From contig NZ_KE386569.1 in NCBI RefSeq assembly GCF_000427625.1, positions 3,810,389 through 3,856,312 of the forward strand: a stretch of 45,924 bases of DNA, in the 5' to 3' direction. The DNA is from Methylobacter luteus IMV-B-3098 (GTDB lineage Bacteria; Pseudomonadota; Gammaproteobacteria; Methylococcales; Methylomonadaceae). Positions 1-45,924 of this stretch are shown here, one piece after another (the first letter of the stretch is position 1; each line of letters opens with the position of its first letter). The notes beneath the pieces are model-generated. The model worked only from the letters and a program-made list of their open reading frames with translations, ran no database searches and was not told the origin of the DNA. Both the position numbers and the translations under genes were made by a program.

Positions 1-174
1 CGGCCTATCAAGCCGCCAAAAAGCGCCGTCCGGAACGCTGGCGGAGCAAAACACGAAATTGGGAGCCTGTACTTGAGGTCTATTTGAACCCTGACCAGAA
101 GGACAAAAATATAATTCGACAGGCGCTGAAAAAAGCGGCCTGATTTAACTGTTGAGGCGACAGTTATTTTGACA
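1..174 (+). mobile_element. Right end of an IS3-family-like insertion sequence
   Basis: The window opens inside an insertion sequence. A transposase tail ends at 143, and the next bases up to about 174 (GGCGACAGTTATTTTGACA) read like a terminal inverted repeat ending in CA, as in IS3-family ends. Beyond 174 the sequence returns to bufC coding DNA. The other end lies outside the window, so neither the matching repeat nor the target duplication can be seen. The boundary at 174 is inferred from the loss of bufC homology and the TG...CA rule. Confidence 0.65.
3..143 (+). CDS. IS3-family transposase, C-terminal fragment (partial at window edge)
   Basis: An open frame enters from the left edge and stops at 141-143 after 46 codons. 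It contains RRPERWRSKTRNW followed by a VYLNP motif. This is the typical C-terminal tail of IS3-family OrfB (DDE) transposases, after the catalytic core. The start is outside the window. It is oriented toward the truncated bufC gene and probably belongs to the element that broke it. Family assignment rests only on the short tail, so the subgroup is unknown. Confidence 0.65.
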   Translation, partial: AYQAAKKRRPERWRSKTRNWEPVLEVYLNPDQKDKNIIRQALKKAA

Positions 175-705
175 ATTACCGGTCGTAGCGGGCGGTTCAG
201 CAGGCAGAGCGTGAGGCCCAATGTCCTGAACCGGCCACTGGTAGTGCAGCAACTGCATGACTGATGCAAATACGGGCACACCGGATAGTAATTGCTCGCG
301 GGTCAGCGGCTTGCTAGTGATCGATTCGCTCTCGGCGATCGATAACTGCAGTTCAATCCACTCGAAGTGCGCCAGCTCTGCCAGAAACGGTAAATCATTG
401 GTACGATCGCGTTCCTGCTGCAGATACTGCACGAATTCATCAGGAATCTGCCGGTAATACGGGGTCAGGCAGCGATGGTCGGCGATGAAATCCAGCAGCA
501 AGATCCGCCAATCAGTGGGCGACAGGATGCGATGAATGACCGGAAAGCAAGCCGCCAAGCTCTCGTCGAATTTGTTGTAGAGCAGATCGGCATATACCGA
601 CAAGCGTTCTGGCGCAAATCCAGCAGGAAGCTGGGCTACACGCGGCTGACGCAGATAATGTAGAAATTGCCGTTGCTGTTGTTGAAATGGTAGATTCTGG
701 TTCAT
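145..705 (-). pseudogene. bufC: BufC/HvfC-like DUF2063 protein, 3' end replaced by IS sequence
   Basis: The 186-aa protein matches the N-terminal domain of DUF2063 proteins (BufC/HvfC). These partner the DUF692 enzyme in modifying a Cys-rich precursor peptide, probably by precursor recognition. Family members are usually about 250 aa. Here the frame runs normally through the HYQWPVQDIG...LPAEPPA region and then reads into the IS end, adding a foreign tail (CQNNCRLNS) before TAA. The start overlaps the bufB stop by 4 nt (ATGA at 705-702), so the genes were translationally coupled. The C-terminal domain is lost, so function is doubtful. Confidence 0.8.
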
Positions 706-1574
706 GCGGCCGCCTCCTTCATGCCATCCGCGCTACGGCAATATACATAGTGCTTTTGCAAGGCACGTATGCGCTCAACTTCCGTCAGCAATTCGGCCAG
801 CGGCGGCATGTTGCTATCGCGCTCAACCAAAGTCGGAAACACGCCAAAGCAACGATAGGCTTCAGCCAACAAGTTCCATACTGGCTCGATCGTGTTCTGA
901 CCGTGCGTGTCGATGATCAGCCCGGAGGGTTCCCTATCATGACCGGCAACATGCCCGTAGACGATGCGCTTGCCCGGCAAGCCGTGTAAAAACGCTACCG
1001 GATCGTAGCCGTGATTGACGCTGTTGACATAAATGTTGTTGACATCCAGATGCAGATGGCAATCAGCCTCGCTCAACACGGCATTGATGAAGGTCAGCTC
1101 GTCCATCTCCGCCTGTGGGGGCTGAAGGTAGTACGAGGCATTTTCCAGCGCGATGCGCCGCTCAAGCAGATCCTGAGTCTGGCGGATGCGCTCTGCGACA
1201 TGCTTGACCGCCTGGTCGGTAAAGGGAATCGGGTATAAGTCATACAAATGCCCCTCGTCGCTGCAAAAACTCAGGTGCTCGGTGTACAGGACAAAATCGT
1301 GCTGATCGAGAAACTGCTTCAGCTCGCGTAAAAAGGCGGTATCCAGCGGTGCCGGCCCGCCCAGTGACAATGCCAGACCGTGCGCCACGAAACGGTGGTG
1401 CTCGGTCAGGCGGCGAAACTGCTTGCCCAACTGACCGCCGACGCCCACCCAGTTTTCCGGCGAGACTTCGAAAAAATCGATGTTGTCCGGCACATCGGCT
1501 TGCAACGCCGGCAACAGCGCACGGCGCAGTCCCAGACCGGAGCCGGCCAGACCAAAAGGATTGACGGTGATCAT
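702..1574 (-). CDS. bufB: BufB/HvfB-like DUF692 (UPF0276) multinuclear iron enzyme
   Basis: A 290-aa DUF692 family protein, a TIM-barrel of the MbnB group. Established members use a multi-iron site and O2 to convert Cys residues of a partner peptide into oxazolone/thioamide or thiooxazole groups. Visible family signatures are FFEVSPENW near residue 35, TEHLSF near 100, HLHLDVNNIYVN near 175, YGHVAGHDRE near 208 and LVERDSN near 250, supplying the acidic and His ligands. Length is normal. It lies 16 nt downstream of bufA and overlaps bufC by 4 nt. The enzyme appears intact even though bufC is broken. Confidence 0.88.
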   Translation of the reverse strand: MITVNPFGLAGSGLGLRRALLPALQADVPDNIDFFEVSPENWVGVGGQLGKQFRRLTEHHRFVAHGLALSLGGPAPLDTAFLRELKQFLDQHDFVLYTEHLSFCSDEGHLYDLYPIPFTDQAVKHVAERIRQTQDLLERRIALENASYYLQPPQAEMDELTFINAVLSEADCHLHLDVNNIYVNSVNHGYDPVAFLHGLPGKRIVYGHVAGHDREPSGLIIDTHGQNTIEPVWNLLAEAYRCFGVFPTLVERDSNMPPLAELLTEVERIRALQKHYVYCRSADGMKEAAA

Positions 1575-1590
1575 CGGCGGTTACTCCGGC

Positions 1591-1908
1591 TTATTGCTTG
1601 GTTTTGGCGCCGCAGCTGCTTTCGGTCATCTTACTGCTGCAGCCGGCTTCCGGTATTTTGCCGCTGCAACCGCCTTCTGCACCCTTCGTCTTGCTGGCGC
1701 CGCATTTTCCTTCGCCGCACTTGCCTTCGGCTACTTTACCGCTGCAGCCAGCTTCAGCGGATTTATCATCGGCGGCCGCCAATTGTTGAGCAGGATTAAT
1801 GCTGGACATCGCAAACGGATTTTCGCCGGCTTGAATAGCGGGCGCTGTGCTCAGCAAAGTCGAAGCGAGGGCGCTGCTCAAAGTTAGGGATAAGGTTTTT
1901 TTGTTCAT
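1591..1908 (-). CDS. bufA: BufA/HvfA-like Cys-rich secreted RiPP precursor (bufferin)
   Basis: A 105-aa precursor with an N-terminal signal peptide (MNKKTLSLTLSSALAS... ending near AIQA) and a low-complexity core with six Cys in repeated C-G/S motifs: AGCSGK, EGKCGEGKCG, GGCSGK, AGCSSK and SSCGAK. EGKCG is the motif modified in HvfA/bufferin peptides, which sequester copper or related metals in the periplasm. I chose the ATG at 1908 because GGAGA lies 7 nt upstream and the signal peptide starts there. The longer frame to 1950 adds an unlikely extension. It is first gene of the operon, and an ECF-type promoter motif lies 61 nt upstream. Confidence 0.85.
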   Translation of the reverse strand: MNKKTLSLTLSSALASTLLSTAPAIQAGENPFAMSSINPAQQLAAADDKSAEAGCSGKVAEGKCGEGKCGASKTKGAEGGCSGKIPEAGCSSKMTESSCGAKTKQ

Positions 1909-1968
1909 AGTGGATTCTCCGAGTGTTTGATAAGTGATCAGGACAAGCAACAGTGCCTTCCTGCCCCA

Positions 1969-1998
1969 TCAGTCGGAGCGATTTTTTAATTCCTTACA
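1969..1998 (-). promoter_or_regulatory. ECF-type promoter of bufABC
   Basis: Read on the minus strand: TGTAAGG (1998-1992), a 16-nt spacer, then CGACTGA (1975-1969). The same two boxes with the same spacing lie upstream of the ECF sigma operon (16548-16577), and a close variant precedes the HD-GYP gene (2054-2083). That makes it a probable -35/-10 pair of the local ECF sigma factor. The match is seen directly; sigma dependence is inferred. Confidence 0.7.
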
Positions 1999-2053
1999 AA
2001 TTTTTTTCGGTCTGCCGATATCCTTTGTCTCAGAAAAAATTTACCGATGGTGT

Positions 2054-2083
2054 TGTAAGGAAGCTTCGCCGGTTCACGACCCA
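2054..2083 (+). promoter_or_regulatory. ECF-type promoter of the HD-GYP gene
   Basis: TGTAAGG at 2054-2060, 16-nt spacer, CGACCCA at 2077-2083, which is 59 nt before the ATG at 2143. The -35 box is identical to those of bufA and the sigma operon. The -10 box differs at two positions (CGACCCA instead of CGACTGA), so it may be weaker. Confidence 0.6.
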
Positions 2084-2818
2084 GTACAAATAACCCTATC
2101 AGCCGCTGAATCGAAAGTGACCCAATCGAAGGAGAACAGCCTATGAAACCAGCCCATGACAAAGTCCATACTCAGGAGTTACTGCACACCCTCTACAGCA
2201 TGGCGTTTCTGGTCGAAGTCCGCGATCCTTATACCGGCGGCCATTTATGGCGGGTTTCGCAATTTTCCACGCGACTGGCTCTGGCTTGTGGATTGTCCAA
2301 ACGGCAAGCCGTGATCGCCGGGTTAGGTGGATTTTTGCATGACTTGGGCAAGGTCGGTGTGCCGGACAGCATTCTTAACAACACCGGCAAGCTCAGCGAC
2401 GCGGAATATGCAGTGATGAAAACCCATCCAGCCCTGGGCGCCCAGGTGTTACAAGGCCATCCTCTGGCGCCGTTAGCGATGGACGCGGTATTAGGTCACC
2501 ATGAACGCATTGATGGCCGGGGTTATCCAGCCGGTTTAACAGGCGGCAAAATCGCCGAAACCGCACGCATCGTCGGTATCGCCGATGCCTTCGACGCCAT
2601 GACCAGCACTCGGCCATACCGTAAGGGCATGCCCGTGGCGGTGGCAATTGAACAGATTACCGTCAATCTGGATGCGCAATTCGATCTCAACTTCGGCCAC
2701 TGCTTCATCGAATTAGCCAGGTCCGGTGAACTGGATGGCATCATTGGCCACAGTGATATCGGTATTCCGCTCCACGAATGCCCGATATGCGGCCCGGTTG
2801 TCGTCGTGCAAAGAAAGC

Positions 2819-2823
2819 ATAAA
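2819..2823. repeat. Target-site duplication ATAAA, left copy
   Basis: ATAAA directly precedes the left inverted repeat. The identical ATAAA follows the right inverted repeat at 15084-15088. Five bp is the standard duplication for Tn3-family transposition. Confidence 0.9.
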
Positions 2824-2861
2824 GGGGCAGCCGCAGAATTCAGAAAAAATAGTACGCTAAG
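2824..2861 (+). repeat. Tn3-family left inverted repeat (IRL)
   Basis: 38 bp starting GGGGCAGCCGCAGAATTC and ending AGTACGCTAAG. It differs from the right repeat at one position (CAG here, CGG there). It also encodes the aberrant C-terminus of the truncated HD-GYP protein. Confidence 0.93.
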
Positions 2862-3041
2862 CCTTTAGGGTAAGCATTTGAGAGCTGTAGTGACAATCAG
2901 TTCATGAGGCAAATAAGATCGTATCTTAGCGCCTAGTCTAAGACCCATTGCTGCGGAATGTGTACGATAGATCAATAATTAATTAGGCCATCGTAACTTA
3001 CCACGGATAATTTTCCGCTTGCCTAATTTGATTATCACGAT

Positions 3042-3065
3042 AAGATAGTAATTAATTACTATCTT
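3042..3065. promoter_or_regulatory. 24-bp perfect palindrome, probable TetR-family operator
   Basis: AAGATAGTAATT followed immediately by its reverse complement, ending 2 nt before the ATG of the tetR-type gene. A shorter related dyad (TAAGAT-cgt-ATCTTA) lies at 2914-2928. The position over the translation start fits autorepression of the regulator and the exporter operon behind it. Function is inferred from symmetry and place. Confidence 0.65.
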
Positions 3066-3067
3066 TT

Positions 3068-3688
3068 ATGAGAGCAACCGTGACTACTCCTGTAAAACAC
3101 CTTCCTGCCGATGAACGACGGGCCGTAACAGTCGAGGCGGTGGTTGAATTGGCGGGTTCGCACAACCCCAGCGAAATCACAACTGCGGCTATCGCTAAAC
3201 ATATGAACTTGACCCAGGGCGCGTTGTTTCGTCATTTTCCGACTAAGGATGCTATTTGGCAGGCAGTCATGGAGTGGGTGGCGGAACGCCTCCTGGCTCG
3301 GATTGATTGTGCCGCGCAAGGTGTTGAATCGCCTCTAGCCGCGATGCAGGCGATATTCATGAGCCACGTCGAGTTCGTGGCCGAGCACCCAGGGGTTCCC
3401 CGGATGATGTTTGGAGAATTGCAACGTGCCGAGCAGACCGCGCCCAAGCGCATAGTGCAAACCCTGATTCTGCGTTATGGAGAACGCCTGCACCGACTGA
3501 TCGAGGCGGGTAAGGCTTGCGGCGAGCTGTCCGCCGCACTCGATACCGAAGCTGCGGCCACCCTGTTCATCGGCACGATCCAAGGCTTGGTCATGCAATC
3601 GCTGCTGGCCGGCAATGTGGAGCGTATCCGCCACGATGCGCCACGCGTCTTTGCAATTTATCAGCGTGGCATTCGGAGTGCGCAATGA
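3068..3688 (+). CDS. TetR/AcrR-family transcriptional regulator
   Basis: A 206-aa TetR-type repressor. Residues 15-65 form the HTH: RRAVTVEAVVELAG, then ITTAAIAKHMNLTQGALFRHFPTKDAIWQAV, the classic recognition-helix signature. The rest is the helical ligand-binding domain, of normal length. The perfect palindrome at 3042-3065 overlaps its start region. No clear Shine-Dalgarno precedes the ATG, so translation may be weak or the mRNA leader very short. Its stop overlaps the hlyD-like ATG (ATGA, 3685-3688), so it is cotranscribed with the exporter it probably controls. The ligand is unknown. Confidence 0.85.
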   Translation: MRATVTTPVKHLPADERRAVTVEAVVELAGSHNPSEITTAAIAKHMNLTQGALFRHFPTKDAIWQAVMEWVAERLLARIDCAAQGVESPLAAMQAIFMSHVEFVAEHPGVPRMMFGELQRAEQTAPKRIVQTLILRYGERLHRLIEAGKACGELSAALDTEAAATLFIGTIQGLVMQSLLAGNVERIRHDAPRVFAIYQRGIRSAQ

Positions 3689-4836
3689 ATCGCATGCCTC
3701 TACAAAAACGAACCTTGGCGCTTCTGGCAGTTATTGTGCCGTTGCTTGTGCTTTTCGTCTACGTCGCCTTACGGTCCGGTCCGCTGGCACCGGTAACCGT
3801 GACGGTCGCGGAGGTAAAGTCAAAGTCAATTGCCCCAGCGCTATTCGGTATCGGCACGGTGGAGGCGCGCTATACCTACAAAATTGGTCCCACGGTTGCC
3901 GGTCGCGTGCAACGTCTGGAGGTGCATGTGGGCGATCGAGTGAAGGGCTGTCAAGTGTTAGGCGAGATGGATCCGGTCGATCTCGATGATCGCGTCCGCT
4001 CACAGGAATCGGCATTCAAGCGTGCCGAAGCGGCATTGCGCGAAGCGGAGGCACGGCAAGCGTATGCGAAGGCCCAATTGCATCGATATGAACAATTGTT
4101 TGCGGTACGCTCGACTAGCGAAGAAATAGTCGCCACCAAGCGACAGGAATTGCAGATTGCGGATGCTGTACTTACGGTTGCCCGTGAAGATGTCGCTCGT
4201 GCCCGGTCTGACCGGGAGGCGTTGGTTACGCAGGGGGATAACCTGCGTTTGATCGCGCCGGCTGACGGCTTGGTCAGTTCCCGCGATGTCGATCCCGGCA
4301 CAACTGTCGTTGCTGGACAAGTTGTGGTGGAAGTGATCGATTCCGAAAGTTTATGGCTGAACGTACGCTTCGACCAGATCAGTGCAGCAGGGCTTGCCGC
4401 TGGACTGCCGGCCCGCATTGTGTTGCGTTCGCGCAATGGCCATGTGCTGGCCGGCCGCTTACTGCGGGTGGAACCCAAGGCTGACGCCGTGACCGAAGAA
4501 ATGCTTGCCAAGGTGAGTTTCGATCTGCCCCCCGATCCATTGCCGCCGCTGGGTGAGCTGGCCGAAGTCACGGTCGACTTACCGGCGCTACCAGCCGCCC
4601 CGGTGATTCCCAATGCCGCCATCCATCGTGAGAATGGGCAAGTGGGAGTCTGGCAAGCTATGGACGGCGACCTGCACTTTACTCCCGTTAAACTAGGCGC
4701 TGCTGATCTTGATGGCCAAGTGCAAATTCGCGATGGACTCAAGGACGGCGACCGGGTAGTGGTTTACAGCGAAAAGGCGCTGACCACACGCAGCCGAATT
4801 CATGTAGTTGAACACATTCCCGGCGCAGCGCGATGA
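3685..4836 (+). CDS. HlyD/MacA-type periplasmic adaptor (membrane fusion protein)
   Basis: A 383-aa adaptor that would link the inner-membrane ABC permease to the outer-membrane factor. Residues 8-30 are an N-terminal membrane anchor (LALLAVIVPLLVLFVYVAL). A lipoyl half-motif (VAGRVQRLEVHVGDRVKGCQVLGEMDP) lies near 75-100, then a coiled-coil hairpin around 105-180, a second lipoyl half (LRLIAPADGLVSSRDVDPGTTV) and beta-barrel domains. I start at 3685 because the ATG overlaps the tetR stop and begins the membrane anchor. The open frame extends upstream to 3517, but that part lies inside tetR. Its stop overlaps the permease ATG by 4 nt. Confidence 0.87.
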   Translation: MNRMPLQKRTLALLAVIVPLLVLFVYVALRSGPLAPVTVTVAEVKSKSIAPALFGIGTVEARYTYKIGPTVAGRVQRLEVHVGDRVKGCQVLGEMDPVDLDDRVRSQESAFKRAEAALREAEARQAYAKAQLHRYEQLFAVRSTSEEIVATKRQELQIADAVLTVAREDVARARSDREALVTQGDNLRLIAPADGLVSSRDVDPGTTVVAGQVVVEVIDSESLWLNVRFDQISAAGLAAGLPARIVLRSRNGHVLAGRLLRVEPKADAVTEEMLAKVSFDLPPDPLPPLGELAEVTVDLPALPAAPVIPNAAIHRENGQVGVWQAMDGDLHFTPVKLGAADLDGQVQIRDGLKDGDRVVVYSEKALTTRSRIHVVEHIPGAAR

Positions 4837-6035
4837 TCAGTTTGGCGGGCCGCGATATTCTCCATTCTTGGGGTAAGTTCGTGTTCACCGGCGTCGGTCT
4901 GGGATTGTTGATCGGCGTGACGCTGAGTATGGCCGGCATCTATCGGGGCATGGTCGACGATGCACAGGTGATGCTGGACAACACAGGCGCGGATCTGTGG
5001 GTAGTGCAGCAGGACACTCAGGGGCCTTATGCCGAATCGTCCAGTCTGTACGACGATCTGTATCGCAGTCTGCTGAATATGCCGGGCGTGGAATACGCGG
5101 CCAATGTCACCTATCTGATTATGCAGGTAGGCCACGGCGAGCAGGATGTTAGCGCCATGGTAGTTGGCGTCACGGCCGGCAAGCCGGGTACGCCAGGACA
5201 GCCCCGGTATCTCGTCGCTGGGCGACATATCACCCGTAGTCACTATGAAGCCATTGCCGATATTTCCAGCGGATTTCAGCTCGGTGAGCGTATCCGAATC
5301 CGCCGCAATTTTTACACGGTCGTCGGATTGTCTAAACGCACGGTATCTTATAACGGTGACCCGATGGTCTTCATTCCACTCAAAGACGCACAAGAAGCGC
5401 AATTTCTGAAAGACAACGATGCTCTGGTTCAGCAGCGCCGCCGCAATGCCGAGAACCCGGACTTCAATCGTCCAGGCATTCCCGATCTACTCGCTGTGGT
5501 GAACGCATCGCAAAGCACCAACACCTATGTTAATGCGGTACTTGTTAAGCTCAAACCCGGCACACTCCCTGAGGATGCAGCCGAAACGATTCGCCGCTGG
5601 ACGCGCCTGCAGGTTTATACCCGTATCCAGATGGAATCGATTCTGGTAGACAAGGTAATTGCTAAATCGGCCAGACAGATCGCTTTATTTCTGGTGATTC
5701 TGAGCATCGTCAGCGCGGCCATTGTTGCTTTCATCATCTATACCTTGACCTTGGGAAAAATTCGGGAAATTGCAGTGCTTAAACTGATCGGCACCAGGAA
5801 CCGCACCATCGCCGGCATGATCATGCAGCAGTCTCTAGCGCTTGGCGTTATCGGTTTTGTGGTGGGGAAAATCACCGCTACCTTCTGGGTGCCGATCTTT
5901 CCTAAGTACGTATTATTAATGCCGCTAGACTCCGTCGCAGGTTTTTTCGCTGTGCTGGCAATCTGCGCATTGTCCAGCGTCGTCGCTATTCGTATGGCGC
6001 TCAAGGTCGATCCGGCCGAAGCCATAGGAGGCTAA
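4833..6035 (+). CDS. FtsX/MacB-like ABC transporter permease
   Basis: A 400-aa permease. A first membrane segment near residues 15-35 (FVFTGVGLGLLIGVTLSMAG) is followed by a large periplasmic domain (about 40-270). Three C-terminal membrane segments lie near 285-310, 330-350 and 365-385, and the protein ends ALKVDPAEAIGG, the usual FtsX-domain ending. The fold is typical of MacB/LolE-type permeases that drive substrates from the periplasm through an adaptor and TolC-like pore. The ATPase is a separate gene one nt after the stop. Substrate is unknown. Confidence 0.87.
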   Translation: MISLAGRDILHSWGKFVFTGVGLGLLIGVTLSMAGIYRGMVDDAQVMLDNTGADLWVVQQDTQGPYAESSSLYDDLYRSLLNMPGVEYAANVTYLIMQVGHGEQDVSAMVVGVTAGKPGTPGQPRYLVAGRHITRSHYEAIADISSGFQLGERIRIRRNFYTVVGLSKRTVSYNGDPMVFIPLKDAQEAQFLKDNDALVQQRRRNAENPDFNRPGIPDLLAVVNASQSTNTYVNAVLVKLKPGTLPEDAAETIRRWTRLQVYTRIQMESILVDKVIAKSARQIALFLVILSIVSAAIVAFIIYTLTLGKIREIAVLKLIGTRNRTIAGMIMQQSLALGVIGFVVGKITATFWVPIFPKYVLLMPLDSVAGFFAVLAICALSSVVAIRMALKVDPAEAIGG

Positions 6036-6036
6036 G

Positions 6037-6747
6037 GTGAGCGGCAAAGGTATTCACATTGAAGGCTTAAAGAAACGCTACGGCGAGGGCGATACCGCTG
6101 TCCATGCCTTGAGGGGCGTGGACATGCAGGTTGCCCCGGGTGAGGTGGTAGGGCTTATCGGGCCGTCCGGTTCCGGTAAGAGCACTCTGCTCAAGTGTCT
6201 GGGGGCGGTGATTGATCCGACTGCCGGTCGCATGGTTCTGGGTGATGAGGTGATCTTTGACAACGATTGGAAAGTACGTGACCTGCGAGCCTTGCGGCGT
6301 GACAAGATCGGCTTCGTATTCCAGGCGCCCTACCTGATTCCTTTTCTCGATGTGACCGACAACGTTGCACTGCTGCCGATGTTGGCAGGTATACCCAATA
6401 GTAAAGCGCGTGCGAAAGCACTGGAGCTTCTCACCGCGCTGGATGTACAACACCGCGCCCGTGCCATGCCGTCGCAGCTTTCCGGCGGCGAACAGCAGCG
6501 CGTTGCCATCGCCCGCGGGCTGGTCAATCGCCCGCCTGTGATTCTTGCCGACGAGCCAACCGCACCGCTCGACAGTGAACGGGCCATGGCCGTTATCCGT
6601 ATCCTCAACGACATGGCACGCCAGTTCGAGACCGCCATCATCGTTGTCACCCACGATGAAAAAATTATTCCCACCTTCAAACGCATCTACCATATCCGCG
6701 ACGGCGTGGCCCATGAGGAAGTCGGCGAAGGACGAGGATTTGAGTAA
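6037..6747 (+). CDS. ABC transporter ATP-binding protein (LolD/MacB type)
   Basis: A 236-aa nucleotide-binding subunit, GTG start one nt after the permease stop. Walker A GPSGSGKST is near residue 44, the Q-loop VFQAPYL near 93, the signature LSGGEQQRVAIARGL near 148, Walker B VILADEP near 170 and the H-loop VVTHD near 206. The usual DEPTGALD reads DEPTAPLD here, an uncommon change in the D-loop approach. It should dimerise and power the FtsX-like permease. Confidence 0.9.
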   Translation: MSGKGIHIEGLKKRYGEGDTAVHALRGVDMQVAPGEVVGLIGPSGSGKSTLLKCLGAVIDPTAGRMVLGDEVIFDNDWKVRDLRALRRDKIGFVFQAPYLIPFLDVTDNVALLPMLAGIPNSKARAKALELLTALDVQHRARAMPSQLSGGEQQRVAIARGLVNRPPVILADEPTAPLDSERAMAVIRILNDMARQFETAIIVVTHDEKIIPTFKRIYHIRDGVAHEEVGEGRGFE

Positions 6748-6769
6748 ACAATTAAATTCAAGGTGCCTG

Positions 6770-7234
6770 ATGACATACCAAAACTGCCCTAAAAATCTTT
6801 TTACTGCCATTGCAGCCAGCGTATTTATAGCCGGCATCTACTCGCATGCTTGGGCTGATGGGGATACCGAAGCTAAGCCGTTAGAACTGCGCCGAATCAT
6901 GCAAGAACTCGGTAGGAATATGCAGACCATCACTGACGCCATTTCTCGTGAAGATTGGGCTTCGGTCGCCAAAGTTGCACCACAGATCGCCGAGCATCCG
7001 GAGCCGCCTGTTATCGAGAAGATGCGTATCCTGACGTTCATTGGCGCCGATATGGGGACGTTCGAAAGTCATGATGAAATAACGCATCAAGCTGCGCGGG
7101 CACTGGAACAAGTTGCCGCCCGGAACGATGGACAAGGCGTGATCACAGCCTTTGCGAATCTGCAAAGCAGTTGTCTGGCTTGCCATCAGAGTTTCCGTCA
7201 ATCGTTCGTGGAACATTTTTATGGGCAACGTTGA
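6770..7234 (+). CDS. Secreted class II (c'/c-556-like) cytochrome c
   Basis: A 154-aa protein with a signal peptide (cleavage near HAWA-DGD, residue 30), a helical body with an RRIMQELGRNMQ segment, and one haem-binding CLACH motif near the C-terminus, the arrangement of class II cytochromes c. I chose the ATG at 6770 because it begins the signal peptide and AAGGTG lies 4 nt upstream. The longer frame from 6545 overlaps the ATPase gene. It sits between the ABC ATPase and the outer-membrane factor, with no other redox gene nearby. Its role in an export operon is unclear. Confidence 0.8.
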   Translation: MTYQNCPKNLFTAIAASVFIAGIYSHAWADGDTEAKPLELRRIMQELGRNMQTITDAISREDWASVAKVAPQIAEHPEPPVIEKMRILTFIGADMGTFESHDEITHQAARALEQVAARNDGQGVITAFANLQSSCLACHQSFRQSFVEHFYGQR

Positions 7235-7277
7235 AGGAATACGCCGTCACGGTACTGATCGCTCGAAGACCGATCAC

Positions 7278-8717
7278 ATGACGGTTCGGACCTATACAGT
7301 CATCATTTTTGCCGGCTTGCTGTCTAGTTGTACCGTAGGGCCCGATTTCAAAGCACCGGCCGCCCCCGATACTCCAGCCTACACCGCAACCCCTTTGTCG
7401 ACTCAAACGGCATCCGCGGCCACGGCTTTGGGAGATGCGCAACACTTTAGGATCGGCGCCAACGTGAACGCACAGTGGTGGCGTGATCTGGGATCTTCCA
7501 AACTCGACGCGCTGATAGAGCAGGCTTTTCAGGCCAGTCCAACGCTGGCTTCCGCACGAGCCACGTTACGTCAGGCGCAGGAAATCCATGCGGCGCAGGA
7601 GGGGGCGATGATGTATCCTCAAGTCGATGCCGGTTTCAGCGCGCAACGACAACGCTTTAATCCCATCGTATTGGGACAAGATGACAACGCGCGGGAATTC
7701 AGTTTGTTTAACGCCGGTGTTAACGTCAATTACCAACTCGATCTTGCCGGTGGTAACCGCCGCGCCTTAGAGGCCTTAGCCGCTCAAACCGAGTATCGCC
7801 GTCACGAATTGGAAGGTGCGCAGCTAACCTTGGCGGGCAATATCGTTACCGCCGCGATTACCCAAGCCAGGCTTGCGGCACAAATACAATCTACGGAGGC
7901 TATTCTAAGCGCTCAAGATGAACAATTGCACCTTACCCAAGAACGCGTGCGTCTTGGCCAGGGCGCACCGGATGAAGTGTTGGCGCTGCAAACCCAAGTG
8001 GAAGATACTCGCGCCGGTCTTCCCGTGTTGCGTAAACAGAGTCAGCAGAATGAACATCTGTTGGCCGCACTCACCGGCCGTGCCCCGGAAGATGGGCAAT
8101 TGCCCACTTTCATGCTGGAAGAATTCACCCTACCGTCCGATTTACCCTTAATCGTACCTTCCGAATTGGTGCGCCGCCGCCCCGACATCCTCGGCGCGGA
8201 AGCGTTGTTACACGCTGCCAACGCGGAATACGGCAGCGCAATCGCCAAGCTGTATCCGCAACTTAATCTTAGCGCCGATCTCGCTACGCAGACCTTGGTT
8301 GCAGGCGCATTGTTCGGCCCCGGTTCAGCAATATGGAACGTCCTTGGACAACTTACCCAGCCGCTCTTTAATCCCGCACTGCCCGCCGAAAAGCGCGCGG
8401 CATTGGCCGCGTTCGATGCCGCGGCCGCCAATTACCAAAGCGTCGTGCTCGAATCCCTGCGCAATGTAGCCGATGTTCTGCGCGCTTTGGAGAACGATGC
8501 TGAGGCATTGGCGGCTCTGACTGCCGCAGATGCTGCGGCGCAAGGCTCTTTGCAATCCGTGCAGAGGCAATATGCACTGGGTACGGTCAGCTACGTTCAG
8601 CAGCTGATCGCACAACAAGCGGCGCAACAGACCAGAATTAACTTGATCGCGGCTCAGGCACAGCGCCTCGTCGATAGTGCGGTTCTGTACCAAGCTATGG
8701 GCGGCGGTGCCAGTTAA
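7278..8717 (+). CDS. NodT/TolC-like outer-membrane factor lipoprotein
   Basis: A 479-aa outer-membrane efflux protein. The signal sequence has a lipobox (GLLSSC, Cys near residue 18), then VGPDFKAP, the standard start of NodT-family factors. Two OEP repeats follow, with the family landmark VRRRPDILGAEALLHAANAEYG... and FNPALPAEKRA in the second. It should form the trimeric outer-membrane channel for the HlyD/FtsX/ATPase exporter. I start at ATG 7278 since it gives a proper lipoprotein signal; 7221 is possible but adds a charged leader. It is the last gene before the nested transposon. Confidence 0.88.
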   Translation: MTVRTYTVIIFAGLLSSCTVGPDFKAPAAPDTPAYTATPLSTQTASAATALGDAQHFRIGANVNAQWWRDLGSSKLDALIEQAFQASPTLASARATLRQAQEIHAAQEGAMMYPQVDAGFSAQRQRFNPIVLGQDDNAREFSLFNAGVNVNYQLDLAGGNRRALEALAAQTEYRRHELEGAQLTLAGNIVTAAITQARLAAQIQSTEAILSAQDEQLHLTQERVRLGQGAPDEVLALQTQVEDTRAGLPVLRKQSQQNEHLLAALTGRAPEDGQLPTFMLEEFTLPSDLPLIVPSELVRRRPDILGAEALLHAANAEYGSAIAKLYPQLNLSADLATQTLVAGALFGPGSAIWNVLGQLTQPLFNPALPAEKRAALAAFDAAAANYQSVVLESLRNVADVLRALENDAEALAALTAADAAAQGSLQSVQRQYALGTVSYVQQLIAQQAAQQTRINLIAAQAQRLVDSAVLYQAMGGGAS

Positions 8718-8741
8718 GGCTATACCCTAACCTGATGTCAG

Positions 8742-8886
8742 TGTCATTTTTCAAAGTCGATGTCAGCGGCCATCAACCTGAACCCGCGTAATCTCTTGAT
8801 AAACGCAAATTAAAATGTCATAGTCGATGTCAGCAACGTTCAAACCCGATGTCAGCACGTCGCAAATTGTCAAAGTCGACGTCAGC
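8742..8886 (+). repeat. Left-end array of four transposase-binding repeats
   Basis: Copies of a TGTCAAAGTCGATGTCAGC-like unit occur at 8742-8767 (terminal, with extra Ts), 8816-8834, 8841-8856 (partial) and 8868-8886. Arrays of 19-bp sites at the ends are typical of TnsB/TniA-type transposases. tniA begins 21 nt after the last copy, so binding may also repress its transcription. Confidence 0.8.
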
Positions 8887-8907
8887 ACGTTGCAATAAGG
8901 GGGGACT

Positions 8908-10551
8908 ATGACTGACCTTTCACAGATCGCAGAACCGGAATGGCATGAAGCGCAACGTCGTGCTGAAATCGTGCGTCCCTTGGTGGAAAGCAAGTGCTGT
9001 TCTCGCCTGAAAGCACGTGAAGCGGCCGCTGAGCTGGGGTTATCCGAGCGGCAGATATACCGCCTGATCCAGCGGCTACGCGAATCCGGTGGTGAGCTCA
9101 CCGCTTTGTTGCCGGGCGGCTCCAACGGCGGACGGGGGAAACAACGGTTGGCCGAATCCCGCGAGCATTTGCTTCGTCGCCTGATAGCCGAAATTTTTGT
9201 GACGCGGCAGAAACGGTCAGCCGCTGAGCTCGTGTTTGCAGTCCGTAGCCAGTGCTTGAAAGCTGGCTTAGACCCTCCGTCAGAGAGCACGATCCGCCGG
9301 CGCCTGAGAAATCTATCTCTGGCCGAGCACCGCCAGCGGGGAGAACTGCATCCTGAAACCAAGCCGGTTTACGGGAGTACGCCTATCGCAGACACGCCTC
9401 TTGATTGGCTGCAAATGGACCATACGCCAGTGGACCTGATCATCGTTGATCCGATCGATCGCTCACCGATAGGTCGCCCGTGGATAACGGTGGCGATTGA
9501 TGTCTTCAGCCGCTGCATTGCCGGCTTTCATCTGTCGCTTGAGGCGCCATCGGCGACCAGCGTGGGGCTTTGCCTGACCCTAGTCGCCAGCGATAAAGTG
9601 TCATGGCTGCAGCAGCGCGGCATCGAGGCACACTGGCCGATAGTGGGTAAGCCCTGCCGCATCGGCGTTGATAACGCCTCGGAATTTCATTCGGCCGCTT
9701 TTGAACGAGGCTGCGCCCAGCATGGTATCGCCATAGAATGGCGACCACCAGGACAGCCGCATTTCGGCGGCATCATAGAGCGCATCATCGGCACGTTGAT
9801 GCAACTTGTGCACGCGTTACCCGGCACAACCTTTTCCAATCCGAGCGAACGCGGCGACTACGACAGCGACAAGCGCGCGTGTCTGACGCTGGAGGAACTG
9901 GAGCGTTGGCTGGCCGTCGCGATTACCAAGTATTACCACCTCCGACCGCATGAAGGGCTGGAGGGAGAGATCCCCTTGCGCCGCTACGAGCAGGGCCTCC
10001 AGGCGCTCACTGCCGCTAACAAAACCCTACCGCTGCCGCGTGATCCCCGCACTTTCCTGATCGACTTTTTGCCTGTGGTGCGCCGCTCTTTGCAACGGGA
10101 CGGTATTACGATTGACCACATCACTTACTACAGCAATGCACTGCGCCCGTGGATAAAGCTGCGCAATCAACCCACGCCCTTTATGATCCGCCGCGATCCG
10201 CGAGATTTGTCCCGCATCTTCGTGCTGGATGCAGAGCATAATGGCTACCTGGAAGTACCGTATCGGACCTTGTCGCGTCCGGCGATCACGCTCTGGGAGC
10301 ACAAGCTAGCGCGTAAACGCCTGCGCGAGCAACGACGCACTGCGGCCGACGAAGCGAGTCTGTTCGCCGCGATTGATGAAATGCGCGACATTGAACGTAA
10401 AGCCAAAGCATTAACGCGTACGGCACGCCGCAATCGGACACGGCGCCAAATTGCTTTAAAGCCCGAGAGCGCGGCAACGCCAGCTGAAAGATCAACTTCG
10501 ACAGTTGATGTCGGCCCTGTACGCCCGTTTGATGACATCGAGCTATGGTAA
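8908..10551 (+). CDS. tniA: TniA-like DDE transposase (Mu/TnsB-type integrase core)
   Basis: A 547-aa transposase. Residues 20-65 hold an HTH (ARE-AAAELGLSERQIYRLIQRLRE) and a second DNA-binding region follows to about 150. The rve core has the first Asp in LQMDHTPVDL (near 171), the second in RIGVDNASEF (near 252) and the Glu in GGIIERIIGTLM (near 288). A Mu-type beta-barrel and basic tail complete it. A strong AAGGGGGGA ribosome site is 4 nt before the ATG. The stop overlaps the tniB start by 7 nt. Confidence 0.9.
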   Translation: MTDLSQIAEPEWHEAQRRAEIVRPLVESKCCSRLKAREAAAELGLSERQIYRLIQRLRESGGELTALLPGGSNGGRGKQRLAESREHLLRRLIAEIFVTRQKRSAAELVFAVRSQCLKAGLDPPSESTIRRRLRNLSLAEHRQRGELHPETKPVYGSTPIADTPLDWLQMDHTPVDLIIVDPIDRSPIGRPWITVAIDVFSRCIAGFHLSLEAPSATSVGLCLTLVASDKVSWLQQRGIEAHWPIVGKPCRIGVDNASEFHSAAFERGCAQHGIAIEWRPPGQPHFGGIIERIIGTLMQLVHALPGTTFSNPSERGDYDSDKRACLTLEELERWLAVAITKYYHLRPHEGLEGEIPLRRYEQGLQALTAANKTLPLPRDPRTFLIDFLPVVRRSLQRDGITIDHITYYSNALRPWIKLRNQPTPFMIRRDPRDLSRIFVLDAEHNGYLEVPYRTLSRPAITLWEHKLARKRLREQRRTAADEASLFAAIDEMRDIERKAKALTRTARRNRTRRQIALKPESAATPAERSTSTVDVGPVRPFDDIELW

Positions 10552-11447
10552 CGTTCAAGCATTTGGGGCCGGAAGCGAACGAGCTCGCCAAGCTACCTAG
10601 CGTAGAGCGTCTTGCTCATCTGAGAATGGAGCGCTGGATCGGCTATACCCGAGCCCATCAAGTGTTGGCACAGCTCGAAGCGTTGCTTGCCAGTGAGCCT
10701 GGCAAGCTGCGCCCGCGAAATCTTCTGATTGTAGGCCCCAGCAACAACGGCAAAACGATGATTGCCGAAAAGTTCCGCCGCACGCATCCGCAGCGGATTT
10801 CCGAGAATGGTGAACACGAGGTCATTCCAGTACTTACGGTACAAATGCCCGCCGAGGCAACGGTTAACCGATTCTTTACCGCACTGCAGGTTGCACTTGG
10901 AACCCCGGTCGGCTTTTACGGGCGTCATGACCTACGCGAAGTGTCGACGTTGCGGCTAATGCGCACGGTCGGCGTGCGCATGCTGATCATTGATGAGGTA
11001 CACAATTTATTGGGCGCAACGGCCAGACGGCAACGAGAACTGTTAAACCTGCTGCGTTTTATGGGCAATGAGCTGCGTATCCCCGTCGTTTGCCTGGGCA
11101 TCCGTGATGCTTATCTGGCGATTCGCAGCGATGACCAGCTAGAGAATCGGTTTCATCCCCTGCTGCTGCCGCTCTGGGAATCGGGCGAGGAATTCGCGCG
11201 TCTGCTGGCCAGTTTCGAGACCGTGCTGCCGCTGCGCGAACCTTCTCATCTGTCCAGTGCGCCGTTATACGAGCTGATCTGGCGCCGATCTGAAGGTACG
11301 ATTGGCGAAATCGCGGCACTCCTGATCAGCGCCACCACAGCCGCCTTACTGCAAGGTGAAGAGCGTATTACCTGCGCCGTCATTGAACGTGCCGATTATC
11401 AACCGCCTAGTGTGCGCCGGCGCATGGTTGAGCAGGAATTGCGTTGA
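10545..11447 (+). CDS. tniB: TniB-like AAA+ ATPase transposition regulator
   Basis: A 300-aa TnsC/TniB-type ATPase that selects targets and activates TniA. Walker A GPSNNGKTMI is near residue 64, Walker B MLIIDEVHNLL near 145, and a sensor segment VVCLGIRDAYLAIRSDDQL follows. The N-terminal RMERWIGYTRAHQVLAQLE is typical of the family. Length is normal. It overlaps tniA at the start and is followed at once by tniQ. Confidence 0.9.
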   Translation: MVTFKHLGPEANELAKLPSVERLAHLRMERWIGYTRAHQVLAQLEALLASEPGKLRPRNLLIVGPSNNGKTMIAEKFRRTHPQRISENGEHEVIPVLTVQMPAEATVNRFFTALQVALGTPVGFYGRHDLREVSTLRLMRTVGVRMLIIDEVHNLLGATARRQRELLNLLRFMGNELRIPVVCLGIRDAYLAIRSDDQLENRFHPLLLPLWESGEEFARLLASFETVLPLREPSHLSSAPLYELIWRRSEGTIGEIAALLISATTAALLQGEERITCAVIERADYQPPSVRRRMVEQELR

Positions 11448-11457
11448 CTGGCGCAGC

Positions 11458-11817
11458 ATGCAGAAGCGCTGGCCGCTGCATCCGAAACCCTATCGCTACG
11501 AGATATTGGAATGCTATGTGCGCCGGCTCGCTGAATGTTATGGTGTGCGTTACGAATATTTCTGCCTACGTGCTCTGGGCATTCCTACCGGCGATAGTCT
11601 GGCAAGGCAATTTGAGCAGCCTGCACCGGAGTTATTACAGCGGCTGTCTAATGGCACCGGCATTCCCGTTGAGCAGCTTGAGCAGATGACGCGGCCGCTC
11701 GTTTGGCGGCGGATCATGGAGGAAATGAATCAGTATGCCGCAACGCCAGAAGGCCAGGCCGAGCTGGATGCTTTGACACAGCGTGTCGCAAAATTCCTAA
11801 ATTCTGCGACAACCTGA
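11458..11817 (+). CDS. tniQ: Short TniQ-family target-site factor
   Basis: A 119-aa protein with the TniQ N-terminal pattern (RWPLHPKPYRYEILECYVRRLAE...). Full TniQ of Tn5053 is roughly 400 aa, so only the first domain is present, as in the smaller TniQ/TnsD-like proteins. I start at ATG 11458, 10 nt after the tniB stop. The upstream extension to 11356 lies inside tniB. Its 3' end carries part of the res-like repeats. It probably bridges TniB and the target DNA. Confidence 0.75.
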   Translation: MQKRWPLHPKPYRYEILECYVRRLAECYGVRYEYFCLRALGIPTGDSLARQFEQPAPELLQRLSNGTGIPVEQLEQMTRPLVWRRIMEEMNQYAATPEGQAELDALTQRVAKFLNSATT

Positions 11818-11896
11818 TGGCTCTGATAGAATCAGGGCTTCATGTGTCGCAAAAGTAGGGTGCAAAAGTCTATAATTACGAGACACTTTTGCAACA
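11784..11896. other. Candidate res site for TniR
   Basis: Three dyad-like subsites lie between the tniQ end and tniR. TGTCGCA...TGCGACA spans 11784-11811, TGTCGCAAAAGT begins at 11845, and AGACACTTTTGCAACA is at 11881-11896. The order tniQ-res-tniR is that of Tn5053/Tn402. The site is assigned by repeats and position. Confidence 0.6.
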
Positions 11897-11915
11897 GTAT
11901 TTTTGAGCTCTGACT

Positions 11916-12488
11916 ATGCTGATAGGTTATGCCCGCGTCTCGACCGACGACCAACATCTTGACAACCAGCGCACTGCCCTACAGGCCGCCGGTTGCCAGC
12001 GCCTCTATGAAGAAAAAATTTCCGGGGCTAAGCGTGAACGCCCGGAATTGATACGGCTACTCGATCACTTGCGTAAAGGCGATGTGCTGGTGGTGACGCG
12101 TCTGGACCGACTGGCCCGTGCCACAAAGGACCTGCTGGAGCTGGCGGAGCTTCTCAACCGGGCGGGCGCTGGCTTGCGATCCCTGGGTGAACCGTGGGCA
12201 GACACGACCTCGCCGTCTGGCAAGATGGTGCTGACTGTTTTTGCGGGCATCGCCGAGTTTGAACGCTCTCTGATTGCTGAGCGAACCCACGCCGGCCGTC
12301 TTGCTGCCCAGAAAAAAGGCATACGCTTCGGCCGTCCACCGAAACTTAGCACCGAGCAGATTGCGCTCGGGCATCGATTGTGTACCGAAGGTACGTCCGT
12401 GCGCGATGCCGCCCGCATCCTGAATTGTCATCACGCGACTTTATACCGCGCAATCGGTAGATTCGTGCCACCCTCCGACGGAGATTGA
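11916..12488 (+). CDS. tniR: TniR-like serine resolvase
   Basis: A 190-aa small serine recombinase that resolves cointegrates at res. The catalytic Ser is in GYARVSTDDQ (residue 9), with TRLDRLARATKDLLE near 64, TSPSGKMVLTVFAGIAEFERSLIAERT near 100-125, and a C-terminal HTH (SVRDAARILNCHHATLYRAIGR). Length and domains are complete. It reads away from the res-like site at 11784-11896. It is the only intact recombinase in the Tn3/Tn402 block and may now serve both elements. Confidence 0.9.
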   Translation: MLIGYARVSTDDQHLDNQRTALQAAGCQRLYEEKISGAKRERPELIRLLDHLRKGDVLVVTRLDRLARATKDLLELAELLNRAGAGLRSLGEPWADTTSPSGKMVLTVFAGIAEFERSLIAERTHAGRLAAQKKGIRFGRPPKLSTEQIALGHRLCTEGTSVRDAARILNCHHATLYRAIGRFVPPSDGD

Positions 12489-12507
12489 TCACCGCTCCAA
12501 CTCCTAA

Positions 12508-12532
12508 CTGACATCGGCTTTAAAAAGCGACA
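12508..12532 (-). repeat. Internal copy of the transposon right end
   Basis: CTGACATCGGCTTTAAAAAGCGACA closely resembles the terminal right repeat at 14040-14065 (CTGACATCGACTTTGAAAAATGACA), with a few substitutions. It lies just after tniR, where a core tniABQR element would be expected to end. Confidence 0.6.
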
Positions 12533-12597
12533 GTCAGAAAGAGAATGGTTAATGGATTCCAGAAAACGGACATATTCTGGACTTGTCATTTATCGAA

Positions 12598-12630
12598 GTC
12601 TTTGTCGGTAGCAACTTGACCGACAAAGAC
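12598..12630. terminator. Stem-loop downstream of the cargo genes
   Basis: A perfect 12-bp stem (GTCTTTGTCGGT / ACCGACAAAGAC) with a 9-nt loop lies between tniR and the stop of the cargo kinase gene. It has no clean T-tract on either strand. It could end cargo transcription or stabilise the mRNA 3' end. Confidence 0.4.
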
Positions 12631-12646
12631 CGAGCCTAATCTGCCA

Positions 12647-13162
12647 TTAGTCACGCGGAAAGCAGACGTTGGTTGTGAATGGCTCCCTAATGTCGAATCC
12701 CTCTTCTTGGCGAGGCGCCACAAAATGACCTGTGATGATTTCAAAATCTTTATCGCAGACGGAAAACGCATGAGTGCCGGCGGCATTTCGTGTACGTAAG
12801 CGAGTCATACAATCGGCGTCAGTGGTCTCCAGAAGATGCAACAAATGTTCGGACGGAACACCATCAAGAAGACTTTTCATCCATTTTCGGGTTGCGACCG
12901 TGTTGGCAGGGATATCCAGGACAACTGACACTCCCGCCCGAAGCAACGCGGTCACATGTGGGCCAATCACATTTCGCAAATTGGCGGCGCAACGAACATA
13001 GTCCTCTATCGTATTTATTTCACCTGGAAAAAGGTGTGCGAGCCAATCATCTTCGCCAATGATCACTGTGTTTGGCTGGGCGGCGATCTCTTTGGCAAGT
13101 GTTGATTTTCCAGAGGCTATTTTTCCGCATAGCAGGTGTAGCGTAGTTAGTGTCTTTTGCAT
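12647..13162 (-). CDS. P-loop kinase-like AAA family ATPase (transposon cargo)
   Basis: A 171-aa protein with Walker A GKIASGKSTL at residues 13-22, a VIIGEDDWLAHLFPG segment near 34, VSVVLDIPANT (Walker B-like) near 88 and basic lid residues after 120. It resembles small zeta-toxin or chloramphenicol-phosphotransferase-like kinases (AAA_33 type). The substrate is unknown. It begins one nt after the stop of the SnoaL-like gene on the same strand, so the two are cotranscribed cargo. It has no relation to transposition. Confidence 0.75.
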   Translation of the reverse strand: MQKTLTTLHLLCGKIASGKSTLAKEIAAQPNTVIIGEDDWLAHLFPGEINTIEDYVRCAANLRNVIGPHVTALLRAGVSVVLDIPANTVATRKWMKSLLDGVPSEHLLHLLETTDADCMTRLRTRNAAGTHAFSVCDKDFEIITGHFVAPRQEEGFDIREPFTTNVCFPRD

Positions 13163-13163
13163 G

Positions 13164-13562
13164 TCACGCCACTCCTAACAGGTCCGTTCCATAAGAATTG
13201 TCGACAACGCAAAGCCATTTACCGTCCAACTCTTCGCGGAATACGTAGGTAGCGCGACGAGTCGTTCTCGCCTGAACACCCTTTGAGTCAACCGTCTCCA
13301 AGATGGTCTCCATGATGACCAGCGCCGTATTAGCACCCTGAATGACCTGAATTTCGCCTTGCTTGACAACAAGATTGTGACCGAAATAGTCGGCAATGGC
13401 GACAAATGCCTTGCGGATATTTTCCTTGCCTTTCGCGATTAAGCCAGGCTTGATGACAAGTGCTGCGTCGTCCGCGTAGAACTCCATCAAGGCGTCGAAG
13501 TCCTCGCTGGTAATCGCTTCGTCAGCAGCCTTGATTGCCTTTATTATCTGTTGGTATTCCAT
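13164..13562 (-). CDS. SnoaL/DUF4440-like NTF2-fold protein (transposon cargo)
   Basis: A 132-aa cone-shaped NTF2-fold protein: IIKAIKAADEAITSEDFDALMEFYADDAALVIKPG at the start, then IQVIQGANTALVIMETIL and RRATYVFREELDGKWLCVVDNSYG. Such proteins bind small ligands or act as simple isomerases or hydrolases; the activity here is unknown. CAAGGAG lies 6-7 nt before the ATG. A promoter, leader-like ORF and terminator hairpin lie upstream at 13601-13746. Confidence 0.8.
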   Translation of the reverse strand: MEYQQIIKAIKAADEAITSEDFDALMEFYADDAALVIKPGLIAKGKENIRKAFVAIADYFGHNLVVKQGEIQVIQGANTALVIMETILETVDSKGVQARTTRRATYVFREELDGKWLCVVDNSYGTDLLGVA

Positions 13563-13600
13563 GTCAATCTCCTTGGTTGAGTAAGTGCCTGGAGACGGAC

Positions 13601-13626
13601 ATAAAAAACCCGCCTCTTGGCGGGTT
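13601..13626 (-). terminator. Intrinsic terminator in the cargo operon leader (attenuator candidate)
   Basis: On the minus strand AACCCGCC-AAGA-GGCGGGTT is followed by TTTTAT. It is a strong Rho-independent terminator, but it lies about 39 nt upstream of the SnoaL-like start and downstream of the promoter at 13718-13746. Confidence 0.75.
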
Positions 13627-13648
13627 GCAGTGAATAATCAAAAGCGCG

Positions 13649-13711
13649 CTAACCCACCATTTTTAAAATGGTGGAAATAATGGTCAAATTGGATTGGGCG
13701 GCGGCTTTCAT
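13649..13711 (-). CDS. 20-codon leader-like ORF upstream of the attenuator
   Basis: ATG at 13711 to TAG at 13649-13651 encodes a 20-aa peptide beginning MKAAAQSN. Its last codons lie in a 10-bp inverted repeat (CCACCATTTT / AAAATGGTGG, 13654-13674). The terminator at 13601-13626 begins 23 nt after its stop. No Shine-Dalgarno is visible, and the predicted transcription start falls at or next to the ATG, so translation would be leaderless. Supported only by layout. Confidence 0.35.
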   Translation of the reverse strand: MKAAAQSNLTIISTILKMVG

Positions 13712-13717
13712 ACATTC

Positions 13718-13746
13718 AATTTACCAAATGCCTAGATACCGGTCAA
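13718..13746 (-). promoter_or_regulatory. Sigma70-type promoter of the cargo operon
   Basis: On the minus strand TTGACC (13746-13741), a 17-nt spacer and TAAATT (13723-13718). The -35 matches consensus at 5 of 6 bases and the -10 at 4 of 6, with ideal spacing. Confidence 0.55.
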
Positions 13747-13810
13747 TTCTGCGGCTCGGCACGGACGAGTGACAGGCTATCGTATCGAGGCTGTAGCCGT
13801 TCGCCATCCC

Positions 13811-13914
13811 TAAGGAACCGCTGATTTATTCGAAACTGGCGGTTGCGCGTCCGGCGAAATCAAAGCCTTACACATGCCGCGTAATGCAAGTGTCTATTTA
13901 TTCAGCGTTTTCCT
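13811..13914. repeat. Imperfect inverted repeat pair, possible MITE or IS remnant
   Basis: TAAGGAACCGCTGATTTATT at 13811-13830 and, inverted, TAGGAAAACGCTGAATAAATA at about 13894-13914 enclose about 60 bp without an ORF. The arms match at roughly 14 of 20 positions if gaps are allowed. A TA or TAA lies outside both arms. Identity as a mobile element is weak. Confidence 0.3.
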
Positions 13915-14016
13915 AATTGGAGTCGTCCGCTTTCAGGAAACTAGTTGGCAGCGCTTTTATCCATGATAACTAATTACCCAATGGTTGGGCGGCCTATTCC
14001 ACGCTCTTGACTCTCT

Positions 14017-14065
14017 GCTGACATCGACTTTGACAATCCGCTGACATCGACTTTGAAAAATGACA
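14017..14065 (-). repeat. Right-end transposase-binding repeats
   Basis: Two copies of GCTGACATCGACTTTG: 14017-14035 and the terminal 14040-14065, which ends AAAAATGACA. They are inverted relative to the left-end array. Fewer sites at one end is common in Tn7/Tn5053-type elements. Confidence 0.85.
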
Positions 14066-14066
14066 C

Positions 14067-15050
14067 CAGTTCAATCATGCGTTTGCCGAAAACTGGGGCG
14101 ACGGCTCGACCTCGTCTTCCGACGGCCAGCGTTTTCGGGCGGGCGGCAAGGCCGAGAGCTCGGGTCATGTCAATCCGAAGTATGGCAGCGAACCGGGCCG
14201 ATTGTTCTATACCCACATTTCCGACCAGTACGCCCCCTTTCACACCAAGGTCGTGAACGTAGGCGTGCGCGATTCGACCTATGTGCTCGATGGTTTGCTG
14301 TATCACGAATCGGATTTGCGTATCGAAGAGCATTACACCGATACAGCCGGCTTTACCGACCATGTCTTCGCACTGATGCATTTGCTGGGATTTCGCTTTG
14401 CGCCCCGCATTCGCGATTTGAAGGATACCAAGCTATATGCGCCTAAAAACGGCCAAGACTACTCGGCATTACAGAGCATGATCGGAGGTAACTTGAATAT
14501 CAAAAGCATCCAAACGCATTGGGACGAGATATTACGGCTTGCGGCGTCGATCAAACAAGGCACCGTTACCGCATCGCTGATGCTGCGGAAACTCGGCAGT
14601 TACCCACGGCAGAACGGCCTGGCTGTGGCCTTGCGCGAACTGGGCCGCATCGAACGCACCTTGTTCATTCTGGATTGGTTGCAAAACGTAGAACTGCGTC
14701 GTCGTGTCCACGCGGGGCTGAATAAGGGCGAGGCCCGCAACGCTTTGGCCAGAGCGGTGTTTTTTAATCGCTTGGGCGAAATCCGCGACCGCAGCTTCGA
14801 GCAACAGCGCTATCGTGCCAGCGGCCTCAATTTAGTGACGGCCGCCATCGTGTTATGGAACACCGTCTATCTGGAAAGGGCCGTCGAAAAACTACGGGAA
14901 TTGGACAAGCCTGTTGACGATGCGCTACTGCAATACTTGTCGCCGTTAGGTTGGGAGCACATCAATCTGACGGGCGATTACATTTGGCGCCAGAACCGGA
15001 AGATTGAAGAAGGGCAATTCAGACCGTTGCGAACCACTGAAAAGTCTTAG
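14067..15050 (+). pseudogene. tnpA: Tn3-family transposase TnpA, C-terminal fragment
   Basis: An open frame runs from the end of the nested transposon to a TAG inside the right inverted repeat. The 327 codons match about the last third of a Tn3-type TnpA (near 1000 aa): [51 protein letters not shown], and [16 protein letters not shown]. These hold the three acidic catalytic positions. The N-terminal DNA-binding two thirds is absent, so the protein should not transpose alone. Confidence 0.9.
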
Positions 15051-15083
15051 CGTACTATTTTTTCCGAATTCTGCGGCTGCCCC
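15046..15083 (-). repeat. Tn3-family right inverted repeat (IRR)
   Basis: 38 bp, inverted copy of 2824-2861 with one mismatch. The tnpA stop codon (15048-15050) lies within it, as is normal for Tn3-family elements. Confidence 0.93.
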
Positions 15084-15088
15084 ATAAA
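15084..15088. repeat. Target-site duplication ATAAA, right copy
   Basis: Second copy of the 5-bp ATAAA seen at 2819-2823. Confidence 0.9.
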
Positions 15089-15316
15089 GCGGGAGACAGG
15101 GTATTTTGCCGGGTGTGCGGCAATGGCTATACCCTGGAAAAACAACAGGGCAAACTGGCCCTGAAACCCATCGGGAAACGAGGCACGGCGCAGGATTTGC
15201 AAGCCCTGATCGATCATGATTTGCTGGCCCGCTTGCTGGAAGAATCGCTGCCGTATCTGCCGGTCGGCGAAGGTAGCGGCAAGAGCTGGCTGCAGCGTTT
15301 AAGAGACTGGCTCTGA
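15089..15316 (+). pseudogene. HD-GYP protein, 3' fragment with second half of a zinc ribbon
   Basis: Joined to codon 227 of the 5' fragment, the frame continues AGDRVFCRVCGNGYTLEK... for 75 residues to a TGA at 15314-15316. That gives an original protein of about 302 aa. CRVC here and CPIC at 213-216 of the 5' part form a four-Cys zinc ribbon that the transposon split. The tail is helical (DLQALIDHDLLARLLEESLPYL) and ends SWLQRLRDWL. An in-frame GTG at 15113 could start a 67-aa fragment but lacks a good ribosome site. Confidence 0.88.
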
Positions 15317-15329
15317 ATCGGGTACGGCA

Positions 15330-15554
15330 TTATTTGCAGCAGCCGTCCTGTCCGTCACTCAGTTGAACCGGCGGACAGGCAACGCTGCCATAGGAGCAGA
15401 ATACGCAGCAATCGCCTGGCTTCGGTTTCAGCAAGGCATGGCAGCCCTGGCATTCATAAAACCACTGGCAGGCATCGCGGGGCATCGTCTCGGTTTTGCG
15501 ATAACCGCATACCGGACAGGTTAGCGTGGACTGCCATATGATCTGCTTTGTCAT
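15330..15554 (-). CDS. GDCCVxC-motif small Cys-rich protein
   Basis: A 74-aa protein with 12 Cys: CPVCGYRKTE, CQWFYECQGCHALLKPKPGDCCVFCSYGS, CPP and a CC near the end. It belongs to the conserved GDCCVxC family (some homologues are selenoproteins), whose function is unknown; the Cys pattern suggests metal binding. I start at ATG 15554 because it overlaps the stop of the anti-sigma gene (ATGA). The upstream extension is out of keeping with the family. It is the third gene of the ECF operon and converges on the HD-GYP 3' end. Confidence 0.82.
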   Translation of the reverse strand: MTKQIIWQSTLTCPVCGYRKTETMPRDACQWFYECQGCHALLKPKPGDCCVFCSYGSVACPPVQLSDGQDGCCK

Positions 15555-15760
15555 TTGCTTAAAGGTTTTTTGCCCGAGCGGCTTTGCAAGTGTTCGGGAT
15601 AGCGCCGGGCGACCTTGCGGATCAACTGGGTTTGACTCTGGAAGTTTCGGCAGGGTGAACACATCATGATGTGCAAAGTGATCGCTAGGCGCTCCTCTAA
15701 GCTGAGTTTTCTGTCCAAGCCCTGAGACATCAGAGCAGTAATTTCGCGGCAACTACGCAT
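15551..15760 (-). CDS. Zinc-finger (zf-HC2) anti-sigma factor
   Basis: A 69-aa cytosolic anti-sigma domain protein. MRSCREITALMSQGLDRKLS is followed by LAITLHIMMCSPCRNF, the C...H-x3-C-x2-C zinc-binding pattern of ZAS/zf-HC2 anti-sigma factors. No membrane segment is present. It overlaps the sigma gene 3' end by 8 nt and the GDCCVxC gene by 4 nt. It probably holds the ECF sigma factor until metal or redox stress alters the zinc site; that trigger is inferred. Confidence 0.82.
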   Translation of the reverse strand: MRSCREITALMSQGLDRKLSLEERLAITLHIMMCSPCRNFQSQTQLIRKVARRYPEHLQSRSGKKPLSK

Positions 15761-16376
15761 GACGCTTCTCCTTCTTTCGTTTCGATTGATTGAACCAGCG
15801 GATTTCCAGACATTCGCGCAGCCGCAGCCGGGCGCGATGCATGATGACCCAGTAATTGGCCTCGCTGAGGCCGGTTTCGCGGCAGACCTCGTCGGCTTCC
15901 AGGCCGACCAGTTCCCGCAGCATGAAGACTTGGGCCATTTTCGGCGGCAGGTTGTTCTGACACGTTTCGTAGATGCGCCAGAATTCCTGTTGCTTGAGGG
16001 CCGCTTCCGGATCATTCCAGGCACTCGAGCCGCCGTTCCATTGGCCGTCGCTCATGAAAAAATCGGCTTCGTCAGTATCGCTCTCGTCGGCATCGCTAAA
16101 GCCGATGTCCGAGACGACTATTTCCCGGCCGCTACGCCGCCAGTGATCAGCGATCTTGTGTTTCAGGATGCCGATCAGCCAGGTCCGTAAGCCGGCTTTG
16201 CCCTCAAATGCCGAGGCTGATTGCCAGGCGGCCAATAAGGCTTCTTGCACGGCATCGTCGGCCAGTTCGTCATCGCGCAGTTGCAGCAAGGCATAGCGGA
16301 ACAGCACCGGCCGATGCTCGGCCAACAGGGCTTCGGTCAACTGCCTGGTGGCTTTAGTCCCGGCTTTCAACAACAT
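15753..16376 (-). CDS. ECF-type RNA polymerase sigma factor
   Basis: A 207-aa sigma-70 family factor with only regions 2 and 4. Region 2 reads LLQLRDDELADDAVQEALLAAWQSASAFEGKAGLRTWLIGILKHKIADHWRR in pieces from about 30 to 80. An acidic linker follows, then region 4 with LPPKMAQVFMLRELVGLEADEVCRETGLSEANYWVIMHRAR from about 142. Its own ATG lacks a clear ribosome site and lies inside the end of a small upstream ORF (16367-16513), which suggests translational coupling. The motif upstream of the operon also precedes bufA and the HD-GYP gene, so these are its likely targets along with itself. Confidence 0.88.
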   Translation of the reverse strand: MLLKAGTKATRQLTEALLAEHRPVLFRYALLQLRDDELADDAVQEALLAAWQSASAFEGKAGLRTWLIGILKHKIADHWRRSGREIVVSDIGFSDADESDTDEADFFMSDGQWNGGSSAWNDPEAALKQQEFWRIYETCQNNLPPKMAQVFMLRELVGLEADEVCRETGLSEANYWVIMHRARLRLRECLEIRWFNQSKRKKEKRHA

Positions 16377-16513
16377 GAGCCGGCCGCCCTGGCAGTACTG
16401 GCATGGAGTCCTGATATGCCATCGAACAAACTCGTGGAACCTGTGCCATTAGCGCTGGCGCAGCCTGCATAAGCCAGAGCGTAAACGCGGGTGAATAAGA
16501 AGCTTGTGCACAT
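16367..16513 (-). CDS. Small ORF (48 aa) leading the ECF sigma operon
   Basis: ATG at 16513 is preceded by AAGGAGAG with a 5-nt spacer, the best ribosome site in the operon, about 35 nt after the ECF-type -10 box. It encodes a 48-aa peptide beginning MCTSFLFTRVYALAYAGC and ending in two Cys (four Cys total). Its stop overlaps the sigma start by 10 nt. It may be a true Cys-containing peptide or a coupling leader. No family recognised. Confidence 0.5.
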   Translation of the reverse strand: MCTSFLFTRVYALAYAGCASANGTGSTSLFDGISGLHASTARAAGSCC

Positions 16514-16547
16514 GGGATCTCTCCTTGAGTCATACGACGATATACCT

Positions 16548-16577
16548 TCAGTCGCAGGACAATCACGAAACCTTACA
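16548..16577 (-). promoter_or_regulatory. ECF-type promoter of the sigma operon (autoregulation)
   Basis: On the minus strand TGTAAGG (16577-16571), 16-nt spacer, CGACTGA (16554-16548). Both boxes and the spacing are identical to those upstream of bufA (1969-1998). The spacer sequences are unrelated. Confidence 0.7.
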
Positions 16578-16626
16578 AAAATAACTTGGGTTAGCTGCTA
16601 CGCGGACCATTTTCAACCGCGAGCGG

Positions 16627-17526
16627 CTACACCTGAGGGTTTGTGTCCTGCCGTCCATGCCGGTATACGCCAGGGGATACGCCGAAAGACCGCTTGAAGG
16701 CCTTGCTGAACGCTGGCACTGAATCATAACCGCAGCGCTCCGCGACCCGCTCTATAGTCATGCCAGGCTCTTTCAACCAGCGCGCAGCGATCTGCATGCG
16801 CCATGAAATCAGGTATTCGATAGGCGAAGCCCCAACCAGCTCGGCGAATTTTTCAGAAAGTACCGTTTTGGAGATGCCTGCCCGCGAGCAGAGTTCAGCC
16901 AGCGTCCAGGGTTGCCAGGGTTCCTGATGCATCAGCCTGAGCACGGTTTCCAGCCGGCTGTCCTGCATGGCCGCAAACACACCCTGATGTACCAGGCCTT
17001 CTTCCAGGCAATGGCGCACGACCAAGACAAAAAGGCTGTCGCAGAGGCGCTCAACAACGGAACCGCTGCCAAAGCGGTTGCCGGCGGATTCACTGACAAT
17101 CAGCTCGATCAACTTCCCCAGTATCTCGCCGGCCTGAGCTTTTCTGATGACAATTTCAGCGGGCAACGCTTGCCATAACACCGATTTCGGCATGCCCAGC
17201 TCAATTTCCCCGCAGACAAACCCGGTGTCTCCCGCCTCCCAGGTGGTGGCTAGGGTGTCTGACGAGTCAGCCGGCAGATGATCACTGCTATAGGAAAGAT
17301 AATGCTTGGCCGCATGGGGCAGGAACAAGGCTAAATCGCCGTCTTCCAGCGCAAGCGGGGCTTGCCAACTGAGCGAATGCACCCAGCTCTTACCCTTGCT
17401 GACCAGATGAAACCAGATCGAGTGCTCAGAGTTGTGATCGATCAGCCAACGGCCACAAAAACCGCCTGAATAAGCGAGCTTGGCTCGCAAATTCAAGCCA
17501 TCGATCAGTAAAGTCAACGCATCCAA
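16627..17526 (-). CDS. AraC-family regulator with cupin-like sensor domain
   Basis: A 299-aa activator-type protein. The N-terminal 170 residues resemble the cupin_6/AraC-binding sensor (FCGRWLIDH, SIWFHLVSKG, LEDGDLALFLPHAAKHYLS). The C-terminal 100 residues carry two HTHs: WTLAELCSRAGISKTVLSEKFAELVGASPIEYLISWRM and MTIERVAERCGYDSVPAFSKAFKRSFGVSPGVYR. A GAGAAGG ribosome site lies 5 nt before the ATG. It is divergent from the SRPBCC/AhpD-like/HAD operon (gap 205 nt) and is the likely regulator of it. Confidence 0.88.
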   Translation of the reverse strand: MDALTLLIDGLNLRAKLAYSGGFCGRWLIDHNSEHSIWFHLVSKGKSWVHSLSWQAPLALEDGDLALFLPHAAKHYLSYSSDHLPADSSDTLATTWEAGDTGFVCGEIELGMPKSVLWQALPAEIVIRKAQAGEILGKLIELIVSESAGNRFGSGSVVERLCDSLFVLVVRHCLEEGLVHQGVFAAMQDSRLETVLRLMHQEPWQPWTLAELCSRAGISKTVLSEKFAELVGASPIEYLISWRMQIAARWLKEPGMTIERVAERCGYDSVPAFSKAFKRSFGVSPGVYRHGRQDTNPQV

Positions 17527-17731
17527 ATCCTTCTCCCGTACGAACGCACATCAATTCCGGAATCCTGGGCATGGGCCAATGGTCCGGAATTCATTAATCT
17601 TAAACCATCAACCGCTCACTATAGCGCAATCCAACGTTGGCGAGCCGAATTGCTCAGAAAAATTCCCGGCAATAGGACTTTCCAGCGTAGTAAATCCAGG
17701 CACGTTCTAAATTCAGATAAGGAGAAAAATC

Positions 17732-18211
17732 ATGGGACAGATTCATCTTAAGCGAACTTTCAACCACCCTGCGGACCAGGTATGGAAGTGGCTCAAGGAT
17801 TACGGCAACATCCACCGCATCCATCCGATGATCGGTCACTCTTATATTGAGGGCGAACAGAGCTGCGGCGTTGGGGCGATACGCGTCTGCGAAATGAACA
17901 TGGGCGGTTTTCAGCTCAAAGAGCGGGTGCTGGACTGGCAGGAAAATCAATTCTATACCGTGGACATCTATGAAACGACCATGCCGATGATGCAGCGTTC
18001 ATTAGCAACCTTTGGGGTGCGCGCTATCGGGGCGGAAACGTCGGAAGTCTATATCGATATCGAATACACGACCACATGGGGGCTCTTCGGGAAGATCATG
18101 GACGCGCTGTTCATGAATCCCATGATGACCATGATGATGAAACGGATGTTCAGAAAGCTGGATGAATATCTGAGCAGTTCGCAACAAGAATCTCTTGGCG
18201 TCCACGGATGA
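17732..18211 (+). CDS. SRPBCC-fold (polyketide cyclase/START-like) protein
   Basis: A 159-aa protein starting MGQIHLKRTFNHPADQVWKWLKDYGNIHRIHP, the usual opening of SRPBCC ligand-binding proteins. It continues CEMNMGGFQLKERVLDW and ends with a Met-rich amphipathic helix (FMNPMMTMMMKRMFRKLDEYL). It probably binds a hydrophobic ligand; the substrate is unknown. AAGGAG is 8 nt before the ATG. It heads an operon with an AhpD-like protein and a HAD protein, divergent from the AraC regulator. Confidence 0.82.
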   Translation: MGQIHLKRTFNHPADQVWKWLKDYGNIHRIHPMIGHSYIEGEQSCGVGAIRVCEMNMGGFQLKERVLDWQENQFYTVDIYETTMPMMQRSLATFGVRAIGAETSEVYIDIEYTTTWGLFGKIMDALFMNPMMTMMMKRMFRKLDEYLSSSQQESLGVHG

Positions 18212-18275
18212 CGCTCCTTCCTTCTTACAGTGGAAGAACAAGAGAATTTTATTAAAGCACATTGTGGAGAAAATC

Positions 18276-18881
18276 ATGCCGGCAGACTATCAATTGAAGT
18301 TGACCGCAAAAACGATTGAAGACGCAGCGCCGAAAGCCAAGGCAGGGCTTCAGCAGGCGCAGGAGAAATTAGGCTTCATCCCGAACATGTATTTAAGGAT
18401 GGCCAACTCACCAGGGCTGTTTGAGGCTTACCAGCAAGGCTACGCAGCCTTCCGGGCGGAGTCCGGCTTTACGCCGGCCGAACAGGAGGTCGTATTCCTG
18501 ACGATCAGTCGGCTGAACGGCTGCGAATATTGCATGGCTGCACACAGTTTCGTTGCCGACACGCTGTCGAATGTACCGGGGGTGGTGACTGACGCCATCC
18601 GCAACGATACAGAAATTCCTGATGAGAAACTGGCTGCCTTGGCCAAGTTTACCCGGGTGATGGTCGAGCAGCGCGGTTTACCGAAAACCCGTGATGTCGG
18701 AGCCTTTCTTGCCGTGGGGTATACTGAACGGCAGATTCTGGAGATCATCCTGGCCATTGCCGTCAAAACCTTGAGCAATTATACCAACCACCTATTCCAT
18801 ACGCCGGTAGATGCAGCATTTGCTGCGCGGACCTGGAAGGGCCCTCGCGGTACGGCTTGTCAAAACGGGATAGTGAAATGA
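18276..18881 (+). CDS. AhpD/carboxymuconolactone decarboxylase-like peroxidase-related protein
   Basis: A 201-aa protein of the CMD/AhpD fold. The conserved CEYCMAAH segment near residue 90 supplies the redox CxxC and following His. The surrounding FRAESGFTPAEQEVVFLTISRLNG and later YTERQILEIILAIAVKTLSNYTNHL are typical. The ATG at 18276 is preceded by GGAG with 6-7 nt spacing; an upstream TTG at 18195 overlaps the previous gene and is unlikely. It may reduce peroxides with a thiol partner. Its stop overlaps the HAD start (ATGA). Confidence 0.85.
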   Translation: MPADYQLKLTAKTIEDAAPKAKAGLQQAQEKLGFIPNMYLRMANSPGLFEAYQQGYAAFRAESGFTPAEQEVVFLTISRLNGCEYCMAAHSFVADTLSNVPGVVTDAIRNDTEIPDEKLAALAKFTRVMVEQRGLPKTRDVGAFLAVGYTERQILEIILAIAVKTLSNYTNHLFHTPVDAAFAARTWKGPRGTACQNGIVK

Positions 18882-19588
18882 AGTGGTCCTTTACCAGGAG
18901 GAAGTTCATACTGGCGGTGTCATCGCTTGGATCGCTCATGATGGCTAACCCGCTGAATGTATTCGCCCAGGCAGGTGGCGAAGGCTCAGCAGTCCTGCGT
19001 CCGCAGGACAAGCCAGTGCAAGAGCCATTGGGCGAAGCGTTGAAGCCTCGCATCCTGGTCTTCGACGTTAATGAGACCATGCTGGATCTGAATGCGCTTA
19101 GGCCGCAATTCGAGCGGCTGTTCGGCAGCGGCGCCGCACTGGATGAGTGGTTTTCGCTGCTTTTGCAATACGCCATGGTGGTGACCCTGACCGATGCGTA
19201 CTCCGACTTTGGCACCATCGGCAGAGCGACTCTGGAAATGCTGGCCGACAGCAAGGGCATTCGGCTCTCTGACGAGGACAAGAACCGGATTCTGCAAGGC
19301 ATACTCTCCCTGCCACCCCATCCGGACATGCTGGAAAGCCTGAAGCGCTTGCGCACTGCAGGCTTCCGGATGGTTACGCTGACCAATTCGAGTCCAATGG
19401 CTGTCAAAGCACAGCTGCAGAACGCCGGCCTCGCCGACTATTTCGAGGAATCTATCTCTGTAGATTCCGTACGCCGTTACAAGCCTGATTTACAGGTCTA
19501 CCGGATCGCCGCCGCACACCTTGGCGCCAAGCCGAGCGAACTGCTGCCTTTGGCGCCGGATTTCATTGAAGCGCTAAAGCAGAAATAG
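18878..19588 (+). CDS. Tat-exported type II haloacid dehalogenase-like protein with missing motif IV
   Basis: A 236-aa HAD protein. A twin-arginine signal (FTRRKFILAVSS...VFAQA) directs it to the periplasm. Motif I LVFDVNETMLDL (Asp nucleophile), motif II MVTLTNSSP and motif III RRYKPDLQVY are present. The strand that should follow GAKPSELL, with the acidic motif IV (usually AHDWD-like), is absent: the sequence jumps to PLAPDFIEALKQK and stops. An in-frame deletion of about 30 codons fits this. Without motif IV, Mg binding and dehalogenase/phosphatase activity are doubtful. I start at ATG 18878, which overlaps the previous stop and begins the signal peptide. Confidence 0.8.
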   Translation: MKWSFTRRKFILAVSSLGSLMMANPLNVFAQAGGEGSAVLRPQDKPVQEPLGEALKPRILVFDVNETMLDLNALRPQFERLFGSGAALDEWFSLLLQYAMVVTLTDAYSDFGTIGRATLEMLADSKGIRLSDEDKNRILQGILSLPPHPDMLESLKRLRTAGFRMVTLTNSSPMAVKAQLQNAGLADYFEESISVDSVRRYKPDLQVYRIAAAHLGAKPSELLPLAPDFIEALKQK

Positions 19589-19831
19589 CGCTAGATGAGG
19601 ACTGGACGCATACGTCCCATTCTTTGCACGCAGGCTTCCTCCAGACAACACCCCACGATATTGCCCTTGCCTTCGGCTAGTCGTTATAATCGTCAACATA
19701 GGTTAAATGTTAATCAATATCGGTTCTCCGACAGGAGACTTTCACCCCATAAGTTCACGCCCATGCCGGGCGTATACATGTCACTCAAGGCGACGCTCCG
19801 CTGAGCGCCCCTTAACACGGAGTTATGCATC

Positions 19832-20530
19832 ATGAGAGCAGAATCAGAACCAGTAATTGTGGATTTCCCACTGCGCGGGGAATGGGTAGCTGCGTATACC
19901 CCGGCAGAGCAGATACCGAGCCATGGTAGCGATAAGCTCGGCCAACGATTTGCATATGACTTTGTGCGAATCCAAAGAGAGGAGGAGGGCTGGAAGTTCT
20001 TCCGTCCCCCAGTCATCGCCTATGCCCTGTTCGGCGTCAGGCTTAAGGATTGTTATGGTTGGGGCGAACCGATCTATGCACCTTTCGATGGTTTGGTCAT
20101 CTCCGCCAACGACGGATGGCCCGAAAGGAAACGATTGCATTTTCTGCGGGACATGGCCATGGTCCTCAAGAATGCACTGTTCTTCAACCCAGAAAAGATT
20201 GGTGATCTCAGGTCGATTCTTGGCAACCACGTAACTCTCAAAATGAAGGACAGAGAGGTTTACGCTTTCTTCGCCCATGCGCGGCTCGATTCTGTGCGGG
20301 TTCATGAAGGCGATCACGTGAGGTGCGGTCACTATCTCGCGGATGTTGGTCATTCAGGCAACTCCACAGCACCGCATCTTCACTTCCAGCTCATGGACAG
20401 GGCCAACATCCTCGAAGCACAAGGTGTGCCGTGTGGATTCCGAGAATACCAGGCATTGACCGATGGCGTGTGGAGGGAGGTTAAAGAGGGGATTCCGGGC
20501 AAGAGGGAATTCATCAGATATGGCGTATAA
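19832..20530 (+). CDS. M23 (LytM-like) peptidase, possible gene cassette
   Basis: A 232-aa protein with the M23 metallopeptidase core: HGSDKLGQRFAYDF near 30, then GNHVTLKM, YAFFAHARLDSVRVHEGDHVRCGHYLADVGHSGNSTAPHLHFQL near 150-190. The HxH of PHLHFQ and the first His/Asp pair are the zinc ligands. There is no signal peptide, unusual for a cell-wall hydrolase. The ATG lies 10 nt after GTTATGC and the gene is followed by an attC-like palindrome, a layout typical of integron cassettes. Function is uncertain; phage or toxin-like lysis is possible. Confidence 0.8.
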   Translation: MRAESEPVIVDFPLRGEWVAAYTPAEQIPSHGSDKLGQRFAYDFVRIQREEEGWKFFRPPVIAYALFGVRLKDCYGWGEPIYAPFDGLVISANDGWPERKRLHFLRDMAMVLKNALFFNPEKIGDLRSILGNHVTLKMKDREVYAFFAHARLDSVRVHEGDHVRCGHYLADVGHSGNSTAPHLHFQLMDRANILEAQGVPCGFREYQALTDGVWREVKEGIPGKREFIRYGV

Positions 20531-20590
20531 CACATCGGTGAACCGGACGCTCCGCCGCGACGCGGCTCCGCGCCGATTACCTCTGTGTTG
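20522..20590. repeat. attC-like imperfect palindrome
   Basis: From GTATAAC near the M23 stop to GTTGAGC. Outer arms AACACA / TGTGTT, inner arms TCGG / CCGA and GCCGCG / CGCGGC pair around a short centre. The 7-nt ends resemble the RYYYAAC and GTTRRRY core boxes of integron attC sites, the first with one mismatch. A GC-rich related stretch precedes the gene at about 19770-19822. No integrase is in the window. Confidence 0.4.
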
Positions 20591-20947
20591 AGCGAATAAT
20601 TTGCGACCAATAGCAGCCGTCCGAAAATACACAACGACCGATAGAAATTGGCCGGATTTCGCCAGTCAGTCCACAGGCTAAAATCGACCTCAAACAGTCA
20701 ATCAGATTTGTTTTTAAAAAGATAAACAGATTGCCAATCCAAATATTGGACAAACGATATCGAAATATCTAAACAGAGTTAAATTAAAGGGACGCTCAGT
20801 AATAAATTCACTGTAGCCGAACGAAATCCCGCAGATGAGTTCCAAAACCAACTTTGAAAAGGCCAACCCAATTTCGGGGCAGACACGAGTGTTGCACAGC
20901 GCGGATTGGATGGTTTGTGAGAAATTTCCTTAAGGAAATCAATCCGT
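20591..20947. other. Non-coding stretch with a 16-bp palindrome
   Basis: No credible gene is seen on either strand. The only clear structure is ATTTCCTTAAGGAAAT (20924-20939), a perfect palindrome just past the end of the DUF6794-like gene. Confidence 0.5.
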
Positions 20948-21190
20948 CTAGTCCGGGTGTTCAACGCCACATGACGCCAACAATTTACTGTCAGGCTCAT
21001 GCAGCCCGAAAGCATTGCGAATCGCCGAGCCAAGGCCGAAGTGCAAACCGATCAGGTCATCTTCCTGCATGCTTGCAATGGCGGTTTTGTGGTCGTCCTC
21101 CAGGACAACCATTAGCCGAGCGATAGCTTCGTCAACGGTTTCCGGAGGCTGGATATTTTGCTGAATGAGGTCTGGCCAGTTTTTAGTCAA
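20948..21190 (-). CDS. DUF6794-like small protein
   Basis: An 80-aa protein with PETVDEAIARLMVVLEDDHKTAI, then DLIGLHFGLGSAIRNAFGLHEPDSKLL. This is the pattern of small conserved proteins grouped as DUF6794, often found in accessory regions and of unknown function. The assigned start is TTG at 21190; a normal ribosome site is not obvious, so the start is uncertain. It lies in the decayed mobile stretch and may be another cassette. Confidence 0.55.
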   Translation of the reverse strand: MTKNWPDLIQQNIQPPETVDEAIARLMVVLEDDHKTAIASMQEDDLIGLHFGLGSAIRNAFGLHEPDSKLLASCGVEHPD

Positions 21191-21247
21191 TTTAACTCAA
21201 CCCCATAATTTACAAAAAGTTAGCGCACAATGTGACGAATTGATGAC

Positions 21248-21278
21248 AAGGTTATCCACAATTTCTGTGGATAACCTT
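21248..21278. repeat. 13-bp inverted repeat containing two DnaA-box sequences
   Basis: AAGGTTATCCACA, 5-nt centre, TGTGGATAACCTT. Each arm holds a perfect consensus DnaA box, TTATCCACA, head to head. It lies between the DUF6794-like gene and the recombinase remnant. It could also be a plain hairpin at the 3' end of the recombinase gene. Confidence 0.6.
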
Positions 21279-21302
21279 CACAAAAAGGATTTTCCATTAT
21301 CT

Positions 21303-21858
21303 TTAGATCTTTTTATCGGCTGCCAGGATTAGGTAGACGCTGGCCTCTCCGATGTTAAGCTGGCGGGCAATCTGAGCTTTTGCTACGCCATTGGACGCGA
21401 GGGCAACGACTTCCTGGCGCAGTTCAGTGGCCAAGAGTTTTCGGCCTTTATACTTGCCCGCGGCTTTCGCCTTGGCAACCTCTTCCCGCTGCCGCTCCAA
21501 CATGATTTCCCGTTCGAATTGAGCGACACCACCCAGGGCGGTGAGCATCAGCTTGCCGGTGGACGTCTGCGTATCCATGCCCAGGTTAAGAATGCGCAAG
21601 CCTACCTGCTTTTTTCCAGCGTCTGAATAAGGGTCATGAGGTCCGCCACGGACCGGGCTAACCGATCCAGCTTAGTCGCTACCAGGACATCGCCTTCTCG
21701 GGTAAATCCAAGGCAGCTTCCAGCTGAGCCCGAACAGCGACCGAGGAGACCTGCTCCAGAAAGATTTTTTGACACTGAGTCGCTTCGAGCTCTCTCAGCT
21801 GTGCTTCAAGCTCTGCAATTTGTTCAGTAGTCGAGGTTCTGGCATAACCGATAATCAT
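21303..21858 (-). pseudogene. Serine recombinase/invertase, broken by two frameshifts
   Basis: Reading from ATG 21858, frame one gives MIIGYARTSTTEQIAELEAQ...AALD. Frame two gives FTREGDVLVATKLDRLARSVADLMTLIQTLEK. Frame three gives GLRILNLGMDTQTSTGKLMLTALGGVAQFEREIMLERQRE and an HTH tail ending at 21303. Together they form one normal resolvase of about 185 aa. Each break is a one-base loss, at a T run (near 21705) and an A run (near 21614). Either it is a pseudogene or the assembly has homopolymer errors. Confidence 0.8.
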
Positions 21859-21893
21859 GGCGCCCGGTAACGAGTGTCCCTACCGCGACCGGT

Positions 21894-22250
21894 CCCACTT
21901 ACTCAGAAGCGCTGTTGCGGACCTTAAAATACTGTCCACAATGGCCCTCGCAAGGCTTTGCCTCCCTGTTGGCCGCTCGCGAATGGATGAACCGCTTCGT
22001 GCACTGGTACAACGAAACGCACCGCCACAGCCAGATCCGGTTTGTTACGCCGGCACAACGCCATCGGGGCGAAGATCGGGTGATTCTAAATCGGCGTATT
22101 CAGGTCTGTGTCCAGGCCAAAGAGCGGATGGTCAGGGGCAACAAGAAACTGGACGCCAGTAGGCCCTGTCACTCTGAATCCGGAGCGAAACAATGTAGAT
22201 ACCTCAATCCCAGTCCGGCTGCCTATGAAAAATTACCTGCGGCGATATGA
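21894..22250 (+). pseudogene. IS3-family transposase, C-terminal fragment
   Basis: From 21894 the frame reads PTYSEALLRTLKYCPQWPSQGFASLLAAREWMNRFVHWYNETHRHSQIRFVTPAQRHRGED in pieces, the end of an IS3-type DDE core with the catalytic Glu in SEAL. After about residue 80 the sequence diverges from the family (no PERWxxxTRNW tail) and ends at 22250. The N-terminal two thirds and the IS ends are missing. Confidence 0.75.
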
Positions 22251-22484
22251 ACTATTGTTGAGGTGATTTTTTTCCAACGTTTTATTCTGTTGTGCAAAGG
22301 CGCTGAACACTCTGGCGCGCCTTGACAAAGACTTTGCGGCGTCAACCGCCTGGTCCGTTTCTATCCGATGCCAAGCGTAACGTTCGTAGACCGTACAGCA
22401 ACAACGCATTGATCGCATAGCAGATAACGATCGGGAAGGTGTTGCGCGGCATCTGTAACTGTTCACTTGAAATGGGGATATCAA

Positions 22485-23478
22485 ATGAAAAAACGTACTT
22501 TATTGGGGCTGGCCACAGTCTCTTCGCTTTTATTCAGCAGTCAAGGCGCATTCGCACACAGTGCTGCCGAGGCCCAGCCGGGCGGATTGCGCGACTTGAT
22601 GGGGCATAGCGCCGCGGTCGCATTCGGCAAAGTCGTCGATATTCAATACCGCAATTCCGAACCGGACTCGGGAAGAACCCAATGGGGTGCCGCATACTTT
22701 CGTTACTTATGCCATTGACACTGTGTTCCGTGGATCCTTGCCCGAAAAATTCACCCTGCGCATTCCGGGCGGCGCCGACGGTAAAGGCGGCGTGTATACC
22801 GAAACGACTGCGCCCACCTTTGCGCGCGGCGAAACCGATGTGCTCTTTATCGAAGGCGGCGAGCCGGGCGATTGCCAATTGGTCGATTGTGTCGGAGGGC
22901 GCTTTCGCGTCTCCGAAGACCACATCTACAACGGCTACGGCGTGCCCTTGGTCGAAGCCGAAAAAACGCTAAGCTTCGGCGGCAAGCCTCATTTCGATCT
23001 GAATACGATGGAGGTGCCGCGTCCCGATTTCGATAAAGTCATCACCCAGGCCGAAACCATCGCCTGGCTGAAAGAGAACCAGATCGACGAAAGCCGGCTG
23101 GACGAACTACGCAAAAAATACGAGGTGGAAGCGCCTGCTTTTTATCGCATCAATTTACAGGCGGAAGGCATCAGCGACAGAGACGATGATTCCGGCGAGG
23201 AAGAAGCCGGTGTCATCGACAAATACCGCGATCCGCTCAGCACCACCGAATTTTTCACCCTGCTGGAGCATTTCAACGCCGAGCTGGGTCCGCCCGATCT
23301 GAAAGTCGTCGAAGCGGACCCCGGCCAGGCATTTTTCGTCAAGCCGCCCGTTGCCGAACCGATGCAGGAGGCCAGAACCGTCCTGCCCAAGGCCAGCGAG
23401 GAAGAACTCAGAGAACGCGAGAGATTGGACAGATTATCCCAGGGGGATGAGCCCGATAGCACTGTCCAGCTCCGATAA
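22485..23478 (+). pseudogene. Exported protein of unknown family, one frameshift
   Basis: ATG 22485 (GGGGA 7 nt upstream) starts a signal peptide (MKKRTLLGLATVSSLLFSSQGAFAHS) and runs to EPDSGRT. The frame then shifts by one base near 22680 and continues GVPHTFVTYAIDTVFRGSLPEKFTLRIPGG to a TAA at 23476-23478. Joined, it is a periplasmic or secreted protein of about 330 aa with an acidic, helical C-terminal half. Removing one C from the CCC run at 22677-22679 restores the frame. No function known. It precedes the protease gene by 34 nt and is probably its operon partner. Confidence 0.7.
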
Positions 23479-23512
23479 ACTCACCGTTAACTAATCGAAA
23501 GGAATATAACTC

Positions 23513-24604
23513 ATGAAACAGATCAGATTTTTTGTGATGTCGCTCCTGTTGGTGGCGGCGCAATCGGCATTCAGCGCCTCCTGGCTGGAATGCGACGGCG
23601 ACAGCGGAAAGAAAATGCGTTGGGGCGGAAACTCGACGAGCGCGCGCATCAATACCACCAGTTTTTCCGGCAGCGCATTGACCGCTGCGCAGCGCGGCTT
23701 GAGCGCCACTAATGCGAACCCCTCGCCGTTTGTGATCAACGCCACGACAGAAACCGGCGGCGTCTCGCGCGGCAACGGCCAGAACGAAATCTATGCCAAG
23801 AACATATCGCCGCCCGGCGTGGCCCAGATGAATTATCATTGCTACTGGTTTTTCGGCTGGCATTACGGCCTGGACGAAGTGGACATCGTGCTCGATTCCG
23901 AGCGCACCTGGACCAGTTCCACCGCCAAATCGGCCAACTTCACATACACGGGCTCCGCCCGCCCGATCGACTCGGTGATCACCCATGAAGCGGGACACCT
24001 GCTGGGACTGATGCACGTGAACTGGGAATACAACGTAATGGGCGATTCCTGGCGGCATCACCATGCCAACGGCACGCAAGCGAACATTTATTTCGGCGAA
24101 GATGCTTCCCATGGTTCGCGCGTTCTGTACGGCTCTCAAAACAGCGCTTTCAACGACGTATCGGTCACGCATTGGCGGCGTACCGGCGCGGACGGCGAAT
24201 ATTCCAGCCATGGCCGGGTACGTGTCCGCAACAACGCGAATACCGCGACATTGACCGGCATCACGATCAACGGCGAACCCGGTTTCCGCGTCACTCGCGG
24301 CACCCTGGTCAGACCGGAATTTACGCTCGAAAACAACGGCAAATCGACCAAGAGCAACATCGGCTTCGGCATCTACGTCTCGAGCAACGACTTCATCAGC
24401 ACGGGTGATCGGCGCATCGCCGGCGGCACCTTCGGCTCTTTGAGCCCGGAAGATGTGCACACGACCACCATCCCGGTCTTCATTCCGAGCGATTTGACAG
24501 CCGGCAAGGATTATTGGCTTGGAATCATCATCGATGAAGACAATGCGATTAGCGAAGTGAATGAATCGAATAACCAGGCCTATATTCCAATCCGAATCCA
24601 ATAA
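23513..24604 (+). CDS. Secreted matrixin-like zinc metalloprotease with CARDB domain
   Basis: A 363-aa protein with a signal peptide (MKQIRFFVMSLLLVAAQSAFSA). The zincin motif HEAGHLLGLMH near residue 156 is the HExxHxxGxxH of matrixin/metzincin proteases, and a Met-turn candidate (YNVMGDS) follows. Cys pairs (C27, C108) may form a disulphide. From about 240 a CARDB-like beta domain begins (NGEPGFRVTRGTLVRPEFTLENNGKS...) and ends DEDNAISEVNESNNQAYIPI, the usual CARDB end. AAGGAATA lies 6 nt before the ATG. Substrate unknown. Confidence 0.85.
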   Translation: MKQIRFFVMSLLLVAAQSAFSASWLECDGDSGKKMRWGGNSTSARINTTSFSGSALTAAQRGLSATNANPSPFVINATTETGGVSRGNGQNEIYAKNISPPGVAQMNYHCYWFFGWHYGLDEVDIVLDSERTWTSSTAKSANFTYTGSARPIDSVITHEAGHLLGLMHVNWEYNVMGDSWRHHHANGTQANIYFGEDASHGSRVLYGSQNSAFNDVSVTHWRRTGADGEYSSHGRVRVRNNANTATLTGITINGEPGFRVTRGTLVRPEFTLENNGKSTKSNIGFGIYVSSNDFISTGDRRIAGGTFGSLSPEDVHTTTIPVFIPSDLTAGKDYWLGIIIDEDNAISEVNESNNQAYIPIRIQ

Positions 24605-24982
24605 TCAGTGCCTGAAAGCGTCCCCGGAGCAGAGGGTTCTGTTCCGGGGCGTTGCTGGATAAATCGACATCTGGCTGAAGCTCATCATTTCTAGCTGTCC
24701 GGACATTTCATTAGTTACAGGACTGGTCAGGCGAAGTGGGTCATGTACGGGAAGAGGGGAGTTTCAGCGGTGGCACAGATGGAGGCTAAGTCTTAATTAT
24801 ATCAACGATATAATATGCTTTCGTAAATGGAAAAGCGCAGCAGTTTATCCTTTCTTTCTCATTCTCATGCCTGTCATCTCATCCCGGCACTGCGCTGTCG
24901 AGGCGGAAGGGGGTCTGCCGCATTTACCATAAAAAAGAAAATCTGGGTAAGCGCTTGCGTGCTTGCCTGTCATTGGCCGGAT
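24605..24982. other. Intergenic region with a hairpin and a short dyad
   Basis: No gene is supported here. A hairpin at 24622-24649 (CCCCGGAGCAGA / TCTGTTCCGGGG, 4-nt loop) lies just after the protease and may act as terminator or mRNA stabiliser, although it lacks a T-run. A palindrome ATTATATC-AAC-GATATAAT occurs at 24796-24814 with no adjacent gene of its own. Confidence 0.5.
24622..24649 (+). terminator. Hairpin after the metalloprotease gene
   Basis: A 12-bp stem with one G-T wobble and a GGGT loop, 18 nt after the stop codon. It is not followed by T residues, so intrinsic termination is uncertain. Confidence 0.4.
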
Positions 24983-27900
24983 TTATTGCAAGTAAAGAAT
25001 TTCCGGCAAGATAACTTGCCAATGCTCACATCTTAGCGCTTCCGAATTGCCTGATTTTTTTTGCCGTACCAGAATCGCCGCAACCCGAACGGCGATAATT
25101 TCGCCTTTCGGCGGCGTGAAGACCTGTGCCATCCGGGTGACTGTCACACCGTTCTTGTCGGTCAGTTCCCAGCCTGTTTTACCATCGCTTCTGGCACGCA
25201 ACACTAATTCGCTACCGTAATCCAATTCCGCAATGGCGCGGTGGATCAATTTATCCGGCGCGAAATACCCGGGCCATGACAGCACCACTTGCGCCGGATC
25301 AGCCACCCAGGTGCGTTGCCCCAACCGTTGATGCCCGCTGCAAGGTTTGGGTTGCGATTTTAAACAAAGCTCTTCGCAGTCAGGAACGAAAGCATGGCGA
25401 CCAGCTTGCCTGGCGCACAAGGTCAGGGTTTTGCGGGCCCGGGTCATGGCGACATAATAAAGACGACGCTCTTCATCACTAGCGGTTTGCCAGCCGCCTG
25501 CGTCCAGAATCAGCACATGATCAAACTCCTGTCCTTTGGCCCGGTGAGCGGTCAACAGCAGCATGGGCGCATGCTGTCTATCGCTGGCCGCAGACTGATT
25601 GCCGGAACGGAATTCATACAGCGCCTCAAGGACATCTGTAACCACCAGCGGGCAGTTGGGCGTGACCGATTCACACTCAATAATAAATTGGGCGAGCATC
25701 GCCTGATAGGGATGTTCAATCAGATCGGTCACATTCTGACTGTATCGGCGGCTGAACCAGCGAGACAGTGAGCCATAGCGCAACAGTATGCGAAATTTCC
25801 GTGCCTGTCGGTACCGGGCGCTCAATAAGGATAGCAGGCTATCACCTTCACGCGTGTTATGCAGATCAAGCAGATGATCGTCCCGCATCAGGCGGACGGG
25901 AATGCTTTTCTGGCGGCATAATGCCGCTATCGGCTCCAGGGCGTCCCAATGTCTGGCGATTACAGCGAAGCGTCCCCAATGGCTGGTCCGACCTGAGTTT
26001 TCCAGCGCATTCAGTCGGGTTAATTCAGCCAATGCCAGCTCGATTTCATCAAACAACTGCGGTGGCGCTTCGACAATATGTACTTTGCCTTGAGTCAAAC
26101 TGTCCAGTCCGGCGAATTCACCGCCGCTGGGCTCATCTTTACGGGCATGATTGATCCGGATGGCCTGCCGGATTTTCATGCGATCCCGCACGGGCGCGAT
26201 CACGCGGTTGGCGCAATGAATAATGTGCGCGGTGGAACGATAATTCTCGAGCAGATGATGGGTTCTGGCCTGATAATCGGAGGTAAATTGTTTGATAAAA
26301 CGGACATTGGCGCCGCCAAAGGCATAGATGTTTTGATCATCGTCGCCCACCGCCAATAACGACAATTTATCTTCTTCACTGGTAAGCGAGCGCCCGGCCA
26401 GCGCACTGATGAGTTCGTAATGGTCGGCATTGATGTCCTGATATTCGTCGATCAGCAGGTAGCGCAAGCCGGACAGCAATCGGTCGCGCTGCACGGCAGG
26501 TCCGATGTCATCGCCCAGTTCCGCTTTTTTCAATTGAGCAGTGGCAGCCTTGATCACAACAGAAAAATCGACGGATTCGCCACGCTCAGCGGCCACAGCA
26601 TAGCTGGTGCCGGTCAGACGCATCGCCAGTCCATGCAGGGTTTGCACGGTGACTCCCGCCGCATCGGCGCCGACCAGCGCCCACAAGCGCCGGCGAATTT
26701 CGATGGCGGCCGAGCGGTTGTAGCTGAGTACCATGATATCTTCCGGCAATACCAGGCACTCTCGCAGCAACCAGGCGACCCGGTGCACGATTACTTTGGT
26801 TTTGCCGGAACCGGGGCCTGCCAAAACCAAATGACTGCCTTCCATGGACGCCGCCACGATGGCCTGTTGTTCGGGATTTCTCAGGTCGGTCAGGATGCGG
26901 CGGTGTGCCGCTTCCGTAGTGGCCATTTCCAGGATGTCCTCGCGGCCGGCAAAGTAGCGGCGTACAAATTCGCCCCTGTCCATGCCGAAATAATCGACGA
27001 TAAACGCCATCGCCGCCTGAATTTTGCTTAGCGCCAGACGGGCGTATTCCGCCATGACATGCACCTGGATGATTTTGTCCTTGTAATGCAGCGCCAGTTC
27101 GGCGTAATCGGACTTTTTGAACTGCCGGCGCCGTGCTTCGGCATTCAGTTGTATGCTCATTGCGGCGCGAAACACCGCTTTGCCACGTGCCAGGTGCAGC
27201 ACTTCGTTGGTATCGAGATAGATCAGCGCCGCCGCCAGAGCCACATTCCAGTCGCGCACATCCAGATCCTGCAAGGTCAGATCGGCCTGCAAGGCGGCTT
27301 CCAGATCGCCTTGCTTGCTGGTGACCAGCAAATTGTTGCCTTGGCGCCGGGCGATAAAATAATTGATCAAGGCTTGCGCCAGCCGCATGCGTTTGCGGCG
27401 GATGTTTTCAATCTCCTGCCAGCTCCGCAGCAGCTTCAGGTAGCGATTATCCTGTCCAGCCGGGCGCAAGGCGAAAAATCCGCGCTGGCCGGCGTTGCTG
27501 CCAAAGGCTTCGGCAAACGATTTCAACAGCCGCGACAATTTGTCCGGCTCCAGTTCGACACCGGCATCGCGGCGCAAGGTGTCGCACAGCCGTCGGACGT
27601 TGAGTATTTGCCATTGCTCCTGATCGGCATCGGGCGCTGCCTCGCGTAAACTGGCAATCAGCGTATCTTCCAATTTGCGCAAGGCTTCAAGCCGGTCTTT
27701 GGTGTCGGGATCGCGGTAAAGCGTCACGCCGATTTCAGTATCGTTGGATACCAGCTTCAGGTGATCGAGGTCGCGCAGCATCTGCTGAACCTGATGAGAG
27801 TCGCGTCCCGTGGCCAGCATCAGGTCATCGGTGCTGATGCCTTCGTTATCCTCACTGTAAAACAATTGCGAAAGCAGCGTGATATAGGGTTCTATGTCGG

Positions 27901-30124
27901 CAGTCGGTCCCAGCTTTTTCTTCAGCGAGGTCCTGGCCTCATCCAGACTGGCAACCAGCAAACTGCCCGGAAACACCCGGGTATGGTTTTCCTGACGCTC
28001 TAATAAGCGGGCTTCTTCCAGCCAGGCCACGGCAATGCGGACTTTGGTGTCGGCATCGGCGGCATCGGGATCAATGCCGTGTTTGTCCGGAATTTCCAGC
28101 AGGATTTCGCCGCTGGTGACGACGACCGAGCCTTCGCTGCGGTCTTTTTTCTCGATGCTTCTCAGCGCCTTCAGGATGGCATGAATATCGTGCTGAGTCA
28201 GTCGGGAGTTACGCAACAAGCGGAATTGCACATCCAGATCGGCATCGTCGTATAACAATACGCAACGGGCAGGGGCCTGATCGCGCCCGGCGCGACCCGC
28301 TTCCTGAAGATAATTTTCCAGCGAACCCGGTGTATCCAGATGGATGACCAATCGCACATCCGCTTTGTCGACCCCCATGCCGAAGGCATTGGTGGCTGCA
28401 ATCACCCGCAACTCGCCGGCAATGAAAGCTTCTTGCACCTGACGCTTTTCTTCGGGCAGCATGCCGCCATGAAAGTAGCCGCAATCCAGCCCAGCCTGCT
28501 TCAGAAACTCGGCCATTTCTTCCACGGTTTTCTGTCGGGCGCAAAAGACGATGGCTCCGCCGTCATCACGCAAAGCTTCTTCCAGCAGCCGCAACACTTC
28601 TGGGTATTTGGCCTGCGCAGGAACGGCATACACCTCATAGAGCAGATTCTCGCGGCGGACGCCGCCGGTCAACGGCTTCAACGTAATGCCCAGGCGCTTG
28701 TAGAAGTGATCGAAGATGTCCTCCATCACGTCCGGCTTGGCGGTGGCGGTAAAACAGAATATCGGCGAAGGCTTGTCTTTTTGCCGAGACTTGATAAATC
28801 GGGACACATACAAGTAGTCCGGACGAAAGTCGTGTCCCCATTTCGACAAACAGTGCGCCTCGTCGAATACCCAGGCGCCAATTTCACGGTGCATCAGCGC
28901 ATTGGCAAAGGCGGTGCTTCTGAACTGTTCGGGCGCGACAAAGATCAAGCCCAGGTCGCCCAGCCGCAACTTGTCCAGCATGATGCGCCGTTCCATGGGG
29001 TTGAGCAGGCTGTTGAGATAACCGGCGCAGGTGATGCCGCGCGCTTCCAGATTATCGACCTGGTCCTTCATCAAGGATTGCAACGGCGAAATGATCACTG
29101 TCAGGCTGCCGTTGCGGTAAAAGCGCGCGAGCGCCGGCAATTGATAACACAGCGATTTGCCGCCGCCGGTCGGCAGAATGGCCAGGGTCGGTATACCGGC
29201 AAAGCCGTTTTCGACAATGGCTTGCTGCAGCGATTGGCCTTCGCCGGTAGTCGGCGTTGGCCGAAACTGGCTGATGCCCGGAAAATAACGGGGCAGCAGT
29301 TGCAGCAGATCGTGTTGCTCTCGGCACCAATGGCAATCGGGATCACTACAAGGCACATCGCGCAGCATCGCGATCAGTTCCCGGGTTTTCGGGAACGACA
29401 AGCTGACCCAGGGCGGCAGTACCGAATTGCCGCCGGCTACCCGCAGCCATGCCAGCACATACGCCAGCGGTTTATGCCATGCCTGATCGGCCAGATATTC
29501 ATTAATCACCCGTTGCTGGCCGGTTTTGCATACTTTGCCAGCGGTCGCGTTTCGCCAGGCAGCCTGTGCTTCGCTCAATGCAGGACGCAAGGCGGCCCGC
29601 AATGTCGCAAAGAAACTGGCCACTCCCTTGCCGTTTTCCGGAGCCAGCAAAAAGTGCAAACACAAGACCTCGTCCGGATGTTCCTTCACGCGCTGCCGCA
29701 GCGCTTCTGCCTGATCCAGGAACAACTCGTAGGCCAGTTCAGCATCGCGTACCGGGTTATTACGGGTTGTGATGCAGAGTTTGTAGTCTTTCACCAGACG
29801 GTGATAAGGATTTTGCGGAAAGGCGACCGGAGACAGTTCCAGCGTATCGACCAGCGGCAATCGGTGCAGCAGCAGATCCGGATGCAGCAGTAACAACGCA
29901 GGCTGGTCAAAAGCAATGACATTATGCCCCAGTACAAACGCCGCGCCTTCGGTGACTTGGTTCAGTTTGGCCGCCAGATCGGCAGCCTTGCCCGATATGC
30001 GCAGTCTGGCACCGGTGTCGGGACGAAAAGCACCTATTTCCCGTAAAAATAATTGATCCTTGCGGGCAGTTTCAATGTCGATGCAAAGACATTTGGCAGG
30101 TGTTTTTTCTGGTGCTTGGGTCAT
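24983..30124 (-). CDS. Giant DnaQ-like exonuclease / RecQ / UvrD fusion helicase
   Basis: A 1713-aa protein with three enzyme modules. Residues 10-160 resemble a DEDD exonuclease (CIDIET at 14-19, GHNVIAFD at 66-73, RDAEL near 127). A Cys cluster lies at 259-267. A RecQ-type SF2 core follows: ILPTGGGKS at 316-324, FDEAHCLSKWGHDFRPDY at 420-436, and NYLQEAGRAGRDQ near 630. After a 400-residue linker comes a UvrD/Rep SF1 helicase: LAGPGSGKTKV near 1097, DEYQDINADHY near 1226, GDDDQNIYAFGG, and TAHRAKGQEFDHV near 1531. It should unwind and process DNA ends or replication intermediates. Repair or anti-phage defence are both possible. It is a single gene with no visible partner. Confidence 0.88.
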   Translation of the reverse strand: MTQAPEKTPAKCLCIDIETARKDQLFLREIGAFRPDTGARLRISGKAADLAAKLNQVTEGAAFVLGHNVIAFDQPALLLLHPDLLLHRLPLVDTLELSPVAFPQNPYHRLVKDYKLCITTRNNPVRDAELAYELFLDQAEALRQRVKEHPDEVLCLHFLLAPENGKGVASFFATLRAALRPALSEAQAAWRNATAGKVCKTGQQRVINEYLADQAWHKPLAYVLAWLRVAGGNSVLPPWVSLSFPKTRELIAMLRDVPCSDPDCHWCREQHDLLQLLPRYFPGISQFRPTPTTGEGQSLQQAIVENGFAGIPTLAILPTGGGKSLCYQLPALARFYRNGSLTVIISPLQSLMKDQVDNLEARGITCAGYLNSLLNPMERRIMLDKLRLGDLGLIFVAPEQFRSTAFANALMHREIGAWVFDEAHCLSKWGHDFRPDYLYVSRFIKSRQKDKPSPIFCFTATAKPDVMEDIFDHFYKRLGITLKPLTGGVRRENLLYEVYAVPAQAKYPEVLRLLEEALRDDGGAIVFCARQKTVEEMAEFLKQAGLDCGYFHGGMLPEEKRQVQEAFIAGELRVIAATNAFGMGVDKADVRLVIHLDTPGSLENYLQEAGRAGRDQAPARCVLLYDDADLDVQFRLLRNSRLTQHDIHAILKALRSIEKKDRSEGSVVVTSGEILLEIPDKHGIDPDAADADTKVRIAVAWLEEARLLERQENHTRVFPGSLLVASLDEARTSLKKKLGPTADIEPYITLLSQLFYSEDNEGISTDDLMLATGRDSHQVQQMLRDLDHLKLVSNDTEIGVTLYRDPDTKDRLEALRKLEDTLIASLREAAPDADQEQWQILNVRRLCDTLRRDAGVELEPDKLSRLLKSFAEAFGSNAGQRGFFALRPAGQDNRYLKLLRSWQEIENIRRKRMRLAQALINYFIARRQGNNLLVTSKQGDLEAALQADLTLQDLDVRDWNVALAAALIYLDTNEVLHLARGKAVFRAAMSIQLNAEARRRQFKKSDYAELALHYKDKIIQVHVMAEYARLALSKIQAAMAFIVDYFGMDRGEFVRRYFAGREDILEMATTEAAHRRILTDLRNPEQQAIVAASMEGSHLVLAGPGSGKTKVIVHRVAWLLRECLVLPEDIMVLSYNRSAAIEIRRRLWALVGADAAGVTVQTLHGLAMRLTGTSYAVAAERGESVDFSVVIKAATAQLKKAELGDDIGPAVQRDRLLSGLRYLLIDEYQDINADHYELISALAGRSLTSEEDKLSLLAVGDDDQNIYAFGGANVRFIKQFTSDYQARTHHLLENYRSTAHIIHCANRVIAPVRDRMKIRQAIRINHARKDEPSGGEFAGLDSLTQGKVHIVEAPPQLFDEIELALAELTRLNALENSGRTSHWGRFAVIARHWDALEPIAALCRQKSIPVRLMRDDHLLDLHNTREGDSLLSLLSARYRQARKFRILLRYGSLSRWFSRRYSQNVTDLIEHPYQAMLAQFIIECESVTPNCPLVVTDVLEALYEFRSGNQSAASDRQHAPMLLLTAHRAKGQEFDHVLILDAGGWQTASDEERRLYYVAMTRARKTLTLCARQAGRHAFVPDCEELCLKSQPKPCSGHQRLGQRTWVADPAQVVLSWPGYFAPDKLIHRAIAELDYGSELVLRARSDGKTGWELTDKNGVTVTRMAQVFTPPKGEIIAVRVAAILVRQKKSGNSEALRCEHWQVILPEILYLQ

Positions 30125-30316
30125 TAAAATTCAGTGAAAAGCCATAGCGATAAATGAATCAGATGGGGTTGCATAACGAGCGAGTATAAGGAAGAAACGC
30201 TAATCCATGAAGTTTTCCGTTCCTGGTAAAATTGTTTAATGATTTGAAGTTCCTGCGAATAACAACCAGATTAAACTCGCCGACACCTGTCAAAGGGTTT
30301 CGTCTGTGATGTCTGA

Positions 30317-30861
30317 TCAGCCTGAATCCTTCAGTTTGGTTTTCATCCGCACGGCAGATGTCCGCACTCGCTCGTGGATTTTCTCAATCATCAGCAATTC
30401 GTCAGACTTTGAGACTGCTGATTGAAGCATGGTTACAGTATTCGGTAAGGCTAACTCGACACGCTGAATCATGTCCGCCATGGTTTTTTGGACAAGCTGC
30501 GGTTTAGCAGCGATGTCTTCAGCGAAACGATCCCAATGGCGGAGCATCAGCCATCGTGGCCGGTTTTCACCGCCAATCCTGAACGCCAGTTTCTGGCTTA
30601 AGTTGGGATACACGGTGGTGCAAACCAGATCGTAAAACGGGGCCAGTCTGGTCCGCTTGCCGATGGTTATCAGCGACAAATTTTTAGCATGGCCGTCCAT
30701 ATTGCCGACCAGCATGCGGTCACAGGGTCTCCGTGAAAGACCTGGTTAGCAAGCGGCAGTTCAGGCGATAATGGCACGGCGTCAGGGTTGGCCAACCAAT
30801 TCGGCGAATACATCCCATTTCCCCCATCTTCATTGCTCCTAAACCCCAGTTTGCAACACAA
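30317..30861 (-). pseudogene. HipA-like kinase remnant (internal deletion and frameshift)
   Basis: The 5' part (to about 30717) encodes a HipA N-terminal-type piece: MYSPNWLANPDAVPLSPELPLANQVFHG. The frame then breaks, and from 30715 a second frame begins within the catalytic loop MLVGNMDGHAKNLSLI, followed by RLAPFYDLV and a helical end. The middle (about 200 residues with the ATP site) is missing. HipA proteins are Ser/Thr kinases of toxin-antitoxin systems. No HipB antitoxin gene is adjacent. Non-functional. Confidence 0.72.
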
Positions 30862-31037
30862 CAGAACTGCAGATTGACAGCAGTAGTTCCTAACCCATAG
30901 CTAGGGGCAAAAGAGATACGCTGGATTCGGAGTGAGTGTAGAGACTGAGCATATTATAAACAGACTATATGAGATACAATCTTGCCGGGGTTTTAATTCA
31001 TACGAGTCATCGCTAATAGTGTTGGGGGCATTTAAAA

Positions 31038-33434
31038 ATGATTTTTACAAGAAAAAAAATAACAACTTCGGCAGATCGTCTTGTGTGGACTGCAAGGCCT
31101 AAGTATTTTTTTCTGTTTTTATCCTTTTCTGTATTGATCGGTTGCCAAACCGGCCTCGATGTTGACCTCAACAGTTCCAAGGCGGCAGAAGGTTTTTCGC
31201 CGAAGGATACCGACAAGCTTTTTGTCGTCGATTGTTTGTTGCCAGGTCAGGTACGTAAGCTCGGTACTCAGATGACTTACATTTCCAGTCGTCGTCCCAT
31301 CAGAACAACAGCCGGTGAATGCGAAATTCGTGGTGGTGAATATATAGCTTATGATCGAGCCAATTTCGCATCGGCTTTAAAGGTATGGCTGCCACAAGCG
31401 CAACAGGGCGATGCCGAGGCGCAGGCAACGCTGGGGGAAATTTATGAAAAAGGCCTTGGCGGAGTGGCTGATCCCGCAACGGCGGCTCAATGGTATTTAA
31501 AAGCTGCCGAGCAAGGCAATTCAAGAGCCCAGGTTAACCTCGGCTATCTTTATGAGAAAGGCCTCGGCGTAAAGAAAGATATTCCGACTGCGCTGAACTG
31601 GTATCGCAAAGCATCTGGGCTTGCCAACTCGGACTTGCAGTTTGCCTCTGTGACCGAAGCAGCTGTAGCGAATAATTATAAGGAGCAACTGGAGGAATTG
31701 CGCCAGGAGTCACAAAACTACGCGGAAGAAGCCAAGAGCCTGCGCAAGGAATTGGATGATACCCGGCAGCAATTGTCCAGTCATCAGCGCAAACTGTCGG
31801 AACTTCGCAGACAGCTTGATAGTACTCGGGATAAGCTGGAGCAGGAGCGCGGGAAATCCAACCGCAACGATGCGGTGATCCACTCTTTGGAAAAAGAATT
31901 GGAGGAGAAATTATCCAGCCTGAATGCCCAGCAGACCAAAGTTTCTCAGCTTGAAATCCAATTCAATAAAGAACAACAGCAAGCCAAGGCCGGAGATAGC
32001 GCATCCGGTGTAGCCAATGATTCTGGGCGTCAGCAGCAGACGGCACAATCCAAACAGAAGCTGGAGCAACTGCAAGGACAATTGAAATTGCTGGAAGCAG
32101 AGTACCAGAATACCTCTATCCGTATCAAAAGCGATATGAGCGCAATGGAAGGCAAAGCAACTCAAACGGGCTCCACACAGGAAAAACTTGCCCTTGAGAA
32201 ATTGCGCGGCAAACTCAAACAGGACAAGAGCGAGTTGTTGACTCAGGGGCTGCAGATCAAGGAATTGAAAAAAACGATCGAGCAAGAGCAACAGGCCTTG
32301 GCTAGTCTTAAAGACGCTCCGGCTGATACGTTAGCGCAAAACGGTCCGGCCATTGATATTATCGATCCGCCGATGACGCTGACCCGCGGCATACCGAGTT
32401 ATCAATTAAGATCTATCGACCGCAGTAAAAAAATCGTTGGCAAGGTTGGCGCTGCAGATAGCCTGAAAACGCTGAAGATCAATGAGCAAGACACGCCGGT
32501 CGATGCTGACGGTGTATTCCGCACCGATATCGCTATCGAGAACGCAATGACGCCAGTGAAGATCGTAGCGATCGACAAACAGGGCAAACAAAGCATCGTG
32601 ACCTTCAATCTGTTGGCTAAAACGCAGGAAGCGGCAGCCGATGAAAAGAGCTTGCCGGTCAAGGCCAGTTCAAAATCCTACCCATCCGTTGATTTCGGCC
32701 GTTTCTATGCGTTGATCATCGGCAATAATGACTACAAGCAACTGCCGACGCTGAAAACATCGGTTAATGATGCCAAGGCAGTCGATGAAATGTTGCGGAC
32801 ACGTTACGGCTATAAAACCACCTTGTTAATCAATGCCAGCCGGCATCAGATCATGACCGCTTTCAATGAGCTGAGAAAAGTGCTGAACGAAAAGGATAAC
32901 CTGCTGATTTATTACGCTGGTCATGGCGAGATCGACAAGCATGATCAAAGCGCTTACTGGCTGCCATCCGATGCGGAGCCGGATAACAACGCTAACTGGC
33001 TGTCCAGTCATAACATCACGCAGTACCTGAGCATTCTTCCTGCCAAGCATATTCTGATCATTGCTGATTCGTGCTATTCCGGTGCCATGACTGAAACCGC
33101 GATTGTGCGCCTGCCGGGCGAAATGCCCGAAGAAAAACGCGAGAAATGGCTGAAGTTCATGAATAACCGCAAAGCCAGAACCGTCATGACATCGGGCGGT
33201 GTCAAACCGGTGCTGGATTCAGGCAACGGCGGCCATTCAGTATTCGCCAATGCATTTCTTAAGGCATTAGGCTCCAATACAGGATTGCTCGAGGATTATG
33301 AGCTATACCGAATCGTTTCCGGTAAAGTCAAGCAGTCCGCATCACAGATCGGTTTTCAGCAAAATCCGCAATATTCAGCCATGCAACATGCTGGCCACGA
33401 GGGCAGTCCGTTCTTTTTCGTGCCACAGAGTTGA
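31038..33434 (+). CDS. Caspase-like (C14) lipoprotein with Sel1 repeats and coiled coil
   Basis: A 798-aa protein. The signal sequence ends in a lipobox (VLIGC, Cys36), so it is likely a lipoprotein. Two Sel1-like repeats lie at about 118-195 (GDAEAQATLGEIYEKGLGG, GNSRAQVNLGYLYEKGLGV), a long coiled coil at about 210-430, a small beta domain near 445-540, and a caspase fold from about 555. The catalytic pair is His629 (YYAGHG) and Cys679 (DSCYSG). GGGGG lies about 10 nt before the ATG. It is followed 55 nt later by the kinase gene. It may be a signalling or executioner protease in the T6SS region; the target is unknown. Confidence 0.87.
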   Translation: MIFTRKKITTSADRLVWTARPKYFFLFLSFSVLIGCQTGLDVDLNSSKAAEGFSPKDTDKLFVVDCLLPGQVRKLGTQMTYISSRRPIRTTAGECEIRGGEYIAYDRANFASALKVWLPQAQQGDAEAQATLGEIYEKGLGGVADPATAAQWYLKAAEQGNSRAQVNLGYLYEKGLGVKKDIPTALNWYRKASGLANSDLQFASVTEAAVANNYKEQLEELRQESQNYAEEAKSLRKELDDTRQQLSSHQRKLSELRRQLDSTRDKLEQERGKSNRNDAVIHSLEKELEEKLSSLNAQQTKVSQLEIQFNKEQQQAKAGDSASGVANDSGRQQQTAQSKQKLEQLQGQLKLLEAEYQNTSIRIKSDMSAMEGKATQTGSTQEKLALEKLRGKLKQDKSELLTQGLQIKELKKTIEQEQQALASLKDAPADTLAQNGPAIDIIDPPMTLTRGIPSYQLRSIDRSKKIVGKVGAADSLKTLKINEQDTPVDADGVFRTDIAIENAMTPVKIVAIDKQGKQSIVTFNLLAKTQEAAADEKSLPVKASSKSYPSVDFGRFYALIIGNNDYKQLPTLKTSVNDAKAVDEMLRTRYGYKTTLLINASRHQIMTAFNELRKVLNEKDNLLIYYAGHGEIDKHDQSAYWLPSDAEPDNNANWLSSHNITQYLSILPAKHILIIADSCYSGAMTETAIVRLPGEMPEEKREKWLKFMNNRKARTVMTSGGVKPVLDSGNGGHSVFANAFLKALGSNTGLLEDYELYRIVSGKVKQSASQIGFQQNPQYSAMQHAGHEGSPFFFVPQS

Positions 33435-33489
33435 TAAGACGAGCATGATTTGAAAAGTAAGCGATTTTTATTGGATATAGAGAAATACA

Positions 33490-34989
33490 ATGAATGCAGA
33501 CGATTTAGCTGATGACGCTACACAAATCGCGCCGACAAGAACAATAGGCCAGTCATCCGATGAGGCAGATACAATAATGCACGCGCCTGAACAGGATGCT
33601 GATGAAACAGTTCTGGCCCAGCCGGCAAAAAAGCCGGTTACGGTCGACAATGATGCTACCGTTCTGGCCGCGACAGGCTTCGGAGAGATTCACCAAGCGG
33701 GAAAGGCTGAAGTATTAAAGGTAGGATCAATACTGAACAAGCGCTTTGTGCTCAGGGAAGTGCTCGGCAGCGGTGGCATGGGTACGGTGTTCAGAGCAAC
33801 CGATTTACGTCGTCAGGAAGCGCAGGATCAGCAAACCGATGTCGCGCTGAAAGTATTGAATGAAGAATTCAGGGATGATCCTGAACTGTTCATTGCGCTG
33901 CAGCGTGAAACAAAAAAGTCTCAGATGCTGGCCCATCCTAATATTGTCAGTGTCTATGACTTCGATCGCGACGGCCGCAATATCTTCATGGTCATGGAAA
34001 TATTGGAAGGGAAGTCGCTTTCTCAATATATACGCGAAATCGCTCCGCAAGGCGGCATTCCCTTTGATAGAGCCTGGCCGATTATTAAAGGGCTGGCATT
34101 AGCGTTGGGTTATGCGCACAAAAAGAATATCGTTCATTCAGACTTTAAACCCGGCAATATCTTTATTACCGACGGTGGTGAGGTTAAGGTGCTGGACTTT
34201 GGGATCGCCTGTGCGGCCGTAAGATCGGACCGCCAGGGGCATGATGACACGGTTTTCAATGCCCGTGATTTGGGTGCGCTGACGCCGGCTTATGCCAGTC
34301 TGGAAATGTTTGAAAATCAAGATCCCGATCCACGTGATGATATTTATGCGCTGGCCTGCGTCAGCTATGAACTGCTGGCCGGCAGGCATCCGTTCGGCAA
34401 ACTGTCCGCCCAGAAAGCGCTGGAAGTCAGTCTGCAACCGCCAGCCATTCCAGGCTTGAAGCGCCGGCAATGGAACGCCCTGACGCATGCCCTGGCGCTG
34501 AAAAGAGGGCAAAGAACAGCTTCCATCTCGCAATTTCTTGATGAAATAGAGCCCAAGTCGCCCTGGCCGAAAGTCCTTGGCGCTGCGGCAATTGTGGCTT
34601 TAATTGCGTTGGCGGGCGGTTATGTCTATGTTTATCAGAATATGGACGCTGTGCCTGACGTCGTCGAGCTGACGCCAGAACAGCAGCTTCAGGTTAAGGA
34701 TCTGCTTGAATTGGCGCAAATCCATTTTGAAGTCGGTTACATTACTGCGCCTTCTGGCAGCAATGCCTTATGGGCCTACCGTCAAGTGCTGTCCATCGAT
34801 CCTTATAATAAAGAGGCCCTGCAGGGACTGGAGAAAATTGCTGACTTGATTGAAAAACAGGCGAACGAGTTATTCGAACAGCAAAAATTCGATGAAAGCC
34901 TGGTAAAAATCGAAGAAGGATTGGAGGCGCTGCCTAAACGGGAAAGTCTGCTGGCACTGAAAGGGCGGATATTGCAAATGAAGCGATAA
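33490..34989 (+). CDS. Membrane Ser/Thr protein kinase, PpkA-like
   Basis: A 499-aa kinase. A 75-residue tail holds four acidic Thr motifs (DDATQIA, EADTIMH, DETVLA, DATVLA with Thr at 11, 28, 40, 57). The kinase domain has GSGGMGTVF near 93-100, Lys121 in VALKVL, HSDFKPGN at 216-223 (HSD instead of HRD) and DFG at 236-238. One membrane segment lies near 360-380. The C-terminal 120 residues form a TPR-like region. It probably phosphorylates T6SS parts and itself, creating FHA-binding sites for TagH. No PppA-type phosphatase is in the window. A terminator follows at 34990-35030. Confidence 0.86.
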   Translation: MNADDLADDATQIAPTRTIGQSSDEADTIMHAPEQDADETVLAQPAKKPVTVDNDATVLAATGFGEIHQAGKAEVLKVGSILNKRFVLREVLGSGGMGTVFRATDLRRQEAQDQQTDVALKVLNEEFRDDPELFIALQRETKKSQMLAHPNIVSVYDFDRDGRNIFMVMEILEGKSLSQYIREIAPQGGIPFDRAWPIIKGLALALGYAHKKNIVHSDFKPGNIFITDGGEVKVLDFGIACAAVRSDRQGHDDTVFNARDLGALTPAYASLEMFENQDPDPRDDIYALACVSYELLAGRHPFGKLSAQKALEVSLQPPAIPGLKRRQWNALTHALALKRGQRTASISQFLDEIEPKSPWPKVLGAAAIVALIALAGGYVYVYQNMDAVPDVVELTPEQQLQVKDLLELAQIHFEVGYITAPSGSNALWAYRQVLSIDPYNKEALQGLEKIADLIEKQANELFEQQKFDESLVKIEEGLEALPKRESLLALKGRILQMKR

Positions 34990-35030
34990 GGAATTCCACC
35001 GACTGGGCCGATGGAATTCCTTTGTTTTTT
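34990..35030 (+). terminator. Intrinsic terminator of the kinase gene
   Basis: GGAATTCCA (34990-34998) pairs with TGGAATTCC (35012-35020), followed by TTTGTTTTTT. It lies right after the kinase stop and at the 3' side of the convergent autotransporter gene. Confidence 0.85.
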
Positions 35031-35031
35031 C

Positions 35032-37836
35032 CTAAAAAGGAATCCTGACGCCCAGTTCCAGGAGATGGTTGGAAATATCGGTCTGGCCCAGGCGGGTTTC
35101 GTAGCGGAAAAAGGCCGACCGGCCTTCAGGCAGGGTGGCGGCAATGGAAGCGCCGAGGTTGAAGTAATCCCGGTCCGGACTGTCGGTCAGCGTCGTGAAA
35201 TAGCCTGTGCCGCCCGGCGCACTGATAAACTGGGACTGAATGGCCCGCGCGCTGTCTTCAAACTGGTGCACCCATTCGAAGCGGGCTCCCGGCGCGATAA
35301 CGCCCCAGGGCATGCTGATCGATTGGCTGAACTGGCTGCCCAGCGTCGATGTCAGCGATGAAATGGACTGGTCCGCCACGTTCAGTCCGAAGCCGGCACC
35401 GCCCTGTTCAGTATACTGGTCTATTGTGGTTTCGATATACTCGCCGCGAAGATAAGGACTGATAAAGAAATTGCGGATGTAAAAATCCTTGCCGAAACCG
35501 ACGCTGCCACCGTACTGATCACCCTCTGGGTTGCTGGTTGCGATGGTGATCATGCCGGGATAGGCGATGCGCCGGTTCATGTCGTAATCATGGATGGCAT
35601 AGCTCGCAACCCAATCGATGTAGAAATCCTGGGGCAGAAAATAGCTGCCGTAGACGGCAAAATCGCCCGATTGCGTGGTCATATCGCCGCCGTTGCTATT
35701 GAAATCCGTATTAGTGTGTCCATAACCGGCCGCCATGCCCATGATCAAAGCGTCGGTGAACTGATAATCGACACCCAGCGTAATGCCCTTGGTTTCAAGG
35801 TCGAAGCCTTTTTCATTGACGGTTTTGTTTTTGTCGCCGACCTTGATCTGGCCTTTCAGGAAAAAGCCCAGCGGGCTGTCCCTTAACGGCTCATCGCCGG
35901 CCGCTCCCCCCAGGGCGTTGTTGAGCGCGTTCTGCGCCATTTTGCCCAGCGCCACGTTTTCGCCGTCGACATTCATGTTGAAGCCGAGCACGGACAGGCC
36001 ACCGTTATTCCGTCTGTTCCTTACCTCGATGATGCGGCCATGGATCGTCTGTAGCTGCTGCGAGCCAAAATCGACAGCCGCCGTTCCCTGCGCGGCTATC
36101 TGTTCGGGAACGATGGCATCAAGAATCTGCCTTATGTCATCATTGCTCAGCCCGGACAGATACAGTTCATCGCAACGTTGCCTGAATTCGCCGGTTGCCG
36201 CCGCGCATGACTGGTCCAGCGCTTCGGCTACCGATCTCTGGTTGGGAGTGAGATTGTCAATGTCGCTCAATGAGGGAGTTGCATTGGTTATCGCGATATC
36301 GACCGCGTCAATGCTGCCGAGCGAGGCGCCTACCGGATTGAAAAGGCGGATTGAAAACAATTCGTCTGACTCGGTCGTATCGGTATCGGCCGTGGTTTCG
36401 ACCGTGATAGTTTTCGGGCTGACATCGCCATCGGTCCAGATCAATGTGCCTGACTTCCCGGTATAGTCGTTGCCGGCAAGGGCTGACTGGTTTACCGTGA
36501 CGTAATCGACGCGCACCTCGCCATTGGCGCCGCCGGTTCTTTCCACTGTCACCGTGACCGCATTGCCTTCCGTTACCGTATCCCGCGATATATTGAAGGT
36601 CGCCGTGGCGGGTTCAGTCTGGTCGGTTATCGTAACCGTCGACTGGCTGGCGCCCAGCGTCAGGGCATTCGTGGGGTTGCTCAGATCGATGGTGAAGGTT
36701 TCATCCGGTTCCGTCAAGGCATCGACGTTTATCGGAATATCTATGGATTTGGTGCCTGACTCGCCGTCGGCCCAACTCAGCGTGCCGGATACGGCATCGA
36801 AATCCTGGCCGGCGATCGCGGTGCCGCCATTAGCGTTATAGTCAACCGTTACGCTGCCGCCCGAGCCGTTTGAACGCGTAGCCGACACAGTGACAAGCCC
36901 GGCATTTTCATTAACGCTATAGGTCGCGCTGTCGAGGCTGACGATACCGGCGTTGTCGTCATCGAGGATCGTCACGGTCGTGCTGCTGGTGCCCAGGCTG
37001 AGGCCGGTAGTGGGATTGCTCAGGGTCAAGGTCAATGTTTCATCCTGTTCCACGGCTGCATCGGGTCTTATTGGAAGAACGATGGTTTTTGACCCGGATT
37101 CACCATCAGCCCAGTTCAGCGTGCCGGATACGGCGTCAAAGTCCTGGCCGGCAACTGCCGATCCGTTCGCTGTGGAAAAATTGACCGAGACCGCATTGTT
37201 GGCGCCATTTAAACGCGTGGCGGAAATAGTGAGGCTGCCGTCACTTTCGCTAATGCTGTACGAGGCATTATCCAGGCTTACCGTGCCATACTGGTCATTA
37301 TCGGTAATGTTGACGGTGGCGTTGCCGCCGACAGTTACAGGCGAACTACAATCAAGACTTGGCTCGCCAAGACTCAATTGGATGCCTTCGGGATTTTCGG
37401 GCAGGGAATCATCGACGATACTGATGCTCACGTTCTGTATGACTGGCGGCTGCCCACCAGGCGCGGCGTCGACAGAAAAAGAATAAGTGCCCTCGACCAC
37501 ACTGTAATCGCTGACTTCAGCTGCCGTTCCGCCGACCGGGACAACCGTGCCCGAAATAAAACAGTTTCCGCCATAATCGCCGTAATCCCCCGTTCCCTGA
37601 GTCACGGCAATGCCTATCTGTACGGTGCCGTCGGCTTCATTCGCCGTGTAAGAACTGGGGGCAAAATCCAAAGTCCATGCCTCCACAGAGACCGGCGTCA
37701 ACGCCATGATGCTCCAGGCCGCCAATAATACAGGCTTGGAGCCATATAACCGGGGCGGCTGAAAAAAGGTATTCTGCGAGGGCGATTTCCCAGAACAAGC
37801 GGAAGGATACAGGGGATAGGCCAAAGGCAATTGCAT
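35032..37836 (-). CDS. Calx-beta repeat autotransporter (type V-like) surface protein
   Basis: The protein is about 934 aa. After an N-terminal export region it has a Cys-containing beta domain and three to four Calx-beta repeats (each with SYSISESDGSLTISATR-like starts, DGESG-KTI-IPI centres and TVTILDDDNAG ends) to about residue 515. A helical linker with two Cys follows, then a C-terminal autotransporter barrel (GVDYQFTDALIMGMAAGYGHT... ending LELGVRIPF with terminal Phe). I start at 37836 because GGAG lies 10 nt upstream; 37878 is possible. It should be displayed on the cell surface, maybe for adhesion. It is convergent with the kinase and separates T6SS-related genes. Confidence 0.82.
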   Translation of the reverse strand: MQLPLAYPLYPSACSGKSPSQNTFFQPPRLYGSKPVLLAAWSIMALTPVSVEAWTLDFAPSSYTANEADGTVQIGIAVTQGTGDYGDYGGNCFISGTVVPVGGTAAEVSDYSVVEGTYSFSVDAAPGGQPPVIQNVSISIVDDSLPENPEGIQLSLGEPSLDCSSPVTVGGNATVNITDNDQYGTVSLDNASYSISESDGSLTISATRLNGANNAVSVNFSTANGSAVAGQDFDAVSGTLNWADGESGSKTIVLPIRPDAAVEQDETLTLTLSNPTTGLSLGTSSTTVTILDDDNAGIVSLDSATYSVNENAGLVTVSATRSNGSGGSVTVDYNANGGTAIAGQDFDAVSGTLSWADGESGTKSIDIPINVDALTEPDETFTIDLSNPTNALTLGASQSTVTITDQTEPATATFNISRDTVTEGNAVTVTVERTGGANGEVRVDYVTVNQSALAGNDYTGKSGTLIWTDGDVSPKTITVETTADTDTTESDELFSIRLFNPVGASLGSIDAVDIAITNATPSLSDIDNLTPNQRSVAEALDQSCAAATGEFRQRCDELYLSGLSNDDIRQILDAIVPEQIAAQGTAAVDFGSQQLQTIHGRIIEVRNRRNNGGLSVLGFNMNVDGENVALGKMAQNALNNALGGAAGDEPLRDSPLGFFLKGQIKVGDKNKTVNEKGFDLETKGITLGVDYQFTDALIMGMAAGYGHTNTDFNSNGGDMTTQSGDFAVYGSYFLPQDFYIDWVASYAIHDYDMNRRIAYPGMITIATSNPEGDQYGGSVGFGKDFYIRNFFISPYLRGEYIETTIDQYTEQGGAGFGLNVADQSISSLTSTLGSQFSQSISMPWGVIAPGARFEWVHQFEDSARAIQSQFISAPGGTGYFTTLTDSPDRDYFNLGASIAATLPEGRSAFFRYETRLGQTDISNHLLELGVRIPF

Positions 37837-38070
37837 AATATGGTAGCTCCGTATATAACAGATAGATATGTCATCCATCGGCAGCGTTATTGTTTTTTTA
37901 TTTATTGCTGATAACTATGATAAATATTAACAGAATCCTGGCGGCTGAGCATGACTTGTGTGATATCGGCAGTTGAATGACAATCATCCGTAAACCTGCC
38001 TGAAAGCACTGGATAGTCACTTGCGCAGCGCCATCTCCAGTATTGTTCCAATTTTTCAAGGACTAAAAAT

Positions 38071-38130
38071 ATGCCATTAAAAACAAGCGGCTTTCCGCTG
38101 GCATTATGGCCTCTCGTCTCAAGCTCATGA
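38071..38130 (+). CDS. 19-codon upstream ORF coupled to the glycosyltransferase
   Basis: AAGGA sits 8 nt before ATG 38071. The short frame (MPLKTSGFPLALW...) ends in a TGA that overlaps the ATG at 38127 (ATGA). The larger gene has no ribosome site of its own, so this ORF probably delivers ribosomes to it. Confidence 0.5.
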   Translation: MPLKTSGFPLALWPLVSSS

Positions 38131-39317
38131 GCAGGATAGCCTATGCCTGGGAACTGGGCGGAGGATATGGCCATATCGGCGCTTTTCTGTCCGTGGCAAA
38201 ACAGCTTCAGGAACGCGGGCATGAGGTTGTTTTTGTGCTCAAGAACCTCGAGCATGCCCACACGTTGCTTGGCAAGTACGGATTTTCCTATCTTCAGGCG
38301 CCGGTGCGCTGGCCAGGTGTTTCGACCCTGCCGCCCGCGATAAACTATGCCGGCATCTTGCGTAACACGGGCTTCCATGAAACGGCCGGGCTTTTGGCCA
38401 GAACCCGGGCCTGGAAAACATTGATGGGGTACCTGGAACCGGATCTGCTGCTGTTCGACCACGCGCCTACCGCGTTGCTGGCCGCCCGCGATCTGAAGGT
38501 GCCGCGCGCCCTGTTCGGCACCGGTTTTTATTCGCCGCCGCGAACCAGCCCGATGCCCGCCATGCGGCCCTGGTTAAGCGTGCCGGAAAAAGAACTGGTC
38601 AATAGCGAAGCCCGGATCATCATGACGATCAACTCTGTCATGGATCTGATCGGTGGCCGTCATTTGACGGTGCTGGCGGATTTGTTCGAGGCCGAGGAAG
38701 ATTTTCTCTGCACCCTGCCTGAAATCGACCATTATCAAGGACGCAAGCAAGTTGTCTATTGGGGACCGGCTTTCAGCCATGCGGAAGGGTTTGATCCGAT
38801 CTGGCCTTCCGTGGGCGACAAGCGCCTCTTCGCTTACCTGAACAAGGACTATGCCGGCCTGGAGCCGTTGCTGCAGCAATTACGGGCTTCGTCCTGGTCG
38901 GTGCTGGTGCATATACCGGGCACGACCCCGGCATTTATGCATAAACACAGCAGCGCCAATCTGCATATTTCAGCGCAACCGGTGAACCTGCGGCAAGTAG
39001 GTAAACAGTGCGAACTGGCCATTTGCCATGCCGGAGCAGGCACGGCGGCGGCCATGCTGCTGTCCGGCAAGCCTTTGCTGATGCTGCCGATGCATCTGGA
39101 GCAATCGCTGACAGCGAGAAACGTCGCTTTGCTCGGCGCCGGCATAGGCATTCCGCCTGAGACGAAAAAACCGAATTATCGTGCCGCGGTCATGGATATT
39201 TTATCCAATGCCAAATACACAAAAGCGGCAGAACAATTTGCCGATAAATACGCTTCGTTCGATCCGGGAGAGCAAGCTATCCGCATCGCCGACCGCTGCG
39301 AGGCGCTGATGCGCTGA
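38127..39317 (+). CDS. GT1/MurG-like glycosyltransferase
   Basis: A 396-aa GT-B fold protein. The N-terminal half has ELGGGYGHIGAFLSVAKQLQERGHEVVFVL, the nucleotide-sugar/acceptor loop of UGT/MGT-type enzymes. The C-terminal half ends with CELAICHAGAGTAAAMLLSGKPLLMLPMHLEQSLTARNV, the donor-binding region where HAGxGT and the Gln near 345 are typical. I start at 38127 (overlap with the upstream ORF stop) rather than 38106. Acceptor unknown. Located between autotransporter and T6SS genes, it may glycosylate a surface molecule, perhaps the autotransporter; this is a guess from position. Confidence 0.8.
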   Translation: MSRIAYAWELGGGYGHIGAFLSVAKQLQERGHEVVFVLKNLEHAHTLLGKYGFSYLQAPVRWPGVSTLPPAINYAGILRNTGFHETAGLLARTRAWKTLMGYLEPDLLLFDHAPTALLAARDLKVPRALFGTGFYSPPRTSPMPAMRPWLSVPEKELVNSEARIIMTINSVMDLIGGRHLTVLADLFEAEEDFLCTLPEIDHYQGRKQVVYWGPAFSHAEGFDPIWPSVGDKRLFAYLNKDYAGLEPLLQQLRASSWSVLVHIPGTTPAFMHKHSSANLHISAQPVNLRQVGKQCELAICHAGAGTAAAMLLSGKPLLMLPMHLEQSLTARNVALLGAGIGIPPETKKPNYRAAVMDILSNAKYTKAAEQFADKYASFDPGEQAIRIADRCEALMR

Positions 39318-39332
39318 AATCAGGTTTACAAG

Positions 39333-39845
39333 CTAGCGGGCGATACTGACGCTGGCTTTATCGAGAGTGATGCTGAACACTTCATTTTGCCCCGGCTTCA
39401 TTTCAACAGAGGCTTTCCATTGCGCGTGATCGAGATCGCGGAAAGCCGCTAGAACGGCTATGTAACGGGCGCCCGATTGCCGTTCGTGTTGATTGACGAT
39501 TTTTTGTCCGGGCCTGATTTCCAGTTCTTCGCGATATTTGATGTCCTTGCCGACCAGCGCCTGATCGTTCTCGTACAAGGCAAAAAAATCGCTGTTATTA
39601 AAAGCGGCCAGGCTTTCAAGCTGGTAGATGCGCACCACCAGAGGCGATGCCCTGCCTTCGATGTCGGGATTCAGCTCATTACCGGCGGCAAGTTTAAGCT
39701 CAACCGTGAAGGGGACCGGCGCGGGCGTCACAACCGGAGGCGGAGCCTCTTCCTGGAACAGGCCGCAGCCGTTCAAAGCGAGCGTACTGCAAATAATCAG
39801 GCAGGGCAGCGTATTGGCGCGTGTAAAACCAGTGATGCTAAGCAC
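39333..39845 (-). CDS. tssJ: T6SS outer-membrane lipoprotein TssJ
   Basis: A 170-aa lipoprotein with lipobox LNGC (Cys27) and a Pro-rich linker (EEAPPPVVTPAPVP), then the TssJ beta-sandwich: VELKLAAGNELNPDIEGRASPLVVRIYQLESLAAFNNSDFFALYEND, and a C-terminal YIAVLAAFRDLDHAQWK. It anchors TssM at the outer membrane. The start is GTG at 39845 with GAGG about 7 nt upstream. It is transcribed opposite to tagH-tssKLM, unlike most T6SS clusters, with a 327-nt shared upstream region. Confidence 0.88.
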   Translation of the reverse strand: MLSITGFTRANTLPCLIICSTLALNGCGLFQEEAPPPVVTPAPVPFTVELKLAAGNELNPDIEGRASPLVVRIYQLESLAAFNNSDFFALYENDQALVGKDIKYREELEIRPGQKIVNQHERQSGARYIAVLAAFRDLDHAQWKASVEMKPGQNEVFSITLDKASVSIAR

Positions 39846-40172
39846 GTGTAAGCCTCGAATCCTTAAATGAACGGTGAGTTTGAAATCCGTTTCTGATCAC
39901 CCATTGGATAGCTGGGCGATGCTTATGAACGGAAAACCGGGGAATTTTAAAAAATGTGCCCGATTCTAGCGTTAAAGCCACAAGCCCGCAAGACTCCACC
40001 TTGAGTTCGAACGTCTGTTCAATAGTCGATGGAGCAACTTCAATCCGGTTGATTCGGAAAATTACAATAATCACGGTTCACGTTGTATATTAACCACCAA
40101 AAAGGCTTTTAATATTTACGGTTGGATATTTTCGCTGGACGAAAGCATCATGTGTTCAAGAATAGGGTGGGT
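39846..40172. other. Divergent intergenic region between tssJ and tagH
   Basis: 327 nt with no supported gene. It must hold the promoters for tssJ (minus) and the tagH-tssKLM operon (plus). AT-rich stretches near 40085-40130 could hold the tagH promoter, but no clear -35/-10 pair was identified. Confidence 0.5.
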
Positions 40173-41669
40173 ATGTCGTCGCTATCGCTAAAAATAATAT
40201 CATTCAAAGGTCAGCCTGTTGATGCCGGCACCGAAGCCGTTTTCGACAGCCGGGGCGGAACAATCGGCCGTGCCGGCGAGAATACACTGGCCCTGCCGGA
40301 TCCCGAGAAATTCGTATCCCGGCAGCATGCCGCCATTACGTTCGAGAACGCACATTATCTGATCAGGGACTCCAGTTTGAGCGGTACCTATATCGACGAC
40401 CAGGAGCCTCCGCTTAATAACGCCACACAGACGCTGGCCGACGGCATGCGCCTGAGGATAGGAGAGTACGAAATCCTGGTTTCGATTGCACCGGAACCGC
40501 AAGCGGACAATTCCGCTTTCGAGCCTGACCTGTTTGCCTCGCCGTTTGAGGCCCCTGCTGCCGGACATCCAGCTTACGCATCCGGTCCTTTTGCATCGGC
40601 AGACGACATTTTTAACAGTTCGCCAAATGATGATCCCCACCTGAATGCACTGCTTCACAATACCGATGCCGCGCCTTTTCCGGTATTTGACAATCCGCAG
40701 CATCCCGATCGGAGCCAAGGACAACCGGGTTTTGAAAGTCTGATGCAGGCCGACATTCCGACGATCCACGACAGTTTCATCCCGCCTGAGCCCATGGCGA
40801 CTTCGCAAGGCAGCAATGAAATTCCCGATGACTTTAATTTCGAGGATTTATTCAATACCGGGCCCGACCCGCAGGCCGATGACCCTAGCTGGTTTCAGGG
40901 ATTCGAACCGGAGGCCGAGGAAGAACTGTCGCCGGTGACGGCGGAAGCTGAATCCGTGCCCGAGGATTCGCTCGGCAAGCTGCTGGAACCGGAAAGGCCC
41001 GTATTTACCGATCCGACTCCGGTTGCCGCGCCTTCCATGCCGGATGCGCCGGCGGCTCCCGCACAGGCCCGGCCTGTCAGCCAGGCAGTGGTTTCAAACG
41101 AACTGTTCGATGCATTCCTGCAAGGCGCCGGCCTGGAAAACAAGGCGCTGCAAGCGCAGGCCGCGCCGGAAACCATGCGCCGTATCGGCTTGATGTTCAG
41201 AAAGCTGGTCGAAGGCACGGTGGCGGTATTAAGAAGCCGCGCGGAGTTTAAGAGCCAGTTCCGCGTCAGCATGACCACCATCAAGACCGCCAATAACAAT
41301 CCGCTTAAATTCGCCGTGACGACCGAGGATGCGATGACGCACCTGGTCAAAAACGGGCAGGGCGGCTTCAAGGACTCGGTCGAGGCGATCGATGAGGGCT
41401 TCAACGATATCATGAGTCACCAGATGGCCATGCAGGCCGGTATTCAGGCATCGCTGGCGCAGATTTTAAGGCAGTTCGACCCGAAGCTGATCGAAAAACA
41501 GTTCGAGGAAGGGCTGGTTCTGCAAAAGAAATCAAAATGCTGGGATAAATATACCAATCTCTATCCGCGCGTGGTCGAGCAGGCGATGGAGGATTTTTTC
41601 GGCGATGCCTTTGCGGAAGCCTATGAAAAACAGATGAAGCAGTTAAGCAATCCACGGTCAGGCAAATAA
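40173..41669 (+). CDS. tagH: T6SS-associated FHA protein TagH (Fha/ImpI)
   Basis: A 498-aa protein. The N-terminal FHA domain (about 1-95) shows GGTIGRAGENTLALPDPEKFVSRQHAAI and SLSGTYIDDQ, with the Arg, Ser-Arg-xx-His and Asn/Gly contact residues. An acidic Pro-rich linker spans about 100-320. The C-terminal TagH domain (about 325-498) is conserved in T6SS FHA proteins (MRRIGLMFRKLVEGTVAVLRSRAEFKSQFR, NNPLKFAVTTEDAMTHLV). The ATG at 40173 fits the usual family start; 40122 adds 17 unlike residues. FHA domains bind phospho-Thr; likely ligands are the kinase tail and TssL. Confidence 0.88.
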   Translation: MSSLSLKIISFKGQPVDAGTEAVFDSRGGTIGRAGENTLALPDPEKFVSRQHAAITFENAHYLIRDSSLSGTYIDDQEPPLNNATQTLADGMRLRIGEYEILVSIAPEPQADNSAFEPDLFASPFEAPAAGHPAYASGPFASADDIFNSSPNDDPHLNALLHNTDAAPFPVFDNPQHPDRSQGQPGFESLMQADIPTIHDSFIPPEPMATSQGSNEIPDDFNFEDLFNTGPDPQADDPSWFQGFEPEAEEELSPVTAEAESVPEDSLGKLLEPERPVFTDPTPVAAPSMPDAPAAPAQARPVSQAVVSNELFDAFLQGAGLENKALQAQAAPETMRRIGLMFRKLVEGTVAVLRSRAEFKSQFRVSMTTIKTANNNPLKFAVTTEDAMTHLVKNGQGGFKDSVEAIDEGFNDIMSHQMAMQAGIQASLAQILRQFDPKLIEKQFEEGLVLQKKSKCWDKYTNLYPRVVEQAMEDFFGDAFAEAYEKQMKQLSNPRSGK

Positions 41670-41741
41670 GAATAACAACATTCCAAATCCAGGCTTTTTG
41701 GGCAGGCTATTTGCCGTTCAGTGCGGGGGGCACGATAAACA

Positions 41742-43079
41742 ATGTCAGAGAATAACAAGGTAATCTGGTCGCAGGGCATGTTCCTGCGCCCGCAACATTT
41801 TCAGCAGCATGACCGCTACATCGAAGCCCTGGTGCGGGGGCGGTGCGGTACGGGAAAGGCCCATGACTGGGGCGTCGTCAGGCTGAGAATCGACCAGCGG
41901 CAATTGGCGATGGGCAAATTCGCGCTTGCCGAATGCAGCGGTATTTTTCCCGATGGCACGCCATTCAACCTGCCGGCCGATGACGAGCTGCCTCAGCCGA
42001 TCGATATTCCGGTCGACGTGCAAAACAGCATCATCTATTTGTCCCTGCCGGCGCGCCTTGAAGGTTCCATCGAAGTCGACAGTGCCGAAAAGCCCAATAA
42101 TCTGGCGCGCTATCATGCCCTGGAAACAGAGGTCAGGGATCACAATACCAACAGCAATGAAGTCTCCGAGGTCATGATAGGCCGACTGCACACCAGCCTG
42201 ATGCTGGAGAGGCAGGAACGCGCCGGCCATATTTGCATTGGCGTAGCCCGGGTCATCGAATCCCGCGCCGACAAGAATGTGATTCTCGACGAAGAGTTCA
42301 TCCCGCCCAGCCTCGACTGCCATGCGAATCCCAAAATCAGCGGATTCATCAAGGAGCTCTGCGGCCTGCTGCACACCCGGGGCGAGGCCTTGGCGGGAAG
42401 GGCATCGGAAGCGGGGCGCGGCGGCGTTGCGGAAATCTCCGATTTTTTGCTGCTGCAGGTCGTCAACCGGCTGGAACCGCTGTTCGAGCATCTGCAAAAC
42501 CTGCCCGGCATGCATCCGGAGGAATTCTACCGCATTGCGCTGCAAGTGGCCGGCGAACTGTCGACCTTCTCCAAGCCCAAAAAGCGCCCCGTCAGTTTTC
42601 CCGTTTACAAACACGATAACCTGCAGCTCACCTTCAGCTATGTCATCGAGGAAATACGCAACTGCCTGAGTCTGGTGCTGGAGCAGAATGCCATACCGAT
42701 CCCGCTGACACCGCCCAAGTACGGCACGCGTGCCGCTAAAATACCCGATTACAATTTGCTGAAGGACGCTTTCTTCGTGCTGGCCGTGAACGCGCAGGTG
42801 CCGGTCGAGATGTTGCGCAGCCAATTCCCGACCCAGGTTAAAATCGGCCCGGTCGAGCAAATCCAGCAACTGGTCAGATCCGCATTGCCCGGCATCACCG
42901 TGCATCCGCTGCCGGTCGCGCCCCGCCAGATCCCCTATCACGCGGGATTTTCCTATTTCGAGCTGAACAAGCAGAGCGAACTGTGGCAGCAGATGCACAA
43001 GTCCGGCGGCTTCGCCATTCACATCGCGGGCGAATTTCCCGCTCTTGAACTAGAATTTTGGGCAATTAAAAACGGGTAA
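41742..43079 (+). CDS. tssK: T6SS baseplate protein TssK
   Basis: A 445-aa protein of normal TssK length. It starts NNKVIWSQGMFLRPQHFQQHDRYIE, the family hallmark, and later shows LEPLFEHL, the KHDNLQLTFSYVIEEIRNCLSLVLEQ segment and the C-terminal receptor domain (ALPGITVHPLPVAPRQIPYHAGFSYFELNKQSELWQQM). TssK trimers join the phage-like baseplate to the TssLM membrane complex. It lies 72 nt after tagH and 6 nt before tssL. A purine-rich GGGGGG site lies 10 nt before the ATG. Confidence 0.92.
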   Translation: MSENNKVIWSQGMFLRPQHFQQHDRYIEALVRGRCGTGKAHDWGVVRLRIDQRQLAMGKFALAECSGIFPDGTPFNLPADDELPQPIDIPVDVQNSIIYLSLPARLEGSIEVDSAEKPNNLARYHALETEVRDHNTNSNEVSEVMIGRLHTSLMLERQERAGHICIGVARVIESRADKNVILDEEFIPPSLDCHANPKISGFIKELCGLLHTRGEALAGRASEAGRGGVAEISDFLLLQVVNRLEPLFEHLQNLPGMHPEEFYRIALQVAGELSTFSKPKKRPVSFPVYKHDNLQLTFSYVIEEIRNCLSLVLEQNAIPIPLTPPKYGTRAAKIPDYNLLKDAFFVLAVNAQVPVEMLRSQFPTQVKIGPVEQIQQLVRSALPGITVHPLPVAPRQIPYHAGFSYFELNKQSELWQQMHKSGGFAIHIAGEFPALELEFWAIKNG

Positions 43080-43085
43080 CACAGC

Positions 43086-44426
43086 GTGAATCAAGACGAT
43101 CCTTTCGGCAATTATCTAGACGACGACAAAACTGTTTTAAAACCTACGCCCGGCCTGCGACGAAAACCGTCTTCAGAATCACCGGCACAGGCGACGGCGG
43201 CTTTTGCCCCCCCTCCTGCTGAAGCCGTGCCCCAGCAAATCAATTTGCAGTCGGGCGACAATCCGCTGGTCGGCAGCGCCATGGCGCTGCTGTCGGTCGT
43301 GGCCCAACTGCGCAATTCGGCGTCGCATGCCGATGTACCGGGGCTCAGAAACAAGTTGATCAATGAAGTAAAAACCTTCGAAGCCAAAGCCTTGCAGGCA
43401 GGCTGTCTGCCCGAACACGTGCAGGCAGCGCGTTACGCGCTGTGTTCGCTGCTCGACGAAGCGATACTCAACACGCCTTGGGGATGCAACAGCCTCTGGA
43501 CCACGCAAAACCTGCTGGTCACCTTCCACAAGGAATCCTGGGGCGGCGAGAAGTTTTTTCAGGTATTACGGAATCTGATTGCGCAGCCCGGCACCTACCT
43601 GCATTTGCTGGAGCTTTTCTATTTCTGCCTGAGCTTAGGGTTCGAAGGCAAATACCGTGTTCTGGAACACGGCACGACACGGCTCGAGGAAGTGCGCGAA
43701 AATCTGTATCTGGTCATTCGTCGGCAAAGGGGCGATTTTGATAGGGAGTTGTCGCTGCACTGGCGCGGCATTACCGATAAACGCAATGCGCTGGCCAAAT
43801 ATGTGCCTTTATGGGTCGTGGCCTCGGTGGCCGGCTTAATCCTGACGCTGGTGTTCCTGGGTTTTCTGTATACCGTCAATCAGGCATCCAATCCGTTGCT
43901 GGGCCAGTTGTACAAAATCAGGGATGATCTCGACGTCAAGGCGTCCGTGGCCGTCGGCAAGCCCGCGCCGCAAGTTGTGCCGGAAGCCGCGCCGGCCAAA
44001 AATATCATCGATGATCTCAAGGCGTTTCTGGCGCCCGAAATCCAGCAGCATGAAGTCACCGTGGATCAGCTCAACGGCAAGACCGTGGTCAGGATCGTGG
44101 CCAAGGGCTTTTTTGCCTCGGGCAGCGACCAGGTTCAGGCCGAGTATTATCCGTTGCTGGAAAAAATAGCCAAAGCGCTGACCCCGATTACCGATCCCAT
44201 CAGCGTGGTCGGGCATACCGACAATGTGCCGATTTTTACGGCGCGCTTTCCTTCCAACTGGGATTTGTCCAGCGCCCGAGCCAAAACCGTGGCGGCGTTT
44301 TTAAACAGCCATGGCCAGTTCAGCCACCCGATCGCATCGGAAGGGCGCGCGGATACGCAAAGTTTGGTCCCTAACGACAGCCCGGAGCATCGGGCCATGA
44401 ATCGGCGCATAGAAATCAATTTTTAA
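43086..44426 (+). CDS. tssL: T6SS inner-membrane protein TssL (DotU) with OmpA-like domain
   Basis: A 446-aa fusion. The N-terminus has an acidic Thr motif (DDDKTVLKP, Thr16). The DotU cytoplasmic domain runs from about 60 to 235 (LVGSAMALLSVVAQLRN, YALCSLLDEAILNTPWG, FHKESWGGEKFFQVLRNL). One membrane segment lies at about 242-264. A periplasmic OmpA/MotB-like domain at about 330-446 (VVGHTDNVP, NWDLSSARAKTVAAFLN, GRADTQSLVPNDSPEHRAMNRRIEI) should bind peptidoglycan. GTG start, 6 nt after tssK. It anchors the T6SS trans-envelope complex. Confidence 0.92.
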   Translation: MNQDDPFGNYLDDDKTVLKPTPGLRRKPSSESPAQATAAFAPPPAEAVPQQINLQSGDNPLVGSAMALLSVVAQLRNSASHADVPGLRNKLINEVKTFEAKALQAGCLPEHVQAARYALCSLLDEAILNTPWGCNSLWTTQNLLVTFHKESWGGEKFFQVLRNLIAQPGTYLHLLELFYFCLSLGFEGKYRVLEHGTTRLEEVRENLYLVIRRQRGDFDRELSLHWRGITDKRNALAKYVPLWVVASVAGLILTLVFLGFLYTVNQASNPLLGQLYKIRDDLDVKASVAVGKPAPQVVPEAAPAKNIIDDLKAFLAPEIQQHEVTVDQLNGKTVVRIVAKGFFASGSDQVQAEYYPLLEKIAKALTPITDPISVVGHTDNVPIFTARFPSNWDLSSARAKTVAAFLNSHGQFSHPIASEGRADTQSLVPNDSPEHRAMNRRIEINF

Positions 44427-44443
44427 GAATTTTAAGGTCAATC

Positions 44444-45924
44444 GTGAAAAAAATTATCGATTTCTTCAAGAAAAAATGGGTGATACAGCTCATTGGCATT
44501 ATCGCGCTGAGCCTGGTGTTATGGTTTTTCGGCCCGCTGGTCGCGATAGGCGGCAAGGTTCTATTCGAATCAGAGGTTTCACGGTTAATTGCGATACTGA
44601 TTATCGTTGTGCTGTGGGGTGCCAATAACTTGCGCATCCAGGTCAGGGCCAACCGCGCCAATACCCGGATGGTCGACGAACTGGCGGGGGCGAAAGAGGC
44701 CGATCCGCTACAGGCCAGCCATGAATCGGCCGAAGAAATCGGCATGCTCGGGCAAAATTTCGATGCGGCCCTGCAAACCCTGAAACAGACCAGAACCAAG
44801 TCGTCGCAGGGCAAGCAGTATCTGTATGAACTGCCCTGGTACATCATCATCGGCCCGCCGGGTTCCGGCAAAACGACGGCCTTGATCAACTCCGGCCTGG
44901 AATTCCCCTTGTCGGACCGTTTCGGCAAAAGCGCTATCCAGGGCGTCGGCGGCACGCGCAACTGTGACTGGTGGTTTACCGATCAGGCGGTGCTGCTCGA
45001 TACGGCGGGCCGCTACACGACCCAGGACAGCCATGAAGCCGTCGACAAGTCGGCCTGGCTCGGCTTTCTGGATTTGTTGAAAAAACACAGGCCGCGCCGG
45101 CCCGTCAACGGCGTGCTGGTCGCGATGAGCCTGTCCGACCTGCTTCGGCAGACCGAAGAAGAACGCTCGTTGCACGCCCAGGCTATCAGGCAGCGGATTC
45201 AGGAATTGAACGAGCGGCTTGGCATCCGTATCCCGATCTACATGCTGTTCACGAAAACGGACCTGATCGCCGGCTTCACGGACTTTTTCGCCGACTTCGG
45301 CCAGGATGAGCGCGTCCAGGTGTGGGGCGTAACCTTTCCCGAGGAAAATGAAGCGCATCCGGCCGACGTCGTTTCGCGCGTGGGACAGGATTACGACGAT
45401 CTGCTGGCGCGCCTGAACAACCGCATGCAGAAGCGCTTGCAGGAAGAGCGGGATCTTCAGCGCCGCAACCAGATTTTCGGTTTTCCGCAACGCATGTCGC
45501 TGCTGAAAGAGCCCATGCTCAGCTTCCTGCAGCAATGTTTCGGCGTCAACCGCTATCAGGCGCCTTCGTTGCTGCGCGGCGTTTATTTCACCAGCGGCAC
45601 GCAGGAAGGCACGCCGATCGACCGGCTGATGGGCATTCTGGCCAGCACGTTCAAGCTCGACCGCTTCTCGGCGCCGGTGTTCAGCGGCAAGGGCAAAAGC
45701 TACTTCCTGACGCGCCTGTTGAAAGAGGTCGTCTTCGGCGAAGCTGAAATCGCCGGTCTGGACCAGCGCGTGGAGCAGCGCCGCACGCTCATGCAAAGAC
45801 TGGCCTACGGATCAGCCATTGCACTGACTGTCGGCATGGCCGCCTTATGGTCGACCAGTTTCACGCGCAACAAACTGGCTATTGCCGACGTGCAGGCAAA
45901 AAACGGGCTCTACGAAAAAACGCT
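44444..45924 (+). CDS. tssM: T6SS inner-membrane protein TssM (IcmF), 5' part, runs off the window
   Basis: GTG at 44444, 17 nt after tssL, opens a frame that stays open to the window end (493 codons). Membrane segments lie near residues 12-33 and 45-63, and a third near 450-470. The cytoplasmic NTPase domain has Walker A GPPGSGKTT at about 136-144, VLLDTAGRY near 180 and MLFTKTDLIAGF near 268. This is the N-terminal half of IcmF/TssM, which is usually about 1100-1200 aa. The stop is outside the window. Confidence 0.92.
   Translation, partial: MKKIIDFFKKKWVIQLIGIIALSLVLWFFGPLVAIGGKVLFESEVSRLIAILIIVVLWGANNLRIQVRANRANTRMVDELAGAKEADPLQASHESAEEIGMLGQNFDAALQTLKQTRTKSSQGKQYLYELPWYIIIGPPGSGKTTALINSGLEFPLSDRFGKSAIQGVGGTRNCDWWFTDQAVLLDTAGRYTTQDSHEAVDKSAWLGFLDLLKKHRPRRPVNGVLVAMSLSDLLRQTEEERSLHAQAIRQRIQELNERLGIRIPIYMLFTKTDLIAGFTDFFADFGQDERVQVWGVTFPEENEAHPADVVSRVGQDYDDLLARLNNRMQKRLQEERDLQRRNQIFGFPQRMSLLKEPMLSFLQQCFGVNRYQAPSLLRGVYFTSGTQEGTPIDRLMGILASTFKLDRFSAPVFSGKGKSYFLTRLLKEVVFGEAEIAGLDQRVEQRRTLMQRLAYGSAIALTVGMAALWSTSFTRNKLAIADVQAKNGLYEKT

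Follow-up and report, generated by a model that had tools for sequence, protein, structure and literature searches.

The three ECF-type promoters described here from Methylobacter luteus IMV-B-3098 very probably belong to a single, autoregulated regulon of an ECF sigma factor of the neisserial sigmaE/MseR kind, adapted in the Methylococcaceae. They lie in a stretch of 45,924 nucleotides (the window; contig NZ_KE386569.1, positions 3,810,389 to 3,856,312) and precede an operon for an HvfABC-type peptide (TGTAAGG-N16-CGACTGA, 1969 to 1998, minus strand), a gene for a zinc-ribbon HD-GYP protein (TGTAAGG-N16-CGACCCA, 2054 to 2083, plus strand) and the operon of the sigma factor itself (TGTAAGG-N16-CGACTGA, 16548 to 16577, minus strand). 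A single ECF regulon with a common promoter had been proposed in a preliminary description of the window, and promoter conservation, together with co-occurrence of the motif with the sigma factor, argues for it at the level of sequence.

The promoter motif in the genome

With up to one mismatch permitted, the window holds three matches to the motif, all without mismatch and with the boxes, spacing and positions given in the preliminary description; shuffled sequences gave a mean of 0.13, and none of 100 reached three. Throughout the genome (5.03 Mb), TGTAAGG-N16-CGAC matches exactly three times, at these same places, and a reversed control matches once. Since about 2.4 matches are expected from base counts, the number by itself is unremarkable. 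What is remarkable is the position of the sites: all fall inside a 15-kb stretch, and their ends are 59, 60 and 171 bp ahead of a gene start. Widening the spacer to N15-N17 added one site, located within an ORF, and the control then gave six matches. A large regulon recovered through loose matching was rejected: allowing two mismatches yielded 25 matches, the known three included, against 117 for the reversed control. Ten extra sites were inspected (nine of the 25 two-mismatch matches and one of the four N15-N17 matches), and seven lie within an ORF. The regulon is probably wider than three units: elsewhere in the genome an ArsM gene and the cluster of a second sigma factor have near-matching sites.

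Conservation among relatives

Searches of the genome and of relatives had been suggested as a check on the regulon, and in relatives too the outcome was favorable, with the motif conserved as an ECF promoter in Methylococcaceae. The N16 form stands ahead of 23 of 26 assessable sigma operons in this family, the exact motif being absent in L015, L016 and L030, and an N15 or N16 form ahead of 15 of the 16 precursor genes present at sigma-selected loci, that of M. marinus lacking an exact match. For HD-GYP orthologs, chosen by protein and with the window included, TGTAAGG-N16-CGAC was found upstream of 8/8 in the close clade and 0/7 in a distant clade. Across 28 sigma-selected loci, the spacer histogram has 31 counts at N16 and 18 at N15, with every other spacing from 5 to 39 at five or fewer. 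When genomes were scored for the motif with an N15/16 spacer and a CGACTNA -10 box, it was present in all 35 with a close sigma ortholog and in 34 of the 144 others (Fisher 2.9e-18, kinship ignored), compared with 12/35 and 30/144 for the control motif (p = 0.12). The 35 genomes carry 77 motif sites against 15 reversed-control sites; the motif exceeds its control in the remaining genomes as well (64 sites against 38).

The arrangement of the sites is also kept. The distance between the starts of the divergent -35 boxes of the precursor gene and the HD-GYP gene is 55-57 bp in the window and in L009, L011, L017, L019 and L026. Four of these loci (L009, L011, L017 and L019) are from Methylomonas, and in them the three promoters again surround the sigma ortholog. 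Spacers begin with AAT in 14/15 precursor sites, with AA in 8/8 HD-GYP sites and with TTT in 19/23 sigma-operon sites. Simple duplication of one promoter was rejected because, from species to species, each promoter class retains a spacer start of its own, which agrees with the earlier remark that the three spacers are unrelated.

Some 70 kb past the window, at C1:3926002, a second TIGR02943 sigma factor is encoded. It scores over the family cut-off and its region-4 helix, FWV, resembles the YWV found in 34 rows of the window clade; a TGTAAGC-N15-CGACTAA site precedes its gene cluster, and its kin in L125 and L135 adjoin TGTAAGG-N15-CGACT sites. Because of the similar helices and the similar site before the second cluster, the two Methylobacter factors may share targets. 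The second factor could even be the main reader of the promoters, or both could read them, leaving the local sigma as one of two overlapping regulators; this seems rather unlikely, given that every exact N16 site in the genome adjoins the local sigma and that the Methylomonas promoters surround its ortholog.

The sigma operon

The operon encodes an ECF sigma factor of the TIGR02943 family (15753 to 16376, minus strand; matched in Pfam; NCBIfam 217.4 bits, cut-off 162.2) with both regions 2 and 4, a 69-residue small zinc anti-sigma factor of zf-HC2/ZAS type (15551 to 15760, minus strand; Pfam zf-HC2; NCBIfam antisigmaE 76.9 bits, cut-off 50) and a GDCCVxC domain protein (15330 to 15554, minus strand; NCBIfam NF041374 108.3 bits, cut-off 40), the three families previously read from the ORFs. 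The anti-sigma carries Cys4, His30, Cys34 and Cys37 (C-x25-H-x3-C-x2-C). Such an ECF sigma and anti-sigma, preceded by an own-operon promoter with a GTAAGG-type -35, are the features of the sigmaE/MseR type, to which the operon is assigned by sequence.

A 48-residue leader ORF (16367 to 16513, minus strand) overlaps the sigma start with its stop. It is a remnant joining the start of a PiT transporter gene to the end of an ArsM-like gene, and the ancestral sigma operon also had PiT and ArsM-like genes (the latter for a methyltransferase) that have since been lost here. DNA alignment of the 3' half of the leader with the end of the L009 ArsM gene scored 33, not above shuffles (maximum 42 in 200); the ArsM origin of this end is based on the leader of M. 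marinus, which is longer, and on the common overlap with the sigma start.

The precursor operon

The peptide operon had been described as bufferin-type, a reading that gives way here to the HvfABC type. A bufferin (DUF2282) operon was rejected, as the precursor has no Pfam match and the maturase remains under the BufB cut-off (258.4 bits, cut-off 310). This maturase, an MNIO enzyme (702 to 1574, minus strand; Pfam MbnB_TglH_ChrH), exceeds the NCBIfam HvfB cut-off instead (411.8 bits, cut-off 360). The 105-residue precursor peptide (1591 to 1908, minus strand) has EGKCG repeats of the HvfA/oxazolin type and barely passes the NCBIfam KCGExKCG_twice model (20.4 bits, cut-off 19.5), with 21.2 bits for the HvfA equivalog (cut-off 95). 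The third gene (145 to 705, minus strand; Pfam DUF2063) is HvfC-like, with 189.5 bits to the NCBIfam HvfC profile (cut-off 142), and encodes a C-terminally truncated product of 186 residues; DNA homology to a 259-residue relative in L004 stops at window position 181, about residue 175. Precursor, maturase and HvfC-type partner are thus those of an HvfABC captophorin operon, and the HvfX/DoxX partner is the missing component: hvfX, present in relatives, was not found in this genome with a same-genus protein from L004 as query (E 1e-5, a search run without a positive control).

The HD-GYP gene and its interruption

The HD-GYP gene is cut after codon 227 by a Tn3-family element (2824 to 15083), delimited by 38-bp inverted repeats identical at 37/38 positions and flanked by a 5-bp target duplication, ATAAA. 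The element contains a Tni-like module, a Tn3 transposase gene that is truncated (the DDE_Tnp_Tn3 match covers profile positions 130-389 of 389) and a TetR/MFP/ABC/OMF-like efflux set, named from ORF reading. The preliminary description had a transposon splitting the regulon; the element is real and the precursor, HD-GYP and sigma units stand side by side in relatives without it, but it is inserted inside the HD-GYP gene and not between units. The N-terminal piece (2143 to 2823, plus strand; delimited through Pfam HD_5, alignment, the ORF and codon counts) holds the whole catalytic domain and the first half of the zinc ribbon, and its frame continues for 14 codons into the transposon, to a stop at 2868. 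The 3' remainder (15084 to 15316, plus strand), recognized by comparison with intact relatives, holds the second CxxC of the ribbon and the C-terminus. In this strain the HD-GYP arm is therefore cut, with the catalytic domain spared and the second half of the zinc ribbon lost.

The HD...HHExxDGxGYP signature is present with its metal ligands (alignment and Pfam HD_5). The catalytic domain matches the solved structures 4mcw (E = 3e-35), 5z7c (5e-32) and 4r8z (8e-22), which are PmGH, V-cGAP3 and PA4781, respectively; the matched stretches end by residue 189, leaving the ribbon (CPxCG...CxxCG) and tail outside. The nearest solved relatives include a protein whose stated substrate is 3'3'-cGAMP and another for which it is c-di-GMP. 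An AlphaFold model of the intact protein, built on an alignment of four sequences, has a mean pLDDT of 38.

The promoter stands before all eight close orthologs; the gene itself is cut here and broken or lost in the genus. Of the 35 genomes that carry the close sigma, no more than 8 retain an HD-GYP of the close clade. What is left of the gene in L122, L119 and L026 is short or interrupted, and it is missing or degenerate in the other three Methylobacter genomes compared. Because it is cut here and missing or a remnant in those three genomes, it is regarded as a decaying member in Methylobacter luteus, and its loss from the genus seems to be under way. Its -10 box is the most variable of the three promoter classes (CGACTTA, CGACAAA, CGACCAT and CGACCCA).

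This poor retention, the CGACCCA box of the window and the lack of an association outside the family would fit a chance motif, or a by-product of the divergent precursor promoter, beside a gene with no meaningful part in the regulon. In 370 genomes of the class, 9 HD-GYP hits were obtained, 7 of them extra-family, and none of the 7 had an MNIO gene in its neighborhood (3 to 16.5 kb each, several stopping at contig ends). In one of these neighborhoods, L174, a VTT/oxidoreductase gene lies nearby. This reading is nonetheless very improbable. Beyond the motif in 8/8 close orthologs, arithmetic gives a chance expectation below 1e-4 per upstream region, and LW13 and G175 keep the motif even though a 433-residue gene with its own site separates HD-GYP from the precursor gene. 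The distant HD-GYP clade, moreover, is tied to hvf or sigma genes through gene order.

That clade accompanies a second clade of sigma factors, where the order is hvfABC-HDGYP-hvfX in L153 and L156 and HDGYP-hvfX-sigma-anti-sigma in L155. In this second sigma clade the precursor promoter is TGTAACA-N15-CGACTGA in 5/5 cases and the sigma region-4 helix is CRV in 7/7. The pairing of -35 box and recognition helix (YWV with GG, CRV with CA) constitutes a directly testable specificity switch. Tentatively, the zinc-ribbon HD-GYP might be a dedicated, patchily kept part of Methylococcaceae hvf-type copper-peptide systems, placed in the regulon or operon of members of two sigma clades with switched -35 specificity (TGTAAGG/YWV and TGTAACA/CRV); the ribbon would tie phosphodiesterase activity to the metal or redox state, and c-di-GMP would then fall as a direct effect of metal stress, freeing cells from biofilm.

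Proposed mechanism

In the proposed regulon, the zinc anti-sigma would hold the sigma factor in the cytoplasm until, by analogy with MseR, HrsE and RsrA, the sigma is set free when its thiols are oxidized or when a thiophilic metal, for instance Cu(I), displaces the zinc of the anti-sigma. The freed factor would read TGTAAGG-N15/16-CGAC(TNA) before its own operon, hvfABC and, where kept, HD-GYP. The hvfABC operon would then make a thiooxazole copper-binding peptide, and the phosphodiesterase may lower c-di-GMP (or cGAMP) during stress. Promoter conservation, co-occurrence with the sigma, gene order, the HD-GYP signature residues, the transposon in HD-GYP and the leader remnant are seen in the sequences, whereas we infer that the sigma reads these sites, what induces it, which nucleotide the phosphodiesterase cleaves and what the physiological output is.

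It is quite possible that the sigma responds mainly to oxidants or thiol stress and not to copper, with the metal peptide as one of several envelope-repair outputs. The ZAS residues of the anti-sigma agree with this, as does the response of Haemophilus RpoE2/HrsE to HOCl, reported in the available part of that study (PMC7907618). Against it, Gig promoters in Legionella and Cupriavidus respond to copper and gold, the Caulobacter sigmaF regulon is induced by metals and not by ROS agents (PMC3511200, accessible portion), and none of the oxidants tried elicited a response from meningococcal sigmaE (PMC2893595).

If the proposed regulon holds, cyclic-dinucleotide turnover stands under the same sigma as a RiPP metallophore; a single switch would therefore serve both the response to metal or oxidant stress and the choice between sessile and motile life. 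The window would capture such a regulon being dismantled by mobile elements and deletions. Methanotrophs need copper for methane oxidation, and copper sensing and buffering in these organisms is of wide interest because of this dependence.

Comparison with known systems

For this comparison, COG3220/UPF0276 of the Haemophilus doxX operon is taken to be the MNIO family, and the Cupriavidus gigPABT operon is presumed to include an MNIO member. Each published system is compared through the part of its source that was available. The core of sigma and anti-sigma is, by sequence likeness, of a known kind. In Neisseria, the sigmaE/MseR operon (NMB2140-2145) likewise places a small zinc anti-sigma after the ECF sigma, its Cys4, His30, Cys34 and Cys37 at equal positions, and is autoregulated (PMC2893595), a property deduced here from promoter sequence. 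The meningococcal promoter has GTAAGGTT at -35 and CGTCTAA at -10; its consensus boxes differ from ours (GTMAGBWTT and CGTCTAAH, with a 12-13 nt spacer), as do the targets, namely its own operon and msrA/msrB, with HD-GYP, PiT and ArsM unmentioned in that portion (PMC2893595). Haemophilus influenzae RpoE2/HrsE pairs an ECF sigma with a 67-residue cytoplasmic anti-sigma and controls a doxX operon with COG3220/UPF0276 and DUF2063 genes, whereas its regulon as described also includes msrAB, dmt and mtsZ, with no cyclic-dinucleotide enzyme in the text available (PMC7907618).

Caulobacter sigmaF/NrsF has a similarly small ECF regulon, in which sigF and two paralogous DUF2282-DUF692-DUF2063 operons are preceded by a common promoter, GTAACC-N16-CGAA; it differs in its anti-sigma, the DUF1109 protein NrsF with its six membrane spans, in its DUF2282 precursors and in having no HD-GYP among the printed targets (PMC3511200). 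In Cupriavidus, copper-induced gigPABT is divergent from the ECF sigma gene rpoQ and the putative anti-sigma gene rsqA, although that anti-sigma is predicted to be membrane-bound and control by RpoQ is putative (PMC10304878). The HvfABC/oxazolin-fontiphorin captophorins share the EGKCG precursor, HvfB maturase and HvfC partner, and DoxX and regulator neighbors are frequent in their operons; HD-GYP is not mentioned in the accessible sections (PMC13097082).

The regulon design is thus not new, since Haemophilus already offers an example of a sigma with a small zinc anti-sigma controlling an operon of this type, and Neisseria has a close kin. The preliminary description had also considered a link between such RiPPs and cyclic-di-GMP turnover to be new, and this view stands, literature searches having returned no report that links RiPPs of the bufferin/Hvf kind with cyclic-dinucleotide turnover. 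What apparently sets the Methylococcaceae apart, on present sequence comparisons, is the recurrent association of a zinc-ribbon HD-GYP with such systems, through the promoter in one sigma clade and through the operon in the second.

Promoter sites in the window and its own genome

The hvfABC precursor-peptide operon, the HD-GYP gene and the operon of an ECF sigma factor, a zf-HC2 anti-sigma factor and a GDCCVxC protein had been proposed to share one promoter, and a sequence search of the window placed all three sites exactly where they had been claimed (1969-1998 and 16548-16577, minus; 2054-2083, plus). These same sites are the only exact matches to TGTAAGG-N16-CGAC in the whole genome (5.03 Mb). 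A count of three is close to the 2.4 expected from base composition; what sets the sites apart from chance is their clustering within 15 kb, each one immediately upstream of a gene. Widening the spacer to N15-N17 adds one match, within an ORF. TGTAAG-N16/17-CGACTNA gives six matches (reversed-motif control 0, about 1.2 expected), two of which precede no recognisable regulon gene. Elsewhere in this genome, TGTAAGA-N15-CGACTCA lies upstream of an ArsM gene (C1:281411, own-genome coordinates), and a TGTAAGC-N15-CGACTAA site belongs to a second sigma cluster (L151, C1:3921643-3926535; VTT/oxidoreductase, PiT, DUF547, sigma and zf-HC2 genes). At C1:1483251 (L064, L161), TGTAACG-N16-CGACTGA is followed by a leader resembling that of the second-clade precursors (CAGGAAGGCA...ATTCAAACTAC); no precursor gene was seen after it, and the site looks like what remains of a second, lost peptide operon.

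Conservation of the motif in relatives

A sigma-protein scan of named genomes yielded 28 loci (L004-L031), mainly from Methylomonas, Methylobacter and Methylovulum; L031 is a distant match from an actinobacterium. In the 28 loci TGTAAGG and CGAC are spaced by N15 18 times and by N16 31 times, and each of the other spacings between 5 and 39 occurs at most five times. Of 26 loci (L004-L030, leaving out L012, which is not assessable because its contig begins 221 bases before the gene), 23 have an exact N16 site ahead of the sigma operon; it is absent as an exact match in L015, L016 (one mismatch) and L030. Among the 16 named loci with a precursor gene, 15 have a site of N15 or N16 spacing in front of it, a count which leaves out own-genome copies and those of genomes under G-handles. 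The exception is Methylobacter marinus A45 (L005), where other DNA replaces the -35 box and upstream region while the -10 box and leader are kept; upstream of 6928 this DNA looks like the end of an insertion element.

Family-wide, TGTAAGG-N15/16-CGACTNA counts 141 sites, spread over 69 of 179 genomes; the reversed control gives 53. Genomes with a close ortholog of the sigma (at least 64% identity) number 35, and all of them contain the motif (77 sites vs 15 control), as do 34 of the 144 others (64 vs 38), figures uncorrected for kinship. Recurring genes 3' of 94 motif sites are precursors, PiT-ArsM-sigma or ArsM-sigma operons, HD-GYP, a VTT/pyridine-nucleotide oxidoreductase protein and DUF547 proteins, beside genes that are unrelated or could not be assigned; many of these loci were motif-selected and do not test the motif. 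In L006 a GTPase-like small gene (5958-6751, minus; named by reading the sequence) replaces HD-GYP behind TGTAAGG-N16-CGACACA.

The HD-GYP gene and its neighbours

Selection by protein rather than by motif recovered HD-GYP orthologs in 15 of 179 family genomes (E 1e-70). TGTAAGG-N16-CGAC lies upstream in 8/8 of a close clade, with at least 73% identity to the query from Methylomonas locus L009 and with the window and the genome supplying that query among its members; within about 200 bp it was found in 0/7 of a distant clade (57-62% identical). The close-clade gene occurs in 8 genomes, a minority of the 35 with a close sigma. HD-GYP and precursor are divergent, their -35 boxes starting 55-57 bp from each other, in the window and in L009, L011, L017, L019 and L026; in strains LW13 (L117) and G175 (L116) a gene with its own site separates the two, and the HD-GYP promoter is retained.

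Gene order ties the distant clade to the same kind of genes: hvfA-hvfB-hvfC-HDGYP-hvfX in L153 and L156, HDGYP-hvfX-sigma-anti-sigma in L155 and more loosely in L154, and PiT, HDGYP and hvfX close to sigma and hvfAB in L152. An ArsM-like gene and the oxidoreductase lie near the gene in L157, from a genome with a close sigma, and none of the sought genes was found near it in L158. Five of the ten genomes with a second-clade-type sigma carry this HD-GYP. Outside the family (370 class genomes searched), no MNIO gene was found beside seven homologues in the stretches fetched; one of these, L171, encodes an NPC-repeat, Cys-rich, secreted-looking protein (9757-10449, minus) near a distant homologue, and likewise no MNIO gene.

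HD(L/I)GK, HHExxD and a four-Cys zinc ribbon are present in all aligned proteins reaching the C-terminus, the exceptions being the interrupted L026 protein and the cut window gene. The structures 4mcw, 5z7c (named as a 3'3'-cGAMP enzyme) and 4r8z are the closest ones solved, making c-di-GMP and cGAMP both possible substrates. For relatives that keep the gene whole, the chances that the enzyme lowers c-di-GMP under stress appear evenly balanced; normal function in the window strain is unlikely.

The transposon held to split the three units is real (2824-15083; 38-bp inverted repeats 37/38 identical, target duplication ATAAA), but it sits inside the HD-GYP gene, after codon 227, sparing the catalytic domain, with the zinc ribbon's second half and the tail beyond the element. 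It carries a Tn3 transposase that is truncated (profile 130-389 of 389) and, at 8908-12488, a Tni-type module (TniB/rve/resolvase); TetR-, MFP-, ABC- and outer-membrane-factor-like ORFs were identified by eye at 3068-8717. Three other Methylobacter genomes gave no HD-GYP at E 1e-70 and show only remnants: short pieces in L004 and L040 (G029) and C-terminal pieces in L130 (G074) and L131 (G053), the last accompanied by a residual TGTAAGG spotted by eye. The window hvfC breaks off near residue 175, where different DNA takes over, and a search of the own genome with a same-genus HvfX protein, run without a positive control, found none.

The sigma operon

In a tree of 45 sigma rows, 34 fall in the window clade, seven in a second clade (L152-L156, L159, L160) and four in a third group that includes the second sigma of the own genome; with several long branches and ten open forks, the tree does not settle the second clade's place among window-clade rows. 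Second-clade precursors have the promoter TGTAACA-N15-CGACTGA in 5/5 loci having the gene, and the region-4 helix reads CRV in the second clade (7/7), YWV in the window clade and FWV or LWV in the third group. This covariation, which is correlational, supports recognition of these promoters by these sigmas. That the three units are under shared control, with autoregulation by the local sigma, is considered likely; candidate inducers are copper, other thiophilic metals and oxidants. An AraC-type regulator (Cupin_6 + HTH_18; 16627-17526, minus) is encoded directly upstream of the sigma operon, as it is upstream of the sigma gene or operon in L152, L153 and L156 (71-73% identical).

Between sigma promoter and sigma gene lies a leader ORF of 48 codons (16367-16513, minus). 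Its start matches that of the L009 PiT gene (score 70, shuffle maximum 37), and the longer M. marinus leader still shows the ArsM C-terminus; the ORF is, judging from these matches, a fossil that joins the start of a PiT gene to the end of an ArsM gene. It is open, its stop overlapping the sigma start, in all four Methylobacter genomes compared (window, L004, L131, L005), which suggests that translational coupling of leader and sigma is under selection. In L009 the GDCCVxC gene has an in-frame TGA (5913-5915) where the window protein has Cys, a candidate selenocysteine.

Comparison with known systems

The peptide operon had been called bufferin-type; NCBIfam places it with HvfABC (EGKCG) and not with the DUF2282 bufferins, the match of the precursor itself being weak. 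The link to HD-GYP had been thought new, and no report of it was found in the open literature on HD-GYP with ECF sigma factors and copper, or on cyclic di-GMP with copper stress, phosphodiesterase and metallophore, nor among term finds in PMC12452194 and PMC13097082. In excerpts of the former, an MNIO cluster survey, sigma and NrsF genes are placed in Buf1 and not Buf2 clusters (PMC12452194). The window anti-sigma is a 69-aa ZAS protein with Cys4, His30, Cys34 and Cys37; the same positions are given for MseR of meningococci, the sigma of which recognises GTAAGGTT/CGTCTAA (PMC2893595). Portions of two further papers describe Haemophilus RpoE2, which with a 67-aa anti-sigma controls a doxX, COG3220 and DUF2063 operon (PMC7907618), and Caulobacter sigmaF, with the promoter GTAACC-N16-CGAA (PMC3511200). 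Given these precedents, the sigma/anti-sigma/peptide core is of a kind already known, to which HD-GYP, PiT, ArsM and GDCCVxC are additions.
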